DNA of 64,000 nucleotides. Origin: Apibacter adventoris (GTDB taxonomy: Bacteria; Bacteroidota; Bacteroidia; Flavobacteriales; Weeksellaceae). Positions 1-64,000 of this stretch are shown one piece after another. The translations under genes and the position numbers were made by a program. The stretch lies in the NCBI RefSeq assembly GCF_002964975.1, contig NZ_PSZM01000045.1, forward strand, positions 1 to 64,000, written 5' to 3'. Each line of letters opens with the position of its first letter. Within the stretch, counting starts at the first letter, position 1. The notes beneath the pieces were generated by a model. It did not search any database. It was not told the origin of the DNA and saw only the letters and a program-made list of their open reading frames with translations.

Positions 1-36
1 TTTATATCTATGCAAATATTGAAAAACTAACCTTTT

Positions 37-780
37 ATGAAAAACTCTATTTTATTATTAGGTATTTTACTTTTTATAAGCTGCAAAACTAAAGAAGATT
101 ATTCTAAATATACATATATTGATGAGGGAATAGAAAGTGATATATATGAAATAAGTACAATCTTTCCTAAAGAAGTGGAATTATTAACCATTTTTGGAGA
201 ACGTTATCCCGCTGACCCAAGATTTTCTCATGCTGAGGAAATCAATCAAATGCCTTTAATTGCATATGATCAGTCTAATTTTTTGTATTTTAGATATATG
301 AATAATTATAAAATTAATGATTTCAAATATAATATGACAAAAAATATGATTGATACTTTAAGTACTGAAGACATGAATGTTATACGTAATTCTTATGCTC
401 ATAAGGAAAATAAATTTGTTAATTTTAAATTCCCTGAAGCAGAGGAATATTATAAGGTAATTAAAGAGGAATATTATAGTGAAATTTCTGAAGAAAAGAA
501 AAATAAAATATTAGAAGAATATAAAGACAGTAAGGAAGAAATAAAACAAGCTGTTATTGAAACCCGTTCATTACGATATACTATAACCTATGCAGAATTA
601 CAAATGCCTAAGGAAAAAATCCATTTTAAATTTAATAGTGATTTAAAAAAGAAAATAGAGTTTTTTGGAAATGAAGAATTATATAAAAAAGGATATATGT
701 TTATATATATTTTTTATAATTTGGATATGTTCCCACATTCTGGCGGTTTATATGTAATACGACCTAAGACAAAGAAATAA
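37..780 (+). CDS. Mosaic-array lipoprotein, copy 1
   Basis: Predicted lipoprotein of 247 residues, family not recognised. The signal peptide ends in a lipobox with Cys16 (FISC). The following K-T-K-E-D resembles the Lys-acidic-acidic surface export signal known from Capnocytophaga lipoproteins, so surface exposure is possible (inference). Three segments can be seen by comparing the copies: a constant N-terminus (1-30), a variable block A (31-75, ending MPLI), a variable block B (76-128), and a Lys/Glu-rich constant C-terminus from about 129, starting near KFPEAE. Block A matches copies 3 and 4 and block B matches copy 4. The ATG follows a leader shared by all copies. The array may continue to the left of the window. 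Confidence 0.85.
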   Translation: MKNSILLLGILLFISCKTKEDYSKYTYIDEGIESDIYEISTIFPKEVELLTIFGERYPADPRFSHAEEINQMPLIAYDQSNFLYFRYMNNYKINDFKYNMTKNMIDTLSTEDMNVIRNSYAHKENKFVNFKFPEAEEYYKVIKEEYYSEISEEKKNKILEEYKDSKEEIKQAVIETRSLRYTITYAELQMPKEKIHFKFNSDLKKKIEFFGNEELYKKGYMFIYIFYNLDMFPHSGGLYVIRPKTKK

Positions 781-862
781 AACTAAATCTTTAAACGGTA
801 ATAATATAAAGTCTTTATTTTTATTTTTTATATCTATGCAAATATTGAAAAACTAACCTTTT

Positions 863-1651
863 ATGAAAAACTCTATTTTATTATTAGGTATTTTACTTTT
901 TATAAGCTGCAAAACTAAAGAAGATTATTCTAAATATACATATATTGATGAGATAATTGAAAGCAAAGAGTATGAAGTTACTACTTTAATGAAAGAAGAA
1001 GATATACTAACTAATGCTTATGGGTATTATATTCCACAAGGAAGAGTATTTGATGAAAATTCAGATTCTGAAAAAACAAAAAGAATTTTGGAGATACCTT
1101 TTATTTTATTTAATAAAAATAATCTAATATATTTCACAATAGAAAGTAAAAAAAAGAATAAAAATTACCTTATAGAGTATAATATAAATAATAATAATAT
1201 TGATTCTCTAAAAGATTTTTCTGGAGAAGATTATTCTATTTGGCTAAAAGATTTAGAGCATTTTTATCAAAAACAACGTTTTTCTTTTGTTAATTTTAAA
1301 TTTCCTGAAGCAGAGGAATATTATAAGGTAATTAAAGAGGAATATTATAGTGAAATTTCTGAAGAAAAGAAAAATAAAATATTAGAAGAATATAAAGACA
1401 GTAAAGAAGAAATAAAACAAGCTGTTATTGAAACCTATTCATTACGATATACTATAACCTATGCAGAATTACAAATGCCTAAGGAAAAAATCCATTTTAA
1501 ATTTAATAGTGATTTAAAAAAGAAAATAGAGTTTTTTGGAAATGAAGAATTATATAAAAAAGGATATATGTTTATATATATTTTTTATAATTTGAATATG
1601 TTCCCACATTCTGGCGGTTTATATGTAATACGACCTAAGACAAAGAAATAA
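863..1651 (+). CDS. Mosaic-array lipoprotein, copy 2
   Basis: Predicted lipoprotein of 262 residues, the longest of the array. The first 30 residues (lipobox Cys16) and the C-terminal part from about residue 142 are almost identical to copy 1. The central 31-141 is unlike any other copy, including a longer block A with a charged stretch around 66-73 and an Asn-rich block B. The sharp change from near identity to unrelated sequence and back suggests cassette-like recombination rather than steady drift. Function unknown. It lies 82 bp after copy 1, and this spacer recurs between all copies. Confidence 0.85.
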   Translation: MKNSILLLGILLFISCKTKEDYSKYTYIDEIIESKEYEVTTLMKEEDILTNAYGYYIPQGRVFDENSDSEKTKRILEIPFILFNKNNLIYFTIESKKKNKNYLIEYNINNNNIDSLKDFSGEDYSIWLKDLEHFYQKQRFSFVNFKFPEAEEYYKVIKEEYYSEISEEKKNKILEEYKDSKEEIKQAVIETYSLRYTITYAELQMPKEKIHFKFNSDLKKKIEFFGNEELYKKGYMFIYIFYNLNMFPHSGGLYVIRPKTKK

Positions 1652-1729
1652 AACTAAATCTTTAAACGGTAATAATATAAAGTCTTTATTTTATTATATC
1701 TGTGCAAATATTGAAAAAACTAACCTTTT

Positions 1730-2491
1730 ATGAAAAACTCTATTTTATTATTAGGTATTTTACTTTTAATAAGCTGCAAAACTAAAGAAGATTATTCTAA
1801 ATATATATATATTGATGAGGGAATAGAAAGTGATAAATATGAAATAAGTACAATCTTTCCTAAAGAAGTGGAATTATTAACCATTTTTGGAGAACGTTAT
1901 CCCGCTGACCCAAGATTTTCTCATGCTGAGGAAATCAATCAAATGCCTTTGATATATTTTAATAAAAAAAATATGATTTTTTTTTATATATATGACCGTG
2001 ATAATTCTATTGCTTATTATATGAAATATAATTGTCTAACTAATAAAAAAGATACCATTAATAACGAGGATAGTATTAAAAGATACAAATTGATTTTTGA
2101 AGATAATTATAAGAAAAAAAATGATTTAGTAGATTTTAAATTCCCTGAAGCAGAGAAATATTATAAAATTGTTAATAAGGAATATTATAGTGAAATTTCT
2201 GAAGAAAAGAAAAATAAAATATTAGAAGAATATAAAGACAGTAAGGAAGAAATAAAACAGGATATCATAAAAACTTTTTCAATAAGATATAATATCCTCT
2301 ATGCAGAATTGCAAATGCCTAAGGAAAAAATCCATTTTAAATTTAATAGTAATTTAAAAAAGAAAATAGAATTTTTTGGAAATGAAGAATTATATAAAAA
2401 AGGATATATGTATATATATATTTTATATAATTTAGATATGTTCCCACATTCTGGCGGTTTATATGTAATACGCCCTAAGTCAAAGAAATAA
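1730..2491 (+). CDS. Mosaic-array lipoprotein, copy 3
   Basis: Predicted lipoprotein of 253 residues with lipobox Cys16 (LISC). Block A (31-75) matches copy 1 almost residue for residue, whereas block B (about 76-133, beginning YFNKKNMIFF) matches copy 5 instead. It is therefore a visible hybrid with a junction at the MPLI motif. The C-terminal constant part carries a few private changes (for example KIVNKEYY and DIIKTFSIRYNI). Function unknown; a surface or periplasmic lipoprotein is inferred from the signal sequence. Confidence 0.85.
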   Translation: MKNSILLLGILLLISCKTKEDYSKYIYIDEGIESDKYEISTIFPKEVELLTIFGERYPADPRFSHAEEINQMPLIYFNKKNMIFFYIYDRDNSIAYYMKYNCLTNKKDTINNEDSIKRYKLIFEDNYKKKNDLVDFKFPEAEKYYKIVNKEYYSEISEEKKNKILEEYKDSKEEIKQDIIKTFSIRYNILYAELQMPKEKIHFKFNSNLKKKIEFFGNEELYKKGYMYIYILYNLDMFPHSGGLYVIRPKSKK

Positions 2492-2567
2492 AACTAAATC
2501 TTTAAACGGTAATAATATAAAATCTTTATTTTTTATATCTGTGCAAATATTGAAAAACTAACCTTTT

Positions 2568-3311
2568 ATGAAAAACTCTATTTTATTATTAGGTATTTTA
2601 CTTTTAATAAGCTGCAAAACTAAAGAAGATTATTCTAAATATACATATATTGATGAGGGAATAGAAAGTGATAAATATGAAATAAGTACAATCTTTCCTA
2701 AAGAAGTGGAATTATTTACCATTTTTGGTCCCCCTTATGCTTCTGACCCAAGAACCTATCGTGCTGAGGAAATCAATCAAATGCCTTTAATTGCATATGA
2801 TCAGTCTAATTTTTTGTATTTTAGATATAAGAATAATAATAAAACTAATGATTTCAAATATAATATGTCAAAAAATATGACTGATACTTTAAGTACTGAA
2901 GACATGAATGTTATACGTAATTCTTATGCTCATAAGGAAAATAAATTTGTTAATTTTAAATTCCCTAAAGCAGAGGAATATTATAAGGTAATTAAAAAGG
3001 AATATTATAGTGAAATTTCTGAAGAAGAAAAAAAGAGAGTTTTAGAAGAATATAAAGACAGTAAAGAAGAAATAAAACAAGCTGTTATTGAAGCCCGTTC
3101 ATTACGGTATAATATACTCTATGCAGAATTGCAAATGCCGGGAGAAAAAATCCATTTTAAATTTAATTGTAATTTAAATAAGAATATTGAACTCTTTGGT
3201 AATGAAGAATTATATAAAAAAGGATATATGTATATATATATATTTAAGAATTATAGTAAAATACCTCATTCAGGTGGTTTATATGTAATACGACCTAAAA
3301 CAAAGAAATAA
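2568..3311 (+). CDS. Mosaic-array lipoprotein, copy 4
   Basis: Predicted lipoprotein of 247 residues with lipobox Cys16. Block A is a diverged version of that in copies 1 and 3 (it has FGPPYASDPRTYRAEE in place of FGERYPADPRFSHAEE), and block B matches copy 1. Its C-terminal part is the most divergent of the array (NLNKNIELFGN, FKNYSKIPHSGG), which suggests that it has escaped the homogenisation seen in copies 1, 2 and 5. Function unknown. Confidence 0.85.
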   Translation: MKNSILLLGILLLISCKTKEDYSKYTYIDEGIESDKYEISTIFPKEVELFTIFGPPYASDPRTYRAEEINQMPLIAYDQSNFLYFRYKNNNKTNDFKYNMSKNMTDTLSTEDMNVIRNSYAHKENKFVNFKFPKAEEYYKVIKKEYYSEISEEEKKRVLEEYKDSKEEIKQAVIEARSLRYNILYAELQMPGEKIHFKFNCNLNKNIELFGNEELYKKGYMYIYIFKNYSKIPHSGGLYVIRPKTKK

Positions 3312-3393
3312 AACTAAATCTTTAAACGGTAATAATATAAAGTCTTTATTTTTATTTTTTATATCTGAGCAAATATTGAAAAACTAACCTTTT

Positions 3394-4158
3394 ATGAAAA
3401 ACTCTATTTTATTATTAGGTATTTTACTTTTAATAAGCTGCAAAACTAAAGAAGATTATTCTAAATATACATATATTGATGATAATCTTAAAAGTAATAA
3501 CTATGAAATTGTATCCCTAATGTCCGAGAAATATCAAATCAAAAATATGTTAGGATATACCTTGACTAGAGGAATGTTTTCTCCTGAACAGGAAAAAAAA
3601 ATATGGGATATGCCTTTGATTTATTTTAATAAAAAAAATATGATTTTTTTTATTATATATGACCGTGATAATTCTATTGCTTATTATATGAAATATGATT
3701 GTCTGACTAATAAAACAGATACCATTAATAACGAGGATAGTATTCAAAGATACAAAAAGATTTTTGAGGATAATTATAAGAAAAAAAATGATTTAGTAGA
3801 TTTTAAATTCCCTGAAGCAGAGAAATATTATAAGGTAATTAAAGAGGAATATTATAGTGAAATTTCTGAAGAAAAGAAAAATAAAATATTAGAAGAATAT
3901 AAAGACAGTAAAGAAGAAATAAAACAAGCTATTATTGAAACCTATTCATTACGATATACTATAACCTATGCAGAATTACAAATGCCTAAGGAAAAAATCC
4001 ATTTTAAATTTAATAGTGATTTAAAAAAGAAAATAGAGTTTTTTGGAAATGAAGAATTATATAAAAAAGGATATATGTTTATATATATTTTTTATAATTT
4101 GGATATGTTCCCACATTCTGGTGGTTTATATGTAATACGACCTAAGACAAAGAAATAA
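3394..4158 (+). CDS. Mosaic-array lipoprotein, copy 5
   Basis: Predicted lipoprotein of 254 residues with lipobox Cys16. Block A (about 31-75) is unique among the intact copies, and its DNA resembles the decayed sixth copy just downstream. Block B matches copy 3, and the C-terminal constant part matches copy 1. The last intact member of the tandem array. Function unknown. Confidence 0.85.
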   Translation: MKNSILLLGILLLISCKTKEDYSKYTYIDDNLKSNNYEIVSLMSEKYQIKNMLGYTLTRGMFSPEQEKKIWDMPLIYFNKKNMIFFIIYDRDNSIAYYMKYDCLTNKTDTINNEDSIQRYKKIFEDNYKKKNDLVDFKFPEAEKYYKVIKEEYYSEISEEKKNKILEEYKDSKEEIKQAIIETYSLRYTITYAELQMPKEKIHFKFNSDLKKKIEFFGNEELYKKGYMFIYIFYNLDMFPHSGGLYVIRPKTKK

Positions 4159-4223
4159 ATCTAAATCTTTATAAAGTTTTTATTTTTTTATATCTGTGCA
4201 AATATTGAAAAAACTAACCTTTT

Positions 4224-4395
4224 ATGATACCTAGCCCTAATCAGCAAATATAAAATCAAAAATAGTTTAGGCTAAACCTTGGCTCATGGATTGTTTTCTC
4301 TTGAATTAGAAAAAAAACATACGATTATCCTTTTGAGTTTTTCTATTAATATACCCACAAAAATATTATAATTTATTATATGGAATATGTTTTTT
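4224..4395 (+). pseudogene. Decayed sixth lipoprotein copy
   Basis: The conserved spacer and leader run up to an ATG at 4224, but the reading frame closes at once. About 4245-4315 aligns with block A DNA of copy 5 (around 3535-3600), sharing stretches such as ATCAAAAAT, GTTTTCTC and the poly-A run. Around 4350-4395 resembles the block B region encoding YYMKY. The signal peptide codons and the whole C-terminal part are missing. This marks the right edge of the array. Confidence 0.6.
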
Positions 4396-4437
4396 TTCTA
4401 ATTCTTTAAGAGAAAATCATATGACTTATTTAATGAT

Positions 4438-5205
4438 TTAATTTGTGGTTAAACCTCCGTCTACAGACATAATTGCACCTGTAATCCAATTTGCATTTTC
4501 GGAGGCTAAAAATGTAGCCATATAAGCGATATCTTCTGTTGAACCGATTCGACCCAATGGGTATATCATGGGAATTAAACTCTGAATTTTTTGTTTTTCA
4601 TTGTCATTCATTAATGATAGGTTAGTTCTTAATTGAGGAGTATTTATTGAGCCCGGAGCAATGGCATTTACGCGAACTCCTTTTTTGCCAATTTCAAATG
4701 CCAGTGATTTTGTAAATGATTCTAATGCACCTTTGGTTAAGGAATATACAGTAGAACAATTCCCTGCCAACATTCTTTTAGAGAAATAAGAGGAAATATT
4801 TATAATATTGCCTTTATTTTTTATAAGGGAACCTAACAAATATTGGCTTAAAAAATAGGGTGCTCTCACATTTAAATTAAGATGCATATCGAAAATATTG
4901 CTATCCATCTGCTCAAAAGGAATAAAACGACCTATCCCTGCATTATTGACCAATATGTCAATATCGGGTGAAATTTCTAAAATTTTATCAGAAATATCTT
5001 TTATTGCCGATATGTCTGACAAATCTCCATTGATTACAGAAATAGACGTACCATAAGTTTTTAAATTATTTTTGGCTTCTAATAGTTTTTCCTCATTCCG
5101 GGCCACTATACATATATCAGCCCCATTTTTTGCAAACATTTCAGCGATAGCAAAACCAATTCCATCGCTTCCTCCTGTTATTACAGCATATTTATTTTTT
5201 AACAT
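4438..5205 (-). CDS. SDR-family oxidoreductase
   Basis: Classical short-chain dehydrogenase/reductase of 255 residues, cytosolic, NAD(P)-dependent; substrate unknown. Seen: the nucleotide-binding TGGSDGIG at 10-17, NNAG at 87-90, the catalytic Ser near 138-139, Tyr154 and Lys158, and the late PG motif (APGSINTP). It is the last gene of an operon read leftwards, 5 bp after the NTF2-like gene, and so probably falls under the TetR regulator further upstream. A clear paralogue of the same length lies at 56791-57558 beside a MerR regulator. Confidence 0.9.
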   Translation of the reverse strand: MLKNKYAVITGGSDGIGFAIAEMFAKNGADICIVARNEEKLLEAKNNLKTYGTSISVINGDLSDISAIKDISDKILEISPDIDILVNNAGIGRFIPFEQMDSNIFDMHLNLNVRAPYFLSQYLLGSLIKNKGNIINISSYFSKRMLAGNCSTVYSLTKGALESFTKSLAFEIGKKGVRVNAIAPGSINTPQLRTNLSLMNDNEKQKIQSLIPMIYPLGRIGSTEDIAYMATFLASENANWITGAIMSVDGGLTTN

Positions 5206-5210
5206 AATTA

Positions 5211-5612
5211 TTAAAGATTAAAAGGGTTAGGAACATGTTCATTAGATACTTTTGCTACAGCTTTCCATCCATTTGGAAATTTTATTAAAGAAATAAAATC
5301 GGTACTGAGTTGTATGTCATCTCTAAACAATTCTACTTTAACAACTGCGGCAGCGTCGGTTATATCCAGAACCGTAAGTTTATAATCAACCTCTCTTAAT
5401 TTAGTTTGATTTTTCTCAGGATTCGTCTTATACTCCATAACCACATTCTTCCACATATCCAAAGGCAGTTTAAACAGGTTATTTTGTTGAGGAATCAATA
5501 TGTTGAAATCAGGATGAAATCCTTGATCCATATCATTCACATTCAGTTCGTTTAAAGCTCCGTTCAAAAAACTTTTTCTTATTAATTCTTCAATGACTTC
5601 TTTTTCGTTCAT
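5211..5612 (-). CDS. NTF2-like / putative lumazine-binding family protein
   Basis: Small cytosolic protein of 133 residues with the layout of the NTF2-like superfamily, closest to the putative lumazine-binding group. An N-terminal helix with a Phe-x-Asn-Gly segment is followed by an alternating beta pattern ending in WKAVAKVSNEH. Proteins of this fold often act as small enzymes or ligand binders beside dehydrogenases. It sits between the metallo-hydrolase and the SDR in one leftward operon, so a shared pathway is inferred. Substrate unknown. Confidence 0.7.
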   Translation of the reverse strand: MNEKEVIEELIRKSFLNGALNELNVNDMDQGFHPDFNILIPQQNNLFKLPLDMWKNVVMEYKTNPEKNQTKLREVDYKLTVLDITDAAAVVKVELFRDDIQLSTDFISLIKFPNGWKAVAKVSNEHVPNPFNL

Positions 5613-5653
5613 TTCTTTTTATTTTAATAGTTAAACATTTATTTATTATTTTC

Positions 5654-6760
5654 TTATTTGAGGTTGTCAATTAAATAAGTTCCGCCGATTGAAAGTTCTG
5701 TTAACTTATTGGCCCGGTTATTTTCTATAATTGCTGTTATTAGCCTTTTTATGGGTTCTCCTAAAGGTTCGTCGGACAAATCAAAAGTTCCATAATGCAT
5801 AGGAATAAATATTTTTCCTTTTAAATCATTAAATGCGTTTACTGCTTCTTCCGGATTCATATGTGAGGAAGCCATCATGTACTCAGGAGAATAAGCCCCT
5901 ATTGGAAATATGCATATATCTATGGCTCCAAACAGATTATAAATATCTTTATATATATGCGGATGATATGCGCTATCTCCTGCAAAAAAAACCTTGGTTT
6001 TCTTCCCTATTATCAAGAAACTACCCCAAAGGGTTTTATTAAAATCATTTAAGGAACGCCTGCCCCAATGCTTTGCAGGAAGAAAGACAATTCGTATATC
6101 TTTTTCTATATTGTACTCTTGATACCATCCTGCTTCTTGTAAAGGAATTTGTTTTAATTTTTTGGTAGAAAATAGCCTTTTTGCTTCAAGAGGGGCTAAT
6201 GCTTGTATGAATGGATTATTTAGATGTAATTGTTCTATTGATTTTTTATCAAAGTGATCGCGATGGTCGTGCGAGACAAGCAAATAATCTATATTCTTTA
6301 AGGAATCAGGATTGCAAGGAAGCTGCACTTTTCTTTTTTTTGTCGGAATATCTCCGAATACCGGGTCTGTAATTATTCTAGCTCCATCTAATTGAATTAA
6401 AAATGTAGCATGTCCCAACCATATAATTTTATTTTTAGTATCTGAAAAACTATCTATAGATTCGACCGTTAACCTATAGTTTTCCTCTTTTTTTTCTTTT
6501 TTCTGCGGATTTTTACTAAATTTCCATTTTAGTACTTCTAATAACGGAGCCGATTCGGGAATCGTGTCATTTTGGAATTTTCCATTTATAAATACATTTC
6601 CTTTCCAATTCGGGTTAACACAAACCAGACTCGGGTTTATTCTATATTCTATCATATTCTGACTTCTAAATAAAGTGTTATATCCTATTATACAAAACAA
6701 AACAGCGATTCCAATTAATTGTAATATTCTTTTTCTTTTCTTGGTTTTTAACAGTTTCAT
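5654..6760 (-). CDS. MBL-fold metallo-hydrolase, NAPE-PLD/UlaG-like, membrane-anchored
   Basis: Metallo-beta-lactamase-fold hydrolase of 368 residues with one N-terminal membrane segment (about 14-31). Seen: GHATFLIQ, the zinc motif HDHRDH (H164, H166, D168, H169), a later GD (FFAGDSAYH) and the C-terminal MHYGTF, as in NAPE-PLD-like and lactonase-like enzymes. Substrate unknown. The ATG at 6760 was chosen over an upstream TTG at 6790, because that TTG lies inside a palindromic operator (6783-6798). Second gene of the TetR operon. Confidence 0.85.
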   Translation of the reverse strand: MKLLKTKKRKRILQLIGIAVLFCIIGYNTLFRSQNMIEYRINPSLVCVNPNWKGNVFINGKFQNDTIPESAPLLEVLKWKFSKNPQKKEKKEENYRLTVESIDSFSDTKNKIIWLGHATFLIQLDGARIITDPVFGDIPTKKRKVQLPCNPDSLKNIDYLLVSHDHRDHFDKKSIEQLHLNNPFIQALAPLEAKRLFSTKKLKQIPLQEAGWYQEYNIEKDIRIVFLPAKHWGRRSLNDFNKTLWGSFLIIGKKTKVFFAGDSAYHPHIYKDIYNLFGAIDICIFPIGAYSPEYMMASSHMNPEEAVNAFNDLKGKIFIPMHYGTFDLSDEPLGEPIKRLITAIIENNRANKLTELSIGGTYLIDNLK

Positions 6761-6782
6761 AGCTTTGTCTTGGTTTTTTAAT

Positions 6783-6798
6783 TTAGTCAAATGACTAA
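6783..6798. promoter_or_regulatory. TetR operator, site 2 (ahead of the metallo-hydrolase)
   Basis: Palindrome TTAGTCA-AA-TGACTAA, 16 bp. The same arms with the same 2-bp spacing occur at 7443-7458 ahead of the tetR gene. It sits 22 bp before the chosen start of the hydrolase. The repetition at both promoters of the operon makes it the likely binding site of the adjacent TetR protein. Confidence 0.75.
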
Positions 6799-6816
6799 AT
6801 TAAAAGTAAAAAAAAA

Positions 6817-7434
6817 TTATATTGTTATACTGTTTATAATCAAATTATATACATGCTCGGTTCTATCTTTAATCATTTTATTAAATTCTGTTTTCTTTTT
6901 TGGGTAAAGGAAATTAGAGATAAATTCATTTGCCATAAAAGGAAATAGGGATAGGGACATAATATCTATAAATAATACTTTAGGATCAATTTCTTGTATC
7001 TTTTTTTCTTTTCCTAATTTTTTAATCTCTTCAAAAAAAAATGCATAATTATTATTTATATCTTGCTTTTCTTTATAGGAAGTAATAATTGTCCAAACAA
7101 ACTCGGAATTTACAGACAATTCATGCATTATAAAGGAAGCAAGCTGAGGATATTTTGCACATGTACTTATATAAGAGGAGATAATTAGTTTGATCTTTTC
7201 AAAAATATCAACATCTGAAGATAAAGCTTTATTTAAGCGTTTGAATAATAAAGAAAAAGCTTCACTAAATACAATTTCGAATATTTTATCTTTCGTCCTG
7301 AAATAGTAATGTAACAATGCAAGGTTTACTTCTGCCTTACCGGAAATATCGCGCACGGTAGTTCCTGTAAAACCTTTTTCATAAAAAAGCTCTCGAGCTG
7401 CATTTATTATTTTCTTTTCTACTTCCTTTTTCAT
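6817..7434 (-). CDS. TetR-family transcriptional regulator
   Basis: TetR-type repressor of 205 residues. The N-terminal helix-turn-helix is clear (about 1-50: AARELFYEKGFTGTTVRDIS, then HYYFRTKDKIFE). The C-terminal ligand-binding domain is not assignable to a known inducer. First gene of the leftward operon with the hydrolase, NTF2-like and SDR genes. Identical palindromic sites at 7443-7458 and 6783-6798 suggest that it represses both itself and a second internal promoter. Confidence 0.9.
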   Translation of the reverse strand: MKKEVEKKIINAARELFYEKGFTGTTVRDISGKAEVNLALLHYYFRTKDKIFEIVFSEAFSLLFKRLNKALSSDVDIFEKIKLIISSYISTCAKYPQLASFIMHELSVNSEFVWTIITSYKEKQDINNNYAFFFEEIKKLGKEKKIQEIDPKVLFIDIMSLSLFPFMANEFISNFLYPKKKTEFNKMIKDRTEHVYNLIINSITI

Positions 7435-7442
7435 TTTTAAAT

Positions 7443-7458
7443 TTAGTCATATGACTAA
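7443..7458. promoter_or_regulatory. TetR operator, site 1 (autoregulatory)
   Basis: Palindrome TTAGTCA-TA-TGACTAA, 8 bp upstream of the tetR start codon. It differs from the site at 6783-6798 only in the 2-bp spacer. Confidence 0.75.
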
Positions 7459-7593
7459 TTCTCGGTAAATATATAAATATTATTTATAATACTTCATGAA
7501 CTTTGTAAAAATTTATATAATGCATTGAAAAATAAGGTTTAGAAAGGTATGACCTGTGTTTTCTTAAATTGTTTTTCCTTTTTATATTGTCTA

Positions 7594-8493
7594 TTATTCC
7601 CAAGGAGTTTTATAAATATCATCATAGTTATCGGCCTCAATAACTTCGAATCCTAATTTTTCTAAAAAATATTTTTTCCCTTTATATTGTGTGTTAATGT
7701 TGTCGGGTTTTACAATGTACCATCCTTTTCTTTTCCTTTCGGGAAATTTCCTGAAATATTTTGCCCTCTCTATTAACAGCCATCTTAAAAATACTTCATT
7801 TTCTTCTAATCCTAAACCAAAAATACAAAGCGATTTGTTGAAAATAATATGAAGCCAAGTTTTATTTCCTTCCCAGTTATTCATATTTTTCCCTGTGAAT
7901 AAATTATTCTCGTCTCCTTTGTGTATTAAATACCGGGCTCTTTCTACCGAGCCCATATATTGGGATAGCCCCAACCGAATACTTCTATGATATTTAATAA
8001 AACCGTTTATAAACCATACGCCAAATCCATCGGTAGGAAATGTCCATTGTCTTTCTCCGTAATAAGTTTTCCAAGGATAGAAATCGGTAAATCCTTTTTT
8101 TTCTATATCAAAGGATTTCAGGTTTAGGGCTTGGGGCAGTACTAAGTCAAAATTTGTTGTGAGAACCGGAGCCTTAAGCTGCTTTGCTTTTTCTAAAAAA
8201 GATTTATGATGGGGTTCATTACTCCAGCTTTCCAGTAATATACAGGCTTCTTTTTGTATTTCATTGTTTGTATGGGATGTAGAGTTTTCAATATCCAATA
8301 AATCATAAAATTCTGTTAGCGATATTCCCTGAGGTACTTCTGAAATGGTACTGAATGAGAATTTATCCCAGAGTTTAATCAGTAAATCGTCCCAAGATAT
8401 AGCTTTGGGATTATTCGGGTATCGATTTATTCCGTTTCCTACTATAAAGGCAATATCTTTAGAATTTCTTTGTATAACCGTCTTTACATCCAT
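7594..8493 (-). CDS. SIR2-like domain protein (possible NAD-dependent defence protein)
   Basis: Stand-alone SIR2-like protein of 299 residues. Seen: the nucleotide-loop motif GNGIN at 19-23, LTTNFD around 111-116 (a SIR2-family signature), a YHRSIRLG segment, and a C-terminal GLGLEENEVFLRW stretch typical of SIR2_2-type proteins. Relatives are often NADases in phage defence, but no partner gene (Argonaute, HerA, TIR) is adjacent, so its role is open. Start chosen at the ATG at 8493, which puts the conserved domain right at the N-terminus; an upstream ATG at 8544 would add 17 residues of unlikely composition. Confidence 0.75.
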   Translation of the reverse strand: MDVKTVIQRNSKDIAFIVGNGINRYPNNPKAISWDDLLIKLWDKFSFSTISEVPQGISLTEFYDLLDIENSTSHTNNEIQKEACILLESWSNEPHHKSFLEKAKQLKAPVLTTNFDLVLPQALNLKSFDIEKKGFTDFYPWKTYYGERQWTFPTDGFGVWFINGFIKYHRSIRLGLSQYMGSVERARYLIHKGDENNLFTGKNMNNWEGNKTWLHIIFNKSLCIFGLGLEENEVFLRWLLIERAKYFRKFPERKRKGWYIVKPDNINTQYKGKKYFLEKLGFEVIEADNYDDIYKTPWE

Positions 8494-8744
8494 TAACTTA
8501 TTATTGGTAAAACGAAATTTACATAAAAATATACATTTAAACAATATTTATAATTAAATAAAATGTACTAAAAAAAGAGGATTTTTATTTAAAAAAAAAT
8601 GTAAAACATGAATAAAACTTATCTATACCCTTATTTTAATTATATTCTAACTTTATTTTGTTTTGCCAACCTTAAGCTTATTTTTTTGTAGAAGCTGAAT
8701 TCTATTTATTTCAACTTGTTTTTTTAAATAAATTAAAATAGTTT

Positions 8745-9269
8745 TTAAAAATCTAAATTACTCCAATCTTTTTCTCCTTCAATTTTATCAGTTATATTTC
8801 CTTTTTCATCAATGAGGAAAGTAGTGGGAAAAACTGTAGGTAAAAGCGAGGTTTCTATAGGACTATTTGCATCATAAACAGGAAAAGTATAAGAATTCTC
8901 TTGTAAAAACCGTAGTACATTTTCTTTTGGTTCTTTCATATAAATTAAAACAAACTGATATTTTTTTCCTTTTTCATTATATAGTTTCTGAATCTGCGGC
9001 ATTTCCTTTACACATATGGGACACCAGGTACCCCAAAAATGCAGGAATATCTTTTTTCCTTTAAATGCCCTAAGATTGATATCTGAAGTATTGATTCCTT
9101 TTAAATCTATATCATATTGTTTTTCTGATAATGTTTTAGGTATAAAATATTCACTTTGAGCATCGTTGGATTGTATTTTTTCTAATAATTTCCTGAATGG
9201 AGTAAATAACACGGCTAAAATAATAATTATTAAGGTGAAATTTAATATATAAACCGGTCTTACTTTCAT
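8745..9269 (-). CDS. TlpA/ResA-type thioredoxin-like protein, membrane-anchored
   Basis: Periplasm-facing thioredoxin-fold protein of 174 residues with an N-terminal membrane anchor (about 7-24) and the redox motif WCPIC (Cys83, Cys86). The cis-Pro region is FPTTFLID. Such proteins reduce disulfides or supply reductant for cytochrome maturation; the partner here is unknown. It lies 7 bp after another thioredoxin-fold gene in a leftward cluster with a cupin and aroC. The C-terminus is short after the last strand. Confidence 0.85.
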   Translation of the reverse strand: MKVRPVYILNFTLIIIILAVLFTPFRKLLEKIQSNDAQSEYFIPKTLSEKQYDIDLKGINTSDINLRAFKGKKIFLHFWGTWCPICVKEMPQIQKLYNEKGKKYQFVLIYMKEPKENVLRFLQENSYTFPVYDANSPIETSLLPTVFPTTFLIDEKGNITDKIEGEKDWSNLDF

Positions 9270-9276
9270 ACCATTT

Positions 9277-9888
9277 TTAACTTTTAACTATAAGACGCGT
9301 CAATTCTTTGGATATAGTATGACCTTTATCTTGATTATAAAAGTTTTGGACATCTATAGCAAAATCATCATGGGAATAATGTTGCGGATCGGATTTATAT
9401 TTTTGGAGAAAGGGGGTACATGGTTGCGGGCGAGGCCCCCAATGGGCAATTTCCTGAAAAGTTTCTGCATTTATAAGGATAACAATAGGAATTGCTTTTC
9501 CTCCGTTTGTAAGATATTGGTTTATAAGCCTTTCATTTTCATCTCTAAAGACTAACCTTATATCTAATTTATCTGTACACCTAACCATTTTATTGATAAC
9601 AGGTACAATTTGACTTGCATCTCCACACCAACCTTCGGATATAACCAGTATATTTATTTTATAGGAAAGGCAAGCCAATTGCTTAGTTACAGATTCTTCC
9701 AATATCAAAGTTTTATCATTTCTATGAATTCGGCTAAGATTCAGACGCGTATATTCTGCTAATTTTTTAATATTTTCATCAGAAGAATGGATTTCTTGTT
9801 TTTCCTGCAGGGTTATTATTTCTTTATATTTTTCATAAGAAACTCCCTTATTCCAAAAATATCGTAAATCTATTGACGGTTCCATCAT
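9277..9888 (-). CDS. Thioredoxin-family protein with WCGDAS motif
   Basis: Cytosolic thioredoxin-like protein of 203 residues without a signal peptide. The active-site region is EGWCGDAS (Cys88), so only the first cysteine of a CxxC pair is present. This is usual for the thioredoxin_9 group of Bacteroidota and Firmicutes. Later PIVILINAE fits the cis-Pro strand. Role unknown; possibly thiol binding rather than disulfide exchange. Clustered with the membrane TlpA-like gene. Confidence 0.75.
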   Translation of the reverse strand: MMEPSIDLRYFWNKGVSYEKYKEIITLQEKQEIHSSDENIKKLAEYTRLNLSRIHRNDKTLILEESVTKQLACLSYKINILVISEGWCGDASQIVPVINKMVRCTDKLDIRLVFRDENERLINQYLTNGGKAIPIVILINAETFQEIAHWGPRPQPCTPFLQKYKSDPQHYSHDDFAIDVQNFYNQDKGHTISKELTRLIVKS

Positions 9889-9905
9889 TTATAAATGTAA
9901 TCTTT

Positions 9906-10358
9906 TTAAGGTTTTTCATTAGTTGCCACCACAAATATAATCAAGGGCTCATCTCCTGTATTTATGATGGAATGATAATTACCTATACCCTGAATAGCTG
10001 TAATATTGCCTTTTTGTAACTCTACTTCTTTTATTATTTCATTTTCTCCTCTCCTTTCGGTATATTTTCCTTTTCCATTTACAATGACATATAATTCTTG
10101 TTCTTTTTTACTTCCATGATCATGAAAACCTCCTTCATCTCCTTTATTTAGAAGTACCATATATTGTGCGAAACGATTATTTACCAATTCACCTGATTGT
10201 ATGGTAGAAATCATATATACTACTCCTTTTCCATTGTACATAGATTCTCTTTTTATGATTTCACAAACTCCATTTTCTTGTTTTCCGAAAGGATAAAATT
10301 TTAAGTCTACATAAGGAGAAATTTTTTTAAGTATTTCAACTTGTTCGTTTGTTTCCAT
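9906..10358 (-). CDS. Cupin-domain protein
   Basis: Single-domain cupin of 150 residues. Seen: motif 1 around residues 75-95 (GDEGGFHDHGSKKEQELYVI, with metal-binding His and Glu) and motif 2 near 120-135 (GIGNYHSIINTGDEPL). Likely a small metal-binding enzyme or sensor; substrate not inferable. It lies between the thioredoxin-like gene and aroC on the same strand. Confidence 0.8.
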   Translation of the reverse strand: METNEQVEILKKISPYVDLKFYPFGKQENGVCEIIKRESMYNGKGVVYMISTIQSGELVNNRFAQYMVLLNKGDEGGFHDHGSKKEQELYVIVNGKGKYTERRGENEIIKEVELQKGNITAIQGIGNYHSIINTGDEPLIIFVVATNEKP

Positions 10359-10376
10359 AGTATTTTTTTATGTGAT

Positions 10377-11438
10377 TTATATTTTTCTTAGTTTATTGAG
10401 TAATGAAAAATCTGCTATGACCATTGCTGCTAAAGCTTCTACAATAGGAACAGCACGTGGAACTACACAGGGATCGTGCCTACCTTTCCCTTGTATTTCT
10501 GCTTTGTTTCCGTTCTCATCTATGGTATCCTGTTTTTTCATGATTGTAGCTACCGGTTTGAAAGCTACTCTACATATAATATCCATACCGTTGGATATTC
10601 CTCCCTGAATACCTCCTGAATGATTGGTAAGCGTTTTTCCGCCTTCTGCAAAAATATCATTATGTAATGAACCCGTTAGTCGGGTTCCTTTAAAACCACT
10701 ACCTATTTCAAATCCTTTGGCGGCATTTATACTCATCATTGCTTGCGCTAAACGTGATGATAATTTGTCAAAAATGGGTTCGCCCAATCCTACCGGAACA
10801 TTTTTTATTACACAGGTAATAATACCTCCTATTGTGTCTCCGTTTTTTTTAATCTGAGTTATTTTTTCTATCATTTTTTCGGCTACTTCTTCATCTGGAC
10901 ACCTTACAATGTTATTTTCTGTAAGAGAAAGGTCTAAATCATATATGTCTTTTTTTGTTTCTATATCTCCTACGGATGAAACAAAGGCCTGAAAAGTAAT
11001 ATCTGGAAGCAACTGTTTACACAAGGCCCCAACCACTACCCAATTAGCGGTTTCTCTGGCTGAGGTTCTCCCTCCTCCTCTATGATCTCTGATTCCATAT
11101 TTTGAAAAATAGGTATAATCTGCGTGAGAAGGTCTGAATACCTGTAAATTATGCTCGTAATCTTTAGATTTTTGATTGGTATTTTTAATAATATACCCTA
11201 TGGATTGACCTGTCGTCTTTCCTTCAAATATGCCGGAAAGAAATTCTACTTTATCTTCTTCTTTTCTTTGTGTTACAATTTTGGACTGACCGGGTTTCCT
11301 ACGATCCAATTCTTTTTGTATCTGGTCAAAATTAACTGTAAGTCCTGCAGGAAATCCGTCTATAATTCCCCCCATAGCAATACCATGGCTTTCTCCAAAA
11401 GTAGTTATTTTTATAACTTTTCCAAATTCGTTGAACAT
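10377..11438 (-). CDS. aroC: Chorismate synthase
   Basis: Chorismate synthase of 353 residues, the usual length. It converts 5-enolpyruvylshikimate 3-phosphate to chorismate with reduced FMN in the cytosol. Seen: FGESHG near 14-19, RPSHADYTY, and [13 protein letters not shown]. The shikimate pathway is represented again at 25715-26794 by the DAHP synthase/chorismate mutase fusion. Confidence 0.97.
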
Positions 11439-11513
11439 ATAGCAAATTTAGGAAATAATATGCACTTTTTTTATTTCTATTTTTTTATTTTCTGAATTGA
11501 AAACACAATTTTT

Positions 11514-13025
11514 TTAATAATATTTTAGTTCTATTATAGATATTCCATATTTTGCTCCCTCTTGTTCTGATAGTTTTAAAAAGCTTATCCTTTTATGTTT
11601 TCCTCGTTTTGTTTCTAATACTTTCCTTTCATTTTTTGATTTTATATCTTTTTCTTCCCCTTTATGTTTATAGCATACTATTTCTGTTATAATATCTTTT
11701 GCTTCATTAAATGTATAGTCACATTGCAGTTCTTTATTTGTAAGATTCCCTGTATTTATATTATCTTCATCATAAAAGTATTCGATTGGTTGAACTTCAT
11801 TGCCATCATCATCTTTATAATACTCCTTAACCATGTTATTATTGTAATCGTAGTTATAATAGATGGTACTATTGTAGTAGTTATTTTGATAGATTTCTTT
11901 TTTATTAATGTTTTGGTTTATATCATAATAATAATAACTTTCATCGGTCGTACCTTTTTCATAATTTAATTTTACTGTTTTTATTGGAAGACCATTTTTA
12001 TTATAATAAAAATAAGTATCATAATTCTGATCTATATTTTGTACTAAAAAATTATTATAAAAGAGATTTTCATATATAGATTTGTTTATCATACAGTCAT
12101 GTTTAAAGGTAGAAATTCCATTTCTATTAAATTCTGTAATTTCACATTTACCATTGCCTAATGTGTCTTGTTTTATATTTTTTATACTTTTTAAATAAGT
12201 TTTATCAAAAAGTGTAGTACTTGTTGTTTCTATCGGTATAATATGACTATATGAAGGGATATTTAGATTTTTATATTCGTTACTATTCTCATAAAGTGAT
12301 ATCATATTTACATTATCTTCTTCCAATTCATTTAATTGTATTAAGTTGTTATCCACAACAGGCTCATACCAATTTTGAGCAAAAAAATAATCCTGATCAC
12401 TTTTATCTGAAAACTTATACCCATACCGAGCATATATTTCTTTTTTCATAATATTCAGCTCTTTTGGTTTCTTATTTTTTAAATCTTCAACTCCTATACG
12501 TGTGATAGAAGTTTGTGGATACTTACCAGGTATTTCTTCAGGGATTATATCTTCTTGACTATCATTCAGTCTACATGTAGATACTGTATTATTTTTATTT
12601 GGAGTACAAACCATTATATTGATTGGTGGTTGTTCTTTATCGTAATTTACCCCTTTTTCTTTAAGGTAAACAAAAGAAATTTTTAACTGATCAGAAATTA
12701 ATTTTCCATCTTCGATCACTAAATTTGTTAATTTTTCTACTTTACGATGGAGGTCTCCTCCTTTTTTACTATTAAAATCCATTACAACATACTCACTTAT
12801 TCCTTGAGCGTAAGTTTTTCCCTCCAAGTTCATAATTTTAATAAAATGACTGCGGGTTCCGTTTTTAAAGAGAAAAACTGTATTTACTTTCTTAGCATTA
12901 TCTCCAACATTTTCATCTATTAATGAGGCATCGATCTCTTTCCCTGATTTATTATATATTTTCTTAGTTTGTGCAAAAGCAATTGCCTGAAATGTTATTA
13001 TTATAAATAAAAAAAAATTTCTCAT
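11514..13025 (-). CDS. Secreted YARHG-domain protein
   Basis: Exported protein of 503 residues with a signal peptide (MRNFFLFIIITFQAIAFAQ) and, in the centre, a YARHG domain (NIMKKEIYARYGYKFSDK, then DYFFAQNWYEP), an extracellular domain of unknown role. The C-terminal third is rich in Asn and Tyr and looks like repeated short beta units (YYYNKNGLP, YYYDINQN, YYNYDYNNN), similar to toxin_MORN-like repeats. The start at 13025 was chosen because it places the signal peptide at the N-terminus; the upstream ATG at 13046 adds seven residues. Confidence 0.8.
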   Translation of the reverse strand: MRNFFLFIIITFQAIAFAQTKKIYNKSGKEIDASLIDENVGDNAKKVNTVFLFKNGTRSHFIKIMNLEGKTYAQGISEYVVMDFNSKKGGDLHRKVEKLTNLVIEDGKLISDQLKISFVYLKEKGVNYDKEQPPINIMVCTPNKNNTVSTCRLNDSQEDIIPEEIPGKYPQTSITRIGVEDLKNKKPKELNIMKKEIYARYGYKFSDKSDQDYFFAQNWYEPVVDNNLIQLNELEEDNVNMISLYENSNEYKNLNIPSYSHIIPIETTSTTLFDKTYLKSIKNIKQDTLGNGKCEITEFNRNGISTFKHDCMINKSIYENLFYNNFLVQNIDQNYDTYFYYNKNGLPIKTVKLNYEKGTTDESYYYYDINQNINKKEIYQNNYYNSTIYYNYDYNNNMVKEYYKDDDGNEVQPIEYFYDEDNINTGNLTNKELQCDYTFNEAKDIITEIVCYKHKGEEKDIKSKNERKVLETKRGKHKRISFLKLSEQEGAKYGISIIELKYY

Positions 13026-13140
13026 AATGTGTTCTTTACTACACAAAAATAATTAAAATGATCTTATCCTAAAATTTTTTTTACACTTTATATGTTTTTG
13101 AACCACAAACAAGGTTTTTTATATTGTTTTTACTATAAAA

Positions 13141-13175
13141 AAGAACTATTTAATTATAAAAATTAAATAGTTCTT
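13141..13175 (-). terminator. Hairpin terminator after the glycerate kinase gene
   Basis: A perfect 15-bp inverted repeat (arms AAGAACTATTTAATT) with a 5-nt loop, followed on the minus strand by a T-rich run. It ends the leftward glycerate kinase transcript and separates it from the YARHG gene. Confidence 0.8.
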
Positions 13176-13230
13176 CACACATAAATTAAGAATTAAAAAA
13201 ATATAATTAAAAATAAGTTAAATTAACTTA

Positions 13231-14550
13231 TTATTTTTTTATCAAAACTATTATAAGATCCATTACATTGGTTAAGGTAGAACCGGTAATGTAATGTCCT
13301 CCTACTTGTTGAAAAAAATGATAAGAATCGAATTTATTTATAAATAAATTGATATCTAATCCTTTATTTTTTGCATCTTTTATTGTATCTGCAGTGACTA
13401 TAGCTCCGGCTGCATTGGTAGGCCCATCATTGCCGTCGGTTCCTGCTGAAAGAATTACAATTCCTTTTTTTCCAGAAAGTAAATGAGCTGCACATAATGC
13501 TAAATGTTGATTTCTTCCGCCCAATCCTTTTCCTTCCACTTTTACCGTAGTTTCTCCTCCGTACAATAAACAGATACTTTCCCCTATATTTAATTGCTTT
13601 TGTTCTGTTAATGATCTTTCAACTATTTTTTTTGCTACTATACAAGCATCCCCCTCTAATCTTGATGTTATAATTATGGAATTTATTTCTAAATCATTAG
13701 CTTTTTTTTGAGCATATTCCAAGGCTATTGAATTACTGCCTATAATAAAATTATGCACTTTATCGAAAATTTTATCTTTAATTTTCGGTGTTTCGGAAAT
13801 ATTTCCTTTTACTCCTTTTTCTATATATTTTTTTAGATTTTCTGGTATTTTATCTTCTAAATTATATTTTGAAATAATATTTTTTACATCTAGAAAAGTT
13901 GATTGATCAAAGGTTGTAGGTCCTGAAGCTATAACATCCAAGTCATCACCTACAACATCTGACAATATAAGACTTGCCGTTTGTGCGGGATATATTTCTT
14001 TAGCCAACTGACCTCCTTTTACTTTTGATACATGCTTACGAACGGCATTCATTTCGTTTATGTTAGCCCCACTTTTTAGAAGAATTTCATTTAATTTTAT
14101 AATGTCTTCAGGCAAAACTTCATTTGGGAAGTCAGTTAATAAAGAAGATGCCCCTCCGGAAAAAAGGCAAATTACCAAATCTCTTTTTTCCGCTTTTTTA
14201 GCCAGAGTAATGATGTCTTGGGTTGCTTTAAATCCTTGTTTATCAGGAATAGGATGACCTGCTTCGGTAACGTTTATATAGGTAAGTGAACAAGCTTGTC
14301 CATATTTTACTATAATATGACCTGCAGTAATATGGTTTCCCAGGATTGTTTCCAGTTCTTTCCCCATCAAAGCACTAGCTTTTCCTGCTCCCACAACATA
14401 GATATTATCAATCTGCAATAGGGAATAGCGCATATTCGCAATATGTAAAATATCTTTTTCAAGCTTTACATTTTCACGAACTAACTTATCCGGTAGAACA
14501 CTTTCTACTCCTGCTTTAAAAATATTTTTAACTATCTGTATAGAATTCAT
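13231..14550 (-). CDS. gckA: Glycerate 2-kinase (DUF4147/MOFRL family)
   Basis: Glycerate 2-kinase of 439 residues. It phosphorylates D-glycerate with ATP to 2-phosphoglycerate in the cytosol. Seen: the N-terminal DUF4147 domain with GAGKAS near 56-61 and CLFSGGASSLL, and the C-terminal MOFRL domain with GGRNQHLAL and SAGTDGNDGPTNAAGA. Monocistronic as far as I can see, closed by the hairpin at 13141-13175. Confidence 0.93.
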   Translation of the reverse strand: MNSIQIVKNIFKAGVESVLPDKLVRENVKLEKDILHIANMRYSLLQIDNIYVVGAGKASALMGKELETILGNHITAGHIIVKYGQACSLTYINVTEAGHPIPDKQGFKATQDIITLAKKAEKRDLVICLFSGGASSLLTDFPNEVLPEDIIKLNEILLKSGANINEMNAVRKHVSKVKGGQLAKEIYPAQTASLILSDVVGDDLDVIASGPTTFDQSTFLDVKNIISKYNLEDKIPENLKKYIEKGVKGNISETPKIKDKIFDKVHNFIIGSNSIALEYAQKKANDLEINSIIITSRLEGDACIVAKKIVERSLTEQKQLNIGESICLLYGGETTVKVEGKGLGGRNQHLALCAAHLLSGKKGIVILSAGTDGNDGPTNAAGAIVTADTIKDAKNKGLDINLFINKFDSYHFFQQVGGHYITGSTLTNVMDLIIVLIKK

Positions 14551-14624
14551 TGTTTTACATCTTCAAAAGTTATAAAAGAGAACACTCTTATAAATCTTAA
14601 ACTCGAAGGTGCTTTATTACTTTT

Positions 14625-14807
14625 TTAGTAAATTTTAGTAATATTTTGGATATTTATTCTTTTTTTGAAAACAATCATTAAAATTGAAAACATTAATATT
14701 TCTAAAACAGAAATAAATGCATCTAACTTTAGAATGTTTGAAAGAATTCCAATTAATATAACAGTAAATAATACAGACAGTAAAGGTGTAAACGTAAACG
14801 CACACAT
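14625..14807 (-). CDS. Small two-helix membrane protein, hypothetical
   Basis: Predicted 60-residue protein with two hydrophobic segments (about 7-25 and 32-47) and a basic C-terminus (KKRINIQ). Family not recognised. It has an ATG start and lies alone between the glycerate kinase and permease genes on the same strand. It may be a genuine small membrane protein, but there is no independent support beyond composition. Confidence 0.45.
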   Translation of the reverse strand: MCAFTFTPLLSVLFTVILIGILSNILKLDAFISVLEILMFSILMIVFKKRINIQNITKIY

Positions 14808-14978
14808 AAATAATTAGTATTTTATTTTTATAGTTTTGTAAAAGTTTCCCAAAATTAAATACTATTATCGTTTTTAAATCATTTTATTATATGACTTTTA
14901 GCATATATTTAATATATCAGAAATAATATGATCTAATTGGCTTATTTTAAATAATGCGATTATAGTTTATAAAAAAAA

Positions 14979-16172
14979 TTAAAAATTCAATTTCCTAGAT
15001 GAAAAAAATGAAATTAAAACACCAATAAATAAAACAGTACTTAATACTATAAGATAATTATAAATACTAAATTTTATAGGAAAAGCCATATAAGAATTAG
15101 CCATTACTAAGCCAAAATTAGCTTGTATCCAGGTAAGTATTGTTCCTAAAATTATTCCTAATATTACTCCTGAAATAGTTATAATTATTCCTATAGTAAA
15201 AAATAAACTTTTCAGCCCCTTTATGCTATATCCTAATGAGATTAAAGCTTTTGACTGATGTTTCTTATCTAAAATAATTATAATAATAGCTCCAGCCAAG
15301 TTAAAAGATGCAATTATAATAACTAATATAAAAATCATATAAATAAACAACTGTTCTATTTTCATCATTTTTAAGAATGGAGCATCTTGCTCTTGCCTTG
15401 TTAAAACCTGATATTCATCGCCTAATTCTGATTTTATTTGTAATTGAGTAGAGGCTATATGTTTATTTTTTAATTTAATTTCTATAGAAAAAGCACTCTC
15501 TATCGGTAAATTTAATAATTTTTGAGCTGTACTTATAGGAACAAAAATGTAATTTTCATATTGATCATTTAATGCAAACACTCCTGTCATATAGACATTA
15601 CATTTCTCAAAAGCATTATCTATAGTTAAAAGCCCTTTTCCGGGTTTAGGCATATATAATGAGACTAATGAAGTACTGTCTAAAGGAATTCCTAAACGAT
15701 AGGCAAGTGCATTTCCAAATGCTGCTTCTTTAGAGATATTCTTGATTTGAGAAGTTGTCGGAAATTTTCCTACTTGAAAACAAGTATCTATTTTAACTAC
15801 CTTAAGAAAATTCTCATCCACTCCTTTTAAAAAAGCTATTTCATCTTTATCATCGTACATTACATATACTTTCTCTTCTATAACTTTGGTATAAGCTTCT
15901 ATATTTTCATTGGCAGATAAAACCTTTTCAACTTTATTTAAATTCCGTATGTTCTTACCTGAAACAGGTAAAATTTTCAAATCAGGATTTATATCACTAA
16001 ATAACTTAATATTAAAGCCTTCCAAACCACTGAAAACTGAAAGTATTACAAACATGGCACAAGTAGCTATAGCTATGGCTACCAAAGAAGTGTACATAAT
16101 AATACTGACAGCCTGAGTACTCTTTTTAGATATAAAATATCTGAATGCTATATACCAAGATAAATTTTTCAC
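14979..16172 (-). CDS. FtsX-like ABC permease (LolC/LolE type)
   Basis: Inner-membrane ABC transporter permease of 397 residues, probably of the LolCDE lipoprotein-release system. Seen: one membrane segment near 23-48 (after a WYIAFRYF start typical of LolC/E), a large periplasmic part, then three membrane segments from about 275 to the end. The ATPase partner is not in the neighbourhood, as is common in Flavobacteriia. It starts with GTG, 3 bp after rbfA, so the two are probably co-transcribed. Confidence 0.88.
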   Translation of the reverse strand: MKNLSWYIAFRYFISKKSTQAVSIIMYTSLVAIAIATCAMFVILSVFSGLEGFNIKLFSDINPDLKILPVSGKNIRNLNKVEKVLSANENIEAYTKVIEEKVYVMYDDKDEIAFLKGVDENFLKVVKIDTCFQVGKFPTTSQIKNISKEAAFGNALAYRLGIPLDSTSLVSLYMPKPGKGLLTIDNAFEKCNVYMTGVFALNDQYENYIFVPISTAQKLLNLPIESAFSIEIKLKNKHIASTQLQIKSELGDEYQVLTRQEQDAPFLKMMKIEQLFIYMIFILVIIIASFNLAGAIIIIILDKKHQSKALISLGYSIKGLKSLFFTIGIIITISGVILGIILGTILTWIQANFGLVMANSYMAFPIKFSIYNYLIVLSTVLFIGVLISFFSSRKLNF

Positions 16173-16175
16173 TAA

Positions 16176-16538
16176 CTATCTTATAGGATTTTCATCTTCT
16201 CCTTTTAAGGCTTTTTCTATTTTTTCCACTTCATCTAAAGAGGTTTCTAAATAAAAGGATAATTGAGGAATTTGTCTTAATTGTTTTGAAAGTTTAATAC
16301 CTAAAATTTTTCTGATCTTAGGTTTTAAAATATTGATTTCATTTATCAATGGAGTTCTATATTCTTGTGGAAAGATACTTAAATATACTTTTGATATACT
16401 TAAATCTGCAGTAATTTTTACATCTGTTACCGTTATTAATATTCCTTTTCCCATTGCAGAAGACTGCCGTTGAAAAATTATAGATAATTCTTCCTGTAAT
16501 AATTGGTTAATTTTTTTTTGCCGATTATTTTCTATCAT
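16176..16538 (-). CDS. rbfA: Ribosome-binding factor A
   Basis: RbfA of 120 residues, the KH-fold factor needed for late 30S subunit maturation and 16S 5'-end processing. Seen: the N-terminal R-x-x-x-INQLLQEELS segment, VTDVKITADLSISKVYLSIF and the late IPQLSFYLE-S-DEVEKIE, which is the RbfA signature layout. Translationally close to the downstream LolC/E-type permease gene. Confidence 0.93.
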   Translation of the reverse strand: MIENNRQKKINQLLQEELSIIFQRQSSAMGKGILITVTDVKITADLSISKVYLSIFPQEYRTPLINEINILKPKIRKILGIKLSKQLRQIPQLSFYLETSLDEVEKIEKALKGEDENPIR

Positions 16539-16777
16539 TTTACAAATTTATGCAACTTTAACCAAAAATAATCATTTTATGAAAAAAATAGAGCTTTTAT
16601 GTATAACTCTGAAAAATATCAGATGATAAATAAATTTTTTTTTCTAAGATTTTAACCACTCTTTTTTATATACTCCTAAGAGATAATATTTATGAAAATA
16701 AAACATAAAATTCTACTTGTTGTTCTTCTTCCTTTTGAAATCAATTCTTATATTAGTAGAAAATTAGGCTAAAATAT

Positions 16778-17653
16778 ATGAATATCTATCAAATTAATAC
16801 CGGAGAGGAAGCAAAGAAATTTATTAACTCTTTAACACTGGAAAAATTAATGGACAAATTGCTTAATTTGTTTTATGAATTAGGTATTAAAATCATTACC
16901 TGTATTATTATTTACTATGTGGGCAAATTTATTATCAGGTGGATAGAAAAATTTGTAAACAGAATTTTAGAAAAGGAAAAAATAGATAACTCTTTAAAAT
17001 CTTTTTTAAGTAATCTGGTAAATATAACTCTGACTATTCTTTTAATTATGTCTATTATTGGAGTATTGGGTATACAAACTACTTCTTTTGCCGCATTGAT
17101 TGCTTCAGCCGGACTAGCTATAGGTATGGCCATGAAAGATAATTTGGGAAACTTTGCAGGAGGTGTAATGATTTTATTTAATAAATCTATAAAAATAGGA
17201 GATTATATTTCTGCACAAAACCAAGAAGGAACTGTAAAATCTATTGGGATTTTATATACAATTTTAACGACTTCTGATAATAAAACTATCTATATACCTA
17301 ATGGCCCGTTATCAACAGGTAATCTTTTAAATTACTCCACACAGAAACAAAGAAGAGTAGATATTACTATAGGAGTTGATTATGGAACTCCTCTTACAAA
17401 AGTTAAAGAAATTCTTATTCATATCATAAATTCTAATTCTTCTGTTTTAAGAGACCCTGAACCCTTTATAGGACTAATAAAACTTAATGATAGTTCAATT
17501 GATTTTGTTATTAGAGTTTGGACAGAATCTAAAGATTATTGGAATGTCTACTTTTATTTAAATGAAAAAATTTATGAGAAGTTTACTGAAGAAAAAATCA
17601 ATATTCCTTTCCCTCAAATGACCATTCACATGGCTAATGACGATTCTAAATAA
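16778..17653 (+). CDS. Small-conductance mechanosensitive channel (MscS family)
   Basis: MscS-type channel of 291 residues. Seen: membrane segments near 30-52 and 72-92, the pore helix rich in Gly and Ala (about 100-125, ASAGLAIGMAMKDNLGNFAGG), the beta domain with GDYI and NKTIYIPNG, and a C-terminal alpha/beta domain. It releases osmolytes on hypo-osmotic shock. The length matches E. coli MscS (286). Monocistronic. Confidence 0.93.
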   Translation: MNIYQINTGEEAKKFINSLTLEKLMDKLLNLFYELGIKIITCIIIYYVGKFIIRWIEKFVNRILEKEKIDNSLKSFLSNLVNITLTILLIMSIIGVLGIQTTSFAALIASAGLAIGMAMKDNLGNFAGGVMILFNKSIKIGDYISAQNQEGTVKSIGILYTILTTSDNKTIYIPNGPLSTGNLLNYSTQKQRRVDITIGVDYGTPLTKVKEILIHIINSNSSVLRDPEPFIGLIKLNDSSIDFVIRVWTESKDYWNVYFYLNEKIYEKFTEEKINIPFPQMTIHMANDDSK

Positions 17654-17701
17654 TAAAATATTTTATTATAGTTAGGTAATTATTCAAAATAATCTATTTT
17701 G

Positions 17702-17735
17702 TTTTGATTATTTTAATTTAAATGTAATATATTTG
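17702..17735 (+). promoter_or_regulatory. Bacteroidota promoter of the first marR gene
   Basis: -33 element TTTTG at 17702-17706 and -7 element TATATTTG at 17728-17735, separated by 21 bp. The -7 element overlaps the first of two direct repeats TTTGCACTA (at 17732 and about 17749), which could be part of an operator. Confidence 0.6.
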
Positions 17736-17779
17736 CACTATCAAATTTTGCACTAACATGCAATTGAATTAATTTTTTC

Positions 17780-18259
17780 ATGATAAAATCCGACAGAGAA
17801 TCATCGATCTCCTATCAGATCAGTTATACTGAAAATTTATTACGAAATGTATTGAATGCTCGATTAAATGAATTTAATGTAGATATTACTCCTGAACAGT
17901 TTTTAATCTTAGACCTATTAATAGAAGAAAATAAAGAAATATCAATGCAATGGATTTCAAAAAAAATTCACAGGGATAATTCTTCTATTACCCGCTCTAT
18001 TGATTGCTTAGAGAAAAAAAATTATGTATCAAGAATCAATGCTTTAAAAGATCGAAGAAAAAAAATTATTATTATCACTGAAAAAGGAAAAGAAATTTAT
18101 ATAGAAGCTAAAAAAGTAGCTAAACAGCATATTGAAATAACTACAACCAGATTAACGAACCATCAAATTGAGGAATTATTAAAAAGTTTAAAAATTATTC
18201 AACAGAATTTAATTATTTATAAAAACGAAGATAAAATTACTCAAACTAAGTCTATTTAA
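17780..18259 (+). CDS. MarR-family regulator 1
   Basis: MarR-type winged-helix regulator of 159 residues. Seen: the recognition helix region (WISKKIHRDNSSITRSIDCLEKKNYV) and the wing DRRKKIIIITEKGKE. First of two MarR genes directly upstream of an RND efflux operon, so it probably controls that operon or itself. It has its own TAnnTTTG promoter. It is only distantly related to the next gene. Confidence 0.9.
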   Translation: MIKSDRESSISYQISYTENLLRNVLNARLNEFNVDITPEQFLILDLLIEENKEISMQWISKKIHRDNSSITRSIDCLEKKNYVSRINALKDRRKKIIIITEKGKEIYIEAKKVAKQHIEITTTRLTNHQIEELLKSLKIIQQNLIIYKNEDKITQTKSI

Positions 18260-18303
18260 AAAATAAATAATAAAAAAAATTTTTTTTTTATAAGTGTACT
18301 TAA

Positions 18304-18311
18304 TATATTTG
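18304..18311 (+). promoter_or_regulatory. -7 element upstream of the second marR gene
   Basis: TATATTTG (TAnnTTTG consensus) 20 bp ahead of the ATG at 18332, followed by GCACTTTCAA. It has the same TATATTTGCACT start as the promoter of the first marR gene, which hints at shared control of the two promoters. Confidence 0.55.
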
Positions 18312-18331
18312 CACTTTCAATTCAAAAACAG

Positions 18332-18865
18332 ATGGCAAATAATACGGTTGATAAAGATATTTTTTTTACCATTTCTGAAAATGATATAACAGGTTTTTTA
18401 CTATGGAAAGTAAATAACTACTGGCAACGTGAATTCAAAAAAAAATTTGAAAAACTAGAACTTACACACAGTCAATTATTTCTTTTATTTGGAATACTAC
18501 ATATGAACAGTCTTAATAAAGAAGTAACACAAAAAGATATCTCAGTAAAGGCGGGCATAGATCCTATGACCACTTCTACAGTATTAAGAACCCTTCAAAA
18601 AAAAGGATGGATAAATAGAAAATATAATAAAAAAGATTCTAGGACCAAGCTCATTTCTATAACACAAAACGGAAAACAAATTATTGAAGAAGCTAGTAAA
18701 ATTATTCATGAGTTTAACAATTCTTTTTTTAAACCTTTAGAAGATAAACAAAAATATTTTCAAAATGATTTAATTCTTTTATCAAAAGATGAGCTCAATG
18801 ATGAAGAAATTTCTAAGCTTCAAGTAAATAATAATTGCTGGAAAAATAATGAAAATAATAATTAA
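18332..18865 (+). CDS. MarR-family regulator 2
   Basis: MarR-type regulator of 177 residues. The winged helix is clear (QKDISVKAGIDPMTTSTVLRTLQKKGWI, then the wing DSRTKLISITQNGKQ). It lies 22 bp ahead of the membrane-fusion protein gene and is the likely local repressor of the efflux operon. The C-terminus ends in an Asn-rich tail. Confidence 0.9.
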   Translation: MANNTVDKDIFFTISENDITGFLLWKVNNYWQREFKKKFEKLELTHSQLFLLFGILHMNSLNKEVTQKDISVKAGIDPMTTSTVLRTLQKKGWINRKYNKKDSRTKLISITQNGKQIIEEASKIIHEFNNSFFKPLEDKQKYFQNDLILLSKDELNDEEISKLQVNNNCWKNNENNN

Positions 18866-18887
18866 AAAATAAATAATTAAGAGATAT

Positions 18888-20027
18888 ATGAAATTAAACA
18901 AAATACGAATTATTGCTCTATTAATCTCTGGAGCTATAATTTTAGGTTCATGTGGAGGTGATGAAAAAAATAAAGCTGCTGCCGCTGCTGCCGGAAAGCA
19001 AAGTCAAGTTTTACCCTATCCTGTAAAAGTTGTTACTTCTCAAACTGCTGTTTTGGAAAATGATTATCCTGCTACCATAAAAGGTAAAGAAGATATAGAA
19101 ATAAGACCTATGGTAGAAGGATTTATTAAATCCATAGAGGTAGATGAAGGTTCTGTTGTGAGAAAAGGTCAACTTTTATTTACCCTTGATTTTCCTCAAT
19201 ATACTCAAAATATACGAAATGCAGAAGCTGCTATAAAAACAGCAGTAGCAGAAGTCAATAATGCTGAAATGGAAGTGGAAAAAGTACAACCTCTAGTGCA
19301 AAAAGGAATTGTTAGTAAATATCAATTACAAGCAGCTCAATATGCACTCCAGGTTAAAAGAGCTGCTTTAAATCAGGCACAAACTCAGTTAGCTAATGCT
19401 CGCATTAACCAAAACTATACTTATATTACAAGTCCTGTCAATGGAGTTGTAGGTTCTATTCCTTTAAGATTAGGAAGCTTTGTTAATAGTTCCTATGTAT
19501 TAACTACAGTAGCTAATACTTCTAATGTATATGTTTATTTTTCAATGAATGAAAAACAACTACTGGATTTCTTGAAAGATAAACCAGGATCTACTCAAGC
19601 TGAAAAAATACGAAGAGCAGAACCTGTAAAACTTATTCTTTCAGATGGAACTGAATATATAGAAAAAGGTAAAATTGAAACTATCAGCGGTATAGTCAAT
19701 ACAGGTACCGGATCAGCTAATTTTAGAGCCAACTTTGAAAATCCGCAAGGATTACTAAGAAGTGGTTCAACAGGGTCTATAAGAATACCTGTAACTATAA
19801 ATAATGCATTGGTAATTCCACAAAAAGCTACATTTGAATTACAAGGACAAACATTTGCTTATGTAGTTCAAAGTAATAATATAGTAAAACAAACTAGTAT
19901 TACTGTTACTCCTCTTACAGATGGTCAGTCATTCATAGTAAATTCAGGATTAAAAGAAAATGACAAAATTGTTGTAAACAATATACAAAATCTTAAAGAT
20001 GGAGATCAAATTAAACCTCAACTATAA
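18888..20027 (+). CDS. RND efflux periplasmic adaptor (AcrA/MexA type) lipoprotein
   Basis: Membrane-fusion protein of 379 residues, linking an RND pump to its outer-membrane channel. Lipobox LGSC with Cys22, followed by an Ala-rich stretch. Seen: lipoyl half-motifs (VEGFIKSIEVDEGSVVRKGQLLF and ITSPVNGVVGSI), a coiled-coil hairpin around 90-160 with NAEAAIKTAVAEVNNAE, and the beta-barrel region. Part of a three-gene efflux operon with 45-bp and 40-bp gaps. Confidence 0.95.
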   Translation: MKLNKIRIIALLISGAIILGSCGGDEKNKAAAAAAGKQSQVLPYPVKVVTSQTAVLENDYPATIKGKEDIEIRPMVEGFIKSIEVDEGSVVRKGQLLFTLDFPQYTQNIRNAEAAIKTAVAEVNNAEMEVEKVQPLVQKGIVSKYQLQAAQYALQVKRAALNQAQTQLANARINQNYTYITSPVNGVVGSIPLRLGSFVNSSYVLTTVANTSNVYVYFSMNEKQLLDFLKDKPGSTQAEKIRRAEPVKLILSDGTEYIEKGKIETISGIVNTGTGSANFRANFENPQGLLRSGSTGSIRIPVTINNALVIPQKATFELQGQTFAYVVQSNNIVKQTSITVTPLTDGQSFIVNSGLKENDKIVVNNIQNLKDGDQIKPQL

Positions 20028-20072
20028 TAATTATTAATCCTATTTCAATAATTATAAAATAAAAAATAGAAA

Positions 20073-23000
20073 ATGCTTAAGACATTCATTGAAAGACCTG
20101 TACTTTCTACAGTAATATCCATTATAATTGTAATATTGGGAATTATAGGGCTCGTAACTCTACCTGTATCCCAATATCCGGAAATTGCTCCCCCTACCGT
20201 TCAGGTAACAACCACTTATCCGGGAGCAAATGCGGATGTAGTAATGAAAAGTGTAATTATTCCCTTAGAAGAGCAAATCAACGGGGTAGAAAATATGACC
20301 TATATGACTTCCCGTGCAGGTAATGACGGGAGTGCTACAATTACCATTAACTTTAAGTCTGGTACTAATGCAGATATTGCGTCAGTAAACGTTCAAAATT
20401 TAGCCGCCCGTGCAAACAGCTTACTTCCTGCCGAAGTAACTCGACAAGGTGTAATTGTACAAAAAACACAAAGTAGTAACATTTTATATGTAGGTTTAAT
20501 AAGTAATAAACCAGAATATGATTCTAAATTTTTGCAGAATTATGCCAATATAAATATCCTTCCTCAAATTAAAAGAATCTCTGGTATTGGTGATGCTCAG
20601 GCTAGAGGAGCTAATACATATTCTATGAGAATCTGGTTAAAACCTGATGTAATGGCATCATATGGTATTACTCCAGATGATATAAGTGCTGTACTTGCAG
20701 AACAAAACTTAGAGGCTGCGCCAGGTACTATAGGGCAAAATAGTAACCAAACTTTTGAATATACTCTAAAATATACCGGTAGACTAGTTACTGCTAAACA
20801 ATTTGAAAATATGGTAATCAAATCTTTACCTAATGGAGATGTTCTTAGGGTTAAAGACATTGCCAAGGTAGAGGTAGGATCAGAAATGTATAATATAACT
20901 ACCAGTATAGACAGAAAACCTTCTGTTGTAATAAGTATTGCCCAGACTGCCGGATCGAATGCGCAAGAAATCATAAAAAACGTAGAATCTACTTTAAAAG
21001 AAGCTGAAAAACTATATCCTAAAGGAATAGAAACAGTATATTTAATGAACGCTAATGACTTTTTGGATGCTTCTATAGAAAAAGTAATCCATACACTGGT
21101 AGAAGCCTTTATTTTAGTATTTATTGTGATTTTGGTGTTCTTACAAGATTTCCGTTCCACATTAATTCCTGCAATATCCGTTATTGTGGCTATTGTCGGT
21201 ACATTCTTCTTCTTATCATTATTTGGATTTACTATTAATATTCTAACTTTATTTGCATTAGTACTAGCCATCGGTATTGTGGTGGACGATGCTATTGTGG
21301 TCGTCGAGGCAGTGCATGCCAAACTTGAATCTGGTATGAAGGATGCTAAAAAAGCTTCTTTACATGCTATGGATGAAATAGCCGGAGCTATAGTTTCTAT
21401 TACATTGGTTATGTCTGCGGTTTTTATACCAGTAAGTTTTATTAGTGGTACTTCTGGAGTTTTTTATAAACAATTTGGTCTTACATTAGCTATCTCAATT
21501 ATTCTTTCTGCTATTAATGCATTAACATTAAGTCCTGCCCTTTGTGCTGTTTTCTTAAAACCCCATGCAGAAGATGAACATGAAAAGAAAAAGGGAGTGG
21601 TCCAAAAATTAAAAGATGGATTTAATACGGCTTTTGATGGTATGACCGCTAAATATAAATCGATTTTAACTTGGACATCTCATTTAAAATGGAGTGTATT
21701 TGTAATCATAGGAATTTTTGTAGGGTTGTTATATTTTCTAATGAAAACTACTCCTACAGACTTTGTTCCTCAGGAAGATAGTGGATTCATTATGTGCGAT
21801 ATAGCTCTACCACCTGCTTCTTCTCTAGAAAGATCAACAGAAATAGGTAATCAGGTAGTTAATGTTGCTTCCAGAATTAGTACCATTGAGCATATAGCTC
21901 AACTTAATGGTATTAGCTTCATAAGTGGTACCGGAGATAATTATTCTACAGTTCTTATTAAATTAAAACCATGGTCAGAAAGACCAAAAACTGAAATTAA
22001 TAAAGTTGTAGGAGAATTATTTATGAAAACTGCTTCCATTCAGGGGGGGAAAATCATATTCTTTGGAGCTCCTACCTTACAAGGATTTGGTATATCTAAT
22101 GGATTTGAATTTCAGTTACAAGACCGTACAGGTGGAAATATAAATAAATTCTTTGAAGTAAGTAACAAGTTTTTAGGAGCGTTAAATCAACGACCTGAAA
22201 TTATGTATGCAACCAGCTCTTTTAACCCTAATTTTCCTCAATACCAGATCACAGTAAATGTTGCTAAAGTTAAACAGGCTGGGTTAACAGTTAACAATAT
22301 ACTTAATGCACTTCAAGGTTATATTGGAGGTGTATATGCTTCTAATTACAATGAATTTGGTAAACAATATAAAGTAATGATTCAAGCAGATCCAATATAC
22401 AGGAAAAACCTTACTGATTTAAATGGAATGTATGTAAGAAATTCAAATGGTGAAATGGCTCCTATCTCTGCTTTTATTACTTTAAATAGAGTTTACGGTC
22501 CTCAGGCACTAGAAAGGTTTAATATGTATCAATCCATCCCAGTAAACGGTGCACCTAAAGCCGGATATAGCCCAGGAGATGCAATTAAAGCCATACAGGA
22601 AGTTGCTGCTCAAACATTGCCTGAAGGCTATTCTTTCGATTATTCTGGAATGACTCGGGAACAAGTTTTAAACAGTGGTTCTCAAACAGTATATATCTTT
22701 ATTCTTTGTTTAATTTTCGTTTATTTTCTATTATCAGCATTATACGAAAGTTACATCGTACCTTTATCTGTAATTATATCATTACCTATCGGATTAGCTG
22801 GTTCATTCATCTTTGCAAAAATATTTAACATTACAAATAATATATATCTGCAAATAAGTTTAATTATGTTAATTGGATTATTAGCTAAAAACTCCATTTT
22901 GATTGTCGAATATGCCGTGCAAAGAAGGGCTCAAGGAATGTCTATTACAGAAGCTGCGATTAATGGAGCAGAAGCACGTCTTAGACCGATATTGATGACC

Positions 23001-23234
23001 TCATTCGCATTTATTTTAGGTTTATTACCCCTTATGATGGCTTCGGGTGCGGGTGCTGCAGGAAATAGATCTATCGGTACAGCCGCTGTTGGTGGAATGT
23101 TGATAGGAACTATTATAGGACTTATTGTTACTCCGATGTTATTTGTTATATTCCAAAGTTTACAGGAACGATTTACATCTAAACCTGTAGAAATAACTGT
23201 TTCGGATGATGATGATGATGATTTATTAAAATAA
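20073..23234 (+). CDS. RND multidrug efflux pump, HAE1 family (AcrB type)
   Basis: Inner-membrane proton-driven efflux transporter of 1053 residues, the normal HAE1 length. Seen: the N-terminal FIERPVLSTVISIIIVILG membrane helix, the paired Asp proton-relay motif GIVVDDAIVVVEAV, the duplicated 12-helix layout with two large periplasmic loops, and GLLAKNSILIVEYA in the second half. It ends in a run of six Asp. Substrates cannot be read from sequence; the MarR regulators suggest xenobiotics. Confidence 0.96.
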   Translation: MLKTFIERPVLSTVISIIIVILGIIGLVTLPVSQYPEIAPPTVQVTTTYPGANADVVMKSVIIPLEEQINGVENMTYMTSRAGNDGSATITINFKSGTNADIASVNVQNLAARANSLLPAEVTRQGVIVQKTQSSNILYVGLISNKPEYDSKFLQNYANINILPQIKRISGIGDAQARGANTYSMRIWLKPDVMASYGITPDDISAVLAEQNLEAAPGTIGQNSNQTFEYTLKYTGRLVTAKQFENMVIKSLPNGDVLRVKDIAKVEVGSEMYNITTSIDRKPSVVISIAQTAGSNAQEIIKNVESTLKEAEKLYPKGIETVYLMNANDFLDASIEKVIHTLVEAFILVFIVILVFLQDFRSTLIPAISVIVAIVGTFFFLSLFGFTINILTLFALVLAIGIVVDDAIVVVEAVHAKLESGMKDAKKASLHAMDEIAGAIVSITLVMSAVFIPVSFISGTSGVFYKQFGLTLAISIILSAINALTLSPALCAVFLKPHAEDEHEKKKGVVQKLKDGFNTAFDGMTAKYKSILTWTSHLKWSVFVIIGIFVGLLYFLMKTTPTDFVPQEDSGFIMCDIALPPASSLERSTEIGNQVVNVASRISTIEHIAQLNGISFISGTGDNYSTVLIKLKPWSERPKTEINKVVGELFMKTASIQGGKIIFFGAPTLQGFGISNGFEFQLQDRTGGNINKFFEVSNKFLGALNQRPEIMYATSSFNPNFPQYQITVNVAKVKQAGLTVNNILNALQGYIGGVYASNYNEFGKQYKVMIQADPIYRKNLTDLNGMYVRNSNGEMAPISAFITLNRVYGPQALERFNMYQSIPVNGAPKAGYSPGDAIKAIQEVAAQTLPEGYSFDYSGMTREQVLNSGSQTVYIFILCLIFVYFLLSALYESYIVPLSVIISLPIGLAGSFIFAKIFNITNNIYLQISLIMLIGLLAKNSILIVEYAVQRRAQGMSITEAAINGAEARLRPILMTSFAFILGLLPLMMASGAGAAGNRSIGTAAVGGMLIGTIIGLIVTPMLFVIFQSLQERFTSKPVEITVSDDDDDDLLK

Positions 23235-23274
23235 TGACAGAATACAGAGTATAAAACCAAAAGATAATAATAGA

Positions 23275-24663
23275 ATGAAAATTCAAACAACAAAATATAT
23301 ATCGACCTTAATGCTATCTCTGTTATTAGCATCATGTGTCACTTCTAAATATGAAACTCCTAATATTATTGACAACAAATTATATCGAGATTCAAATTCA
23401 ACAGATAGTACTTCAATAGCCGATATTTCCTGGAAAAATTATTTTCAAGATGCAACTCTTCAAAGTTTGATTGATGAAGGTTTAAAAAATAATTATGATT
23501 TACAAATTGCTACGGCAAGAATTAAGCAAACAGAAGCGAACTTATCATCTGCTAAATTAGGTCAGTTACCTACTTTAGATCTGGGAGCACAATATTCTTC
23601 TAGTAAATTAAATGATGTACAAGGAAACGGTATAACAACTCATAGTGATGTTTTTCAGTTAAGTGCTAGCGCCAGCTGGGAATTAGATATATGGGGAAAA
23701 CTAAATAGTAATAAAAAGTCTGCATTAGCTACTTACCTTCAGAGCGAAGCTTACAAAAGAGTGGTACAAACTTCTTTAGTGGCTAATATTGCATCTAATT
23801 ATTATTCTCTATTAGCATTGGATAAACAATTGGAAATTACTAACAGTACAATAGAACTATTGAAAGAAAATGTGGTTACCATGCAATATCTTAAAGATGC
23901 TGATATTACTACAGGTGCTGCTGTTGAACAGAGTAAAGCTTTATTATATTCAACACAAGTAACGGTTCCGGATTTGGAAAAAAGTATTAGAGAAATGGAA
24001 AATTCTATTTGCTTATTATTAGGAAGAGAACCTGGAAGAATAGAGAGAACTACTATAGCTCAACAGCCTATTCCTACTGAACTAAAATATGGAGTACCTG
24101 CTCAATTACTTTCTAAAAGACCGGATGTTCAAATGTATGAATATGCATATAGAGCCGCTTTTGAAAATACAAATATTTCAAAAGCCTCCTTATATCCTTC
24201 TCTAACTATAACCGGAGCAGCAGGTTATTCTACTCTTAATAATTTAGATCATTTCTTTGACTATTCCAGTTTATTTGCTAACGTAGTTGGAGGGTTAACC
24301 CAACCAATATTTAATCAGAAAAAGCTTAGAAATCAACTAAAAATGAATCAGGCTAAACAAGAGGAAGCTTTAATTAATTTTAAAAACTCTGTTTTAAATG
24401 CCGGTAATGAAGTTTCTAATGCTTTATTTGCTTATACTTCTGCAAAAAGTAAAGATAAGAATCGAGGATTACAGGTAGAATCACTAATTAAATCTGTTGA
24501 TTATACCAAAGAATTGTTAGCTTATAGTAATGCTAATTATACAGAGGTATTGGATGCTGAAGAAAACTTATTAAGTGCCCAACTTAATCAAGTTAATGAT
24601 AAATTGCAACAGTTAAAAGCTTCTGTAGATTTATATAGAGCTTTAGGCGGTGGAGTTAATTAA
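23275..24663 (+). CDS. Outer-membrane efflux lipoprotein (NodT/OprM type)
   Basis: TolC-like outer-membrane channel of 462 residues with a lipobox at Cys21 (LLASC). Two internal OEP repeats can be seen, with the family landmarks ISWKNYFQD, LDIWGKL, LLLGREPG, KRPDVQMYEY and YPSLTITG. Last gene of the efflux operon, closed by the hairpin at 24691-24722. Confidence 0.95.
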   Translation: MKIQTTKYISTLMLSLLLASCVTSKYETPNIIDNKLYRDSNSTDSTSIADISWKNYFQDATLQSLIDEGLKNNYDLQIATARIKQTEANLSSAKLGQLPTLDLGAQYSSSKLNDVQGNGITTHSDVFQLSASASWELDIWGKLNSNKKSALATYLQSEAYKRVVQTSLVANIASNYYSLLALDKQLEITNSTIELLKENVVTMQYLKDADITTGAAVEQSKALLYSTQVTVPDLEKSIREMENSICLLLGREPGRIERTTIAQQPIPTELKYGVPAQLLSKRPDVQMYEYAYRAAFENTNISKASLYPSLTITGAAGYSTLNNLDHFFDYSSLFANVVGGLTQPIFNQKKLRNQLKMNQAKQEEALINFKNSVLNAGNEVSNALFAYTSAKSKDKNRGLQVESLIKSVDYTKELLAYSNANYTEVLDAEENLLSAQLNQVNDKLQQLKASVDLYRALGGGVN

Positions 24664-24690
24664 AAAATTTAATTTTTCTCTCTTATAAAT

Positions 24691-24722
24691 AAAAAAGCAG
24701 GCATTTATATGTCTGCTTTTTT
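24691..24722. terminator. Bidirectional terminator between efflux operon and rsgA
   Basis: Hairpin AAAAAGCAGGCAT / ATGTCTGCTTTTT with a 4-nt loop and one G-U pair, with T-runs in both directions. It lies between convergent genes. Confidence 0.85.
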
Positions 24723-24727
24723 GCTAT

Positions 24728-25648
24728 TTATTTTATATTCAATTCTTCCATTAGTTTTAAATAATGTAAATATCGTTTGCTTGATATCAAATTATCTTTG
24801 ACTGCCTCTACTACCGCACATCCTGGTTCGTTAATATGAAGACAGTTATTAAACTTACAAAATTCTCTGTACTTAAAAATCTCAGGAAAATAATCTTGTA
24901 ATTCTTCTCTATCAATATCTACTAATTCAAATTCTTTTATCCCAGGAATATCAATAATTTGCCCTCCAAAATCCCAATCATACATTTGAGCAAATGTGGT
25001 AGTGTGTTTCCCTTTATCATCATATTCAGAAATAACAGATGTTTTTAAATTCAATTGCGGTTGTAATGCATTTATTGTTGAAGTTTTACCACTTCCTGAA
25101 TGACCTGAAAAAACTACAGTTTTATTCTTTATTTTTTCTTTTAAAATATCAATATTAATTTTTTTTTCAGCAGAAATTTCCAAAGTATCATATCCAATAT
25201 TTTTGTATAATAGATCTATTTCATTTAAACTTAGCATTTCCTGAACAGATAATAAATCTATTTTATTGAAAATAATTAAAACAGGAATTTGATAGGCTTC
25301 ACAGGTAATCAAAAAACGATTAAGAAAGCCTAAAGAGGTAACTGGTTTTTTTAATGTAAACAGTATACATGCTAAATCTACATTTGAAGCTAATATGTGG
25401 GTCTCTTTAGATAGATTGACAGATTTTCTTATCAGATAATTTTTCCTTGCATATATTTTTGTTACCCACGCAATATCATTATTTTCTAGTTCATAATCAA
25501 CTAAATCCCCTACAGCTAAAGGATTTGTATTTCTTATTTTTTCTTTTTTAAATTTACCTCTAATACGTGCTTCATATATATTTTGTGTTATAACATCTTT
25601 TAATATATACCAACTCCCTGTGGATTTAACTACTGTTGCCTTATTCAT
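24728..25648 (-). CDS. rsgA: Ribosome small-subunit-dependent GTPase A
   Basis: RsgA (YjeQ) of 306 residues, a checkpoint GTPase of 30S assembly. Seen: the N-terminal OB fold, the circularly permuted GTPase order NKID (G4), then GHSGSGKTS (G1), then DIPGIKEF (G3), and the C-terminal zinc-binding region C-x5-C-x-H-x4-GC. The ATG at 25648 was chosen; the upstream ATG at 25672 would lie inside the terminator hairpin of the preceding gene. Confidence 0.95.
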   Translation of the reverse strand: MNKATVVKSTGSWYILKDVITQNIYEARIRGKFKKEKIRNTNPLAVGDLVDYELENNDIAWVTKIYARKNYLIRKSVNLSKETHILASNVDLACILFTLKKPVTSLGFLNRFLITCEAYQIPVLIIFNKIDLLSVQEMLSLNEIDLLYKNIGYDTLEISAEKKINIDILKEKIKNKTVVFSGHSGSGKTSTINALQPQLNLKTSVISEYDDKGKHTTTFAQMYDWDFGGQIIDIPGIKEFELVDIDREELQDYFPEIFKYREFCKFNNCLHINEPGCAVVEAVKDNLISSKRYLHYLKLMEELNIK

Positions 25649-25662
25649 TCTAAAAAATATAA

Positions 25663-25686
25663 AATGCATCATAAATATGATGCATT
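25663..25686 (-). terminator. Terminator after DAHP synthase/chorismate mutase
   Basis: Perfect 10-bp inverted repeat (AATGCATCAT / ATGATGCATT) with a 4-nt loop, followed on the minus strand by TTTTATATTTTTT. It lies between the fusion gene and rsgA and argues against the longer rsgA start. Confidence 0.75.
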
Positions 25687-25714
25687 AAAAAAGATTAAAA
25701 AATACATTTTTATT

Positions 25715-26794
25715 TTATTTATCTTCCATTATTTGATTTTGTAAATCAACGGATTCTTTATGTATTGCCACTAATAAATATTCTAAAAATTCTTTTGATA
25801 ACCCCATTCTTTCCCCATTTCTCATCGCTAATTTCTTTAGTACATTCCACCTATCTGGCTGAAAAATAGCTACATTATGTTCTTTCTTTAATTGTCCTAT
25901 TTTTTTTGCAACTTCCATTCTTGAAGCTAACAAACCTAATAATTGATTATCTAATTCATCAATTTCCCCTCTATATCTGTTTAATTTTGAAGAAAAATCA
26001 TTTGACGTATCATTTTTCTTTCTTAATGTTATATCTACAAGTATTTTTTTTAATTCTTCCGGTGTAATCTGTTGTTTTGCATCACTCCAAGCCTCATCAG
26101 GATTACAATGAGTTTCTACCATTAATCCATTATACTCGAGATTAAATGCTTGTTGGGCTACTTCCTGAATTAAATCTCTTCTTCCTGTAATATGAGAAGG
26201 ATCACAAATTAAAGGTATATTCGGAAAACGATCTTTCAATTCTAAAGCAATTTGCCATTGAGGATTATTTCTATATTTGGATTTATTATGTGAGGAAAAA
26301 CCTCTATGGATTACTCCTAATTTTTTAATTCCTTGTGCTGCTAATCTTTCTAATGCTCCTATCCATAGATCTAAATCTGGATTTACAGGGTTTTTTACTA
26401 ATACGATTTTATCTGTATCTCTTAAAGCTTCAGCAATTTCCTGTACTGTGAATGGATTAACTGTAGAACGGGCTCCTATCCATAAATAATCTACATCAAA
26501 TTCTAATGCTAATTTTGCATGAGAGGCATTTGCTATTTCCGTTGCAATAGGTATTTTATACTCATCTTTAACTTTTTTTAACCAATTTAAGCCAATAGCT
26601 CCTACTCCTTCAAAACTTCCTGGTTTAGTCCTTGGTTTCCAAATACCTGCTCGAAAAACCTGCATATACTCTTTATCTAATCTTTCTGCTATATCCATTA
26701 CCTGTTTTTCACTTTCGGCACTGCAGGGTCCTGTAATAACTAACGGTTTTTCAAATTGGCTAATCCAATCTTGTTTTATATCCTGTATATTCAT
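25715..26794 (-). CDS. Bifunctional DAHP synthase / chorismate mutase
   Basis: Fusion of 359 residues that carries out the first step of the shikimate pathway and the first step of the Phe/Tyr branch. Residues 1-260 form the type I-beta DAHP synthase (ITGPCSAES, FRAGIWKPRTKPGSFEG, VIHRGFSSH, CDPSHITG). From about 270 there is an AroQ-type chorismate mutase (YRGEIDELDNQLLGLLASRMEVAKKIG). This domain order is usual in Bacteroidota and allows feedback control through the mutase domain (known for the family). Confidence 0.95.
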   Translation of the reverse strand: MNIQDIKQDWISQFEKPLVITGPCSAESEKQVMDIAERLDKEYMQVFRAGIWKPRTKPGSFEGVGAIGLNWLKKVKDEYKIPIATEIANASHAKLALEFDVDYLWIGARSTVNPFTVQEIAEALRDTDKIVLVKNPVNPDLDLWIGALERLAAQGIKKLGVIHRGFSSHNKSKYRNNPQWQIALELKDRFPNIPLICDPSHITGRRDLIQEVAQQAFNLEYNGLMVETHCNPDEAWSDAKQQITPEELKKILVDITLRKKNDTSNDFSSKLNRYRGEIDELDNQLLGLLASRMEVAKKIGQLKKEHNVAIFQPDRWNVLKKLAMRNGERMGLSKEFLEYLLVAIHKESVDLQNQIMEDK

Positions 26795-27027
26795 ATATAG
26801 ATTTGTATAATATAAATTTTCTAATGACTTCGTAAATCTATAAATTATTTTGTTATTATCTCACTAATGTTGATATTTTTTACTTATTTTGTATTAAAAA
26901 TAAAATAGATTTTTTCTTATAATTAATGCAATTTTTTAAACTCTTTTCCTTTTTAAATAATGTCTCTGTTCCTCATATTTTTTAAATTAAAAGTAATTAG
27001 TAGTAATTTTACATTTTAATTCTTTTT

Positions 27028-27876
27028 ATGAAAGAAGTCTTTATAAGCATAATTTTTAATGTTGGGGTAAGCATTTTATTAAAAATATCAGGAAATAAAA
27101 GATATAATAATAATTTGATGCAAATTATAACTTATAATTATTTATTTTCCGCCATTTTTTGCTATTGTCTTTATCCTGTCAATATAAAAAATTTAGATTA
27201 TAGCAACGCTCCTTGGTTTATATTTATAAGTTTGAGTTTTTTAATGCCTTTTTTATTTATTATTATAGGTAAATGTATAAAATCTATAGGAATTGCCAAA
27301 ACAGATATTGCCCAAAGAATGTCGTTGCTAATTACTATTTTATCTGCTTTTTTATTTTTTAAAGAAAGTTATACTTTAATAAAGTTGCTGGGTTTGTCAA
27401 TAGGTTTCTTTTCTATTTTCTTTATATTCCATACCTCACAAAAAAATAATAAGCAATCCAATCAATGGTTTTTACCTCTTATAATTTTTTTAGGGCTCGG
27501 ACTGGTAAATATTTTATACAAACTAATTTCTTCTAATCTGAATTTTACTTTCACAACCTCTTCTTTATTTATTTTTTCAGGTTCTTTTATTTTTAGTCTT
27601 ATTTTCAACATTATTGAAAAACAAAAATTTCAAATAATTAATATTTTTTGGGGATTAGGATTAAGCATATTAAACTTTGGTAATGTTATTTTTTATTTAA
27701 AGGCTCATGTAGCTCTAAAAAATAACCCATCTATTGTTTTTGCAACTATGAATTTAGGGGTAATAATTTTAGGAAGTTTAATTGGTATAGTCTTTTTTAA
27801 AGAAAAAATGAGTAAACTGAATTATTTTGGTTTAGCTCTTGCCTTGCTTTCTATTTTAACAATTACTTTATTGTAA
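27028..27876 (+). CDS. EamA-like (DMT superfamily) transporter
   Basis: Integral membrane protein of 282 residues with about ten hydrophobic helices in two similar halves, each ending in a short charged loop (FKES, FKEKMSKLN), as in the drug/metabolite transporter superfamily. Substrate unknown. Monocistronic and convergent with the next gene, only 9 bp away. Confidence 0.8.
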   Translation: MKEVFISIIFNVGVSILLKISGNKRYNNNLMQIITYNYLFSAIFCYCLYPVNIKNLDYSNAPWFIFISLSFLMPFLFIIIGKCIKSIGIAKTDIAQRMSLLITILSAFLFFKESYTLIKLLGLSIGFFSIFFIFHTSQKNNKQSNQWFLPLIIFLGLGLVNILYKLISSNLNFTFTTSSLFIFSGSFIFSLIFNIIEKQKFQIINIFWGLGLSILNFGNVIFYLKAHVALKNNPSIVFATMNLGVIILGSLIGIVFFKEKMSKLNYFGLALALLSILTITLL

Positions 27877-27885
27877 ACAAATTAT

Positions 27886-28656
27886 TTATTGAGTAAAATC
27901 TTCAAATGCTCCTAACCCAAATAATGCAAAATCATATTTTACAGGATCCTCAGAATCAAATAAAGATAAATTATCCATTAACTCTGAAACAGCTTTCCAA
28001 TCATTTTGCTTTCTTTGTATAAGATCTAATTTCCTTGCTACATTTCCGGAATGTACATCTAAAGGACAAACTAATTGAGACGGTGAAATGGTATTCCAAA
28101 TACCTAAATCAACGCCTTTATTATCTTTTCTAACCATCCAACGAAGAAACATATTTATTCTCTTAGCTGAAGAATTTTTAACCGGATTGCTGATATGCTT
28201 CTGAGTCCGGTCAAAATGTTGAAGTTCAAAAAATATATTCCTAAACCGTTCTATTAAGTAAAATGTATTTTTTTCTTGTTGCCTTGCCGCAAAAACATTT
28301 TCCAAACCTCCATAGTTTATATAAATATTTTTTAAAGACTTTATGAAAAACTGTAAATCTACTGAATTAAATGTTCTATGAATACTTCCGTTAATTTTTA
28401 ATAAATCCTTATTGGTATGATTTAAGACAAAATCATAAGGAGAATTATCCATAAATTCAATAATTCTATTAGCGTTTTTAATAATACTTTTTCTATTTCC
28501 CCATGCAATAGTAGCTGTTAAAAAACCTGCTATTTCAATATCTTCTTTTTTGGAAAAACGATGGGGAATCTGAATAGGGTCGGTATCTATAAATTTAATA
28601 TGATTATATTGTTCTACCTTTTCCTCTAAAAAAGATTTTAAATCACTTATAAACAT
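27886..28656 (-). CDS. TIGR02757 (DUF2400) family protein
   Basis: Cytosolic protein of 256 residues that matches my memory of the conserved Bacteroidota family TIGR02757. Seen: FLTATIAWGNRKSIIKNA, RINMFLRWMVRKDNKGVDLG and CPLDVHSGNVARKLDL. The helical CPLDVH..VAR region recalls helix-hairpin-helix DNA glycosylases, but this is inference and the biochemical function is not known to me. Followed on the same strand by ferredoxin and reductase genes upstream of it. Confidence 0.8.
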   Translation of the reverse strand: MFISDLKSFLEEKVEQYNHIKFIDTDPIQIPHRFSKKEDIEIAGFLTATIAWGNRKSIIKNANRIIEFMDNSPYDFVLNHTNKDLLKINGSIHRTFNSVDLQFFIKSLKNIYINYGGLENVFAARQQEKNTFYLIERFRNIFFELQHFDRTQKHISNPVKNSSAKRINMFLRWMVRKDNKGVDLGIWNTISPSQLVCPLDVHSGNVARKLDLIQRKQNDWKAVSELMDNLSLFDSEDPVKYDFALFGLGAFEDFTQ

Positions 28657-28673
28657 TCATTTATTTTACATTT

Positions 28674-29006
28674 TTATTTATCCGGGGCTATCTGAAATTC
28701 TAATCCGTTCATTTCTTGAGTTATAGGAATCTGGCATCCTAAACGGCTGTTATCTTTAACATAAAATGCCTCTGAAAGCATAGCCTCTTCCTCCTCCCCT
28801 TTTTCTGGCAATGAATCTTCTTTATTTATAATATATATCTGGCAGGAAGCACACATAGCCATTCCTCCACATATACCTATAGTCCCTTCAGGAGCCAGTT
28901 CATATGCCCTAATTAACTCCATTAAATTCATTGACATATCTGTAGGTGCTGCAACTGTATGTTTATTACCTTCTCTATCAATAACAGTAATATTAACGTC
29001 TGACAT
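28674..29006 (-). CDS. [2Fe-2S] ferredoxin
   Basis: Ferredoxin of 110 residues in the adrenodoxin-like class. Cluster ligands Cys46, Cys52, Cys55 and Cys91 in the spacing C-x5-C-x2-C-x35-C. It carries electrons in the cytosol. It lies 19 bp after the ferredoxin/thioredoxin-reductase-like flavoprotein, its probable electron donor. Confidence 0.93.
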   Translation of the reverse strand: MSDVNITVIDREGNKHTVAAPTDMSMNLMELIRAYELAPEGTIGICGGMAMCASCQIYIINKEDSLPEKGEEEEAMLSEAFYVKDNSRLGCQIPITQEMNGLEFQIAPDK

Positions 29007-29025
29007 GATAACTTTTTCTACTATT

Positions 29026-30078
29026 TTACTCTATCGACTTTACTACAGCTTTTTTTGCTTCTTTAACAGTACCATCAAATCCTTGTACTCCTCCAACGGT
29101 AGTATATTTTAAAACGTATTTTTTATCAGGGTTTATTCTATTATATATACTTTGGCACATTAAAGTAGCCTCATGAAATCCACATAATATTAATTTTAAT
29201 TTTCCAGGATAAATATTAATATCGCCAATAGCATAAATACCTTCAATATTAGTTTGATAATCTAAAGCATTATTAACTTTAATGGCATTTTTTTCAATTT
29301 CTAATCCCCAATTAGCTATAGGACCTAGTTTAGGGGTTAAACCAAATAAAGGGATAAAATAATCTACTTCTTTTTCAAGTTTGCTCCCTTCTTTTTCTAT
29401 TATTAATTTTTCTAATTTATCTTTTCCTTCCAAGCCAATAACTTCTGCAGGTGTAATTAATTTAATTTTCCCCTGATTTTTGAGTTCTTGTACTTTTTCA
29501 ACAGAATCTAACGCTCCTCTAAATTCATTTCTTCTATGTACTAAAGTTACTTCAGCTGCTACATCTGCTAAAAATATACTCCAATCCAAAGCTGAATCTC
29601 CACCTCCGGCAATTAATACTTTTTTTCCTTTAAATTTCTCCGGTTCTCTGATAAAATATTCAACTCCTTTTTCTTCATATTTCGAAAGAGTATCAATAGG
29701 GGGTTTTCTAGGTTCAAAGCTTCCTAATCCTGCAGCAATAGCCACAGCATTGGCATGATGCTTTGTTCCATTATCGGTAGTGACGATAAAAGTACCATCT
29801 TCTTGTTTATCTATAGTTTGCGCAATTTCATTTAAAGTAAAGCCTGGTTCAAACTGCTTTATTTGTTCATATAAATTATTTACTAATTCCTCTGCCTGAA
29901 CAGTAGGATACCCTGGAATGTCAAAAATAGGTTTTTTAGGGTATAATTGAGTCAACTGACCTCCTATATTAGGAAGCGCATCTATAATATGACATCTTAA
30001 TTTTAACAGTCCTGCTTCAAATACTGCAAATAAACCTGTAGGACCGGCTCCTATGATTAAAATATCTGTTTCTATCAT
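29026..30078 (-). CDS. Ferredoxin-NADP reductase, thioredoxin-reductase-like type
   Basis: Flavoprotein of 350 residues. Seen: FAD-binding GAGPTG at 10-15, NADP-binding AGGGDSALDW in the middle and the C-terminal GDINIYPGK. The CxxC pair of true thioredoxin reductases is absent, which places it with the type 2 ferredoxin-NADP reductases. With the neighbouring ferredoxin it forms a small electron-transfer unit next to oxyR. Confidence 0.92.
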   Translation of the reverse strand: MIETDILIIGAGPTGLFAVFEAGLLKLRCHIIDALPNIGGQLTQLYPKKPIFDIPGYPTVQAEELVNNLYEQIKQFEPGFTLNEIAQTIDKQEDGTFIVTTDNGTKHHANAVAIAAGLGSFEPRKPPIDTLSKYEEKGVEYFIREPEKFKGKKVLIAGGGDSALDWSIFLADVAAEVTLVHRRNEFRGALDSVEKVQELKNQGKIKLITPAEVIGLEGKDKLEKLIIEKEGSKLEKEVDYFIPLFGLTPKLGPIANWGLEIEKNAIKVNNALDYQTNIEGIYAIGDINIYPGKLKLILCGFHEATLMCQSIYNRINPDKKYVLKYTTVGGVQGFDGTVKEAKKAVVKSIE

Positions 30079-30101
30079 AATTTAAAATGAAAACTTTAAT
30101 T

Positions 30102-31043
30102 TTATAAAACTTTAATTTGAGGTTTGTTTTCTGTTTTTTCTTCCAAAAATAATTGCCCTCGTAAAATACTTTTAATTAATTCGGTTAATTTTTCAGCAAA
30201 AGTCGTTCTTATCTGATTTGTAGAATAAATTAAAGAAACCTCTCGTGTAGGGGAAGTTGTAAAATATCTAATATTTTTTTTATCCGCTTCTAAAAGCTTT
30301 TCTGTTTCTAAAAGCGGTAATATGGTAAAACCGAAACCTTCATTAACTAAACTTACTAAAGTTGAGAAACTTCCACTTTCTAATTTAATATTTGAATTTA
30401 TTGTATCTTTATGTTTACAAAGATCTAACACTACATCTCTAAAGCAATGACCTTCTTCCAACATTAAAAGATTATTAAAATTCAGTTTGTTTATATCTAT
30501 TAATTTTTCTTTATACAAATTACCATTTTGAGGCGATACATACCCTACCAAAGGCTCTTTATAAATTGGTTTTTCAATTATTTGAGTATCTCCTAACGGT
30601 GTACTGGCAATTCCAAAATCTAAATAACCTTCTTTTAAACCTCTCAATATATCTTCTGTTTTCATTTCTTTAATAACAAGATCTGATTCCGGATATTTAT
30701 TTTTAAAGGTTTTATAAAAAAGGGGTACGAGTGTAGGAGTTATGGTAGGAATGATTCCTATAACTACAGACCCGTTCATACTTTGCTTATCTTCTTCTAC
30801 TATTTGAGAAAGTTTACTTGCTTCTAAAAGAATTACTTTTGCTTGATCAACTATTTTTTTCCCTATAGGGGTAATTTTAATGGGATTAGTAGTTCTATCA
30901 AATAATTCAACTCCTAAAGTTTTTTCTAGCTTTTGTATTTGCATACTCAATGTAGGCTGACTTACAAATGCTTTTTCGGCTGCAATAGTAAAATTTTTAT
31001 ATTCTGCAACTGTTAACACATACTGTAATTGAATTAATGTCAT
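30102..31043 (-). CDS. oxyR: Hydrogen-peroxide-inducible LysR regulator
   Basis: LysR-type regulator of 313 residues. N-terminal winged helix (1-60, SQPTLSMQIQKLEKTLGVELFDR) and an effector domain. The redox pair of OxyR is present as Cys200 and Cys209 in the sequence EEGHCFRDVVLDLC, so peroxide sensing by a reversible disulfide is likely. It lies 23 bp upstream of the reductase gene, on the same strand, and may be co-transcribed with it. Confidence 0.93.
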   Translation of the reverse strand: MTLIQLQYVLTVAEYKNFTIAAEKAFVSQPTLSMQIQKLEKTLGVELFDRTTNPIKITPIGKKIVDQAKVILLEASKLSQIVEEDKQSMNGSVVIGIIPTITPTLVPLFYKTFKNKYPESDLVIKEMKTEDILRGLKEGYLDFGIASTPLGDTQIIEKPIYKEPLVGYVSPQNGNLYKEKLIDINKLNFNNLLMLEEGHCFRDVVLDLCKHKDTINSNIKLESGSFSTLVSLVNEGFGFTILPLLETEKLLEADKKNIRYFTTSPTREVSLIYSTNQIRTTFAEKLTELIKSILRGQLFLEEKTENKPQIKVL

Positions 31044-31249
31044 AATTAGAACTAATTTTTTGTTTTTTTTATACTTTAATAGTGCTAATTTACTAAGATT
31101 ATTTGAATAAAAAAGAATAAAAATATTTGTAACCCTTTTTTACTAATTATCGTATATGTTATGTATATGATTAAATAAGGTTTTATTATTCATACACATA
31201 ACTTATATTACATTATTAAGATTTAAAATTAAAAAAGCATTAGGTTTAA

Positions 31250-32116
31250 ATGAGACAATTAAAGATTACTAAACAGGTAACTAACAGAGAGACTGCTTCA
31301 TTGGATAAGTACTTGCAGGAAATTGGCAAAGTAGATTTGATTACGGCTGATGAGGAAGTTGATTTAGCCCAACGTATTAAAGCCGGTGATAGAGTTGCTT
31401 TAGAAAAATTAACAAAAGCAAATTTAAGGTTTGTTGTTTCAGTTGCAAAACAGTATCAAAATCAAGGACTTAGTTTACCGGATTTGATAAATGAGGGAAA
31501 TTTAGGATTGATTAAAGCTGCAAAACGTTTTGATGAAACACGAGGTTTCAAATTTATTTCTTATGCTGTATGGTGGATTAGACAATCTATTTTACAAGCT
31601 TTAGCCGAACAATCCAGAATTGTACGTTTGCCTTTAAATAAAATTGGCTCTATTAATAAAATTAATAAAGCTTATGCTCATTTGGAACAAGAACATGAAA
31701 GGGCTCCTTCTGCTGCTGAGTTAAGTGAAGTATTGGATATGAGTGAAGATGATATTAAAGAATCTATGAAAAACTCAGGTCGACACTTATCTATGGATGC
31801 TCCACTAGTTGAAGGTGAAGACTCTAATCTTTATGATGTATTACGCTCAGGAGAATCTCCTAGCCCTGATAAAGATTTAATGTTAGAATCACTTCAAATC
31901 GAAATAGAAAGGTCTCTTTCTACTTTAACGCCCCGAGAAGCTGATTTAATTCGTTTATATTTCGGTTTAAGTGGCCAGCACCCTATGACCTTAGAGGAAA
32001 TAGGAGAAACTTTTGATCTTACTCGTGAAAGGGTCAGACAAATTAAAGAAAAAGCCATTCGAAGATTAAAACATACAAGTAGAAGTAAAATTTTAAAATC
32101 TTATTTAGGAAAATAA
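31250..32116 (+). CDS. rpoD: Primary sigma factor, Bacteroidota type
   Basis: Sigma-70-family factor of 288 residues. It begins directly with region 1.2 ([19 protein letters not shown]), without region 1.1 or the non-conserved region, as is normal for Bacteroidota. Region 2 contains [15 protein letters not shown] and the -10-recognising [10 protein letters not shown]; region 4 ends in [17 protein letters not shown]. It recognises the TTTG/TAnnTTTG promoters pointed out elsewhere in this window. Confidence 0.96.
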
Positions 32117-32144
32117 AAAATTTATTTTCCTGATTATAAAGTAG

Positions 32145-32180
32145 AAAAGCCATTAGTTAATTCAATGGCTTTTATTTTTT
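32145..32180 (+). terminator. rpoD terminator
   Basis: Hairpin AAAAGCCATT / AATGGCTTTT followed by ATTTTTT, 29 bp after the rpoD stop codon. Confidence 0.85.
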
Positions 32181-32190
32181 AGATTTATAA

Positions 32191-32221
32191 TTTGGAGATT
32201 TAAATAAAAACCGTATATTTG
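32191..32221 (+). promoter_or_regulatory. tRNA gene promoter
   Basis: TTTG at 32191-32194, exactly 19 bp, then TATATTTG at 32214-32221. This is a textbook Bacteroidota promoter, 18 bp ahead of the tRNA. Confidence 0.8.
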
Positions 32222-32239
32222 CAATCGCTAATCAGAACT

Positions 32240-32313
32240 GGTCCTATAGCTCAGCTGGTTAGAGCACCTGACTCATAATCAGGGGGTCCCTGGTTCGAGC
32301 CCAGGTGGGACCA
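32240..32313 (+). tRNA. tRNA with anticodon CAT (elongator Met or Ile2)
   Basis: Complete 74-nt cloverleaf: acceptor GGTCCTA pairs with TGGGACC, D arm GCTC/GAGC, anticodon stem CCTGA/TCAGG with loop CTCATAA, T stem CCTGG/CCAGG with TTCGAGC. The CCA tail is not encoded. The anticodon CAT outside an initiator context leaves elongator Met or lysidine-modified Ile2 as options. It is the integration site of the downstream element; its 3' part is repeated at 46053-46095. Confidence 0.95.
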
Positions 32314-32314
32314 C
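32272..32314 (+). repeat. attL: 43-bp direct repeat in the tRNA 3' half
   Basis: Runs from the anticodon loop (CTCATAATC...) to one base past the tRNA end. Identical over all 43 bp to 46053-46095; the flanking bases differ on both sides. A tRNA 3'-end duplication with a tyrosine integrase in between is the classic signature of site-specific integration. Confidence 0.93.
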
Positions 32315-32326
32315 ATTAAAAATCAG

Positions 32327-32357
32327 AGAGTTACATTTTCAATGTAGCTCTTTTTTA
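32327..32357 (+). terminator. Element-borne terminator after the tRNA
   Basis: Hairpin AGAGTTACATT / AATGTAGCTCT (one G-U pair) followed by TTTTT, just inside the left end of the element. The host's original terminator now lies at 46120-46147 beyond attR. Confidence 0.8.
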
Positions 32358-32362
32358 TTTTC

Positions 32363-32385
32363 AGGTGAAATATAGGTGAAACATT
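32363..32385 (+). repeat. Left pair of 11-bp-phased GTGAAA repeats (possible integrase arm sites)
   Basis: Two GTGAAA motifs at 32365 and 32376, exactly 11 bp apart, followed by CATT. A near copy with the same spacing and orientation lies at the other end (45918-45939). The position close to both att sites suggests arm-type integrase or excisionase binding sites. Confidence 0.5.
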
Positions 32386-32403
32386 TTGTATTTTTACTTT
32401 GTT

Positions 32404-33288
32404 ATGAGTGAAAAGATACTACCTTTTAAAAATTTAGACATATTTCTGAAAGTTGATATTTATAAAAAACTTAAATCATTTTATAAATCTTTTGAAAATG
32501 AGTATGATGGGTGCAGAATTAAAAATATAAATAAAAAGACTCATCAAATTGTATTTTACAGAGATTGTTATAAAGAAGGAGAATCTGAATTTGATATTTT
32601 AACCTTTGAAAATCACATCAAATATATATTACTAGAATATATACAAACTTCTATTGATAACCTTGAAATATTATTTCGGAACAATTTTGATAATAAAGAT
32701 AAAATACAGCAACTAGTAGATTTTTACTATATCCAGATTAATAAAATTTTTAATGAAAATCTTATTAATAAACTTACTTTTTTAAATAAATATAAAAATA
32801 TACTACAGGAAGAATTAGCACAATATGCTACATCAAAATACTCCGTTCCTTCACCAACAACATACTTATCTTATGTATTACTTGCTGAAACCCCAGAAAA
32901 ACAAATTAAAATAATAAAAAAACTCTACAATTTACTGATAAAGGAACCTGCTTTAATTGAAGCCACAGAAGAAGAATTTATCAATTCTTTTACAGGTAGA
33001 GAAGTAACAATTGGAATTAAATGGCTGGTTTTAGCTCCAAAAAATAAAATGGTAACTACTAATAAACCCTCTTTAATATACTTTATCAGAGCTCTTATTG
33101 ATAATAAATTTTTAAGCCCTAGTTATTACTCTAATGAAAATAAATTATTAATATATGTGTTTAGAGATAATAATGGAAAATCATTTACTTCACAACGAAT
33201 ATCTTCTTCTAAAACTGACATGTCTAAAAATCCTGCTGAAAGCAATAGAATAGACAATATAATTTATTCACTTGAAGAAATAGATTAA
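32404..33288 (+). CDS. Element-encoded hypothetical protein
   Basis: Protein of 294 residues, family not recognised with certainty. Largely helical and Lys/Asn-rich, with a middle helical segment (TYLSYVLLAETPEKQIKII) and a C-terminal part (IKWLVLAPKNKM..SLIYFIRALIDNKFLS) that faintly recalls the layout of RteC-like proteins found near integrases of Bacteroidota elements. The ATG at 32404 is preferred over the TTG at 32386, which would fall next to the GTGAAA repeats. First gene of the element. Confidence 0.65.
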   Translation: MSEKILPFKNLDIFLKVDIYKKLKSFYKSFENEYDGCRIKNINKKTHQIVFYRDCYKEGESEFDILTFENHIKYILLEYIQTSIDNLEILFRNNFDNKDKIQQLVDFYYIQINKIFNENLINKLTFLNKYKNILQEELAQYATSKYSVPSPTTYLSYVLLAETPEKQIKIIKKLYNLLIKEPALIEATEEEFINSFTGREVTIGIKWLVLAPKNKMVTTNKPSLIYFIRALIDNKFLSPSYYSNENKLLIYVFRDNNGKSFTSQRISSSKTDMSKNPAESNRIDNIIYSLEEID

Positions 33289-33455
33289 TCTATCTTATAA
33301 CTCCCCTTAGTAACTTTTTAGTCTAATTATATACCCTTATACCCTCATATAAGGGTATGGGTATTTACTCTAAACGTATTCCTGTATTTACTTTGACGCA
33401 GAATTGAAATCCGAAATTTTAAGAGCGCTCAGGATTTCACAATAGAAAACGTAAT

Positions 33456-33743
33456 ATGATAAAAGATTTTAATAAAAGTAAAAATTCCCAAAAGTTACAA
33501 ATGGTAACTCAAAAGGAAATTCTGAGTTTTAAAGAAGCGGTTCTTTATTTAGATGTTTCAGAAAGTTTTCTGTATAAACTAACTTCAAAAAAAGCTATTT
33601 GCTTTAGTAAACCCAATAATGGAAAAATCTATTTCAAAAAATCGGATTTAGATCGTTGGATGCTTCAAAACCAATCAAAAAGCATCGAAATTTTAGAAGA
33701 AGAATTAAATCAAAAAATTAAACAAAATGGGAAGAGTAAGTAA
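33456..33743 (+). CDS. Helix-turn-helix excisionase-like protein
   Basis: DNA-binding protein of 95 residues with a MerR-like helix_turn_helix_17 domain (about 25-70: LSFKEAVLYLDVSESFLYKL, then GKIYFKKSDLDRWM). Proteins of this type often act as excisionases or as AlpA-like regulators of integrases. The stop codon overlaps the start of the DUF5131 gene by 17 bp, so the two are translated together; the integrase follows. Confidence 0.8.
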   Translation: MIKDFNKSKNSQKLQMVTQKEILSFKEAVLYLDVSESFLYKLTSKKAICFSKPNNGKIYFKKSDLDRWMLQNQSKSIEILEEELNQKIKQNGKSK

Positions 33744-34503
33744 AATATCATGGACTAACTCTACATGGAGTCCCCATGAAGGATGTCAAAAAGTTTCTGC
33801 TGGTTGTAAATATTGTTATATGCACAGAATAATAGATAGTAAAGGTGATCCTAATTGTGATTCGAGTAAAGTACGAAAAAAAGAAGAAAATTTTAATGCA
33901 CCTTTAAATTGGATGGTTGGTAAAAAAATATTTACCTGCTCTATGTCAGATTTCTTTATTGAAGAAGCTGATGAATGGAGAGATGAATTGTGGAAAATTA
34001 TTAGAAAAACACCACGTCATACCTACCTGATTTTAACTAAAAGACCAGAAAGAATAAAAGATTGTCTTCCTAAAGATTGGGCTCCAGAATTTTATTCTCA
34101 TGTGTGGTTAGGTGTTACGGTAGAAAACCAGAATGAAGTACACCGAATCCATACTTTAGGAGAAATTCCTTGTAAATTAAGATGGGTATCATTTGAACCC
34201 TTATTAAGTGAAATATATTTAACAGATAAAGAAATAGATATTATTGACTGGGCTGTTATCGGAGGAGAATCTGGTCATGAAACAGGTAAATATCAATATA
34301 GAAAATCAGAATTATCCTGGTTTCTTAGTTTAATGTACCAATTAAGAAGTTCAAAAACTCCTATTTTTTTTAAACAATTTGGTACCTGGTATCATAAGAA
34401 TAAACTTTTCTTAAAAGATACCAAGGGAGAGGATTATTGCGATAACTTTCCTGATGGGTTTAAAATAAGAGAATATCCAGAAACAATTAAAAAAGAAGGA
34501 TAG
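33727..34503 (+). CDS. DUF5131 (phage Gp37/Gp68 family) protein
   Basis: Protein of 258 residues of the phage-associated DUF5131 family. Seen: ISWTNSTWSPHEGC near the start, a cysteine cluster with Cys20, Cys27 and Cys30 (C-x6-C-x2-C, CKYC), FTCSMSDFF, LTKRPERI, GVTVENQNE and IGGESG. The cysteine arrangement recalls an iron-sulfur or radical-SAM-like fold, but the activity is not established. It overlaps the upstream HTH gene and is followed by a hairpin terminator. Confidence 0.85.
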   Translation: MGRVSKISWTNSTWSPHEGCQKVSAGCKYCYMHRIIDSKGDPNCDSSKVRKKEENFNAPLNWMVGKKIFTCSMSDFFIEEADEWRDELWKIIRKTPRHTYLILTKRPERIKDCLPKDWAPEFYSHVWLGVTVENQNEVHRIHTLGEIPCKLRWVSFEPLLSEIYLTDKEIDIIDWAVIGGESGHETGKYQYRKSELSWFLSLMYQLRSSKTPIFFKQFGTWYHKNKLFLKDTKGEDYCDNFPDGFKIREYPETIKKEG

Positions 34504-34513
34504 AACTTTAACT

Positions 34514-34544
34514 AACTGCCTCATAACAAGAGGCAGTTTATTTT
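34514..34544 (+). terminator. Terminator after the DUF5131 gene
   Basis: Perfect 9-bp hairpin AACTGCCTC / GAGGCAGTT, followed by TATTTT. The integrase gene starts just downstream and so needs its own promoter or readthrough. Confidence 0.8.
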
Positions 34545-34562
34545 AATTATAATTAATTGAAT

Positions 34563-35771
34563 ATGAATGTAGCGAATGTGAAAATTGTATTAGGAAATCA
34601 ACCTTTATCAGATGATAAATTTGGTATTTATTTACGAATAACGAAAAATAGAAAAAAGAAAGAAATCGGAATAGGTTTACGATGTGAAAAAGAACATTTT
34701 ATTAATGAACAATTAACCAAAAATCATCCTAATTACCGAATTGAAAATGAATTAATCCTTAATTTAAAGTCAAAGGCATTAAAAATTATTCGGGAATTTC
34801 AACTACAAGAACAAGATTTTTCATTACAAGACTTTGAAGCCATATTTAGAGGTAATAATAACCAGGAGCTAAATATAATTCAATTTTTTGATGAGATAAT
34901 TAATGAAATGGAGAGGGCTGGAAGAATGGGAAACGCAAGGGCTTATAAAGAAACCAGAGATGCATTGGTCAAATTTTCAGGAAACAAAATAATATTTAAC
35001 GAAATAACTCCTGTATTTCTTGAAAAATTTGAAGTTGAAATGCGGGAAAGAGGAAATAAAGATGGTGGTATTGCTTTTAAAATGAGAGAGCTGAGAGCTA
35101 TTTTCAATAAGGCTATTAATCGGAAAATTATCACTCAGGATATATATCCCTTTAAAGATTATAAAATATCAAAACTTAAAACCAAGAAGAATAAAAAAGC
35201 GTTAAGTATTGAAGATTTCAAAAAAATAAGGGATGTTGATTTATCTGAATATCCTTACCTAATTGAAGCTCATAATTATTTCCTGTTCTCATTTTATACC
35301 AGAGGAATGAATTTCGTAGATATGATGAAATTAAAATGGTCTGATATACAAGATGGAAGAATTTATTATACAAGGTCTAAAACTAAAGGACAATTCAGTA
35401 TAGAAATAACTGAAAAAGTTGAAAAAATTCTAAATTATTATAAAGTTAATAATACAGAAAATTTGTATGTTTTTCCAATACTTCTAAAAGATAATTTAAC
35501 TCCTAAACAGATTGCGAATAGAAAACATAAGGTATTGGCTCGTTATAATTCCAAACTTAAACAAATTGCAAAAATTGCAGGAATTGAAAAACATTTAACC
35601 ACTTATGTAGCCAGGCATAGCTTTGCCACAATTTTAAAACAAATAGGAACAAGCACAGATGTTATATCTGAATTAATGGGACATTCTGATGTCCAAATTA
35701 CTATGACCTATTTAAAAGAATTTGATAATGATGTATTGGATAAGGAAAACAGGAAACTTTTAGAACTGTAA
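34563..35771 (+). CDS. Tyrosine-family site-specific integrase
   Basis: Integrase of 402 residues with an N-terminal arm-binding domain, a SAM-like core-binding domain (about 100-200), and a catalytic domain. Catalytic residues as I read them: Arg247 (FYTRGMNFVD), Arg351 (TYVARHSFAT), His374 (MGHSDVQIT) and the nucleophile Tyr383 (MTYLKEF). It is the Bacteroidota type in which the HxxR box reads YVAR. It probably recombines the 43-bp tRNA repeat at both ends. The ATG at 34563 is preferred to a TTG two codons earlier. Confidence 0.95.
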   Translation: MNVANVKIVLGNQPLSDDKFGIYLRITKNRKKKEIGIGLRCEKEHFINEQLTKNHPNYRIENELILNLKSKALKIIREFQLQEQDFSLQDFEAIFRGNNNQELNIIQFFDEIINEMERAGRMGNARAYKETRDALVKFSGNKIIFNEITPVFLEKFEVEMRERGNKDGGIAFKMRELRAIFNKAINRKIITQDIYPFKDYKISKLKTKKNKKALSIEDFKKIRDVDLSEYPYLIEAHNYFLFSFYTRGMNFVDMMKLKWSDIQDGRIYYTRSKTKGQFSIEITEKVEKILNYYKVNNTENLYVFPILLKDNLTPKQIANRKHKVLARYNSKLKQIAKIAGIEKHLTTYVARHSFATILKQIGTSTDVISELMGHSDVQITMTYLKEFDNDVLDKENRKLLEL

Positions 35772-35838
35772 ACTTATACATCGAGTTTTTCCTAACAATT
35801 AAATAAAAATTGTTAACCCCTTAATTTTAAAACTTAAT

Positions 35839-36582
35839 ATGTACATGACAAATTTTGAATTTAGTCTGATTGATGAATTAGACTGTATTGAAAAACAAGA
35901 AGATAAATTAAAAAGAAGCTCTTGGGATGATGAAAAAGATAACATTCCTGATTATCACAAAATAGAATTATACGATTATAATAAAACCCATGAAGAAAAT
36001 TTTAAATCAGGAAGTGATAAAAAATATATTTTAATAGCAGTGGAAGGAAATAAACATTTCACCGTTACTAATTCTGAATTTATTTTTCCTACTCCACAAA
36101 GTAAGTGTTTGGTAGATATTTCCAAAGTAGAAGAATTCAGCAATTTAGAATTTATTCCTATGGATTATGATACTATTTTTGGTACACGATTTACCACATT
36201 TATCAAGTATAATAGTAATTTCTTCTTATGTGATGAAAGAATCATTTTTGAAGCCTTATTAATCAAGTTAAAATCCTTTGATTATAAACCTTTCTACTGG
36301 TCAAAAGAAATGATTTTTAAAGAAGCAGGAATAAAAAAGGACAGAGCTACAAAAATCATAGAAAGATTTAAAGAATTAGGTATTTTATCAACGGAAATAA
36401 AAAAAAGTATTATTAACAGCAGACCACAACAAATCACCTACTACACACTACATCCTGAAAAAATACTGGAATTACTTCCCAAAATATTTGAAGGTAGAGA
36501 CAACCTTAAATCCATTGAAAATGAATTAAATACTTATCTAAAACCTATACTAAAAAAATCTGCTTATAATACCTTATTATAA
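35839..36582 (+). CDS. Winged-helix protein of the element, hypothetical
   Basis: Protein of 247 residues, not assigned to a known family. The first 35 residues are acidic. Residues about 130-205 look like a winged helix (IFEALLIKLKSFDYKPFYWSKEMI..AGIKKDRATKIIERFKELGIL, then a wing QQITYYTLHPEK). Its position between integrase and AAA ATPase suggests a replication-initiator or regulatory role, but that is inference. Followed by a strong terminator. Confidence 0.65.
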   Translation: MYMTNFEFSLIDELDCIEKQEDKLKRSSWDDEKDNIPDYHKIELYDYNKTHEENFKSGSDKKYILIAVEGNKHFTVTNSEFIFPTPQSKCLVDISKVEEFSNLEFIPMDYDTIFGTRFTTFIKYNSNFFLCDERIIFEALLIKLKSFDYKPFYWSKEMIFKEAGIKKDRATKIIERFKELGILSTEIKKSIINSRPQQITYYTLHPEKILELLPKIFEGRDNLKSIENELNTYLKPILKKSAYNTLL

Positions 36583-36605
36583 GTCAAACTAATTAAAAAT
36601 ATATA

Positions 36606-36643
36606 AAAAGGTTACTTTGTAAATTTCAAAAGTAACCTTTTTT
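36606..36643 (+). terminator. Terminator after the winged-helix gene
   Basis: Hairpin AAAGGTTACTTT / AAAGTAACCTTT with a run of T. Confidence 0.85.
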
Positions 36644-37004
36644 CATGGTAGGAATTCCTCTGACTATATAGTTAAACAAGTTCCCATACATTATCTTTTA
36701 TTGATGGATTTTCTCCAATGGAAAATAATTTTCTTGCATTTTCTGTTGATTCCATTTTCGGAATTCTTCCAATACTATAATAATTCTATATAATTTAATA
36801 AGTTTCAGAATTTCATAAAAACCAGGAGAAAAAAATATATAGTAAGCAAATTCCTACAATGTTTCAAAATATATTCATTCAGAGTATATAAAAATATAAT
36901 ACATTGATTATTACATATAGTTGATGAACTTATTCATTTCTAACATTTAATATTCTTCATTTTAAAACCTAATCCCTAAATAAAAAATATTAAACATTAC
37001 AATT
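36644..37004. other. Intergenic region with a small orphan reading frame
   Basis: No full gene. On the minus strand, 36672-36755 encodes a 27-residue frame (starts MESTENARKLFSIG, ends NVWELV), open for ten more codons upstream (GRIPK). Its composition looks protein-like, so it may be the tail of a lost gene. The rest is A/T-rich leader for the AAA ATPase gene; no clear promoter. Confidence 0.35.
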
Positions 37005-37943
37005 ATGCAATTAAAACAAAGAGAAAGAAAACAAGTAAGGCTCCGATTAGGATTATCTGGAGCATCTGGATTTGGAAAAACCAAATCAGCCCTATTATTA
37101 GCCTATGGAATGACACAGGACTGGAGTAAAATAGCTGTGATTGACACAGAAAATTCCTCTGCTTCTCTTTATTCAGATTTAGGAAATTATAATGTACTGG
37201 ATTTATCCATTCCCTATTCTCCTGAAAGATATATTCAGGCTATAGAACTTTGTGAAAAATCGGGTATTTCTGTTATTATTATCGATTCTATCACTCATGA
37301 GTGGTCTGGTACTGGTGGATGTTTGGAAATTCATGAGAAATTAGGTGGAAGATTTCAGGATTGGAGTTTGGTTACTCCCAGACATCAGGCATTTATCAAT
37401 AAAATTCTTCAATCTTCTTGTCATATTATTACTACAGCCAGAAGAAAGGTAGATTATTCTTTAGATGTAGGTTCTAATGGAAAAACTAAAGTAGTAAAAC
37501 ATGGAACTAAGGAAATTACCAGAGAGGGATTTGAATATGAGCTTACAGTTAATTTTGAACTTATTAATGATAAACATTTGGTCAAAGCTAGTAAGGACAG
37601 AACAGGTTTATTTATGAATCAACCTGAATTTATCATCACTCCTAAAATAGGAAAACGAATTTTAAATTGGTGTAATGAAGGGACTTCCTTACAACCAGGA
37701 GAAGAAGTAACTCATGTGCAAAAATCTGAAAAACATGAAGAAGTTACCATAAATTCAGTCAGGGAGAAAATACAACTCGTTAATTCCATTTCTGAATTAC
37801 TTGTATTGTATAAACAATACCCTGAATATCAGCAGGTATTACATAACGAATATGAAAATAGAAAACATTTCTTACTTCAATTAACTAATCCTCAAAACTT
37901 TTCAACCAATGGAAAATATACTCATACCCCAACAAATTCCTGA
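37005..37943 (+). CDS. AAA-family ATPase (AAA_24, phage recombination type)
   Basis: ATPase of 312 residues. Walker A GASGFGKT at about 19-26, Walker B IIIDS at 91-95, and TTARRK later (sensor-like). The RecA-like core matches the phage and element ATPases of the AAA_24/Sak4-like type, which help single-strand annealing or replication (family knowledge). The last 35 bp overlap the DUF3871 gene, so the two are likely a functional pair. Confidence 0.85.
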   Translation: MQLKQRERKQVRLRLGLSGASGFGKTKSALLLAYGMTQDWSKIAVIDTENSSASLYSDLGNYNVLDLSIPYSPERYIQAIELCEKSGISVIIIDSITHEWSGTGGCLEIHEKLGGRFQDWSLVTPRHQAFINKILQSSCHIITTARRKVDYSLDVGSNGKTKVVKHGTKEITREGFEYELTVNFELINDKHLVKASKDRTGLFMNQPEFIITPKIGKRILNWCNEGTSLQPGEEVTHVQKSEKHEEVTINSVREKIQLVNSISELLVLYKQYPEYQQVLHNEYENRKHFLLQLTNPQNFSTNGKYTHTPTNS

Positions 37944-39030
37944 TAAGGAGAATCAACTGGTATTACGGAGAATAAATCCTCCTAATAATCAAGTTACATT
38001 ACAAAATAATTTCCCTGAATCTTCTGCAAACTTTATACAAGAATACTCTTCTTCTCCTGGTTTTATAAAACAATCAGAATCCATTATAAAACCAGAAAAT
38101 AAATCCTACAAACATAAACCTTTTATTGAAGCGAATACTACAGAGATAAACTTACCCCATTTAAAACAAGAGTGTATTATTCCTGTATTCTCTAAGGATA
38201 ATGAAAGGACTATTGCTCATCAGGAGTTTATAGAAATTACCCAAGATTGTATAAGTAAGATATTTCCTCATCATAGTTTAGAAATTCCAGAAATTCGGGT
38301 ATCTCATCAGATTAAGGGAAGAATACCCGAAGCCATACATAAAAATGCTAAGGATTTATTAGACCATGAGAAAACCATTTATTATGAAAGAATGGCATTT
38401 ATTATCAGAATTCCAAGCATTACCGAAGAGATACAAGGTAACCCTTTAGAATTAACTGTTGGAGGGGTAAGAGCTTACAATCAAGAAAATTTATACAACA
38501 AAAAAACTATGGAAAAGTTTAAGTTTTTTATTGGTTTTCAGAATCTGGTGTGTTGCAACTTATGTGTAAATTCAGATGGATATGTAGAGGATATGCGTGT
38601 TTCTTCCTACCAGGAACTACAGAATAGTATTCTACAGGTATTACAAAAGTACGAAGCAGAGAGGCATATATTCCAAATGAAACAACTCCCTGAATATAGT
38701 TTGACAGAGCAGCAATTTGCTCAATTATTAGGAAAAACAAGATTGTATCAGCATTTACCCAAAAAGGAAAAAGAGAACTTACAAATTCCTGAATTGATTT
38801 TTAATGATAGTCAGTTTTCTACTATTGCAAAAGATTATTATCTGGATAAGAGTTTTTGCAGGGATTCAACAGGAAATATTAATTTATGGAAAGTGTATAA
38901 TTTATTTACCCAAGCCAATAAATCAAGTTATATTGATACATTTCTGGAAAGGAATGTAAATGCATTGAGTTTTACTGAAAGTATTCAAAAGACAATGGTG
39001 GATAAGTCTTATCATTGGTTTTTGAGTTAG
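37909..39030 (+). CDS. DUF3871 family protein
   Basis: Protein of 373 residues of DUF3871, known mainly from Bacteroidota mobile elements. Seen: an unstructured N-terminus (1-110), then RVSHQIKGRIPEAIHKNA, EKTIYYERMAFIIRIP, LTVGGVRAYNQENLY, IGFQNLVCCNLC and the late LFTQANKSSYIDTFLER. The fold and role are not known to me; some resemblance to DUF932-type element proteins is inference. Starts inside the AAA ATPase gene. Confidence 0.85.
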   Translation: MENILIPQQIPDKENQLVLRRINPPNNQVTLQNNFPESSANFIQEYSSSPGFIKQSESIIKPENKSYKHKPFIEANTTEINLPHLKQECIIPVFSKDNERTIAHQEFIEITQDCISKIFPHHSLEIPEIRVSHQIKGRIPEAIHKNAKDLLDHEKTIYYERMAFIIRIPSITEEIQGNPLELTVGGVRAYNQENLYNKKTMEKFKFFIGFQNLVCCNLCVNSDGYVEDMRVSSYQELQNSILQVLQKYEAERHIFQMKQLPEYSLTEQQFAQLLGKTRLYQHLPKKEKENLQIPELIFNDSQFSTIAKDYYLDKSFCRDSTGNINLWKVYNLFTQANKSSYIDTFLERNVNALSFTESIQKTMVDKSYHWFLS

Positions 39031-39037
39031 TTTTTTT

Positions 39038-39066
39038 ACCTGCCTCAAATTTTGAGGTGGGTTTTA
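39038..39066 (+). terminator. Terminator before the restriction-modification cargo
   Basis: 10-bp hairpin ACCTGCCTCA / TGAGGTGGGT with two G-U pairs and a TTTT run. It separates element core genes from the cargo. Confidence 0.7.
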
Positions 39067-39125
39067 TATCCTATAAAATGAGTTTGATAATTTTATTGCT
39101 AAATTTGTTACAAAATTATTTTGTA

Positions 39126-40292
39126 ATGAATTTTAAAATAATAGGTCTTGGCTCTAATTTAGATTTAGAAAACTCATTAGGAAATGAACTTATTCAAATA
39201 TTTGAAAGTCATGAATATAATAAAGTTCATATAATTACTGCATTTTCTAGTTTAAGTGCTGTTAATGGTATTATTTCACTTTCTAAAGAAAATAAAATAA
39301 GTGATTTAACAATTATAACAGGTATAGATCAAAAAGGCACTTCAAAAGAAGCTCTTGAAGAATTATTAAACTCTACAGCCAAATCATACATTTTTTATAA
39401 TCCTTCAAATATTATTTTTCATCCAAAAATATATTTTTTTGAGGGTATAGATAAGATTAAAGTAATAATTGGTTCTTCAAATTTAACATCACAAGGACTT
39501 TTTCAAAATATGGAAACTTCAATATGTGTTGAAGTAAATAAGAATGAAGATTTAAGTCTAATTAAAGATTTAACGCAAAATTTTAGTTCATTATTTGATT
39601 TATCTGATAAAAATTTAAAAGAGATATCGAAGGAGTTAATTGAAGAATTATCAAAACTTGATATTATTCCAAATGAAATAGATAGGAAAAGAAGTTACTC
39701 AAAAAGTAGCATTAGAGAGAAAAATAATAGGGAAAAAATAATATCCTTATTTCCAAAAAGAAAATCTGCAAAAATTAATCAAAAATTTAAAAAATCAAAA
39801 TTTATAGAGAGCATTTCTGATATAGAAGAAGATATAGCAGAAGTTGATTTTTTAGATAATAATAAAGAGGAAATATTAGTTTGGAAAAGTTCAGCATTAA
39901 AGGAACGTGACTTAAATATCCCCACAGGAAAAAATACTAATCCAACAGGTTCCATACTTTTAAAAAAAGGGGAAACAGAAAATATAGATCAAAGGCATTA
40001 TTTCAGAGATGAAGTTTTTAATAACTTAGACTGGACTAAGGATAAAACTCACAATCATATTGAAAGAGCTCTTGCCACTTTTAAAATTATTATTGAAGAT
40101 AATGAAGTAGGATTGTTTACTTTAAAACTCTCTCATAATACTGATATTGAATCTGTGACATATAAACAAAAAAATTCAATGACTAATATTAGTTGGGGGA
40201 AAGCAAAAGAATTTATTGCTAAACCAGAACTATTGGGTAAAAAAATAGAATTATTTAAAAAAGAGGATTTGTTTATCCTAAAAATTAATTAA
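39126..40292 (+). CDS. PLD-fold restriction endonuclease (NgoFVII/BfiI-like)
   Basis: Predicted nuclease of 388 residues. N-terminal phospholipase-D-fold half with the H-x-K catalytic set His99, Lys101 and downstream Ser-Ser-Asn119 (FHPKIYF, then GSSNLTSQGL). A charged linker spans about 165-255. The C-terminal part (RHYFRDEVFNNLDW, GLFTLKLSH, NISWG) matches the DNA-recognition layout of NgoFVII-like enzymes. Such enzymes cut DNA without metal ions and usually dimerise. It lies 2 bp before an adenine methyltransferase gene, with which it makes a type II restriction-modification system. Start at 39126, because upstream residues are hydrophobic spacer. Confidence 0.85.
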   Translation: MNFKIIGLGSNLDLENSLGNELIQIFESHEYNKVHIITAFSSLSAVNGIISLSKENKISDLTIITGIDQKGTSKEALEELLNSTAKSYIFYNPSNIIFHPKIYFFEGIDKIKVIIGSSNLTSQGLFQNMETSICVEVNKNEDLSLIKDLTQNFSSLFDLSDKNLKEISKELIEELSKLDIIPNEIDRKRSYSKSSIREKNNREKIISLFPKRKSAKINQKFKKSKFIESISDIEEDIAEVDFLDNNKEEILVWKSSALKERDLNIPTGKNTNPTGSILLKKGETENIDQRHYFRDEVFNNLDWTKDKTHNHIERALATFKIIIEDNEVGLFTLKLSHNTDIESVTYKQKNSMTNISWGKAKEFIAKPELLGKKIELFKKEDLFILKIN

Positions 40293-40294
40293 AA

Positions 40295-41896
40295 ATGAAA
40301 CTTATAACAGAAGCATCAGCAGAAAAATTGCGAGGAGGGTTTTACACACCTTCTGTTATTGCTGATTTTATTTTAAAATGGGCTTTTACTGGTGCTGAAA
40401 ACGTTGATATACTAGAGCCTAGTTGTGGTGATGGTATCTTTCTATCACAAATAAGAAATAATGGTTTTCAATTTAAATCACTAAAGGCTATAGAACTTGA
40501 CCCAACAGAATATGAAAAAGCAAGTGCCTTAAAGAGTGAAAATACAACTATAATTAACTATGATTTTTTAGAATATTGTAACAAAACTAATGAAAAATTT
40601 GACATTATAATTGGTAATCCTCCTTATATAAGATACCAATTTTTTGATAAAGAACAACAAACAGAAGCAGAAAAAATATTTAAATCTGCCAAACTTAAAT
40701 TTTCAAAGCTAACAAATATTTGGGTATCTTTTGTTATAGGGTCTTCTTTATTACTAAAAGAAGAAGGTAAAATTGGTTTTGTATTACCTGCTGAAATTTT
40801 ACAAGTATCATATGCTAAAGAATTAAGAAATTTTTTAGCTAATTTTTATAATAAAATTTCAATTATTTCTTTTGAAAAACTTGTGTTTCCAAATATTCAA
40901 CAAGAGGTTGTCTTGCTATTATGTGAGAAAAATAATACTCAGCAACATTCAATAAATCATGTTGAATTGAAAGATGCAAATGATTTACTCAAATTTGACT
41001 TACCACGTTTAGAAAATAATAGAAAACATATTGATTTCAATAATAATAAATGGACATTCTATTTCTTAGAACAAGAAGAAATTAATTTTTTAGAGAATGT
41101 AGCATTAAAATATAATATTCCTTTAATTAAAAATTTCGCAAATGTGGAAGTTGGTATAACTACAGGCGCAAATAATTTTTTTACAATAAATAAAGATACT
41201 GTAAAAGATTTTGGATTAGAAGAATATGCTTTGCCATTAGTGGGAAGGAGTGTACAAGTTAATAGTTTAATATTTAGTGAGGCAGATTGGATTGAAAATG
41301 TAAATAATGATTCAAAAGCTTATTTAGTAAGTTTTCCTTCAAAAACCTTAAAACAATTAAATGGAGCAAAACAATACATAAAGTTTGGGGAATCTTTGGA
41401 TATTCATAAAGGATATAAAACAGGTATTAGAGATTTTTGGTATGTAGTCCCATCATTAAAAAAATCTGATGCTTTATTTGTTAGAAGAAATCATAAATAT
41501 CCAAAATTAGTTATTAATGAAGCTTCTGCCTATACAACAGATACTATGCATAGAGTTTATATACACTCTAAAGTTAATAAAGATTCTTTTGTAGCAAGTT
41601 ATTATAATTCTTTAACTTTCGCATTTACAGAAGTTTGCGGAAGAAGTCATGGAGGAGGAGTATTGGAGCTAATGCCTAATGAAGTGGAATCAGTTCTTTT
41701 ACCATATCATAAAAATAATCATGAACTGATTGAAAAAATAGATGATATGATCCGTAACAAAGAAGATATTGAACAGATTCTAAAAATTACTAATAAAATT
41801 ATACTTAAAGAGAATTTTGGAATGAGTGATTATGAAATTTCTATAGCTCATAGCATATGGAAAAAATTAATGAATAGAAGGATCAATAGGAATTAA
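40295..41896 (+). CDS. N6-adenine DNA methyltransferase (Eco57I/TaqI-like)
   Basis: DNA methyltransferase of 533 residues. FYTP near 16-19, SAM-binding motif EPSCGDGIFL at 41-50, catalytic NPPY at 108-111, followed by a target-recognition region in the C-terminal half. It methylates adenine in a specific DNA site and protects it from the adjacent PLD nuclease. Order nuclease-methylase with minimal spacing argues for one transcript. It is not fused to a nuclease domain. Confidence 0.9.
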   Translation: MKLITEASAEKLRGGFYTPSVIADFILKWAFTGAENVDILEPSCGDGIFLSQIRNNGFQFKSLKAIELDPTEYEKASALKSENTTIINYDFLEYCNKTNEKFDIIIGNPPYIRYQFFDKEQQTEAEKIFKSAKLKFSKLTNIWVSFVIGSSLLLKEEGKIGFVLPAEILQVSYAKELRNFLANFYNKISIISFEKLVFPNIQQEVVLLLCEKNNTQQHSINHVELKDANDLLKFDLPRLENNRKHIDFNNNKWTFYFLEQEEINFLENVALKYNIPLIKNFANVEVGITTGANNFFTINKDTVKDFGLEEYALPLVGRSVQVNSLIFSEADWIENVNNDSKAYLVSFPSKTLKQLNGAKQYIKFGESLDIHKGYKTGIRDFWYVVPSLKKSDALFVRRNHKYPKLVINEASAYTTDTMHRVYIHSKVNKDSFVASYYNSLTFAFTEVCGRSHGGGVLELMPNEVESVLLPYHKNNHELIEKIDDMIRNKEDIEQILKITNKIILKENFGMSDYEISIAHSIWKKLMNRRINRN

Positions 41897-41922
41897 CTTA
41901 AAACTATATTGTTTAAGTATTT

Positions 41923-42119
41923 TAACTCAAGTTGCTAGTTTAATAATATTGATAATCATTTAATTATAAATATATTATTTTATAAAAAGGTTAATTATCC
42001 AAATTTCAACATGGCTTACAAATTTATATTTTCGGATTATTCACTCATTGTCAGGGAAATATAAATTTTCAATAATAAAAAGAATTATAATTTATCAAAA
42101 TAACTAGCAACTTGAGTTA
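41923..42119. repeat. MITE-like segment with 18-bp terminal inverted repeats
   Basis: TAACTCAAGTTGCTAGTT at 41923-41940 and its exact reverse complement at 42102-42119 enclose 161 bp without a reading frame. Nested inverted repeats inside (AAATTTATATTTTC against GAAATATAAATTT, and TTGATAA against its complement) would let the whole piece fold as a long hairpin. Flanks show ATTT on both sides, a possible short target duplication. It could be a MITE or a structured RNA or DNA element. Confidence 0.65.
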
Positions 42120-42351
42120 TTTGAATTAAAAATAATTTATAATCTTCATATTATATTTTCCTAAAAAACTTTCCACGCATAACCTACCCTAATTAAATAC
42201 CCCCACAAGTTTTAAAGGGAAAACCTCCCCCCACCACTTATATAGGAAACAAAACAATTTCCAAACAGTATAAAAATTCAAGATGAAAGCTGAATCTTTT
42301 TTACCTGGATTTTTGTTTCCTGGTGGTACACTAACTCAAAAACATAAAACA
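42120..42351. other. Upstream region of the three-gene RadC block
   Basis: A/T-rich, with two C-rich stretches (ATACCCCCACAAG and CCTCCCCCCACCAC) near 42198 and 42228. No promoter of the TAnnTTTG type and no gene. Confidence 0.3.
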
Positions 42352-42759
42352 ATGGTAAAAATTATCAACTACAAAGAAAGAAAAAGAGAAGACGGAACTT
42401 CCTTTTTTGTATTGGAAATCTCTGGTGGAATAGAAATGCTGTTAAGCCAGAAAACAGGAAATTATTATGCAACTGCTAAAAAAGCCTATTTATCCTGCAC
42501 TTTTGATGAACTGGTTTGTCAATCCTTACTCGGTTCAGAAATACCAGGAAAAATAGAAAAACAGGAATGTGAACCTTATGAATATATGGTAAAAGATACG
42601 GGAGAAGTTTTACTCCTTAGTCACCGATATACTTATCTTCCTGGTTCTAATAATCCACAAATACAATCTACTACTCACAAGGAAAATACTTCTCCCTACA
42701 TTCAAAAGGAATTAGCAGAGAATCATACATTTTCCTTAAATGAAGAATTAACCATTTAA
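42352..42759 (+). CDS. Element-encoded hypothetical protein
   Basis: Protein of 135 residues, family not recognised. It is beta-rich, starts MVKIINYKERKREDG and carries SGGIEMLLSQKTGNYYATAKKAYL. No cysteine cluster or signal. The ATG at 42352 was preferred to that at 42283 because the upstream codons (PGFLFPGGTL) look like spacer. Followed by a long hairpin terminator. Confidence 0.6.
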   Translation: MVKIINYKERKREDGTSFFVLEISGGIEMLLSQKTGNYYATAKKAYLSCTFDELVCQSLLGSEIPGKIEKQECEPYEYMVKDTGEVLLLSHRYTYLPGSNNPQIQSTTHKENTSPYIQKELAENHTFSLNEELTI

Positions 42760-42766
42760 TTTTTAA

Positions 42767-42826
42767 TACGTCCATTTTTTGTATTCTTATTATATAAGTG
42801 TTGCAAAAAGTGGACGTACTTTTTTA
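42767..42826 (+). terminator. 15-bp hairpin terminator
   Basis: TACGTCCATTTTTTG pairs with CAAAAAGTGGACGTA (one G-U pair) over a 22-nt loop, followed by CTTTTTT. A similar long hairpin with G-U pairs lies at 43689-43745. Confidence 0.7.
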
Positions 42827-42838
42827 ATATTATTTTAT

Positions 42839-43180
42839 ATGTCATCAATATCTACCTTTAATAACCTAGAAAACTATGGGTACAGAGAATTAGCTTTAGC
42901 TATAGAACTCTTAACCCTTTATAGTGAATACAAACTACCAGAATCTTTTGTAGAGGAAGATGTTACTATTATGTTTAATCATTACAGTGGAATGGTATTT
43001 ATAACGAATGAAGAATATCAAGTCTTGGTAGCAAATAAAGGAAGGTTAGAACTATTTTATACTACTCCTTATAAGGGAATAGAAGGATATAAAGAAGAAC
43101 TACTGGAAATGTTAAGTAATGGAGAAATCACTCATTCTGAGGATATAGAATTTGTTTTAGCCTTAACTACCGATAAATAA
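42839..43180 (+). CDS. Element-encoded hypothetical acidic protein
   Basis: Protein of 113 residues, acidic, family not recognised. It starts MSSISTFNNLENYG at 42839; an upstream in-frame ATG at 42779 would lie in the terminator hairpin. It has ELALAIELLTLYSEYKLPE and YGMVFI-like segments (SGMVFITNEEYQVLV). It lies 14 bp ahead of the RadC-like gene, so co-transcription is likely. Confidence 0.6.
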   Translation: MSSISTFNNLENYGYRELALAIELLTLYSEYKLPESFVEEDVTIMFNHYSGMVFITNEEYQVLVANKGRLELFYTTPYKGIEGYKEELLEMLSNGEITHSEDIEFVLALTTDK

Positions 43181-43194
43181 AGAATTATCATTTT

Positions 43195-43632
43195 ATGAAA
43201 GTATCAGAAATAAAAGTCTCCTATACTAATAAAAACCAGGAGAAAATAAAAATAGAGGATAGTACTCAATTATATGATTTAGCCATATCTATTTGGAATA
43301 TGAAAACTATTGAATTGCAGGAAGAGGTAAAAGTATTATATTTGAATAGAAACAATCTTGTATTAGGATATTATAGTTTAGCTAAAGGTGGAATTTCTGC
43401 TTGTTGTGTAGATATAAGACTTATACTTAGTACCGCTTTAAAAGCCAATGCTTCTGCTATTGTAGTAATACATAATCATCCTAGTTCTAATCCTAATCCT
43501 TCTAAAAGTGATTGGAATTTAACGGAAAAAATACAACAGGCTTGTAAGTTATTGGATTTAATATTTGTAGATCATTTGGTAATAACTAAAGAAAACTATT
43601 TTAGTTTTGCGGATAAGGGATTTTTCTTGTAA
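43195..43632 (+). CDS. RadC-like JAB/MPN domain protein
   Basis: Protein of 145 residues with the JAMM signature: Glu at 43-44, then H93-N-H95 and a Ser/Asp in PSKSD (Asp106), so a zinc-binding site is expected. RadC-type proteins are common passengers of mobile elements and plasmids in Bacteroidota; the activity in DNA metabolism is not settled. It lacks the N-terminal helix-hairpin-helix domain of chromosomal RadC, which is usual for element versions. Confidence 0.9.
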   Translation: MKVSEIKVSYTNKNQEKIKIEDSTQLYDLAISIWNMKTIELQEEVKVLYLNRNNLVLGYYSLAKGGISACCVDIRLILSTALKANASAIVVIHNHPSSNPNPSKSDWNLTEKIQQACKLLDLIFVDHLVITKENYFSFADKGFFL

Positions 43633-43688
43633 AAAATCCGAAATTTACTGTTGAGTTATATAAGAAGAAATGTGAAATTTAGATTTTT

Positions 43689-43745
43689 ATGCACGTTTTT
43701 TCTAGGGATTATATATAAGATTATAGAAAAAGTGTGCATTATTTT
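43689..43745 (+). terminator. 16-bp hairpin terminator after the RadC-like gene
   Basis: ATGCACGTTTTTTCTA pairs with TAGAAAAAGTGTGCAT through two G-U pairs over a 19-nt loop, followed by TATTTTAT. A further smaller hairpin (TCCTGGTTT / AAACCAGGA) lies at about 43786-43816. Confidence 0.7.
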
Positions 43746-43923
43746 ATAAATCTGTATGATGTTAAAAATATAATTTTCTTCTTTTCCTGGTTTATTCAAG
43801 ATTATAAAAACCAGGAGATAAAGTATTTATAGTGAAAGTGTGAAGTAGTTAATTCTACTCCTTAAAAGGTTAATTACAGAACTTTATAAAATTTAATAGA
43901 TAGTATTAATAGCGTTTTTATTT

Positions 43924-44148
43924 TTATAAAGTCTTAAAATTAAGTAACTCAAAAACTTCAATATCGAGCTGTAAGGCTATTTTATAGAGTGTATAAGTAG
44001 AGGGGCAAGTATTGCCCATTTCAATTCTACTCATATTTGACCTTTCAAAATCACACATATTGGCAAGTTCTACCTGAGAGATATTTTTACTTTCTCTCAA
44101 TTGCTTAATTCTCTTGCCTATTAATATTTGGAATTCTTGTTTAGTCAA
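43924..44148 (-). CDS. XRE-family regulator
   Basis: Small Cro/C1-type helix-turn-helix protein of 74 residues (IKQLRESKNISQVELANMCD, then SNMSRIEMGNTCPS). It begins with TTG, as no ATG is available in frame before residue 26. It has the size of restriction controller proteins but lies 2 kb from the restriction genes. Divergent from the gene at 44250, and a palindrome in between (44201-44214) may be its operator. Confidence 0.88.
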   Translation of the reverse strand: MTKQEFQILIGKRIKQLRESKNISQVELANMCDFERSNMSRIEMGNTCPSTYTLYKIALQLDIEVFELLNFKTL

Positions 44149-44200
44149 ATTTTATAGAATACTAATAGTCAAAATTTGGAATAACTTAAATTTATATTGC

Positions 44201-44229
44201 TATCAATTTTGATACTTATTATATATTTG
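44201..44229 (+). promoter_or_regulatory. Promoter with palindromic XRE operator
   Basis: Palindrome TATCAA-TT-TTGATA at 44201-44214, and TATATTTG (-7 element) at 44222-44229. A -33-like TTG lies at 44197-44199. A repressor on the palindrome would sit between the two elements. A partial copy (GTCAAAATTTG) lies near 44169, closer to the regulator gene. Confidence 0.5.
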
Positions 44230-44249
44230 TTAAATTAAAAAAGTAACAA

Positions 44250-44648
44250 ATGGAAGTATTAGAAAAATTAATTGATGAAAATTATAGTAAGTTAAGTAAG
44301 CAAAAGGTATTAGATATTGCACAAGAGCAAGCTAATCATCTAATGATTAAAACTAATTCTTTATTACAAGCTAATCTTTATAATTGGGATAATGAAAAAT
44401 TAAAAGAGTATTCATATCGAGTTCAATCTTATGCTAATATAATCTCATATATTTTATCAGTTAAGAACAATGAATATAATTCAGATTTTAAGAAAATAGC
44501 AAAAATAAATGCCAATGATTTAATTACATTAATTAGAAAGGAAACAGAAGATATTTTTTTGAATTCTAGTCTTAATAATCAACAAAACATTATTGAAGAA
44601 ATTTATATACCTAACTTATTATTAAAATGGGTTATAAATAATTATTAG
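44250..44648 (+). CDS. Element cargo, hypothetical helical protein
   Basis: Protein of 132 residues, family not recognised, predicted all-helical (VLEKLIDENYSKLSKQKVLD, YSYRVQSYANIISYILSV). No signal peptide or cysteine motif. Transcribed divergently from the XRE gene under a clear TAnnTTTG promoter, and so probably controlled by it. Confidence 0.6.
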   Translation: MEVLEKLIDENYSKLSKQKVLDIAQEQANHLMIKTNSLLQANLYNWDNEKLKEYSYRVQSYANIISYILSVKNNEYNSDFKKIAKINANDLITLIRKETEDIFLNSSLNNQQNIIEEIYIPNLLLKWVINNY

Positions 44649-44771
44649 AATAATATAAAACCCACAGATAAGTGAATAATATTAGTTAAAACATTAAAAT
44701 TTAGATATTTAACATCTATTACAGTTTTATAATTTCAAGGATAAATTATTTACTTTAAAATATAATAAACA

Positions 44772-45278
44772 ATGAAACATTTACTAACATTTCTATTAAC
44801 ACTATCAACATTAACAATAATTAATGCCCAAAATTCATATACCAATTCATTCATTTCAAATAATGATTTGATGGAAATACTTAGTTATGATTTTTACAAA
44901 GCGAAAACTTTTTTAGAAAATAGAAATTGGGATTACCTTGATAAAAAAGATAATGTATATAGGTATTACAATTTATCAGATAGAAATTCATCAATTTATC
45001 ATGAGATTAATAAAAATAAAAGTTTGAATACTATTACTTATATAACGGATGGTGATACAAGTATAGAAGGAAGTAGAAATCGTCTTAAGATAGAAGCAGA
45101 TTTAGGTAATTATAAATATATTGGAAGTACTACTACACAACAAACAGTAAATTTAATTACTTATCAAAATAATAGATATACAATTATATATAAAGAACTT
45201 GAAGATAATAATGGTCATATAATAACTTTTTCAAGAAAAATAGTATTTAACGAAAATTATAATGCAGATATAAAATAA
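44772..45278 (+). CDS. Element cargo, secreted hypothetical protein
   Basis: Protein of 168 residues with a signal peptide (MKHLLTFLLTLSTLTIINAQ). The mature part is small, rich in Asn and Tyr, with no recognised domain (FLENRNWDYLDKKDNVYRYY). Likely periplasmic or secreted. Function unknown. Confidence 0.6.
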   Translation: MKHLLTFLLTLSTLTIINAQNSYTNSFISNNDLMEILSYDFYKAKTFLENRNWDYLDKKDNVYRYYNLSDRNSSIYHEINKNKSLNTITYITDGDTSIEGSRNRLKIEADLGNYKYIGSTTTQQTVNLITYQNNRYTIIYKELEDNNGHIITFSRKIVFNENYNADIK

Positions 45279-45363
45279 TGAATTATTAGAAAAGTGGAAT
45301 CAAATTTATATTCAGTCACTCTTAAATATAGAGTGGTTTTTTTATACCCAAAAATCAAAAAAT

Positions 45364-45681
45364 ATGAATACAAATATACCTTTTCAGCTAGGAATGGAAT
45401 ATGAGAACTGGGAATTTGATTTAGAGCCAATTAATGACAGAATAATAGGACATGACAGCTATATTTATATTAAGAAACTATCAATTTTTGATGTTGAACC
45501 TATTAATGTAGAACTTATATTCCATTGGGATATTCTGGTTGCTATAATTTTAGAATTTGAAGAATCAGATATAATTAAATTGGATAAAATTTTATTATCT
45601 GATTATATTCGGGTTAATAATTATTTTTATAAATCGGAAGTTCAAATAAAATCTAGGATTTACAAATCTCTATTACAATAA
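45364..45681 (+). CDS. Element cargo, small protein of a paralogous pair (copy 1)
   Basis: Cytosolic-looking protein of 105 residues. The segments MEYENWEFDLEPI (12-24) and VELIFHWDILVAIILEFEE correspond to YENYEFDLVEF and RIILYFNADILMKVEIIIE in the 60-residue neighbour at 45740. Small acidic paired proteins of this kind in mobile elements are often immunity or antitoxin proteins, but I see no toxin next to them. Confidence 0.6.
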   Translation: MNTNIPFQLGMEYENWEFDLEPINDRIIGHDSYIYIKKLSIFDVEPINVELIFHWDILVAIILEFEESDIIKLDKILLSDYIRVNNYFYKSEVQIKSRIYKSLLQ

Positions 45682-45739
45682 ATTAAATTTCTTATAAGAT
45701 ATATAATCATTTTATCCTGGTTTTTTGAATATATATATA

Positions 45740-45922
45740 ATGAATATTATATATGAAAATTACGAATTTGATTTGGTTGAGTTTCGACCCTCTCAAATTT
45801 CAGAAAATGGACTGAGATATGAAATATATGAGTATGTAGGGAAATTGAAATTACCAGGAAAAAGAATAATATTGTATTTTAATGCAGATATTTTGATGAA
45901 AGTGGAAATAATAATTGAGTGA
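45740..45922 (+). CDS. Element cargo, small protein of a paralogous pair (copy 2)
   Basis: Protein of 60 residues starting MNIIYENYEFDLVEF and ending EIIIE. It shares with the upstream 105-residue protein the YEN-[WY]-EFDL start and the end IILYFNADILMKVEIIIE. It could be a shortened copy. ATG at 45740 chosen over a TTG at 45725. The stop codon lies in the right-end GTGAAA repeats. Confidence 0.5.
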   Translation: MNIIYENYEFDLVEFRPSQISENGLRYEIYEYVGKLKLPGKRIILYFNADILMKVEIIIE

Positions 45923-45939
45923 AACATAAGTGAAACATT
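45918..45939 (+). repeat. Right pair of 11-bp-phased GTGAAA repeats
   Basis: GTGAAA at 45919 and 45930, 11 bp apart, followed by CATT; matches the left-end pair (32363-32385) in sequence and orientation. Distance to attR 114 bp, versus 48 bp from attL to the left pair. Confidence 0.5.
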
Positions 45940-46052
45940 ATATCAGAATATTACAAAATAAAGCAGATAAATGAAAATCATATTTTACATATATTGTTAA
46001 TAATCAATTATTTGAAAACAAATGATAGAAATAGAAAGATTATTATCTTCGT

Positions 46053-46095
46053 CTCATAATCAGGGGGTCCCTGGTTCGAGCCCAGGTGGGACCAC
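46053..46095 (+). repeat. attR: truncated tRNA copy
   Basis: 43-bp exact copy of the tRNA segment 32272-32314. The 5' part of the tRNA is missing, and there is no promoter, so it is not a functional gene. Confidence 0.93.
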
Positions 46096-46119
46096 TTTTT
46101 GAAAATTAATTTATTGAAA

Positions 46120-46147
46120 AAAACCTATATTACATATAGGTTTTTTT
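46120..46147 (+). terminator. Original host terminator of the tRNA gene
   Basis: Perfect hairpin AACCTATAT / ATATAGGTT with a 3-nt loop and seven T. It follows attR and must have ended the tRNA transcript before integration. Confidence 0.75.
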
Positions 46148-46566
46148 ATTTTTAGACGATAATTAGATTTCTTAACCTTCATCTTTGCTTTACTTTTTTG
46201 CAATACTCTATTTTTTATATATTAATGAATTTATTTCATTTTTTATATATTCTTTAAATTGATTTGTTGGTATCTTTCGATTCGTTTCTTTGTTTCCTTT
46301 TTACTATTTTCTATAGATTAATTCTATATTTACTTTTTTATTTATATTGTTTCAAACAAAATGTGGTAATATAATATTCCCCCCTCTATTGCATAGCTTA
46401 ATGTTTTAAGCTAAATTCACTCAGTTTTTATCCCCCTTAGCCTTCAATACAATAATTAATATAGTATAATATATTTTTTACTTTTGTTTTTATCTCAATC
46501 AAATAAATGATTATATTTGTGTGATTATATCTTATATTTTTTTAACTTTTTAATATTCCATAAATT
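46148..46566. other. Intergenic region with a promoter
   Basis: No gene seen. The region is very A/T-rich and contains -7 element TATATTTG at 46512-46519, about 48 bp ahead of the metallopeptidase gene. An 'ATTGCATAGCTTAATG' stretch near 46400 is not part of a recognised element. Confidence 0.4.
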
Positions 46567-47223
46567 ATGTCATTTATAAAGCAAACCGACAGAATGGATA
46601 TTTATATAGAAGAAGCCAGAAATACCATTCTTATTCAAGAAAAATGGGAATATAACTGGCTGACTAAAGTTACGCCCTGGACACTGGTTGAAAAAAGAAA
46701 ATTCCACCAAATGGCTGATAATTTGATCTGGAAAAAATGGAGTGGATTTTTTAGATTAAAAGTAAGTGGAACTTCTGCCTTCGCCCAAAAACATAGGAAT
46801 ACTACTTTTACTGTAAATTTTGATATTAAATGGGTATTAGAGAAACCTCATTGGAATGTTAATGTGACTAAAATTATTCCTGGAAGATTTGAAAGAAGTA
46901 ATGTAAACTGGACAGATAAGACCATAAATATAGATACTGAAGACACTAAAATCGTTGTGCATCCTCAAAATGGGAAAAATTATATACAATACCCTATAGC
47001 TCATGAATTCGGACATACTATTGGCAATACTTATAACGCTTTAATAGGTCAAAAAAGTATACATGGAGATGAATATAATGCTGATATTAGGATAAACGGA
47101 GGATTCTTTTTAGATCGCTTGAGTATCATGAATATTGGAAATGATCTGAGAAAAAGGCATTTAGATTTTATTTTATTAGAACTCAACAGTATGTTAGCTA
47201 ATACTCAATTTTATATTATATGA
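46567..47223 (+). CDS. Zinc metallopeptidase-like protein (possible effector)
   Basis: Protein of 218 residues without a signal peptide. Zinc motif HEFGH at 146-150 followed by TIG, with His166/Asp168 (HGDEYN) as possible third ligand and a Met-turn-like SIMN at 187-190. N-terminal half is Trp-rich with no known domain. The catalytic part at the C-terminus, no signal peptide and a lipoprotein gene overlapping by ATGA recall antibacterial effector/immunity pairs of Bacteroidota. That role is inference; an ordinary intracellular peptidase is possible. Confidence 0.7.
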   Translation: MSFIKQTDRMDIYIEEARNTILIQEKWEYNWLTKVTPWTLVEKRKFHQMADNLIWKKWSGFFRLKVSGTSAFAQKHRNTTFTVNFDIKWVLEKPHWNVNVTKIIPGRFERSNVNWTDKTINIDTEDTKIVVHPQNGKNYIQYPIAHEFGHTIGNTYNALIGQKSIHGDEYNADIRINGGFFLDRLSIMNIGNDLRKRHLDFILLELNSMLANTQFYII

Positions 47224-47633
47224 AAATTATTAATATTTGTTTATTTTTAATAGTAATCCTAAGTTGTACTAAACATAAATCACTTATGGATTCCGACACA
47301 AACACTCAGCTCAAAGTAAAAAAAGAAATACATACTAAACAGATGCAGTATATAAACCCGGAAGAAGTAAAAAATTGGACTCTCCAACAAATCAAAGAGA
47401 AATATAAACCTATACAAGAAGAAGATTTTTTATTAAATGAAGCTATTATATCAGAGTTTAGAATTGGGTTATATAATTTTTTTAATGAAAAAGAAAGAAA
47501 AAAACCTATAACGATTAAAGAAATTACCTGGGAAAAAGATCAAAATACCAATTATACCATTTGGTATAGAAAAGAATTGAACCAGTGGGTTTTTATCGAT
47601 TCTTTTATATGGGATAAGAATTCGGAATTTTAA
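47220..47633 (+). CDS. Small lipoprotein (possible immunity protein)
   Basis: Lipoprotein of 137 residues with a lipobox (ILSC, Cys16). It overlaps the metallopeptidase gene by 4 bp (ATGA), so translation is coupled. The mature part is basic and then Trp-rich (WYRKELNQWVFIDSFIW). The family is not recognised. A periplasmic lipoprotein next to an unexported peptidase would fit an immunity protein that stops an incoming peptidase in the periplasm. Confidence 0.65.
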   Translation: MKIINICLFLIVILSCTKHKSLMDSDTNTQLKVKKEIHTKQMQYINPEEVKNWTLQQIKEKYKPIQEEDFLLNEAIISEFRIGLYNFFNEKERKKPITIKEITWEKDQNTNYTIWYRKELNQWVFIDSFIWDKNSEF

Positions 47634-47720
47634 TTTTTTATTTAAAAGAACTAATCAGTATTCCTTTTATAGAATTTTAGAGTATTAGTAAATAAATATT
47701 CAGCTATTTTTTTAATAAGA

Positions 47721-47876
47721 TTAAAATTGATTGTAAGACTTACATTGAAAGGTCTCACAAATATTGAAAGTATTTACTACAAAATTTAAAGAACCATCGT
47801 CCATAGAATTTTTTATGGTTTCCACCGGAATTTTAAGAATCTGTGCCAGTTTCTCTAAAATATCTTTTTCTATAAT
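47721..47876 (-). pseudogene. Remnant of an XRE-family regulator (C-terminal part)
   Basis: A frame read leftwards (EKDILEKLAQILKIPVETIKN..NFVVNTFN) matches the part of Bacteroidota XRE regulators just after the helix-turn-helix. The DNA-binding part is missing and the 3' end is short. Confidence 0.55.
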
Positions 47877-48286
47877 ATAAATAATAAAATTAATACAATA
47901 AAAATATAAGATTCGTTTTGCGTTATGGTATTTTACCTTACAAAATATTTTATCTTATAAATTTAGCCTTATTTTGCTCGCGTATAGATATGAAAAATGA
48001 GTAAAGAACCTAATACGGAAACTTAAATTGGATAGAGGAATTGAAAAAAGACCGGAGCATACGTTTTATGAATCACGGAACCAACCATTATAAACAACTA
48101 GGATTTACAATTATTTCGTTTCTTAACAGCTGCCAAACACACTTATTTTTCTCAGGAAAATAAAAAACCCATGCCTGCACAGAAGGAAGAATTTAGGGTA
48201 GATATTTATAACTGCTAAAAACCACCTCCCCCATACTGAGTTTGAGTTTTTGAACTGGTTGCTTAAGGAGTAACTATGCCAGCAAT
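47877..48286. other. Decayed DNA between lipoprotein and DUF5655 genes
   Basis: Short interrupted frames only. On the plus strand a frame at about 48115-48216 reads FRFLTAAKHTYFSQENKK and ends FRVDIYNC; an earlier piece at 47998 starts MSKEPNTET and then stops. They may belong to one lost gene with a frameshift. No intact gene. Confidence 0.35.
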
Positions 48287-49195
48287 TTACAACGCCTGCT
48301 TAACTAAACTCATAATATATTCCAGGTGTTGGGTATTGTCTACAATAACCTCATAATCTCCGTTTCCCCAGTGGCCTAAGGCTGAAATATCTTTCAATAG
48401 GTGTTTAGGATCGTCTAACTCCTCTTTTTTCTTATTAATAAAAATTTTCAATCCCTTTTTTAAGATCACTATATCGGCAATATTCTTTTTATTTTCTTTA
48501 AATGCAATATATAATTTTTTAGGTTCCGTTTCTATATTGAAAGCAAGGTTTAGTATCGCATTTTTGTAGGTTTCGTAAAGTTCTTTAATTTCCTCCGGTT
48601 TGCCCTGCAAATGATCTTCTTCTGTATAAACAACAATTGCGTGAGCTACTTTGCTTATTTCGGAATTATCATTGGTCTGAATTTGTTTAATACTGGGCGC
48701 CGATTTTGTTTTTTTTATTGGATTTATTATTACTACCCCATTCTCGTATTGTTTAATTTCCCAAAGTTCAATTCCTAAGTCTTTAAAGTTGGAGGATTGT
48801 TTTTGATACTCATTAAAATAAGGCGATACAAAGATCACACGGCTTTGTGTCCACTCTATTTCTTTCCTTTTTAGGGGTTTCGGCTGTGTTTCGTTGTATT
48901 CTACAATAAAATCCGCCTTATTTTCCAGCATTAAATTAAGATAGGAAATCCCCTGATCTACCACTCCGTCATTTTTTTCTCTTTTATATTCTATAATTAC
49001 AAAGGCTTGGGTTTCCTTATCAAAAGCCAAAGTATCTATGCGGCTGTTTTTAATTTTAAATTCAGATTTTATAAATTGTAATCCTGCAATATTTTCCAAA
49101 TTAGTTTCAAATAAGGTTTGTATATCTTTTTCCAGTTTAAAAGGTTTCTCTTTTAACTCGGAAAGTTGTTTTTTATCTTGGGTAAATACTAACAT
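48287..49195 (-). CDS. DUF5655-domain protein with PD-(D/E)XK-like N-terminus
   Basis: Protein of 302 residues. The N-terminal part looks like a restriction-like nuclease fold: RIDTLAFDKETQAFVIIEYKR gives the Asp and the ExK triad. C-terminal half (about 190-302) is a DUF5655 domain ending in DISALGHWGNGDYEVIVDN. Proteins of this architecture occur near defence genes; the target is unknown. It is preceded on the same strand by a truncated HsdR-like fragment. Confidence 0.75.
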   Translation of the reverse strand: MLVFTQDKKQLSELKEKPFKLEKDIQTLFETNLENIAGLQFIKSEFKIKNSRIDTLAFDKETQAFVIIEYKREKNDGVVDQGISYLNLMLENKADFIVEYNETQPKPLKRKEIEWTQSRVIFVSPYFNEYQKQSSNFKDLGIELWEIKQYENGVVIINPIKKTKSAPSIKQIQTNDNSEISKVAHAIVVYTEEDHLQGKPEEIKELYETYKNAILNLAFNIETEPKKLYIAFKENKKNIADIVILKKGLKIFINKKKEELDDPKHLLKDISALGHWGNGDYEVIVDNTQHLEYIMSLVKQAL

Positions 49196-49222
49196 TATTA
49201 TTAATTTTTAAAAAAATTAGTC

Positions 49223-49411
49223 TCATAAAATCATTTTTCCCACTTCTTGTTTAGCTTGTTCCAAAACCTGAGTTACTTCTGCCTGAATTTTTTCTTCCGG
49301 GTTCGCATAGTTCCTTTTTTTATTTTGATGTATATAGGTTATTGTATGTGCTTCTTCATCTAGTTTGATGAGATTTTCTTTAATTCCCTTTTGAATTAAA
49401 TCTAATTCCAT
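49223..49411 (-). pseudogene. Fragment of an HsdR-type restriction enzyme or methylase N-terminus
   Basis: 62 codons starting with an intact ATG. The segment TYIHQNKKRNYANPEEKIQAEV is typical of the N-terminal domain of type I restriction R subunits and related methylases. The expected continuation is missing, and the frame ends after an unrelated coiled-coil-like tail. Best read as a truncated gene, although a short expressed product cannot be ruled out. Confidence 0.6.
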
Positions 49412-50060
49412 ATAAAAAAATTTTCTAAGCGAATGTAGTTTAAAAATCTTAGCTAAACAATAGTAACCTGGTAGTTATAACGAGAAATAAATTGATTTAC
49501 TATCCTATCTGAAATTTTATTTTTTAAATCATTAGAAAAATTATCATCATAACCATTTCCCCTTATAATATTTAGTACCCATACTTCAGCAATATTTTTT
49601 TCAGCTTATGAAATTTCTTTTTATTAGCTAGACTTATAAAACTCCCCTCCTAACTGGTTATGCTTATATATTTATATATTTACATATTTCCACTTGAAAC
49701 ATAAAATATTTTCTTTTAAATCAAATTGTTTTCCTTGATCAAAATATTATATATATAAACGTGATGCAAATTTGTATGATTCTAGGTATATTTTTAATAA
49801 CAAAGAACTTAGAAGAGCCTATCAAATCAAATTTTACTATACTTATGAGGAGCAACTATTATATTATAATTAGACCCTTTAAAATATAAAAATTCCATAA
49901 AAAAATTTTTATATTTTATTTCCATATTACTCTGACATTCATTCAATAATCATTTTTTTTACATATAACAAAAGAATAACGTTTTTTTCTGCTCATTTAT
50001 ACAATAATTAAAATAAAAACATTAAATTTGTGTGATTATTTTTAACACTGAAAAATTTGT
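49412..50060. other. Non-coding region with a gene remnant and a promoter
   Basis: On the minus strand about 49453-49600 reads AEVWVLNIIRGNGYDDNFSN and ends in YNYQVTIV-stop, with an in-frame stop just upstream: a likely 3' remnant of an unknown gene. The remainder to 50020 is A/T-rich without genes. A -7 element TAAATTTG at 50023-50030 probably drives the response regulator gene. Confidence 0.4.
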
Positions 50061-50717
50061 ATGTTTAATAAAATTCTTATTGTAGAGGATTTTGAAAGCC
50101 TTTTTAAAGCGATCAAAATTATTGCTAAAGAACTACTGTATACACCTATTATTGATCAGGCTTTTGATTATGAAGAGGCTCGCATTAAAATTCAAACTGC
50201 AAAAGCTAACCAAGTTCCCTATGATTTATTAATCATCGGGCTCTCTTTTCCCCCTATAGATAAAGAGCAAAAACTAATTGAGAAAAAAGAGCTTATAAAA
50301 GCTCTTAAAAAAGAGCAGCCTTCCTTGAAAATAATTGTTTTATCTACTGACAGTAAGTACTGTGCAGAAAAACTTTTACAAGATAATTTCCCTATAGATG
50401 CAGTTATAACCGATGGTAAAGATAATATGAAAGAATTAAAAACCGCAATTACTGAAATATATAAGGGGAACACTTATATTTCGAAAACTGAACAAGAAAG
50501 TTATGCAAATAAAATAACTGCAAAAGATGTTGAACTTGTACGATTACTAACTTCTAAAAAAATAAAAGAAATATCGGTAATCTTTAAAACTCAGAATATT
50601 AAAGCTTGCAGTATAAGTTCTATTAACCAAAGAATAAAATACCTTAAAGAAACGGTTCACGCAAAAAGTATAGGAGAGCTAATTATTATATTCTCTCAAT
50701 TAGGATTTTTAAAATAA
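50061..50717 (+). CDS. Response regulator with atypical receiver and LuxR-like output
   Basis: Protein of 218 residues. Receiver domain (about 1-125) with the acidic pair near the N-terminus (IVEDF) but Gly60 (DLLIIG-LSFP) where the phosphorylated Asp should be. The C-terminal part (150-218) has the size and spacing of a NarL/LuxR-type helix-turn-helix. Without the acceptor Asp it probably works without phosphorylation (pseudo-receiver). No histidine kinase is adjacent; umuDC lies just downstream after a short hairpin. Confidence 0.8.
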   Translation: MFNKILIVEDFESLFKAIKIIAKELLYTPIIDQAFDYEEARIKIQTAKANQVPYDLLIIGLSFPPIDKEQKLIEKKELIKALKKEQPSLKIIVLSTDSKYCAEKLLQDNFPIDAVITDGKDNMKELKTAITEIYKGNTYISKTEQESYANKITAKDVELVRLLTSKKIKEISVIFKTQNIKACSISSINQRIKYLKETVHAKSIGELIIIFSQLGFLK

Positions 50718-50737
50718 GTTTTAAATATAAACAAAGA

Positions 50738-50760
50738 AAAGAGTCTCGCTCTTATTTTTT
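50738..50760 (+). terminator. Weak terminator between response regulator and umuD
   Basis: AAAGAG / CTCTT hairpin with a 5-nt loop, then ATTTTTT. Short stem, so termination may be partial. Confidence 0.45.
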
Positions 50761-50765
50761 GGCAC

Positions 50766-51233
50766 ATGAAAATCCAAACGATACATAAAGGAAAAAATTT
50801 AGATATTTTTAGTCTAGATATATCTATTAAACAACCTCTTTCCTATTTTGAGGGCGGAATAAAAGCCGGATTTCCTTCTCCTGCCTCAGATTTTCCGGCT
50901 GAACGTATTGATCTGAATGAAGAGTTAATCAGAGATCCGGAAACCACATTTCTGGCTCGTGTAAATGGTGATTCTATGAAGGACATAGGAATTTTTGATG
51001 GTGATTTAATGATCATTGATAAAGCCTTAGAACCCCATAACGGGAATATTGCAGTATGTTATATAGACGGAGAGTTTACCTTAAAAAGACTTAAAGTAAT
51101 TCAAGAAAAAGGTAAAGTAAAAGAAATTATATTACTCCCTGAAAACAAGGACTACAACCCAATCTATGTTACTCCTGACAATGATTTCATTATCTGGGGA
51201 ATCTTGACCTACAATATCATAAAATTTATTTAA
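50766..51233 (+). CDS. umuD: UmuD-like LexA-family protease subunit
   Basis: UmuD-like protein of 155 residues. Ala34-Gly35 cleavage site (KAGFPSP), catalytic Ser70 (NGDSM) and Lys107 (FTLKRL). After self-cleavage it joins UmuC in translesion polymerase V. The stop codon TAA overlaps the umuC ATG by one base. No LexA box recognised. Confidence 0.94.
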
Positions 51234-52498
51234 TGATGTTTGCATTGATTGATTGTAATAATTTTTATGCCTCCTGTGAAAGAGTTTTCAATCCTTCACT
51301 TAGAAATATGCCTATTTGTGTACTATCTAACAATGACGGTTGCGTAATAGCCAGATCTAATGAAGCAAAAGCTTTGGGGATTCCTATGGGAGCTCCAGCA
51401 TTTCAATACGAAAAACAATTTAAAGAAAACCATGTATATGTTTTCTCTGCAAATTTTGTTTTGTATGGAGACTTATCCAACCGAGTAATGAATATAGTTA
51501 AACGTTATAGCCATGAAGTTGAAATTTACTCTATTGACGAATCCTTTCTAAATTTCAGAGGTTTTGAAAATTACGATTTGCAATCCCACTGTCTGGAAAT
51601 GAGAAACTATATTCTTAAAGGCGTGGGTATCCCTACCTCGGTAGGAATTGCCCCTACTCAAACATTAGCAAAAGTAGCTAATAAAATAGCCAAAAAATAT
51701 CCTGAGCAAACAAAATCCGTTTATTGGCTAGATTCTCAGGAAAAAATAGAAAAGGCCCTAAAATGGCTCGATATTAAAGATATATGGGGAATAGGAAGAA
51801 GGCTAAACAAACGATTCAAGGAAAAAGGAATTGTAAAGGCATGGGAGCTGATTCATCTCCCCGATTCCTACATACGTCAGGAAATGGGAATAATAGGTAT
51901 TCGTTTAATTAGGGAATTAAAAGGAATTCCCCAATTAGAACTAAAAATGCCGACAAAAAAGAAAAGTATAGCTACTACCCGCACGTTGGATGTTAAAACA
52001 AATAGTATAGATTCGCTTAAAGAAAGGATAGCAACTTTTGCAATAAAATGCGCAGAACGGCTACGCGCACAACAAAGCTGTTGTAATTGGGTAACCGTAT
52101 TTCTTCATACAAATTACTTCCGCAATGATCTTTCGCAATATCATCCGTCGTTTACCTACACTCTGCCTACTCCTTCTAATTCTTCTATTGAACTGGTTAA
52201 GGCAGCTCATAAAGTATTAAATCAAATATACCGCAAAGGCTATTACTACAAAAAAGCAGGGGTTATTGTTTCGGGAATTATACCAGAAACTGAAAGACAA
52301 ACCTCCTTATTTGAAGAAGATACTTTTTTAAAGCACAGGCCCATTATGCAAGCTATGGATATACTAAACCGTAAATACTTTAATGATAAAGTAAAATTAG
52401 GTTGCCAGGATCTAAAAACAACTTGGAAGATGAAACAGTCTTTCCTTTCTAAACGTTTTTCTACCCATATAAAAGATATTATTTGTGTAAAAGTATAA
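51233..52498 (+). CDS. umuC: Y-family DNA polymerase V catalytic subunit
   Basis: UmuC of 421 residues, the error-prone polymerase that copies past lesions. Seen: [16 protein letters not shown] with the metal Asp, YSIDESFL with the second catalytic acidic pair, GIGRR (HhH), and the little-finger domain with RTLD. ATG overlaps the umuD stop; a second ATG lies one codon later. Confidence 0.95.
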
Positions 52499-52747
52499 AT
52501 TTACCGTATAAATCAAGGAAAACATAAACTTCCTAATAACATGAAGATTCCTTATAAATTGTTATTAATAAATTATCTTATTTTCTTTCCATTATGTAAA
52601 AAATTTTATAAGTAAAGATTATCCAGAATTTTACTGTACTAAGACTATTTTAAAAGAATAAACCCATCTTGATTTAGATTAATTACTACATGTAAAATAA
52701 ACTACTATTTTTTCACTATTTTTGTAAGCCTCTAAATCAGCATACTA

Positions 52748-53383
52748 ATGACTGCTCAGGAAATTTTATTCAATTTATTACAAGCATACGATTTAAAAGC
52801 TTTAGAATATAAAGACTGGATTTTGGTTAATGAACAACTTCCGGCCTTACATGCCTCTATCCAAAACTTAAAAATACATGAAAATGGAATCAGTCTCCGT
52901 TTAGATATTCGCATATTGCTTGAAAATAAAAATGTGATTGGAGAAAGTTTTACAGGAATTGGAAAAGATGAATTGAGCGCCACTCAAAATGCATTTCACA
53001 ATTTTTCAATGAATTCATTACCTGTGTTACTTTCAGCTTTCTGGCAGATAGAAGAAAATGAGCAAATAGGTATAGAAGAATGGGAAATTAATGGGAAACT
53101 TTGGAAAGCATTTATTGGAAATTTTGGATGCAAGGGAGATTTTAATATACCTATCTCTCTATTTCCTTCCCTTGAAGAAGGAATAAAAAATGAAAAACTA
53201 ACTGAAAATTTATACTGGTTTCGTTTTTACTATGCCAACCTAAATAAAAAAGATAATATGACAGAAGCCCTTATTAACAATGAGCCTTTGAAAACTTTAG
53301 AAAAAAAAATAGAAAATTTAGATTGGGAAAAATCAGATAAATTTTATAGTTTACGAAATTTTATAATTCTGCAAAAAAAATAA
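52748..53383 (+). CDS. DUF6348-like hypothetical protein
   Basis: Cytosolic protein of 211 residues that resembles DUF6348: an N-terminal helix, a beta segment ASIQNLKIHENGISLRLDI, and ESFTGIGKDELSATQNAFHNF followed by a WEINGKLWKAFIGNFG strand. Function unknown. Stands alone between umuC and leuS. Confidence 0.55.
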   Translation: MTAQEILFNLLQAYDLKALEYKDWILVNEQLPALHASIQNLKIHENGISLRLDIRILLENKNVIGESFTGIGKDELSATQNAFHNFSMNSLPVLLSAFWQIEENEQIGIEEWEINGKLWKAFIGNFGCKGDFNIPISLFPSLEEGIKNEKLTENLYWFRFYYANLNKKDNMTEALINNEPLKTLEKKIENLDWEKSDKFYSLRNFIILQKK

Positions 53384-53694
53384 AATAAAATTTTAATAAA
53401 GCTAGAATATGCAAAAAAATCTACATTGATAACTGCTTTATTTTGATTATTTTAGTAAATACCCCCATTATAGGACAAATTTTTTAATGGGTGTATATAA
53501 CATAATACTTTGGCATTAACCCGTAAATAACTTAATTCTTTATATATAAAAACTAATTATTTTAGAATTTATTAATACTATAAATCAAATAAAAATAAAT
53601 TTGAAAAAAGTCTATAGGTTCTTGCTATTTTACATAAAACTTTCATATTTTAATAAAGCCTTATATTTGCAAATTAAAATATACCATTTATATC
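53384..53694. other. Intergenic region with leuS promoter
   Basis: A/T-rich. A hairpin-like pair ACCCCCATTA / TAATGGGTGT (one mismatch) near 53460-53496 may be a terminator without a T-run. The -7 element TATATTTG at 53662-53669 lies 25 bp ahead of leuS. No gene. Confidence 0.45.
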
Positions 53695-56600
53695 ATGCAA
53701 TATAATTTTCAGGAAATTGAAAAAAAATGGCAAAAAATATGGGAAGACCAACAAACTTTTGCTGCATCAACCGATACTTCAAAACCTAAATATTACGTAC
53801 TGGATATGTTCCCTTATCCTTCAGGGGCAGGGCTTCATGTAGGGCATCCACTCGGCTATATTGCTTCTGATATTTATGCTAGATTTAAACGCCACCAAGG
53901 TTTTAATGTTTTACATCCTATGGGATATGATAGTTTCGGGTTACCCGCTGAACAATATGCCATACAAACCGGTCAGCATCCGGCTACCACTACCCAGGTA
54001 AATATTGAAGGAGGAATCGACAAACAGGGTAATGCAATTGCCGGCTATGAAAATCAATTAAAAAAATTAGGCTTTTCTTATGATTGGAACCGTGAAGTCC
54101 GTACTTCCAACCCGGATTTTTATCATTGGACCCAATGGTTATTTATCCAGCTTTATCATTCCTATTATAATAATGATAAACAACAAGCATATCCTATCTC
54201 TGAATTAGTAGAGATATTTCAAAAAGAAGGAAATTCCAACATTCAAGCAGCCACTTCCCAAAAAGAAATTTTTAGTGCTGATGACTGGAACGGACTCACC
54301 GAAGAAAAAAAACAAGAAATTTTACTTAATTACCGCCTTACTTACCGGGCTGAAACTACAGTAAATTGGTGTCCGGCTTTAGGCACCGTATTAGCCAACG
54401 ACGAGGTGGTAAACGGAGTATCTGAAAGAGGAGGCCATCCGGTTTATCAACAAAAAATGATGCAATGGTCTATGCGTATTACGGCCTATGCAGAAAGATT
54501 GTTACAGGGGTTAGAGACTATAGATTGGAGCGAAGCTATAAAAGAAAGCCAACGGAACTGGATTGGAAAATCCAAAGGCGCTGAAATAGATTTTTCACTG
54601 TCTAACTCCAACATTACCATTAAAGTATTTACTACTCGTCCTGATACTATTTATGGAGTAACATTTATGGTATTGGCTCCTGAACATCCATTAGTAGACG
54701 AAATAACTACAGGAGAATATATAGAGAAAGTAAACCAATATAAAGAAGATAGCAGTAAAAGATCTGAACGTGACCGTATGGCTGATGCTAAAACCGTATC
54801 CGGACAATTTACCGGGGCCTATGCTATAAATCCTTTTTCTAAAGAAAAAATTCCGGTATATATTGCCGATTATGTTTTAATGGGATATGGCACTGGAGCT
54901 ATAATGGCGGTTCCTGCCCATGATGAACGAGATCATCGCTTTGCTTCTTATTTTAGCCTATCTATTAAAGAAGTGATACAAGGAGGTGAAAATGTACAAA
55001 ACGAAGCTTATGTTACCAAAGAAGGGATTTGTATAAATTCAGGAATTATTGAAGGATTGTCGGTAAAAGAAGCTCAGGAAAAGATTATTTCTGAAGTGGA
55101 AACCCAAAATATAGGAAAAGGAACTATAAACTACCGGTTACGAGATGCCGTTTTCTCCCGTCAACGATATTGGGGAGAACCCATTCCTATCTACTATAAA
55201 AATAATATCCCATATACCCTACCGGAATCTTCTTTACCATTGATTCTTCCAAAAGTAGAAAAATACCTGCCCACAGAAGATGGAGAGCCTCCTTTAGGCA
55301 GAGCCAAAGAATGGGCGTGGAATGAAAAGGAACAAAAAATAGTTAGTAAAGATTTAATAAATGATCAAACCGTATTCCCTCTAGAACTAAACACTATGCC
55401 AGGATGGGCCGGAAGTTCCTGGTATTACCTCCGTTATGCTGATCCAAAAAATAATACCAGGTTTGCAGATGATACCCAAGTGAAATACTGGGAAAATGTT
55501 GACCTATATATTGGGGGAAGTGAACACGCTACCGGACATTTATTATATTCCCGTTTCTGGAATAAATTCCTGAAAGATTACGGATATGTAAACAGTGAAG
55601 AACCCTTCCAAAAACTGATTAATCAAGGGATGATTCAAGGTATTATTGAAAATTGTTATAGAAGTATAAATTCTGGAAACTTTATATATAAAGGAAAAAA
55701 AATGATCAATATTTTTAATGATAATGAAGAACTAGGTGTTATCATTTTCGATAAAAATTGCTTCTCTAACCATATTTTTGAATTCACTAAAGAATATCAA
55801 ACATTAGCTATTCCTATTGAATTTGTGAAAAATTATAATAAGAGCGATAAAGAGGCTTATCTTGATGAAGAAAATATTCATCAATATGTAAAATGGCACA
55901 ATTTTAAAAATCCTGTTTTCATCACTCAAAATGGTTTTTATAAATATTCTGAAAAAAAATTTTATAATTTAGACGGACAACCATTACCTCCTTCTACTTT
56001 TAAATTCTATACAGAAAGTGAACTCGGTAAAATGTCAAAATCTAAATATAATGTAATTAATCCAGATGATGTATGTGAGGAATACGGAGCAGATACTCTT
56101 CGTATGTATGAAATGTTTTTAGGTCCTATAGATCAGGCTAAGCCTTGGAATACACAAGGATTAACCGGAGTACACAGTTTCCTGAAAAAACTATGGCGAT
56201 TATATTTTAGCGGAGAAAATGAAGCTTTTTCTGTGTCTGAAGAAAAAGCGACTAAGGAAGAACTGAAAACCTTGCATCAATTAATTAAAAAAGTTACTGA
56301 AGATATTCAGAACTTTTCTTTTAACACTTCCATAAGTTCTTTTATGATTGCTGTAAATGAACTGGCTAAACTAAAAACCGATAAAAGGGAAATCCTGGAA
56401 CCTCTGATTGTTTTACTTTCTCCTTATGCTCCGCATATAGCAGAAGAGCTCTGGGAAAAATTAGGACATACGGAAAGTATAGAAAAAATTCCTTTTCCTG
56501 AATTTCATGCGGAATATCTGGTTTCAGACAGTTTTGAATATCCGGTAAGTTTTAATGGTAAAGTACGTTTTAAAATAGAAATGCCTGCAGCTGCCACTCC

Positions 56601-56715
56601 TAAAGAAGTAGAAGAAGCAGTAATGGCTCACGAAAAAACGCCTAATTACCTGGAAGGTAAAACTCCTAAAAAAATAATTGTTGTACCTAAACGGATTATC
56701 AATATTGTTATTTAA
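53695..56715 (+). CDS. leuS: Leucyl-tRNA synthetase
   Basis: LeuRS of 1006 residues, class I synthetase that charges tRNA-Leu. HIGH signature HVGH at 48-51 (PYPSGAGLHVGHPLG), CP1 editing domain with TTRPDTIYGVTFM and GYGTGAIMAVPAHDERD, KMSKS at 779-783. It is longer than most bacterial LeuRS because of an insertion of about 75-120 residues before KMSKS (from about residue 650), as in other Bacteroidota. Followed by a hairpin terminator. Confidence 0.97.
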   Translation: MQYNFQEIEKKWQKIWEDQQTFAASTDTSKPKYYVLDMFPYPSGAGLHVGHPLGYIASDIYARFKRHQGFNVLHPMGYDSFGLPAEQYAIQTGQHPATTTQVNIEGGIDKQGNAIAGYENQLKKLGFSYDWNREVRTSNPDFYHWTQWLFIQLYHSYYNNDKQQAYPISELVEIFQKEGNSNIQAATSQKEIFSADDWNGLTEEKKQEILLNYRLTYRAETTVNWCPALGTVLANDEVVNGVSERGGHPVYQQKMMQWSMRITAYAERLLQGLETIDWSEAIKESQRNWIGKSKGAEIDFSLSNSNITIKVFTTRPDTIYGVTFMVLAPEHPLVDEITTGEYIEKVNQYKEDSSKRSERDRMADAKTVSGQFTGAYAINPFSKEKIPVYIADYVLMGYGTGAIMAVPAHDERDHRFASYFSLSIKEVIQGGENVQNEAYVTKEGICINSGIIEGLSVKEAQEKIISEVETQNIGKGTINYRLRDAVFSRQRYWGEPIPIYYKNNIPYTLPESSLPLILPKVEKYLPTEDGEPPLGRAKEWAWNEKEQKIVSKDLINDQTVFPLELNTMPGWAGSSWYYLRYADPKNNTRFADDTQVKYWENVDLYIGGSEHATGHLLYSRFWNKFLKDYGYVNSEEPFQKLINQGMIQGIIENCYRSINSGNFIYKGKKMINIFNDNEELGVIIFDKNCFSNHIFEFTKEYQTLAIPIEFVKNYNKSDKEAYLDEENIHQYVKWHNFKNPVFITQNGFYKYSEKKFYNLDGQPLPPSTFKFYTESELGKMSKSKYNVINPDDVCEEYGADTLRMYEMFLGPIDQAKPWNTQGLTGVHSFLKKLWRLYFSGENEAFSVSEEKATKEELKTLHQLIKKVTEDIQNFSFNTSISSFMIAVNELAKLKTDKREILEPLIVLLSPYAPHIAEELWEKLGHTESIEKIPFPEFHAEYLVSDSFEYPVSFNGKVRFKIEMPAAATPKEVEEAVMAHEKTPNYLEGKTPKKIIVVPKRIINIVI

Positions 56716-56717
56716 AC

Positions 56718-56756
56718 ATGATAAAATTCCAATCCTTAAGGATTGGAATTTATCAT
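56718..56756. terminator. Bidirectional terminator after leuS
   Basis: Long hairpin: TTCCAATCC / GGATTGGAA stem extended by GATAAA(A)/TTTATC, 4-nt loop TTAA. Lies between convergent leuS and the SDR gene. Confidence 0.8.
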
Positions 56757-56790
56757 CTATATAACCTACTTCTATTATACCCTTAAACTA

Positions 56791-57558
56791 TTAATTAGTT
56801 GTAAGCCCACCATCTACGGATAAAACGGTTCCTGTAATCCATTTAGCCTGTTCTGATGCCAAAAAAACAGCAGCATTTCCTATATCTTCTATAGAACCAA
56901 TTTTCCCCATCGGATAAATCGTTTGTATCATATCATAAAATTGTGACTGTCCCTGATCCGGGAGTTGTTCTATATTATATCGTAACTGAGGGGTATCTAC
57001 ACTTCCGGGGGCTATAGCATTTACCCTTACCCCTTGTTTACCAGCTTCAAATGCTAATGATTTGGTAAAAGAATCTAATCCTCCTTTAGTAAGTGAATAA
57101 GCCGTAGATTCCCGACCGGGAAGCATACGATGAGAAAAATAAGAAGATATATTTATGACATTTCCCCTACGTTCTCTTAGTGATTTATATAACCTTTGCG
57201 TTAGTAAATAAGGAGCTTTAACATTAAGGTTAATGTGCATATCTAATAAATCTTCTGTTGTTTCCTCAAAAGAAATAAAACGACCGATTCCTGCATTATT
57301 TACTAAAACATCCACTCCCGAAACCTGTCGTAAAATAGATATACTTAAATCGGGTATTTCTTTAATTAAAGATAAATCAGCCGAAAGCACCGACACCTGA
57401 GAATTATAAATAGTTAGTTCTTCTTTTACTTTCTGTAATTTCTGGATATCTCTGGCTATTAAAACCACATGTGCCTTTTGTCTGGCAAATGCATGAGCGA
57501 TTCCTAAACCTATACCATCTGTACCTCCGGTTATAATAACATTTTTGTTTGTAAACAT
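56791..57558 (-). CDS. SDR-family oxidoreductase (paralogue)
   Basis: Short-chain dehydrogenase of 255 residues. TGGTDGIG at 10-17, NNAG at 87-90, Ser138/139, Tyr154 and Lys158, APGSVDTPQ. Much of the sequence matches the SDR at 4438-5205, including RFI-x-FE and DMH-[IL]-NLNV. Divergent from the MerR gene, with two palindromes in between, so it is probably MerR-controlled. Substrate unknown. Confidence 0.9.
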   Translation of the reverse strand: MFTNKNVIITGGTDGIGLGIAHAFARQKAHVVLIARDIQKLQKVKEELTIYNSQVSVLSADLSLIKEIPDLSISILRQVSGVDVLVNNAGIGRFISFEETTEDLLDMHINLNVKAPYLLTQRLYKSLRERRGNVINISSYFSHRMLPGRESTAYSLTKGGLDSFTKSLAFEAGKQGVRVNAIAPGSVDTPQLRYNIEQLPDQGQSQFYDMIQTIYPMGKIGSIEDIGNAAVFLASEQAKWITGTVLSVDGGLTTN

Positions 57559-57593
57559 CTTATAAATTTTAATTTTTGGTTAATAATATTAAT

Positions 57594-57616
57594 TTATTTA
57601 CAAATAATGTAAATAA
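57594..57616. promoter_or_regulatory. Palindromic operator in the SDR/merR intergenic region
   Basis: Arms TTATTTACA / TGTAAATAA, 5-bp spacer; on the SDR side, 36 bp before its start codon. It shares the TTTACA core with the site at 57663-57681. Likely MerR binding site. Confidence 0.65.
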
Positions 57617-57646
57617 TCTACAATTGCAAAGAAATAAACTATTTTT

Positions 57647-57681
57647 TATATTTGCAACATTATTTGTAAATTATTTACAAA
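57647..57681 (+). promoter_or_regulatory. merR promoter with downstream operator
   Basis: TATATTTG at 57647-57654 (-7), then the palindrome TTTGTAAA-TTA-TTTACAAA at 57663-57681, ending directly at the ATG. A regulator bound here would cover the transcription start: likely autorepression. Confidence 0.65.
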
Positions 57682-58008
57682 ATGAGTGCTAATAAAAATC
57701 TTTCTTTTGATTTTAAATTTTTAGAGAAATTAATTATAGGTATTGGAGAGGTTTCTCAAATAACCGGAATCCCTTGTCGTCAAATCAGGTATTGGGAAGA
57801 CAAAGGAATAATAAAAAGCCTTACAGAAGAAGAGGGAAAAAACAGGAGATATAATTATGAAAACATCAAAAAAATATTACTTATTAAAGAATTGCTAGAA
57901 GAAGGATATACTTTAGATGCTTCAGCAAAAAAACTGGAAAGCAGAATGCAAATGATTGAAAGCGCTTTGAAAAAGCTGAATTTTGATGAAGAATCTGATG
58001 AAAAATAA
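57682..58008 (+). CDS. MerR-family regulator
   Basis: MerR-type regulator of 108 residues: winged helix (about 16-85: IGEVSQITGIPCRQIRYWEDKGII, then NRRYNYENIKKILLIKELLEEGYTLDAS) and a short dimerisation helix, with no effector domain and only one cysteine. Divergent from the SDR gene. It may sense nothing directly. Confidence 0.9.
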   Translation: MSANKNLSFDFKFLEKLIIGIGEVSQITGIPCRQIRYWEDKGIIKSLTEEEGKNRRYNYENIKKILLIKELLEEGYTLDASAKKLESRMQMIESALKKLNFDEESDEK

Positions 58009-58180
58009 AATATTATCCTTTTCATTTTCCAATTCTATCAATAGATAAATTCTTTAGATAGATGCTTTAATTGTTCATAAGCTTTATTATGTTAGTTTGT
58101 TTGTGCACTCATATCCTTGTTAATAATGCAGATTTAAATTATTTTAAAAAAACTATAATAATATTATCTCTTATTTTTTA

Positions 58181-58210
58181 TTGAAATTTCAAAAAATAAA
58201 TATATATTTG
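58181..58210 (+). promoter_or_regulatory. Promoter of the riboswitch-controlled methionine operon
   Basis: TTG at 58181-58183, 19 bp, TATATTTG at 58203-58210; the riboswitch starts 27 bp later. Confidence 0.7.
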
Positions 58211-58237
58211 CATATTAACTGGATCATTAATAAAATT

Positions 58238-58336
58238 ACTTATCAAGAAAGGTGGAGGGAATTGGCCCAATGATACCTTAGCAACCCTCTTATATGAGAA
58301 GGTGCTGCATCCAACCCCATTATGGGAAAGATAAGT
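58238..58336 (+). ncRNA. SAM-I (S-box) riboswitch
   Basis: P1 closes ACTTATC with GATAAGT. Between lie the conserved pieces AGAAAGGTGGAGGGAATTGG, CCCAATGATACCTTAGCAACC (split by a helix), AAGGTGCTGCATCCAACCC and GGGAAAGATAAGT, in the S-box order. It binds S-adenosylmethionine and turns off downstream methionine genes. It lies 160 bp before the PLP enzyme start. Confidence 0.92.
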
Positions 58337-58370
58337 CGAGAATAGCTTTATAACCCGATTTAAATATATT

Positions 58371-58404
58371 AAGCTTCTTTCGACCTATCGGAAGAAGCTT
58401 TTTT
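58371..58404 (+). terminator. Riboswitch-controlled terminator
   Basis: AAGCTTCTTTC pairs with GGAAGAAGCTT, followed by TTTT. The loop and 5' arm (58380-58389, TCGACCTATC) can pair instead with the 3' side of P1 (58330-58339, GATAAGTCGA; 9 of 10 pairs), giving an antiterminator. Confidence 0.8.
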
Positions 58405-58496
58405 AGCTTCTTCTGAAAAAAATAGGAAAATCTTGTATAAGTTGTTTTGTTGTGATTAATGAATTTAATTTATTAATTGTAAAAAACAACCACATC

Positions 58497-59633
58497 ATGA
58501 AATTAGAAACAAAAATTGTACACATTTCTAAACCAGATGAATTAACGGGAGCAATCTCTACTCCTATTTACCAAACATCTTCTTATGTACAGGAAGCACC
58601 CGATGTAAATAAAGGTTTTGCTTATACACGTACCGGAAACCCCACTCGGAAAGTAGTAGAAGAGGCTATTGCTGAATTGGAAATGGGTACTAACGGGTTT
58701 GCTTTTGCCTCGGGATTAGCTGCAACAGATTGCGTGTTGAAATTATTAAAACAAGGAGATGAAGTAGTAGCGGTAAACGATGTTTATGGGGGTACTTACA
58801 GAGTATTAACTACTATATATAATCGTTTGGGAATCACTTCTAAATTTATTGATACTACAGATATTGAAAATGTTAAAAATGCGATTTCTTCAAAAACCCG
58901 CTTTATATGGTTGGAATCTCCTACAAATCCGACTTTAAAAATTTCAGATATTGCCGAAATTTCAAAATTAGCTAAAAGTGTAGGTGCTTTGCTGATAGTA
59001 GATAATACTTTTTTATCACCTGTACTCCAAAACCCTATAGAATTAGGTGCAGATATAGTGGTACACAGCGGAACTAAATATTTATCCGGACATGGAGATG
59101 TATTAAGTGGTTTTCTAGTTGTAAAAGATCCCAAACTAGCTGAAGAACTAAAATATATACAAAACACAACCGGAGGAGTTTTGTCGCCTTTTGATAGTTG
59201 GCTTACCCTAAGGGGAATACAAACACTCCCTTTGAGAATGAAAAAGCATTCTGAAAATGGGCTAAAAGTAGCAGAATTTCTGGTTAATCATCCTAAGGTA
59301 GATAAAGTATATTATCCGGGGTTAAAAGGACATAAAAATCATGAAATTGCAGCAAATCAACAAAAAGCTTTTGGAGGTATGGTTTCATTTAGTTTGAAAG
59401 ATGATACTATTGCTGCTGCTACAGATTTTTTAACCCGTACAAAAATCTTTCTTTTGGCGGAAAATTTAGGTGATGTAAGAAGTTTAGTAAGCCATCCTGT
59501 AAGTATGACTCATAAATCTACCCCTATAGAAGTGCGAAAAGCCTCAGGAATACAAGATTCTCTTATTCGTTTATCTGTAGGTATAGAAGATATAGAAGAT
59601 TTACTGGAAGATTTAAAACAAGCTTTATCTTAA
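58497..59633 (+). CDS. metB: Cystathionine gamma-synthase/lyase-type PLP enzyme
   Basis: Trans-sulfuration enzyme of 378 residues, PLP-dependent, cytosolic. PLP lysine Lys194 in SGTKYLSGHGD, the AYTRTGNPTR motif, and ESPTNPTLKI. Members may act as cystathionine gamma-synthase, gamma-lyase or O-acylhomoserine sulfhydrylase; the SAM riboswitch and neighbouring homoserine dehydrogenase favour a biosynthetic role. ATG at 58497 chosen; the ATG at 58452 adds 15 residues not seen in the family. Confidence 0.85.
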   Translation: MKLETKIVHISKPDELTGAISTPIYQTSSYVQEAPDVNKGFAYTRTGNPTRKVVEEAIAELEMGTNGFAFASGLAATDCVLKLLKQGDEVVAVNDVYGGTYRVLTTIYNRLGITSKFIDTTDIENVKNAISSKTRFIWLESPTNPTLKISDIAEISKLAKSVGALLIVDNTFLSPVLQNPIELGADIVVHSGTKYLSGHGDVLSGFLVVKDPKLAEELKYIQNTTGGVLSPFDSWLTLRGIQTLPLRMKKHSENGLKVAEFLVNHPKVDKVYYPGLKGHKNHEIAANQQKAFGGMVSFSLKDDTIAAATDFLTRTKIFLLAENLGDVRSLVSHPVSMTHKSTPIEVRKASGIQDSLIRLSVGIEDIEDLLEDLKQALS

Positions 59634-59658
59634 AAAACTTAGGTTCTAATTATAGATT

Positions 59659-60840
59659 ATGACAAAAAAAAGATTAAAACTGGGCATTTTCGGTTTTGGT
59701 TGTGTGGGTACCGGTTTATATAAAGTTTTGGAAGAAGCCGGAAGTGTAGAAGCCAATATCAAAAAAATATGTATTAAACATGCCGATAAACCCAGACCAA
59801 TAAATAAAAAATATTTTACAACCGATAAGGAAGAATTACTTTTAGACCCTGAAATTAATGTAATTGTAGAATTAATTGATGATGCGAAAGCTGCTTTTGA
59901 AATAGTTTCTAAAGCTATGAAAAACGGAAAAGCAGTAGTTTCAGCAAATAAAAAGATGATAGCGGAACGTCTGCCAGAGTTATTAAAACTGGAACAAACC
60001 TATAAAGTTCCTTTTTTATATGAAGCCTCAGTATGTGCCAGTATCCCCATCATAAGAAATCTTGAAGAATATTATGATAATGATTTATTAACCTCTGTAT
60101 CCGGTATTTTTAATGGATCAACTAATTTCATTCTTACTAAAATGATAAATGATCATGTATCTTATCCGGTTGTTTTAAAAGAAGCCCAAGAAAAGGGATT
60201 TGCAGAATCTGATCCAACATTGGATGTTGAGGGAATTGATCCTAAATATAAATTATGTATAATACTTTTTCATGCTTTTGGACTTATAACTCAGCCCAAA
60301 GATATTTTCAATTTTGGTATTTCCAGAATTAGTGATTTTGATCTTAATTTTGCCCAACAAAGGAATTATGCCATCAAATTAATAGCCAAATGTAATAAAA
60401 ACGGTAATGAAATAACCGGCTTTTGTGCTCCTACTTTTATAGAAAAAGAAGACCCTTTGGCGCATGTGAAATATGAATATAATGGAGTGGTTTTGGAGAG
60501 TGCTTTTTCTGAAAATCAACTTATGATAGGAAAAGGAGCAGGTGATAAACCTACTGGTTCTGCAGTATTATCAGATATATCTGCCTTAACTTATGATTAT
60601 AAATATGAAAATAAAAAATATAAGCATGTTGATAAAAATCTGAAGTTAGTTAATAATGGTACTTATAAGGTATATGTAAGATATAATGATACTTTCTCAA
60701 ATTTTGAAGACTTTAGTTCTATTGAAGAAAAATTTACCAGTCCTTATGGTAACTATTTTATAGGTAGTATTAATCTTGAAACTTTATCTCAATCTCAATG
60801 GATCAAAAATAAAAATATTAATATAATTTTTATAAGTTAA
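59659..60840 (+). CDS. hom: Homoserine dehydrogenase
   Basis: Homoserine dehydrogenase of 393 residues, which reduces aspartate semialdehyde to homoserine for Met and Thr. N-terminal Rossmann motif GFGCVGTG near 12-19, EASVCASIPIIRNL, FNGSTNFILTKM, AESDPTLDVEGIDPKYKL. It lacks a C-terminal ACT domain and a fused aspartokinase. Second gene after the riboswitch, so it is controlled by SAM. Confidence 0.93.
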   Translation: MTKKRLKLGIFGFGCVGTGLYKVLEEAGSVEANIKKICIKHADKPRPINKKYFTTDKEELLLDPEINVIVELIDDAKAAFEIVSKAMKNGKAVVSANKKMIAERLPELLKLEQTYKVPFLYEASVCASIPIIRNLEEYYDNDLLTSVSGIFNGSTNFILTKMINDHVSYPVVLKEAQEKGFAESDPTLDVEGIDPKYKLCIILFHAFGLITQPKDIFNFGISRISDFDLNFAQQRNYAIKLIAKCNKNGNEITGFCAPTFIEKEDPLAHVKYEYNGVVLESAFSENQLMIGKGAGDKPTGSAVLSDISALTYDYKYENKKYKHVDKNLKLVNNGTYKVYVRYNDTFSNFEDFSSIEEKFTSPYGNYFIGSINLETLSQSQWIKNKNINIIFIS

Positions 60841-60883
60841 TTTTTGAAATAGTATTTCTTTTAATTATCCATAAATGAAGTAA

Positions 60884-60920
60884 AGAAGCGAAATATTTAA
60901 ATATACTTCGCTTCTTCTCT
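60884..60920 (+). terminator. Terminator after hom
   Basis: Inverted repeat AAGAAGCGAA / TTCGCTTCTT around an A/T loop. It lies between convergent hom and msrA. Confidence 0.65.
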
Positions 60921-60951
60921 TACAAAAAGATTAGAGATATTGCCTACTTTA

Positions 60952-61446
60952 TTAATCAAATATTTTCTTATATCTATGACAATATGGTAGGCTTCCTTTA
61001 TGTTCATAATATTGTTGATGATATTCTTCTGCTTTCCAAAACGTACTCGCCGGTTTTAACAATGTTGCTACTTTATAACCTTTATTAAGTAATATATTTA
61101 TATATTTTTCTGCAATTTCTTTTTCCTTTTCATCTGAATAAAATATACATGAAAGATATTGTGGGCCAATATCTGGACCTTGACCATTGGTTTGAGTAAA
61201 ATCATGAGTTTCGAAAAATAATTTTACTAATTCTTCATAGGAGGTCTTATAAGGATCATAAGAAACTTCCGTCGTCTCCAAATGCCCAGTATTTTTTTTA
61301 CATACTTGTTCATAAGTTGGGTTATCTACATGTCCTCCCATAAATCCTACTGCTGTATGAACCACTCCATGAGCTTTCATAAAATAATATTCTGTTCCCC
61401 AAAAACATCCGGAGGCAAAATATGTTTTTTTTAGGTTGTTACTCAT
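60952..61446 (-). CDS. msrA: Peptide methionine sulfoxide reductase MsrA
   Basis: MsrA of 164 residues, reduces the S-epimer of methionine sulfoxide. Catalytic Cys14 in GCFWGTE; later [12 protein letters not shown]. Its start overlaps the end of msrB by 8 bp. Confidence 0.96.
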
Positions 61447-61813
61447 CTGTTTCAGGAATAAATTTTAAAGAAATAGAATTCACACAGTGGCGTGTATTTT
61501 TAGGAGTAAGTCTCTCACCTTCAAAAACATGCCCTAAATGAGCCCCACAATTATTACAAACGATTTCTATTCTATGTCCGTCTGCATCTAAAACTCTTTT
61601 TATAGCTCCGGGTATTTCATCATCAAAAGAAGGCCAACCACAATGAGAATCAAATTTATCCGAAGATCTGTATAAAGGTGTTCCACAGCGTCTGCATACG
61701 TAAGTACCTTTTCTCTTATTGTTTAAATATTCTCCTGTAAAAGGATATTCTGTTCCTTTATGTAATATAACCGCTTCTTCTTCAGGAGTTAAAATATTAT
61801 ATTCTTTTTTCAT
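61439..61813 (-). CDS. msrB: Peptide methionine sulfoxide reductase MsrB
   Basis: MsrB of 124 residues, reduces the R-epimer. Zinc site CxxC pairs Cys40/Cys43 and Cys86/Cys89; catalytic Cys110 in [13 protein letters not shown]. Upstream partner of msrA in a two-gene operon. Confidence 0.96.
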
Positions 61814-61861
61814 TTTATTAAAACTTTTTATGTGATTAATGTAATTGCAAAATTTAAACCA

Positions 61862-61890
61862 AAAAAGCTATCCGTTAATGGATAGCTTTT
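61862..61890 (-). terminator. Terminator after creD
   Basis: AAAAGCTATCC / GGATAGCTTTT hairpin with a 6-nt loop; T-run on the minus strand. Separates creD from msrBA. Confidence 0.8.
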
Positions 61891-61914
61891 AGATCTGTAT
61901 TGTTTAAATATCTG

Positions 61915-63321
61915 TCATTCAACTATTTTTATTTCTATTTTTCGTGAAAAATACATTAATAAACCAATAATAATGAAGAGCCCTATACTTCCTGCCAATA
62001 AAGCTAATTCATCTAATTGAATAATTATAAATATATAGCCATACAATAAAGTTAGCACCATAAAAACGCCTCCCATTATTTTTGTATTTTTCACAATTCC
62101 TTTTATAAACCAACAAATTAACAATTCAGTAGCTGTTGCTGAAATAATGTAAGATTTATTAAATCCTATATATTCTGAAAGTGAAAGAAGCAAAAGATAA
62201 AATACTGTTAGGGCCAATCCTACCAATATATATTGTATAGGATGTATTTTTAATTTATTAATAATTTCTATAAAGAAAAAGGTTACAAAGGTTAATCCTA
62301 TAAAGAGTATTGAATATTTAGCTACTCGATTTGTTTTGCCATATTCATCATTAGGCTGTATAATTTGTACCCAAAACTTAGCTTTTTGAAGATTATTTGT
62401 ACTTTTTAAAATTTCTTCTGATTTCCGAGCCGGAACTGTCCATTCTATTTTTTTAGTTTTATTATTTATATTTTTTACTATGGGAGATTCGTTTCCATCA
62501 AATTTTAAATCTTTAATATCTGTTTGTAAACTAATTTTTGTATTTTTAGAGATAGGTAAAAAATTCAGAGAGTTCATTCCTTTTACAGATAGAGGTATAT
62601 TTATTTTAATATTATTAGTATCTGCAAGATTTACCGGAACTGCAAATTCGTCAATCCATTTAATTTGAATAGGCTCTTCTGAATCATTTGAAAATATTTT
62701 TTCACCAGTATCTATAGTACCATCTACTTCTGCTAAATATGTTTTCCCTTTTATAATAAAATTCAAATTTTCATTCAATCCGTTACTGTCACTTATTCCA
62801 AATACTATTTTTGCTTTTTCCCATTCATAATTTATATCATTGTCTGCTTCTATTAAATTTTTATAATTAAAATCGGCACTTATATTCATTTTCGCTTGGT
62901 AAAGCATAACATCAAAAATTCCTCTATATTTTGGCAATGCATCTAAATTACCCATAATAGATAATTTATTAGGAGAAAGATACACATAATCTATTTTTAT
63001 CTTTTTATCGGGGTCTATAATTTTATAGGGAACTTTTATAAATGGTCCATATAATGTTTGCTCTGTACCAAATTTTGCTCCTACTTCATTTATTACTATT
63101 TCTTTTCTTTCTTTTCTTTCTTTTATTAAATTGAGTATAAAAGGAGTAGGAATAAGCATGATTAAAATAAGTACTATAACAATAAGTCCTTTAACCAATG
63201 TATTTTCATTTATTTTTTGTTTCTTTTTTTGTAATGTCTTTTTAGTTTCTGAATTCTTATTAGCAAATAATTCATTTTTGGTTTGTAATTTTTGATCTTC
63301 TGGTTGATTTTGATTTTCCAT
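61915..63321 (-). CDS. creD: Inner-membrane protein CreD
   Basis: CreD-family membrane protein of 468 residues. A cytosolic Gln/Lys-rich N-terminus, one membrane helix at about 44-64, a large periplasmic domain (65-340) with FGTEQTLYGPFIKVPY and SVKGMNSLNFLPISK, and about five helices near the C-terminus. CreD is linked to envelope stress and beta-lactam tolerance in other bacteria (family knowledge). Probably an operon with the HTH gene and the membrane protein upstream. Confidence 0.93.
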   Translation of the reverse strand: MENQNQPEDQKLQTKNELFANKNSETKKTLQKKKQKINENTLVKGLIVIVLILIMLIPTPFILNLIKERKERKEIVINEVGAKFGTEQTLYGPFIKVPYKIIDPDKKIKIDYVYLSPNKLSIMGNLDALPKYRGIFDVMLYQAKMNISADFNYKNLIEADNDINYEWEKAKIVFGISDSNGLNENLNFIIKGKTYLAEVDGTIDTGEKIFSNDSEEPIQIKWIDEFAVPVNLADTNNIKINIPLSVKGMNSLNFLPISKNTKISLQTDIKDLKFDGNESPIVKNINNKTKKIEWTVPARKSEEILKSTNNLQKAKFWVQIIQPNDEYGKTNRVAKYSILFIGLTFVTFFFIEIINKLKIHPIQYILVGLALTVFYLLLLSLSEYIGFNKSYIISATATELLICWFIKGIVKNTKIMGGVFMVLTLLYGYIFIIIQLDELALLAGSIGLFIIIGLLMYFSRKIEIKIVE

Positions 63322-63392
63322 GGTTATAAGTATTAATTTTAAATATTATATATAAAAGTACTTTGAATTACAAAGTATTTAGTCAAAAAAAA

Positions 63393-63695
63393 TTATTTCA
63401 TTTTTTTTATTATTTTTTCTAATGCATCTAAATGTTTGAGAAAAGCTTCTTTACCTTTACTTGTTGCACTATAAGTTGTATGAGGTTTCCTTCCTATAAA
63501 TCCTTTTTTTACAGATATATATTCATTTTCTTCTAAGTTTTTCAAATGAGAGGCCAAATTTCCATCTGTTAATTGTAATAATTCTTTCAAATCATTAAAT
63601 GCCAAGACTGAATTTACTGAAAGTATACTCATAATTCCAACACGAATACGATTATCAAATATTTTATTTAAACTATTTATATTAATAGGCTCCAT
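63393..63695 (-). CDS. Winged-helix regulator (HTH_34/MarR-like)
   Basis: Small regulator of 100 residues. Winged helix over most of its length (RIRVGIMSILSVNSVLAFNDLKELLQLTDGNLASHLKNLEENEYI, with GRKPHTTYSAT as wing). In Bacteroidota it often lies next to creD. ATG at 63695 is preferred to a TTG at 63713. Confidence 0.85.
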   Translation of the reverse strand: MEPININSLNKIFDNRIRVGIMSILSVNSVLAFNDLKELLQLTDGNLASHLKNLEENEYISVKKGFIGRKPHTTYSATSKGKEAFLKHLDALEKIIKKMK

Positions 63696-63709
63696 TATAT
63701 ATTTTCTTT

Positions 63710-64000
63710 TCAATCATATTTTTTCCACAAAATTAAACCATAAATTATATGTAATACCCCAAAACCTATAATCCAAAATATCAAAGAATATGTGATAAAA
63801 AAAGTGGATAATATACCCAACATTATTTCTAATATTCCGACTATTCTTACTTCATCTAAAGTATCTCTAGATACTGTAAATAAAGACAATCCATAAAAAA
63901 TTAAAGTAGCTGAAGGTACTAAAATTGTACAATTATAATTTATAAGAGCAATAGAAGCCATCCCACCAGTAAACAAGGGTATAGAAAAATTTATAAACAT
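63710..64000 (-). CDS. Membrane protein, cut by the window edge
   Basis: C-terminal 96 residues seen (the frame may continue past base 64000). Three to four hydrophobic helices, the last ending in IYGLILWKKYD. Family not recognised. It lies just before the HTH gene and is probably co-transcribed with it and creD. Confidence 0.6.
   Translation of the reverse strand: MFINFSIPLFTGGMASIALINYNCTILVPSATLIFYGLSLFTVSRDTLDEVRIVGILEIMLGILSTFFITYSLIFWIIGFGVLHIIYGLILWKKYD

Follow-up and report, generated by a model that had tools for sequence, protein, structure and literature searches.

A tRNA-integrated element of Apibacter adventoris belongs to a little-described Bacteroidota family and may travel as a hitcher

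An element that carries its own integrase, and in which no gene for leaving the cell is recognised, raises the question of how it moves. Such an element lies at positions 32272-46095 of contig NZ_PSZM01000045.1 of Apibacter adventoris (GCF_002964975.1); the window, meaning the whole stretch of DNA analysed, comprised 64,000 nt (contig positions 1-64,000, forward strand). A sequence-only reading of the window had proposed a 13.8-kb integrative element in a CAT-anticodon tRNA, bounded by a 43-bp exact duplication of the tRNA 3' part, and this repeat was recovered as the longest common substring of both ends (32272-32314 and 46053-46095). ARAGORN placed the tRNA-CAT gene at 32240-32314 (forward strand), on the attL side and with the recombination core at 32272-32314, as the sole tRNA in the whole 64-kb window. 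Because only one tRNA was returned, the right-hand copy (attR, 46053-46095, forward strand) is a tRNA 3' fragment, which disposes of the possibility that the repeats are two tRNA genes. The other possibility raised against the proposal, that relatives share the region with no empty site, also failed, as one genome of the same genus (G006) has an intact tRNA and, directly after it, sequence homologous to that past attR (85% over 118 bp with the tRNA part included; 78% over 79 bp when only the flank is compared). The exact repeats, the empty site in this one genome and the 20 delimited members of the family described below, this element included, all support the proposal: the element is integrated into the tRNA.

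Among the eight further genomes compared from the genus, G006 alone has the post-attR flank at its CAT tRNA and the remaining seven have different 3' flanks; the 3' side of this tRNA is a variable hot spot. In G008 a terminator resembling the one at attL follows the genome's own tRNA (89% over 53 bp), with no element gene detected within 10 kb downstream of that tRNA. A terminator scan of the window found a terminator-like hairpin at 32325-32353 (forward strand), on the attL side; it is absent from the G006 empty site and a similar one stands after the G008 tRNA. A hairpin followed by a T run, seen by eye past attR at 46121-46147 (forward strand), was not in the terminator scan. The simplest view of the G006 empty site is that the structure past attR is the original tRNA terminator of the host and that the one at 32325-32353 was borne by the element. 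This arrangement had been suggested beforehand and is supported by the exact repeats, the empty site and the relatives.

Family searches confirmed an integrase, an excisionase-like HTH protein, a regulator and cargo inside the element, all genes being on the forward strand except the regulator. The left arm opens with g1 (32386-33288; 300 aa, without family), followed by an excisionase-like HTH_17 protein (33456-33743), a candidate Xis whose cluster occurs in 6/20 elements. A DUF5131 protein (33727-34503), which resembles TIGR04471 far under that model's cut-off, precedes the tyrosine integrase (34557-35771) and g5 (35839-36582; 247 aa, without family). An AAA_24 ATPase (37005-37943) and a DUF3871 protein (37909-39030) are then followed by two cargo genes (39015-40292 and 40295-41896), by g10 (42283-42759; its M24, at about 42352, is where most of the aligned relatives start), by g11 (42779-43180; 133 aa, without family) and by a RadC-like JAB-domain protein (43195-43632). 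The small Cro/CI-type HTH regulator (43924-44148, reverse strand) is divergent from the genes on its right, namely g14 (44250-44648) and g15 (44772-45278), both ORFs without family, and the small proteins g16 (45364-45681) and g17 (45725-45922), whose clusters occur in 9/20 and 7/20 elements. By eye, g16 and g17 are alike.

With respect to relatives, 41 loci were examined and 20 elements, this one included, were delimited, picked by DUF3871 and tRNA repeats. They measure 9.9-23.5 kb and occupy six tRNA isotypes. In this sample tyrosine integrase, AAA_24 and DUF3871 were each present in 20/20, g10 and the HTH regulator cluster each in 17/20 and RadC in 12/20. The family of small elements proposed by the sequence-only reading therefore stands with a corrected core, from which DUF5131, an accessory gene, and the 247-aa "winged helix" (g5) drop out at 2/20 each. 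In 46 of 57 loci AAA_24 immediately precedes DUF3871, and the Apibacter element has the same arrangement together with an integrase and tRNA repeats. The remaining 21 of the 41 loci were left undelimited, most being without a tRNA or a second copy within reach. Those left out include G074 (tRNA-part repeat of 23 bp, tRNA 10 kb away), G079a (tRNA-part repeat of 56 bp, tRNA on the other strand), G072 (repeat of only 12 bp) and G064b, G066 and G068 (matches only between neighbouring tRNA-Val genes). Two further records were considered and set aside. The DUF3871 gene of Bacteroides finegoldii L052 is on a 15.5-kb record, circular and with a plasmid label, which was kept out of the family, uncounted, because a profile search found no AAA_24 or g10. 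Contig L154 has an 83-bp terminal repeat; because this starts exactly at the tRNA-Asn 3' end, it may represent attL and attR of an integrated copy and is not proof of a circular form.

The same Apibacter genome holds a second element at tRNA-Ser(GGA), with a 44-bp repeat and a different integrase; it is without the nuclease/methyltransferase cargo and has g15 in common with the first. Modules are exchanged between elements of the family. Presence is scattered (10/60 relatives and 16/395 phylum genomes, the source genome being counted in both). No description of DUF3871-AAA_24 elements was found in the literature searched, where DUF3871 was named in one paper; these elements are a little-described family across Bacteroidota.

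The conserved proteins were compared with phage and structural collections. Of the 50,697 phage records searched, 409 contain relatives of AAA_24, several of which bear the annotation RecA-like recombination protein, and hhalign against a protein of Acinetobacter phage TRS1 gave 100% probability with 44% identity; judged by sequence, AAA_24 is a phage-type RecA-like protein. Its best RecA match (8e-15) was with an artificial fusion of several RecA units; individual RecA chains scored no better than 0.17. The predicted fold of DUF3871 resembles that of phage DUF932: 18 viral models matched at E<=1e-3, of which four are named DUF932 and one TIGR03299. Against solved structures DUF3871 gave three chance-level sequence matches and VIA Z scores of at most 5.9 to actin-capping proteins, which are uninformative. 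For g10 the predicted secondary structure is beta-beta-beta-alpha-beta-beta, and the top Foldseek matches are mostly, and weakly, to SSBs (no E below 6e-3, TM 0.2-0.4), with VIA Z not above 5.3, so that g10 is an OB-fold or SSB-like candidate. No PDB relative was found by sequence for g10, g5 or the c13 family. A pairing of AAA_24 and g10 as Sak4 and SSB was tried and rejected, the HK620 comparison yielding nothing (hhalign 1.5% for SSB, and 6% over 21 columns for Sak4 in a weak test that set one sequence against a shallow profile). Two other candidates were dropped: c22, which occurs in two of the three elements without g10, was not recognised as an SSB, and the by-eye idea that c13 is polymerase-like was supported neither by Pfam or PHROGs nor by PDB sequences. 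Replication-type genes were recognised in relatives, with DEAD in 5 and DUF3987 in 4 of 55 left-arm proteins and a VapE-like domain in L154 (5e-41). As g5 sits left of AAA_24, in the slot that holds helicase or primase-like genes in other elements, it is a replication candidate by position only.

The two cargo genes, which the first reading had left unnamed, encode a PLD/NgoFVII-like restriction nuclease candidate and an Eco57I-type N6-adenine DNA methyltransferase, and from their sequences they probably form a type II restriction-modification pair. Cargo across the family is rich in restriction-modification genes (methylases, HsdS/M/R, McrBC), 25 of 61 families being among the matches listed, in a Pfam scan that covered all but 19 of 123 cargo ORFs and all but 11 of 71 right-arm ORFs. 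The family carries swappable antiviral genes.

No relaxase or conjugation gene was found among the 17 ORFs of the element, hypothetical proteins included, in a Pfam search of relaxase and type IV families at E<=0.1; neither the encoded relaxase of an IME or ICE nor the type IV system that an ICE also has was thus recognised. No virion structural family exceeded the cut-off in these 17 ORFs with Pfam or in 10 ORFs with PHROGs. A Phage_Mu_Gp48 match inside the integrase (E 0.068) was taken as chance. Both searches bear out the absence of transfer and virion genes reported from the sequence. Across all 20 elements PF03432 and PF01076 had no match inside any element. No helper phage, packaging site, terminase-like gene or capsid-remodelling gene was recognised.

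Since no transfer genes are recognised in the family, the element is probably carried by another vehicle, for which phage particles are the likeliest candidate. We see an even chance that it is a tRNA-specific, self-integrating "hitcher" working like a phage satellite; excision, replication, the roles of the recombination genes and packaging by a helper are inferred. The integrase and the Xis-like protein would act on the 43-bp tRNA 3' end of the host and on its identical counterpart in a 13,781-bp circle; their recombination would rebuild the host tRNA at attL and leave the old terminator beyond attR. The CI-like regulator, divergent from a small operon, would hold the element quiet; once it was relieved, the circle would be excised, and a replication module belonging to the element, of a kind that differs from one element to another, would copy it. 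AAA_24, the SSB-like protein, DUF3871 (DUF932-like) and RadC might process or anneal DNA ends. Because no relaxase or virion gene is recognised, the DNA would then exit in particles of an infecting phage, and the swappable slot after DUF3871 would supply restriction-modification or another defence against competing phages.

Other means of travel were weighed against this proposal. Conjugative mobilisation in trans, by which an ICE or plasmid in the same cell would apply its relaxase and type IV system to a cis-acting transfer origin on the element, draws on the 19 PF03432 matches in 11 of the 16 host genomes of delimited elements (all outside the elements, as is the single PF01076 match), and oriT-only and other conjugative hitchers are known (PMC11389934). 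We nevertheless consider it unlikely, as the source genome has no PF03432 or PF01076 match, none of the 20 elements contains one, and the AAA_24 protein has many phage relatives. We also doubt that the element has no dedicated vehicle and enters by generalised or lateral transduction or by natural transformation before its own integrase acts. Integration genes alone would suffice to establish it after any DNA entry, and satellites mobilised by natural competence have been reported (PMC13376191), but the element would then have no need of its regulator or of the conserved AAA_24-DUF3871 core, nor its relatives of their replication-type genes. A further option, an integrative element of plasmid-like or prophage-derived nature that is mainly vertical, moves rarely and has a core for maintenance and repair, is improbable given the scattered presence, the empty site within the genus and the second element, which has another integrase and another tRNA site, even though the plasmid-labelled B. 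finegoldii record carries DUF3871 and degenerate copies (stops or fragments) occur in G003, G006 and G018.

Within the satellite-like proposal, a dispersed word may bear on how element DNA is recognised. The most over-represented 8-mer had a CCWGG core in 6/20 elements and in 0/38 flanking segments, where the segments partly overlap and the elements are partly related; this class test is fairer than some of the motif tests, whose positive elements were chosen after the motif had been seen. A CCWGG-core 8-mer was absent as top word in 14/20 elements, or 13/20 if G080, with seven sites of ACCTGGA, is counted. The tRNA-CAT element has 14 ACCAGGA heptamers on both strands between 34315 and 45859, none within the cargo genes (39031-41896), and the second element also has ACCAGGA. 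The best 8-mer of the tRNA-CAT element scored z 8.9, which alone is not special as 2/29 control segments scored higher with other words (9.5 and 18.5). The over-represented word is a new observation. The heptamer was rejected as the restriction site of the cargo because the second element has the motif without that cargo. The HTH regulator is disfavoured as its reader: both elements of the genome share ACCAGGA with differing HTH types, and the recognition regions of G061b and G012 closely resemble those of the second element and of G071 without the motif being present. Gene-family permutation values (0.01-0.26), uncorrected for relatedness and for eight families, were not relied on. We offer only tentatively the larger idea that the elements are phylum-wide Bacteroidota phage satellites, many of whose backbones are marked by a heptamer that an element or helper protein reads. 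The mark would take the form ACCWGGR (ACCAGGA, ACCTGGA or ACCTGGG), each backbone having its own version, roughly one copy per kilobase counting both strands and few in cargo, and a silencing, replication or packaging protein would use it to tell element DNA from host DNA. If so, helper or immunity specificity would show directly in the heptamer; it is in any case a specific, testable puzzle.

Most documented phage satellites come from Pseudomonadota and Bacillota, and none was noticed for Bacteroidota in the literature searched. An equivalent in this phylum, if real, would open the same questions for gut, bee, aquatic and soil bacteria. The family gives DUF3871 a context and a predicted fold, and AAA_24-DUF3871 beside a tRNA is a marker for finding defence cargo.

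Among known systems, NBUs are Bacteroidota integrative mobilisable elements that share tRNA integration and a tyrosine integrase with the element; it differs from them in that no relaxase was recognised among its ORFs or, for the two families searched, within the 20 elements. Phage satellites (PICI, P4-like) resemble it in size, att repeats, integrase, divergent regulator, defence slot and the lack of recognised virion genes, and resemble its relatives in their replication-type genes (VapE-like, helicase, DUF3987); the core genes of the element are other ones, and no packaging-redirection or capsid gene was recognised in it. Satellites have been defined as 7-20 kb with regulatory and DNA replication genes (PMC13376191). 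The size and HTH regulator of the element fit, as do its 43-bp attL/attR repeats, own integrase and lack of recognised virion structural genes, whereas replication-type genes were recognised in relatives and not in the element itself. The RecA-like protein of phage TRS1 (AAA_24 type) is related to that of the element, but the next TRS1 gene is unrelated to g10 (hhalign 0.1%), and in the element AAA_24 is fused in order with DUF3871 on a non-viral island. Like the Sak4 and SSB module of HK620 (PMC5928155), the element has a RecA-related protein, possibly with an SSB-like companion; no sequence relation of AAA_24 to Sak4 or of g10 to SSB was detectable. The Pseudomonas tmRNA islands I23, I44 and I55 carry an integrase, RadC and defence cargo and no transfer genes (PMC12595487). 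Like the element they have a tyrosine integrase, direct repeats at the 3' end of a small-RNA gene, RadC and HTH genes in many cases, and defence cargo including type II restriction-modification. They differ in their tmRNA site, host genus and size (about 23, 44 and 55 kb), and their core of AlpA, YqaJ and Gp2-like proteins is not the AAA_24, DUF3871 and g10 of the element. Insertion at tRNA-CAT also sets the element apart from the tmRNA intY/AlpA type, and no AlpA family was reported for its HTH_17 protein. Carriage by a jumbo phage has been demonstrated for I55 (PMC12595487), and these islands provide a working precedent for a hitchhiking element.

The sequence-only reading had placed an exact duplication of the tRNA 3' part at the two ends of the element, and this was confirmed as 43 bp, 32272-32314 being identical to 46053-46095. 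The left repeat completes a tRNA at 32240-32314 with a CAT anticodon, labelled Met by ARAGORN (a CAT tRNA may be Met or Ile2); as this is the only tRNA in the window, the repeats are not two tRNA genes. On excision the circle would measure 13,781 bp. It had also been asked whether relatives lack an empty site. In one of the eight other genomes of the genus (G006), an intact tRNA directly joins a homologue of the sequence beyond attR (85% over 118 bp including the tRNA part; 78% over 79 bp of flank), and, judged from this alignment, the locus is an empty site. From its arrangement, the host's own terminator is taken to be the hairpin at 46121-46147, lying beyond attR as had been proposed. The 3' side of the CAT tRNA differs in the seven remaining genomes of the eight compared. 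One of these seven, A. muscae (G002, NZ_SELG01000037), carries a family member of its own at a tRNA-CAT whose upstream region is related.

The flank at 46567-47633 has a counterpart elsewhere in a further genome (L050, G003:C9:75476-77546), where a tRNA 3' fragment, a terminator and homologues of the two post-attR genes adjoin a broken DUF3871 gene that points the opposite way; from this similarity a piece of the flank seems to have moved in G003. Also beyond attR, 48287-49195 on the reverse strand encodes a DUF5655/HSDR_N_2 protein whose match to PDC-S18, a candidate defence family of PADLOC, reaches 6e-140, so that defence genes may occur on the host side of the hot spot as well. Within positions 1-14000 of the window the 8-mer CAAATGCC occurs 9 times against 0.2 expected, perhaps reflecting a repeated gene or domain.

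The left arm of the element comprises g1, a Xis-like HTH_17 protein, DUF5131, the integrase and g5, an ORF without a family match, and is followed by AAA_24 and then DUF3871. A PLD/NgoFVII-like nuclease and an Eco57I-type methylase form the cargo, while the right arm holds g10, g11, RadC, an HTH regulator on the opposite strand and g14-g17. A 29-bp inverted repeat (41912-41940 and 42102-42130, 83% complementary) lies in the gap between the methylase gene and g10, where the cargo ends on its right side.

Of 60 relatives, 10 carry DUF3871, as do 16 of 395 genomes sampled across the phylum, both counts including the A. adventoris genome; it is also present at 29 loci from named genomes and MAGs of Bacteroidota. 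A check covering 23 of 24 loci (all but L035) found it in all 23 genomes behind them, seven of which had two rows (separate or split copies). When 41 assembled loci were searched for a duplicated piece of a tRNA, 20 elements could be bounded, measuring 9.9-23.5 kb from tRNA start to attR end, with repeats of 14-52 bp (at least 21 bp in 17 of 20) at tRNAs for Met (9), Asn (6), Asp (2), Ser, Arg and Val (1 each). By BLAST clusters, integrase, AAA_24 and DUF3871 were each present in all 20; the elements were selected by DUF3871, so the informative counts are those of the other genes: g10 and the HTH regulator 17 each, RadC 12, g16 9, g17 7 and Xis 6, where low counts may conceal diverged members. 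In 46 of 57 loci the gene immediately upstream of DUF3871, on the same strand, is AAA_24. Among the remaining 11 are contig ends, degenerate copies, four viral-collection loci, a Bacteroides finegoldii record and G081, a locus where AAA_24 is present but overlaps beyond the limit set for the adjacency count. The B. finegoldii record (L052, NZ_OY725960) is circular, 15.5 kb long, and carries DUF3871, integrases and a restriction-modification gene; a profile search of it found neither AAA_24 nor g10, and it may be a distant relative in its excised state. AAA_24 followed by DUF3871 is also encoded on a human faecal record labelled 'Bacteriophage sp.' (L163, MT839478; 4.25 kb).

The second element of the same genome (G000:C40), at tRNA-Ser, has five blocks of 90-96% DNA identity to the tRNA-CAT element, with an additional 33-bp inverted match; among what the blocks span are AAA_24-DUF3871 and portions of the right arm. 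The two integrases are merely 26% identical, and the replication-type genes and cargo are not alike. Left of AAA_24, on either side of the integrase, 5 of the 20 elements encode a DEAD/ResIII helicase-like protein of 757-839 aa, the alternatives being a DUF3987-type protein (4/20), the unnamed cluster c13 (3/20) and the g5 family (2/20). One viral-collection contig (L154) has a VapE-like domain right of DUF3871, and DUF5906 matched 2 of 104 cargo proteins. In an IMG/VR record (IMGVR_UViG_2847593706; L152/L153) two family backbones stand in tandem, head to tail, and a helicase-like gene, AAA_24, DUF3871 and g10 are present in each; within the stretches examined no match to an integrase was found. 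The cargo scan covered 104 of 123 cargo ORFs of the delimited elements. Among the PADLOC families (25 of 347 listed) the commonest were methylases and specificity subunits of types I and II, and among the Pfam families (25 of 61 listed) they were N6_Mtase (7), Eco57I (6), Methylase_S (4), HsdM_N (4) and McrBC (2).

The heptamer ACCAGGA occurs at 14 sites in the tRNA-CAT element (34315-45859; order-3 expectation 2.9), at 15 in the second element and at 4 in the remaining 50 kb of the window. Such heptamers are element-specific (ACCAGGA in G061a and G070, ACCTGGA in G064a and G080, ACCTGGG in G071), dispersed, of the form ACCWGGR and rare in cargo. CCWGG forms the core of the most over-represented 8-mer in 6 of 20 elements and in none of 38 flanking segments. 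In seven chosen elements the backbone (67 kb) holds 69 sites and the cargo (43 kb) 11; they lie on both strands, in genic and intergenic sequence, and the genic count was never reached by 400 synonymous-codon shuffles in any of the seven. Coding sites number 34 on the gene's strand and 27 opposite; read as CCAGG, 43 of these 61 lie on the gene's strand, a lean only, which might be due to codon usage. The HTH regulator and the heptamer did not co-vary across elements. The layout recalls the stoperators of mycobacteriophages, described in PMC9283540 as dispersed asymmetric repressor sites whose orientation follows transcription.

Relatives of the AAA_24 protein (Pfam match 9e-15) occur in 409 of 50,697 phage records, in 56 of which they span at least 80% of the query. 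Among the 20 phage matches listed, 11 are annotated as RecA-like recombination protein, and a protein of Acinetobacter phage TRS1 aligned by hhalign at 100% with 44% identity. One RecA match, at 8e-15, was to an artificial protein in which several copies of RecA are fused; for single RecA chains the best value was 0.17. The name Sak4 was dropped because HK620 Sak4 showed no detectable relation. The DUF3871 model (pLDDT 78, residues 1-64 disordered) gave 18 Foldseek matches to viral models at E<=1e-3, four named DUF932 and one TIGR03299; the best (E 3.8e-7) was to an unnamed protein. TM by target was at most 0.62 and identities were 8-13%. These matches indicate a fold in common between DUF3871 and DUF932-type viral proteins and say nothing of a common function. 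The g10 model has OB-fold strand order and its best matches are mostly SSBs, with weak scores. We infer that AAA_24, DUF3871 and g10 process or anneal DNA.

The earlier claim that the element has no relaxase or virion genes held in further searches. No relaxase or clear virion family was found in the left arms of the delimited elements (55 of 56 ORFs scanned; among 25 of 26 families listed) or in their right arms (60 of 71 ORFs), where one protein gave a weak crAss_MUZ match (E 0.001) that was attributed to chance. PF03432 matched 19 times, in 11 of the 16 host genomes, and PF01076 once; by coordinates none lies inside any element, and the A. adventoris genome has neither. For movement we prefer a phage satellite, at about an even chance, on the strength of the phage relatives of AAA_24 and of a precedent in Pseudomonas. 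Loss of the Sak4 label left this estimate unmoved, as the phage link of AAA_24 had strengthened meanwhile.

In the literature searched, with subscription journals mostly outside its scope, no description of the DUF3871-AAA_24 family was found, and DUF3871 was named in one paper, in a table row beside an integrase (PMC10434189). Charybdis elements (PMC12324425) are, as far as could be judged, unrelated to the family. The nearest working precedent for its movement is the Pseudomonas islands of PMC12595487, which carry an integrase, RadC in many cases and defence cargo without transfer genes; for one of them, I55, that study demonstrated carriage by a jumbo phage.
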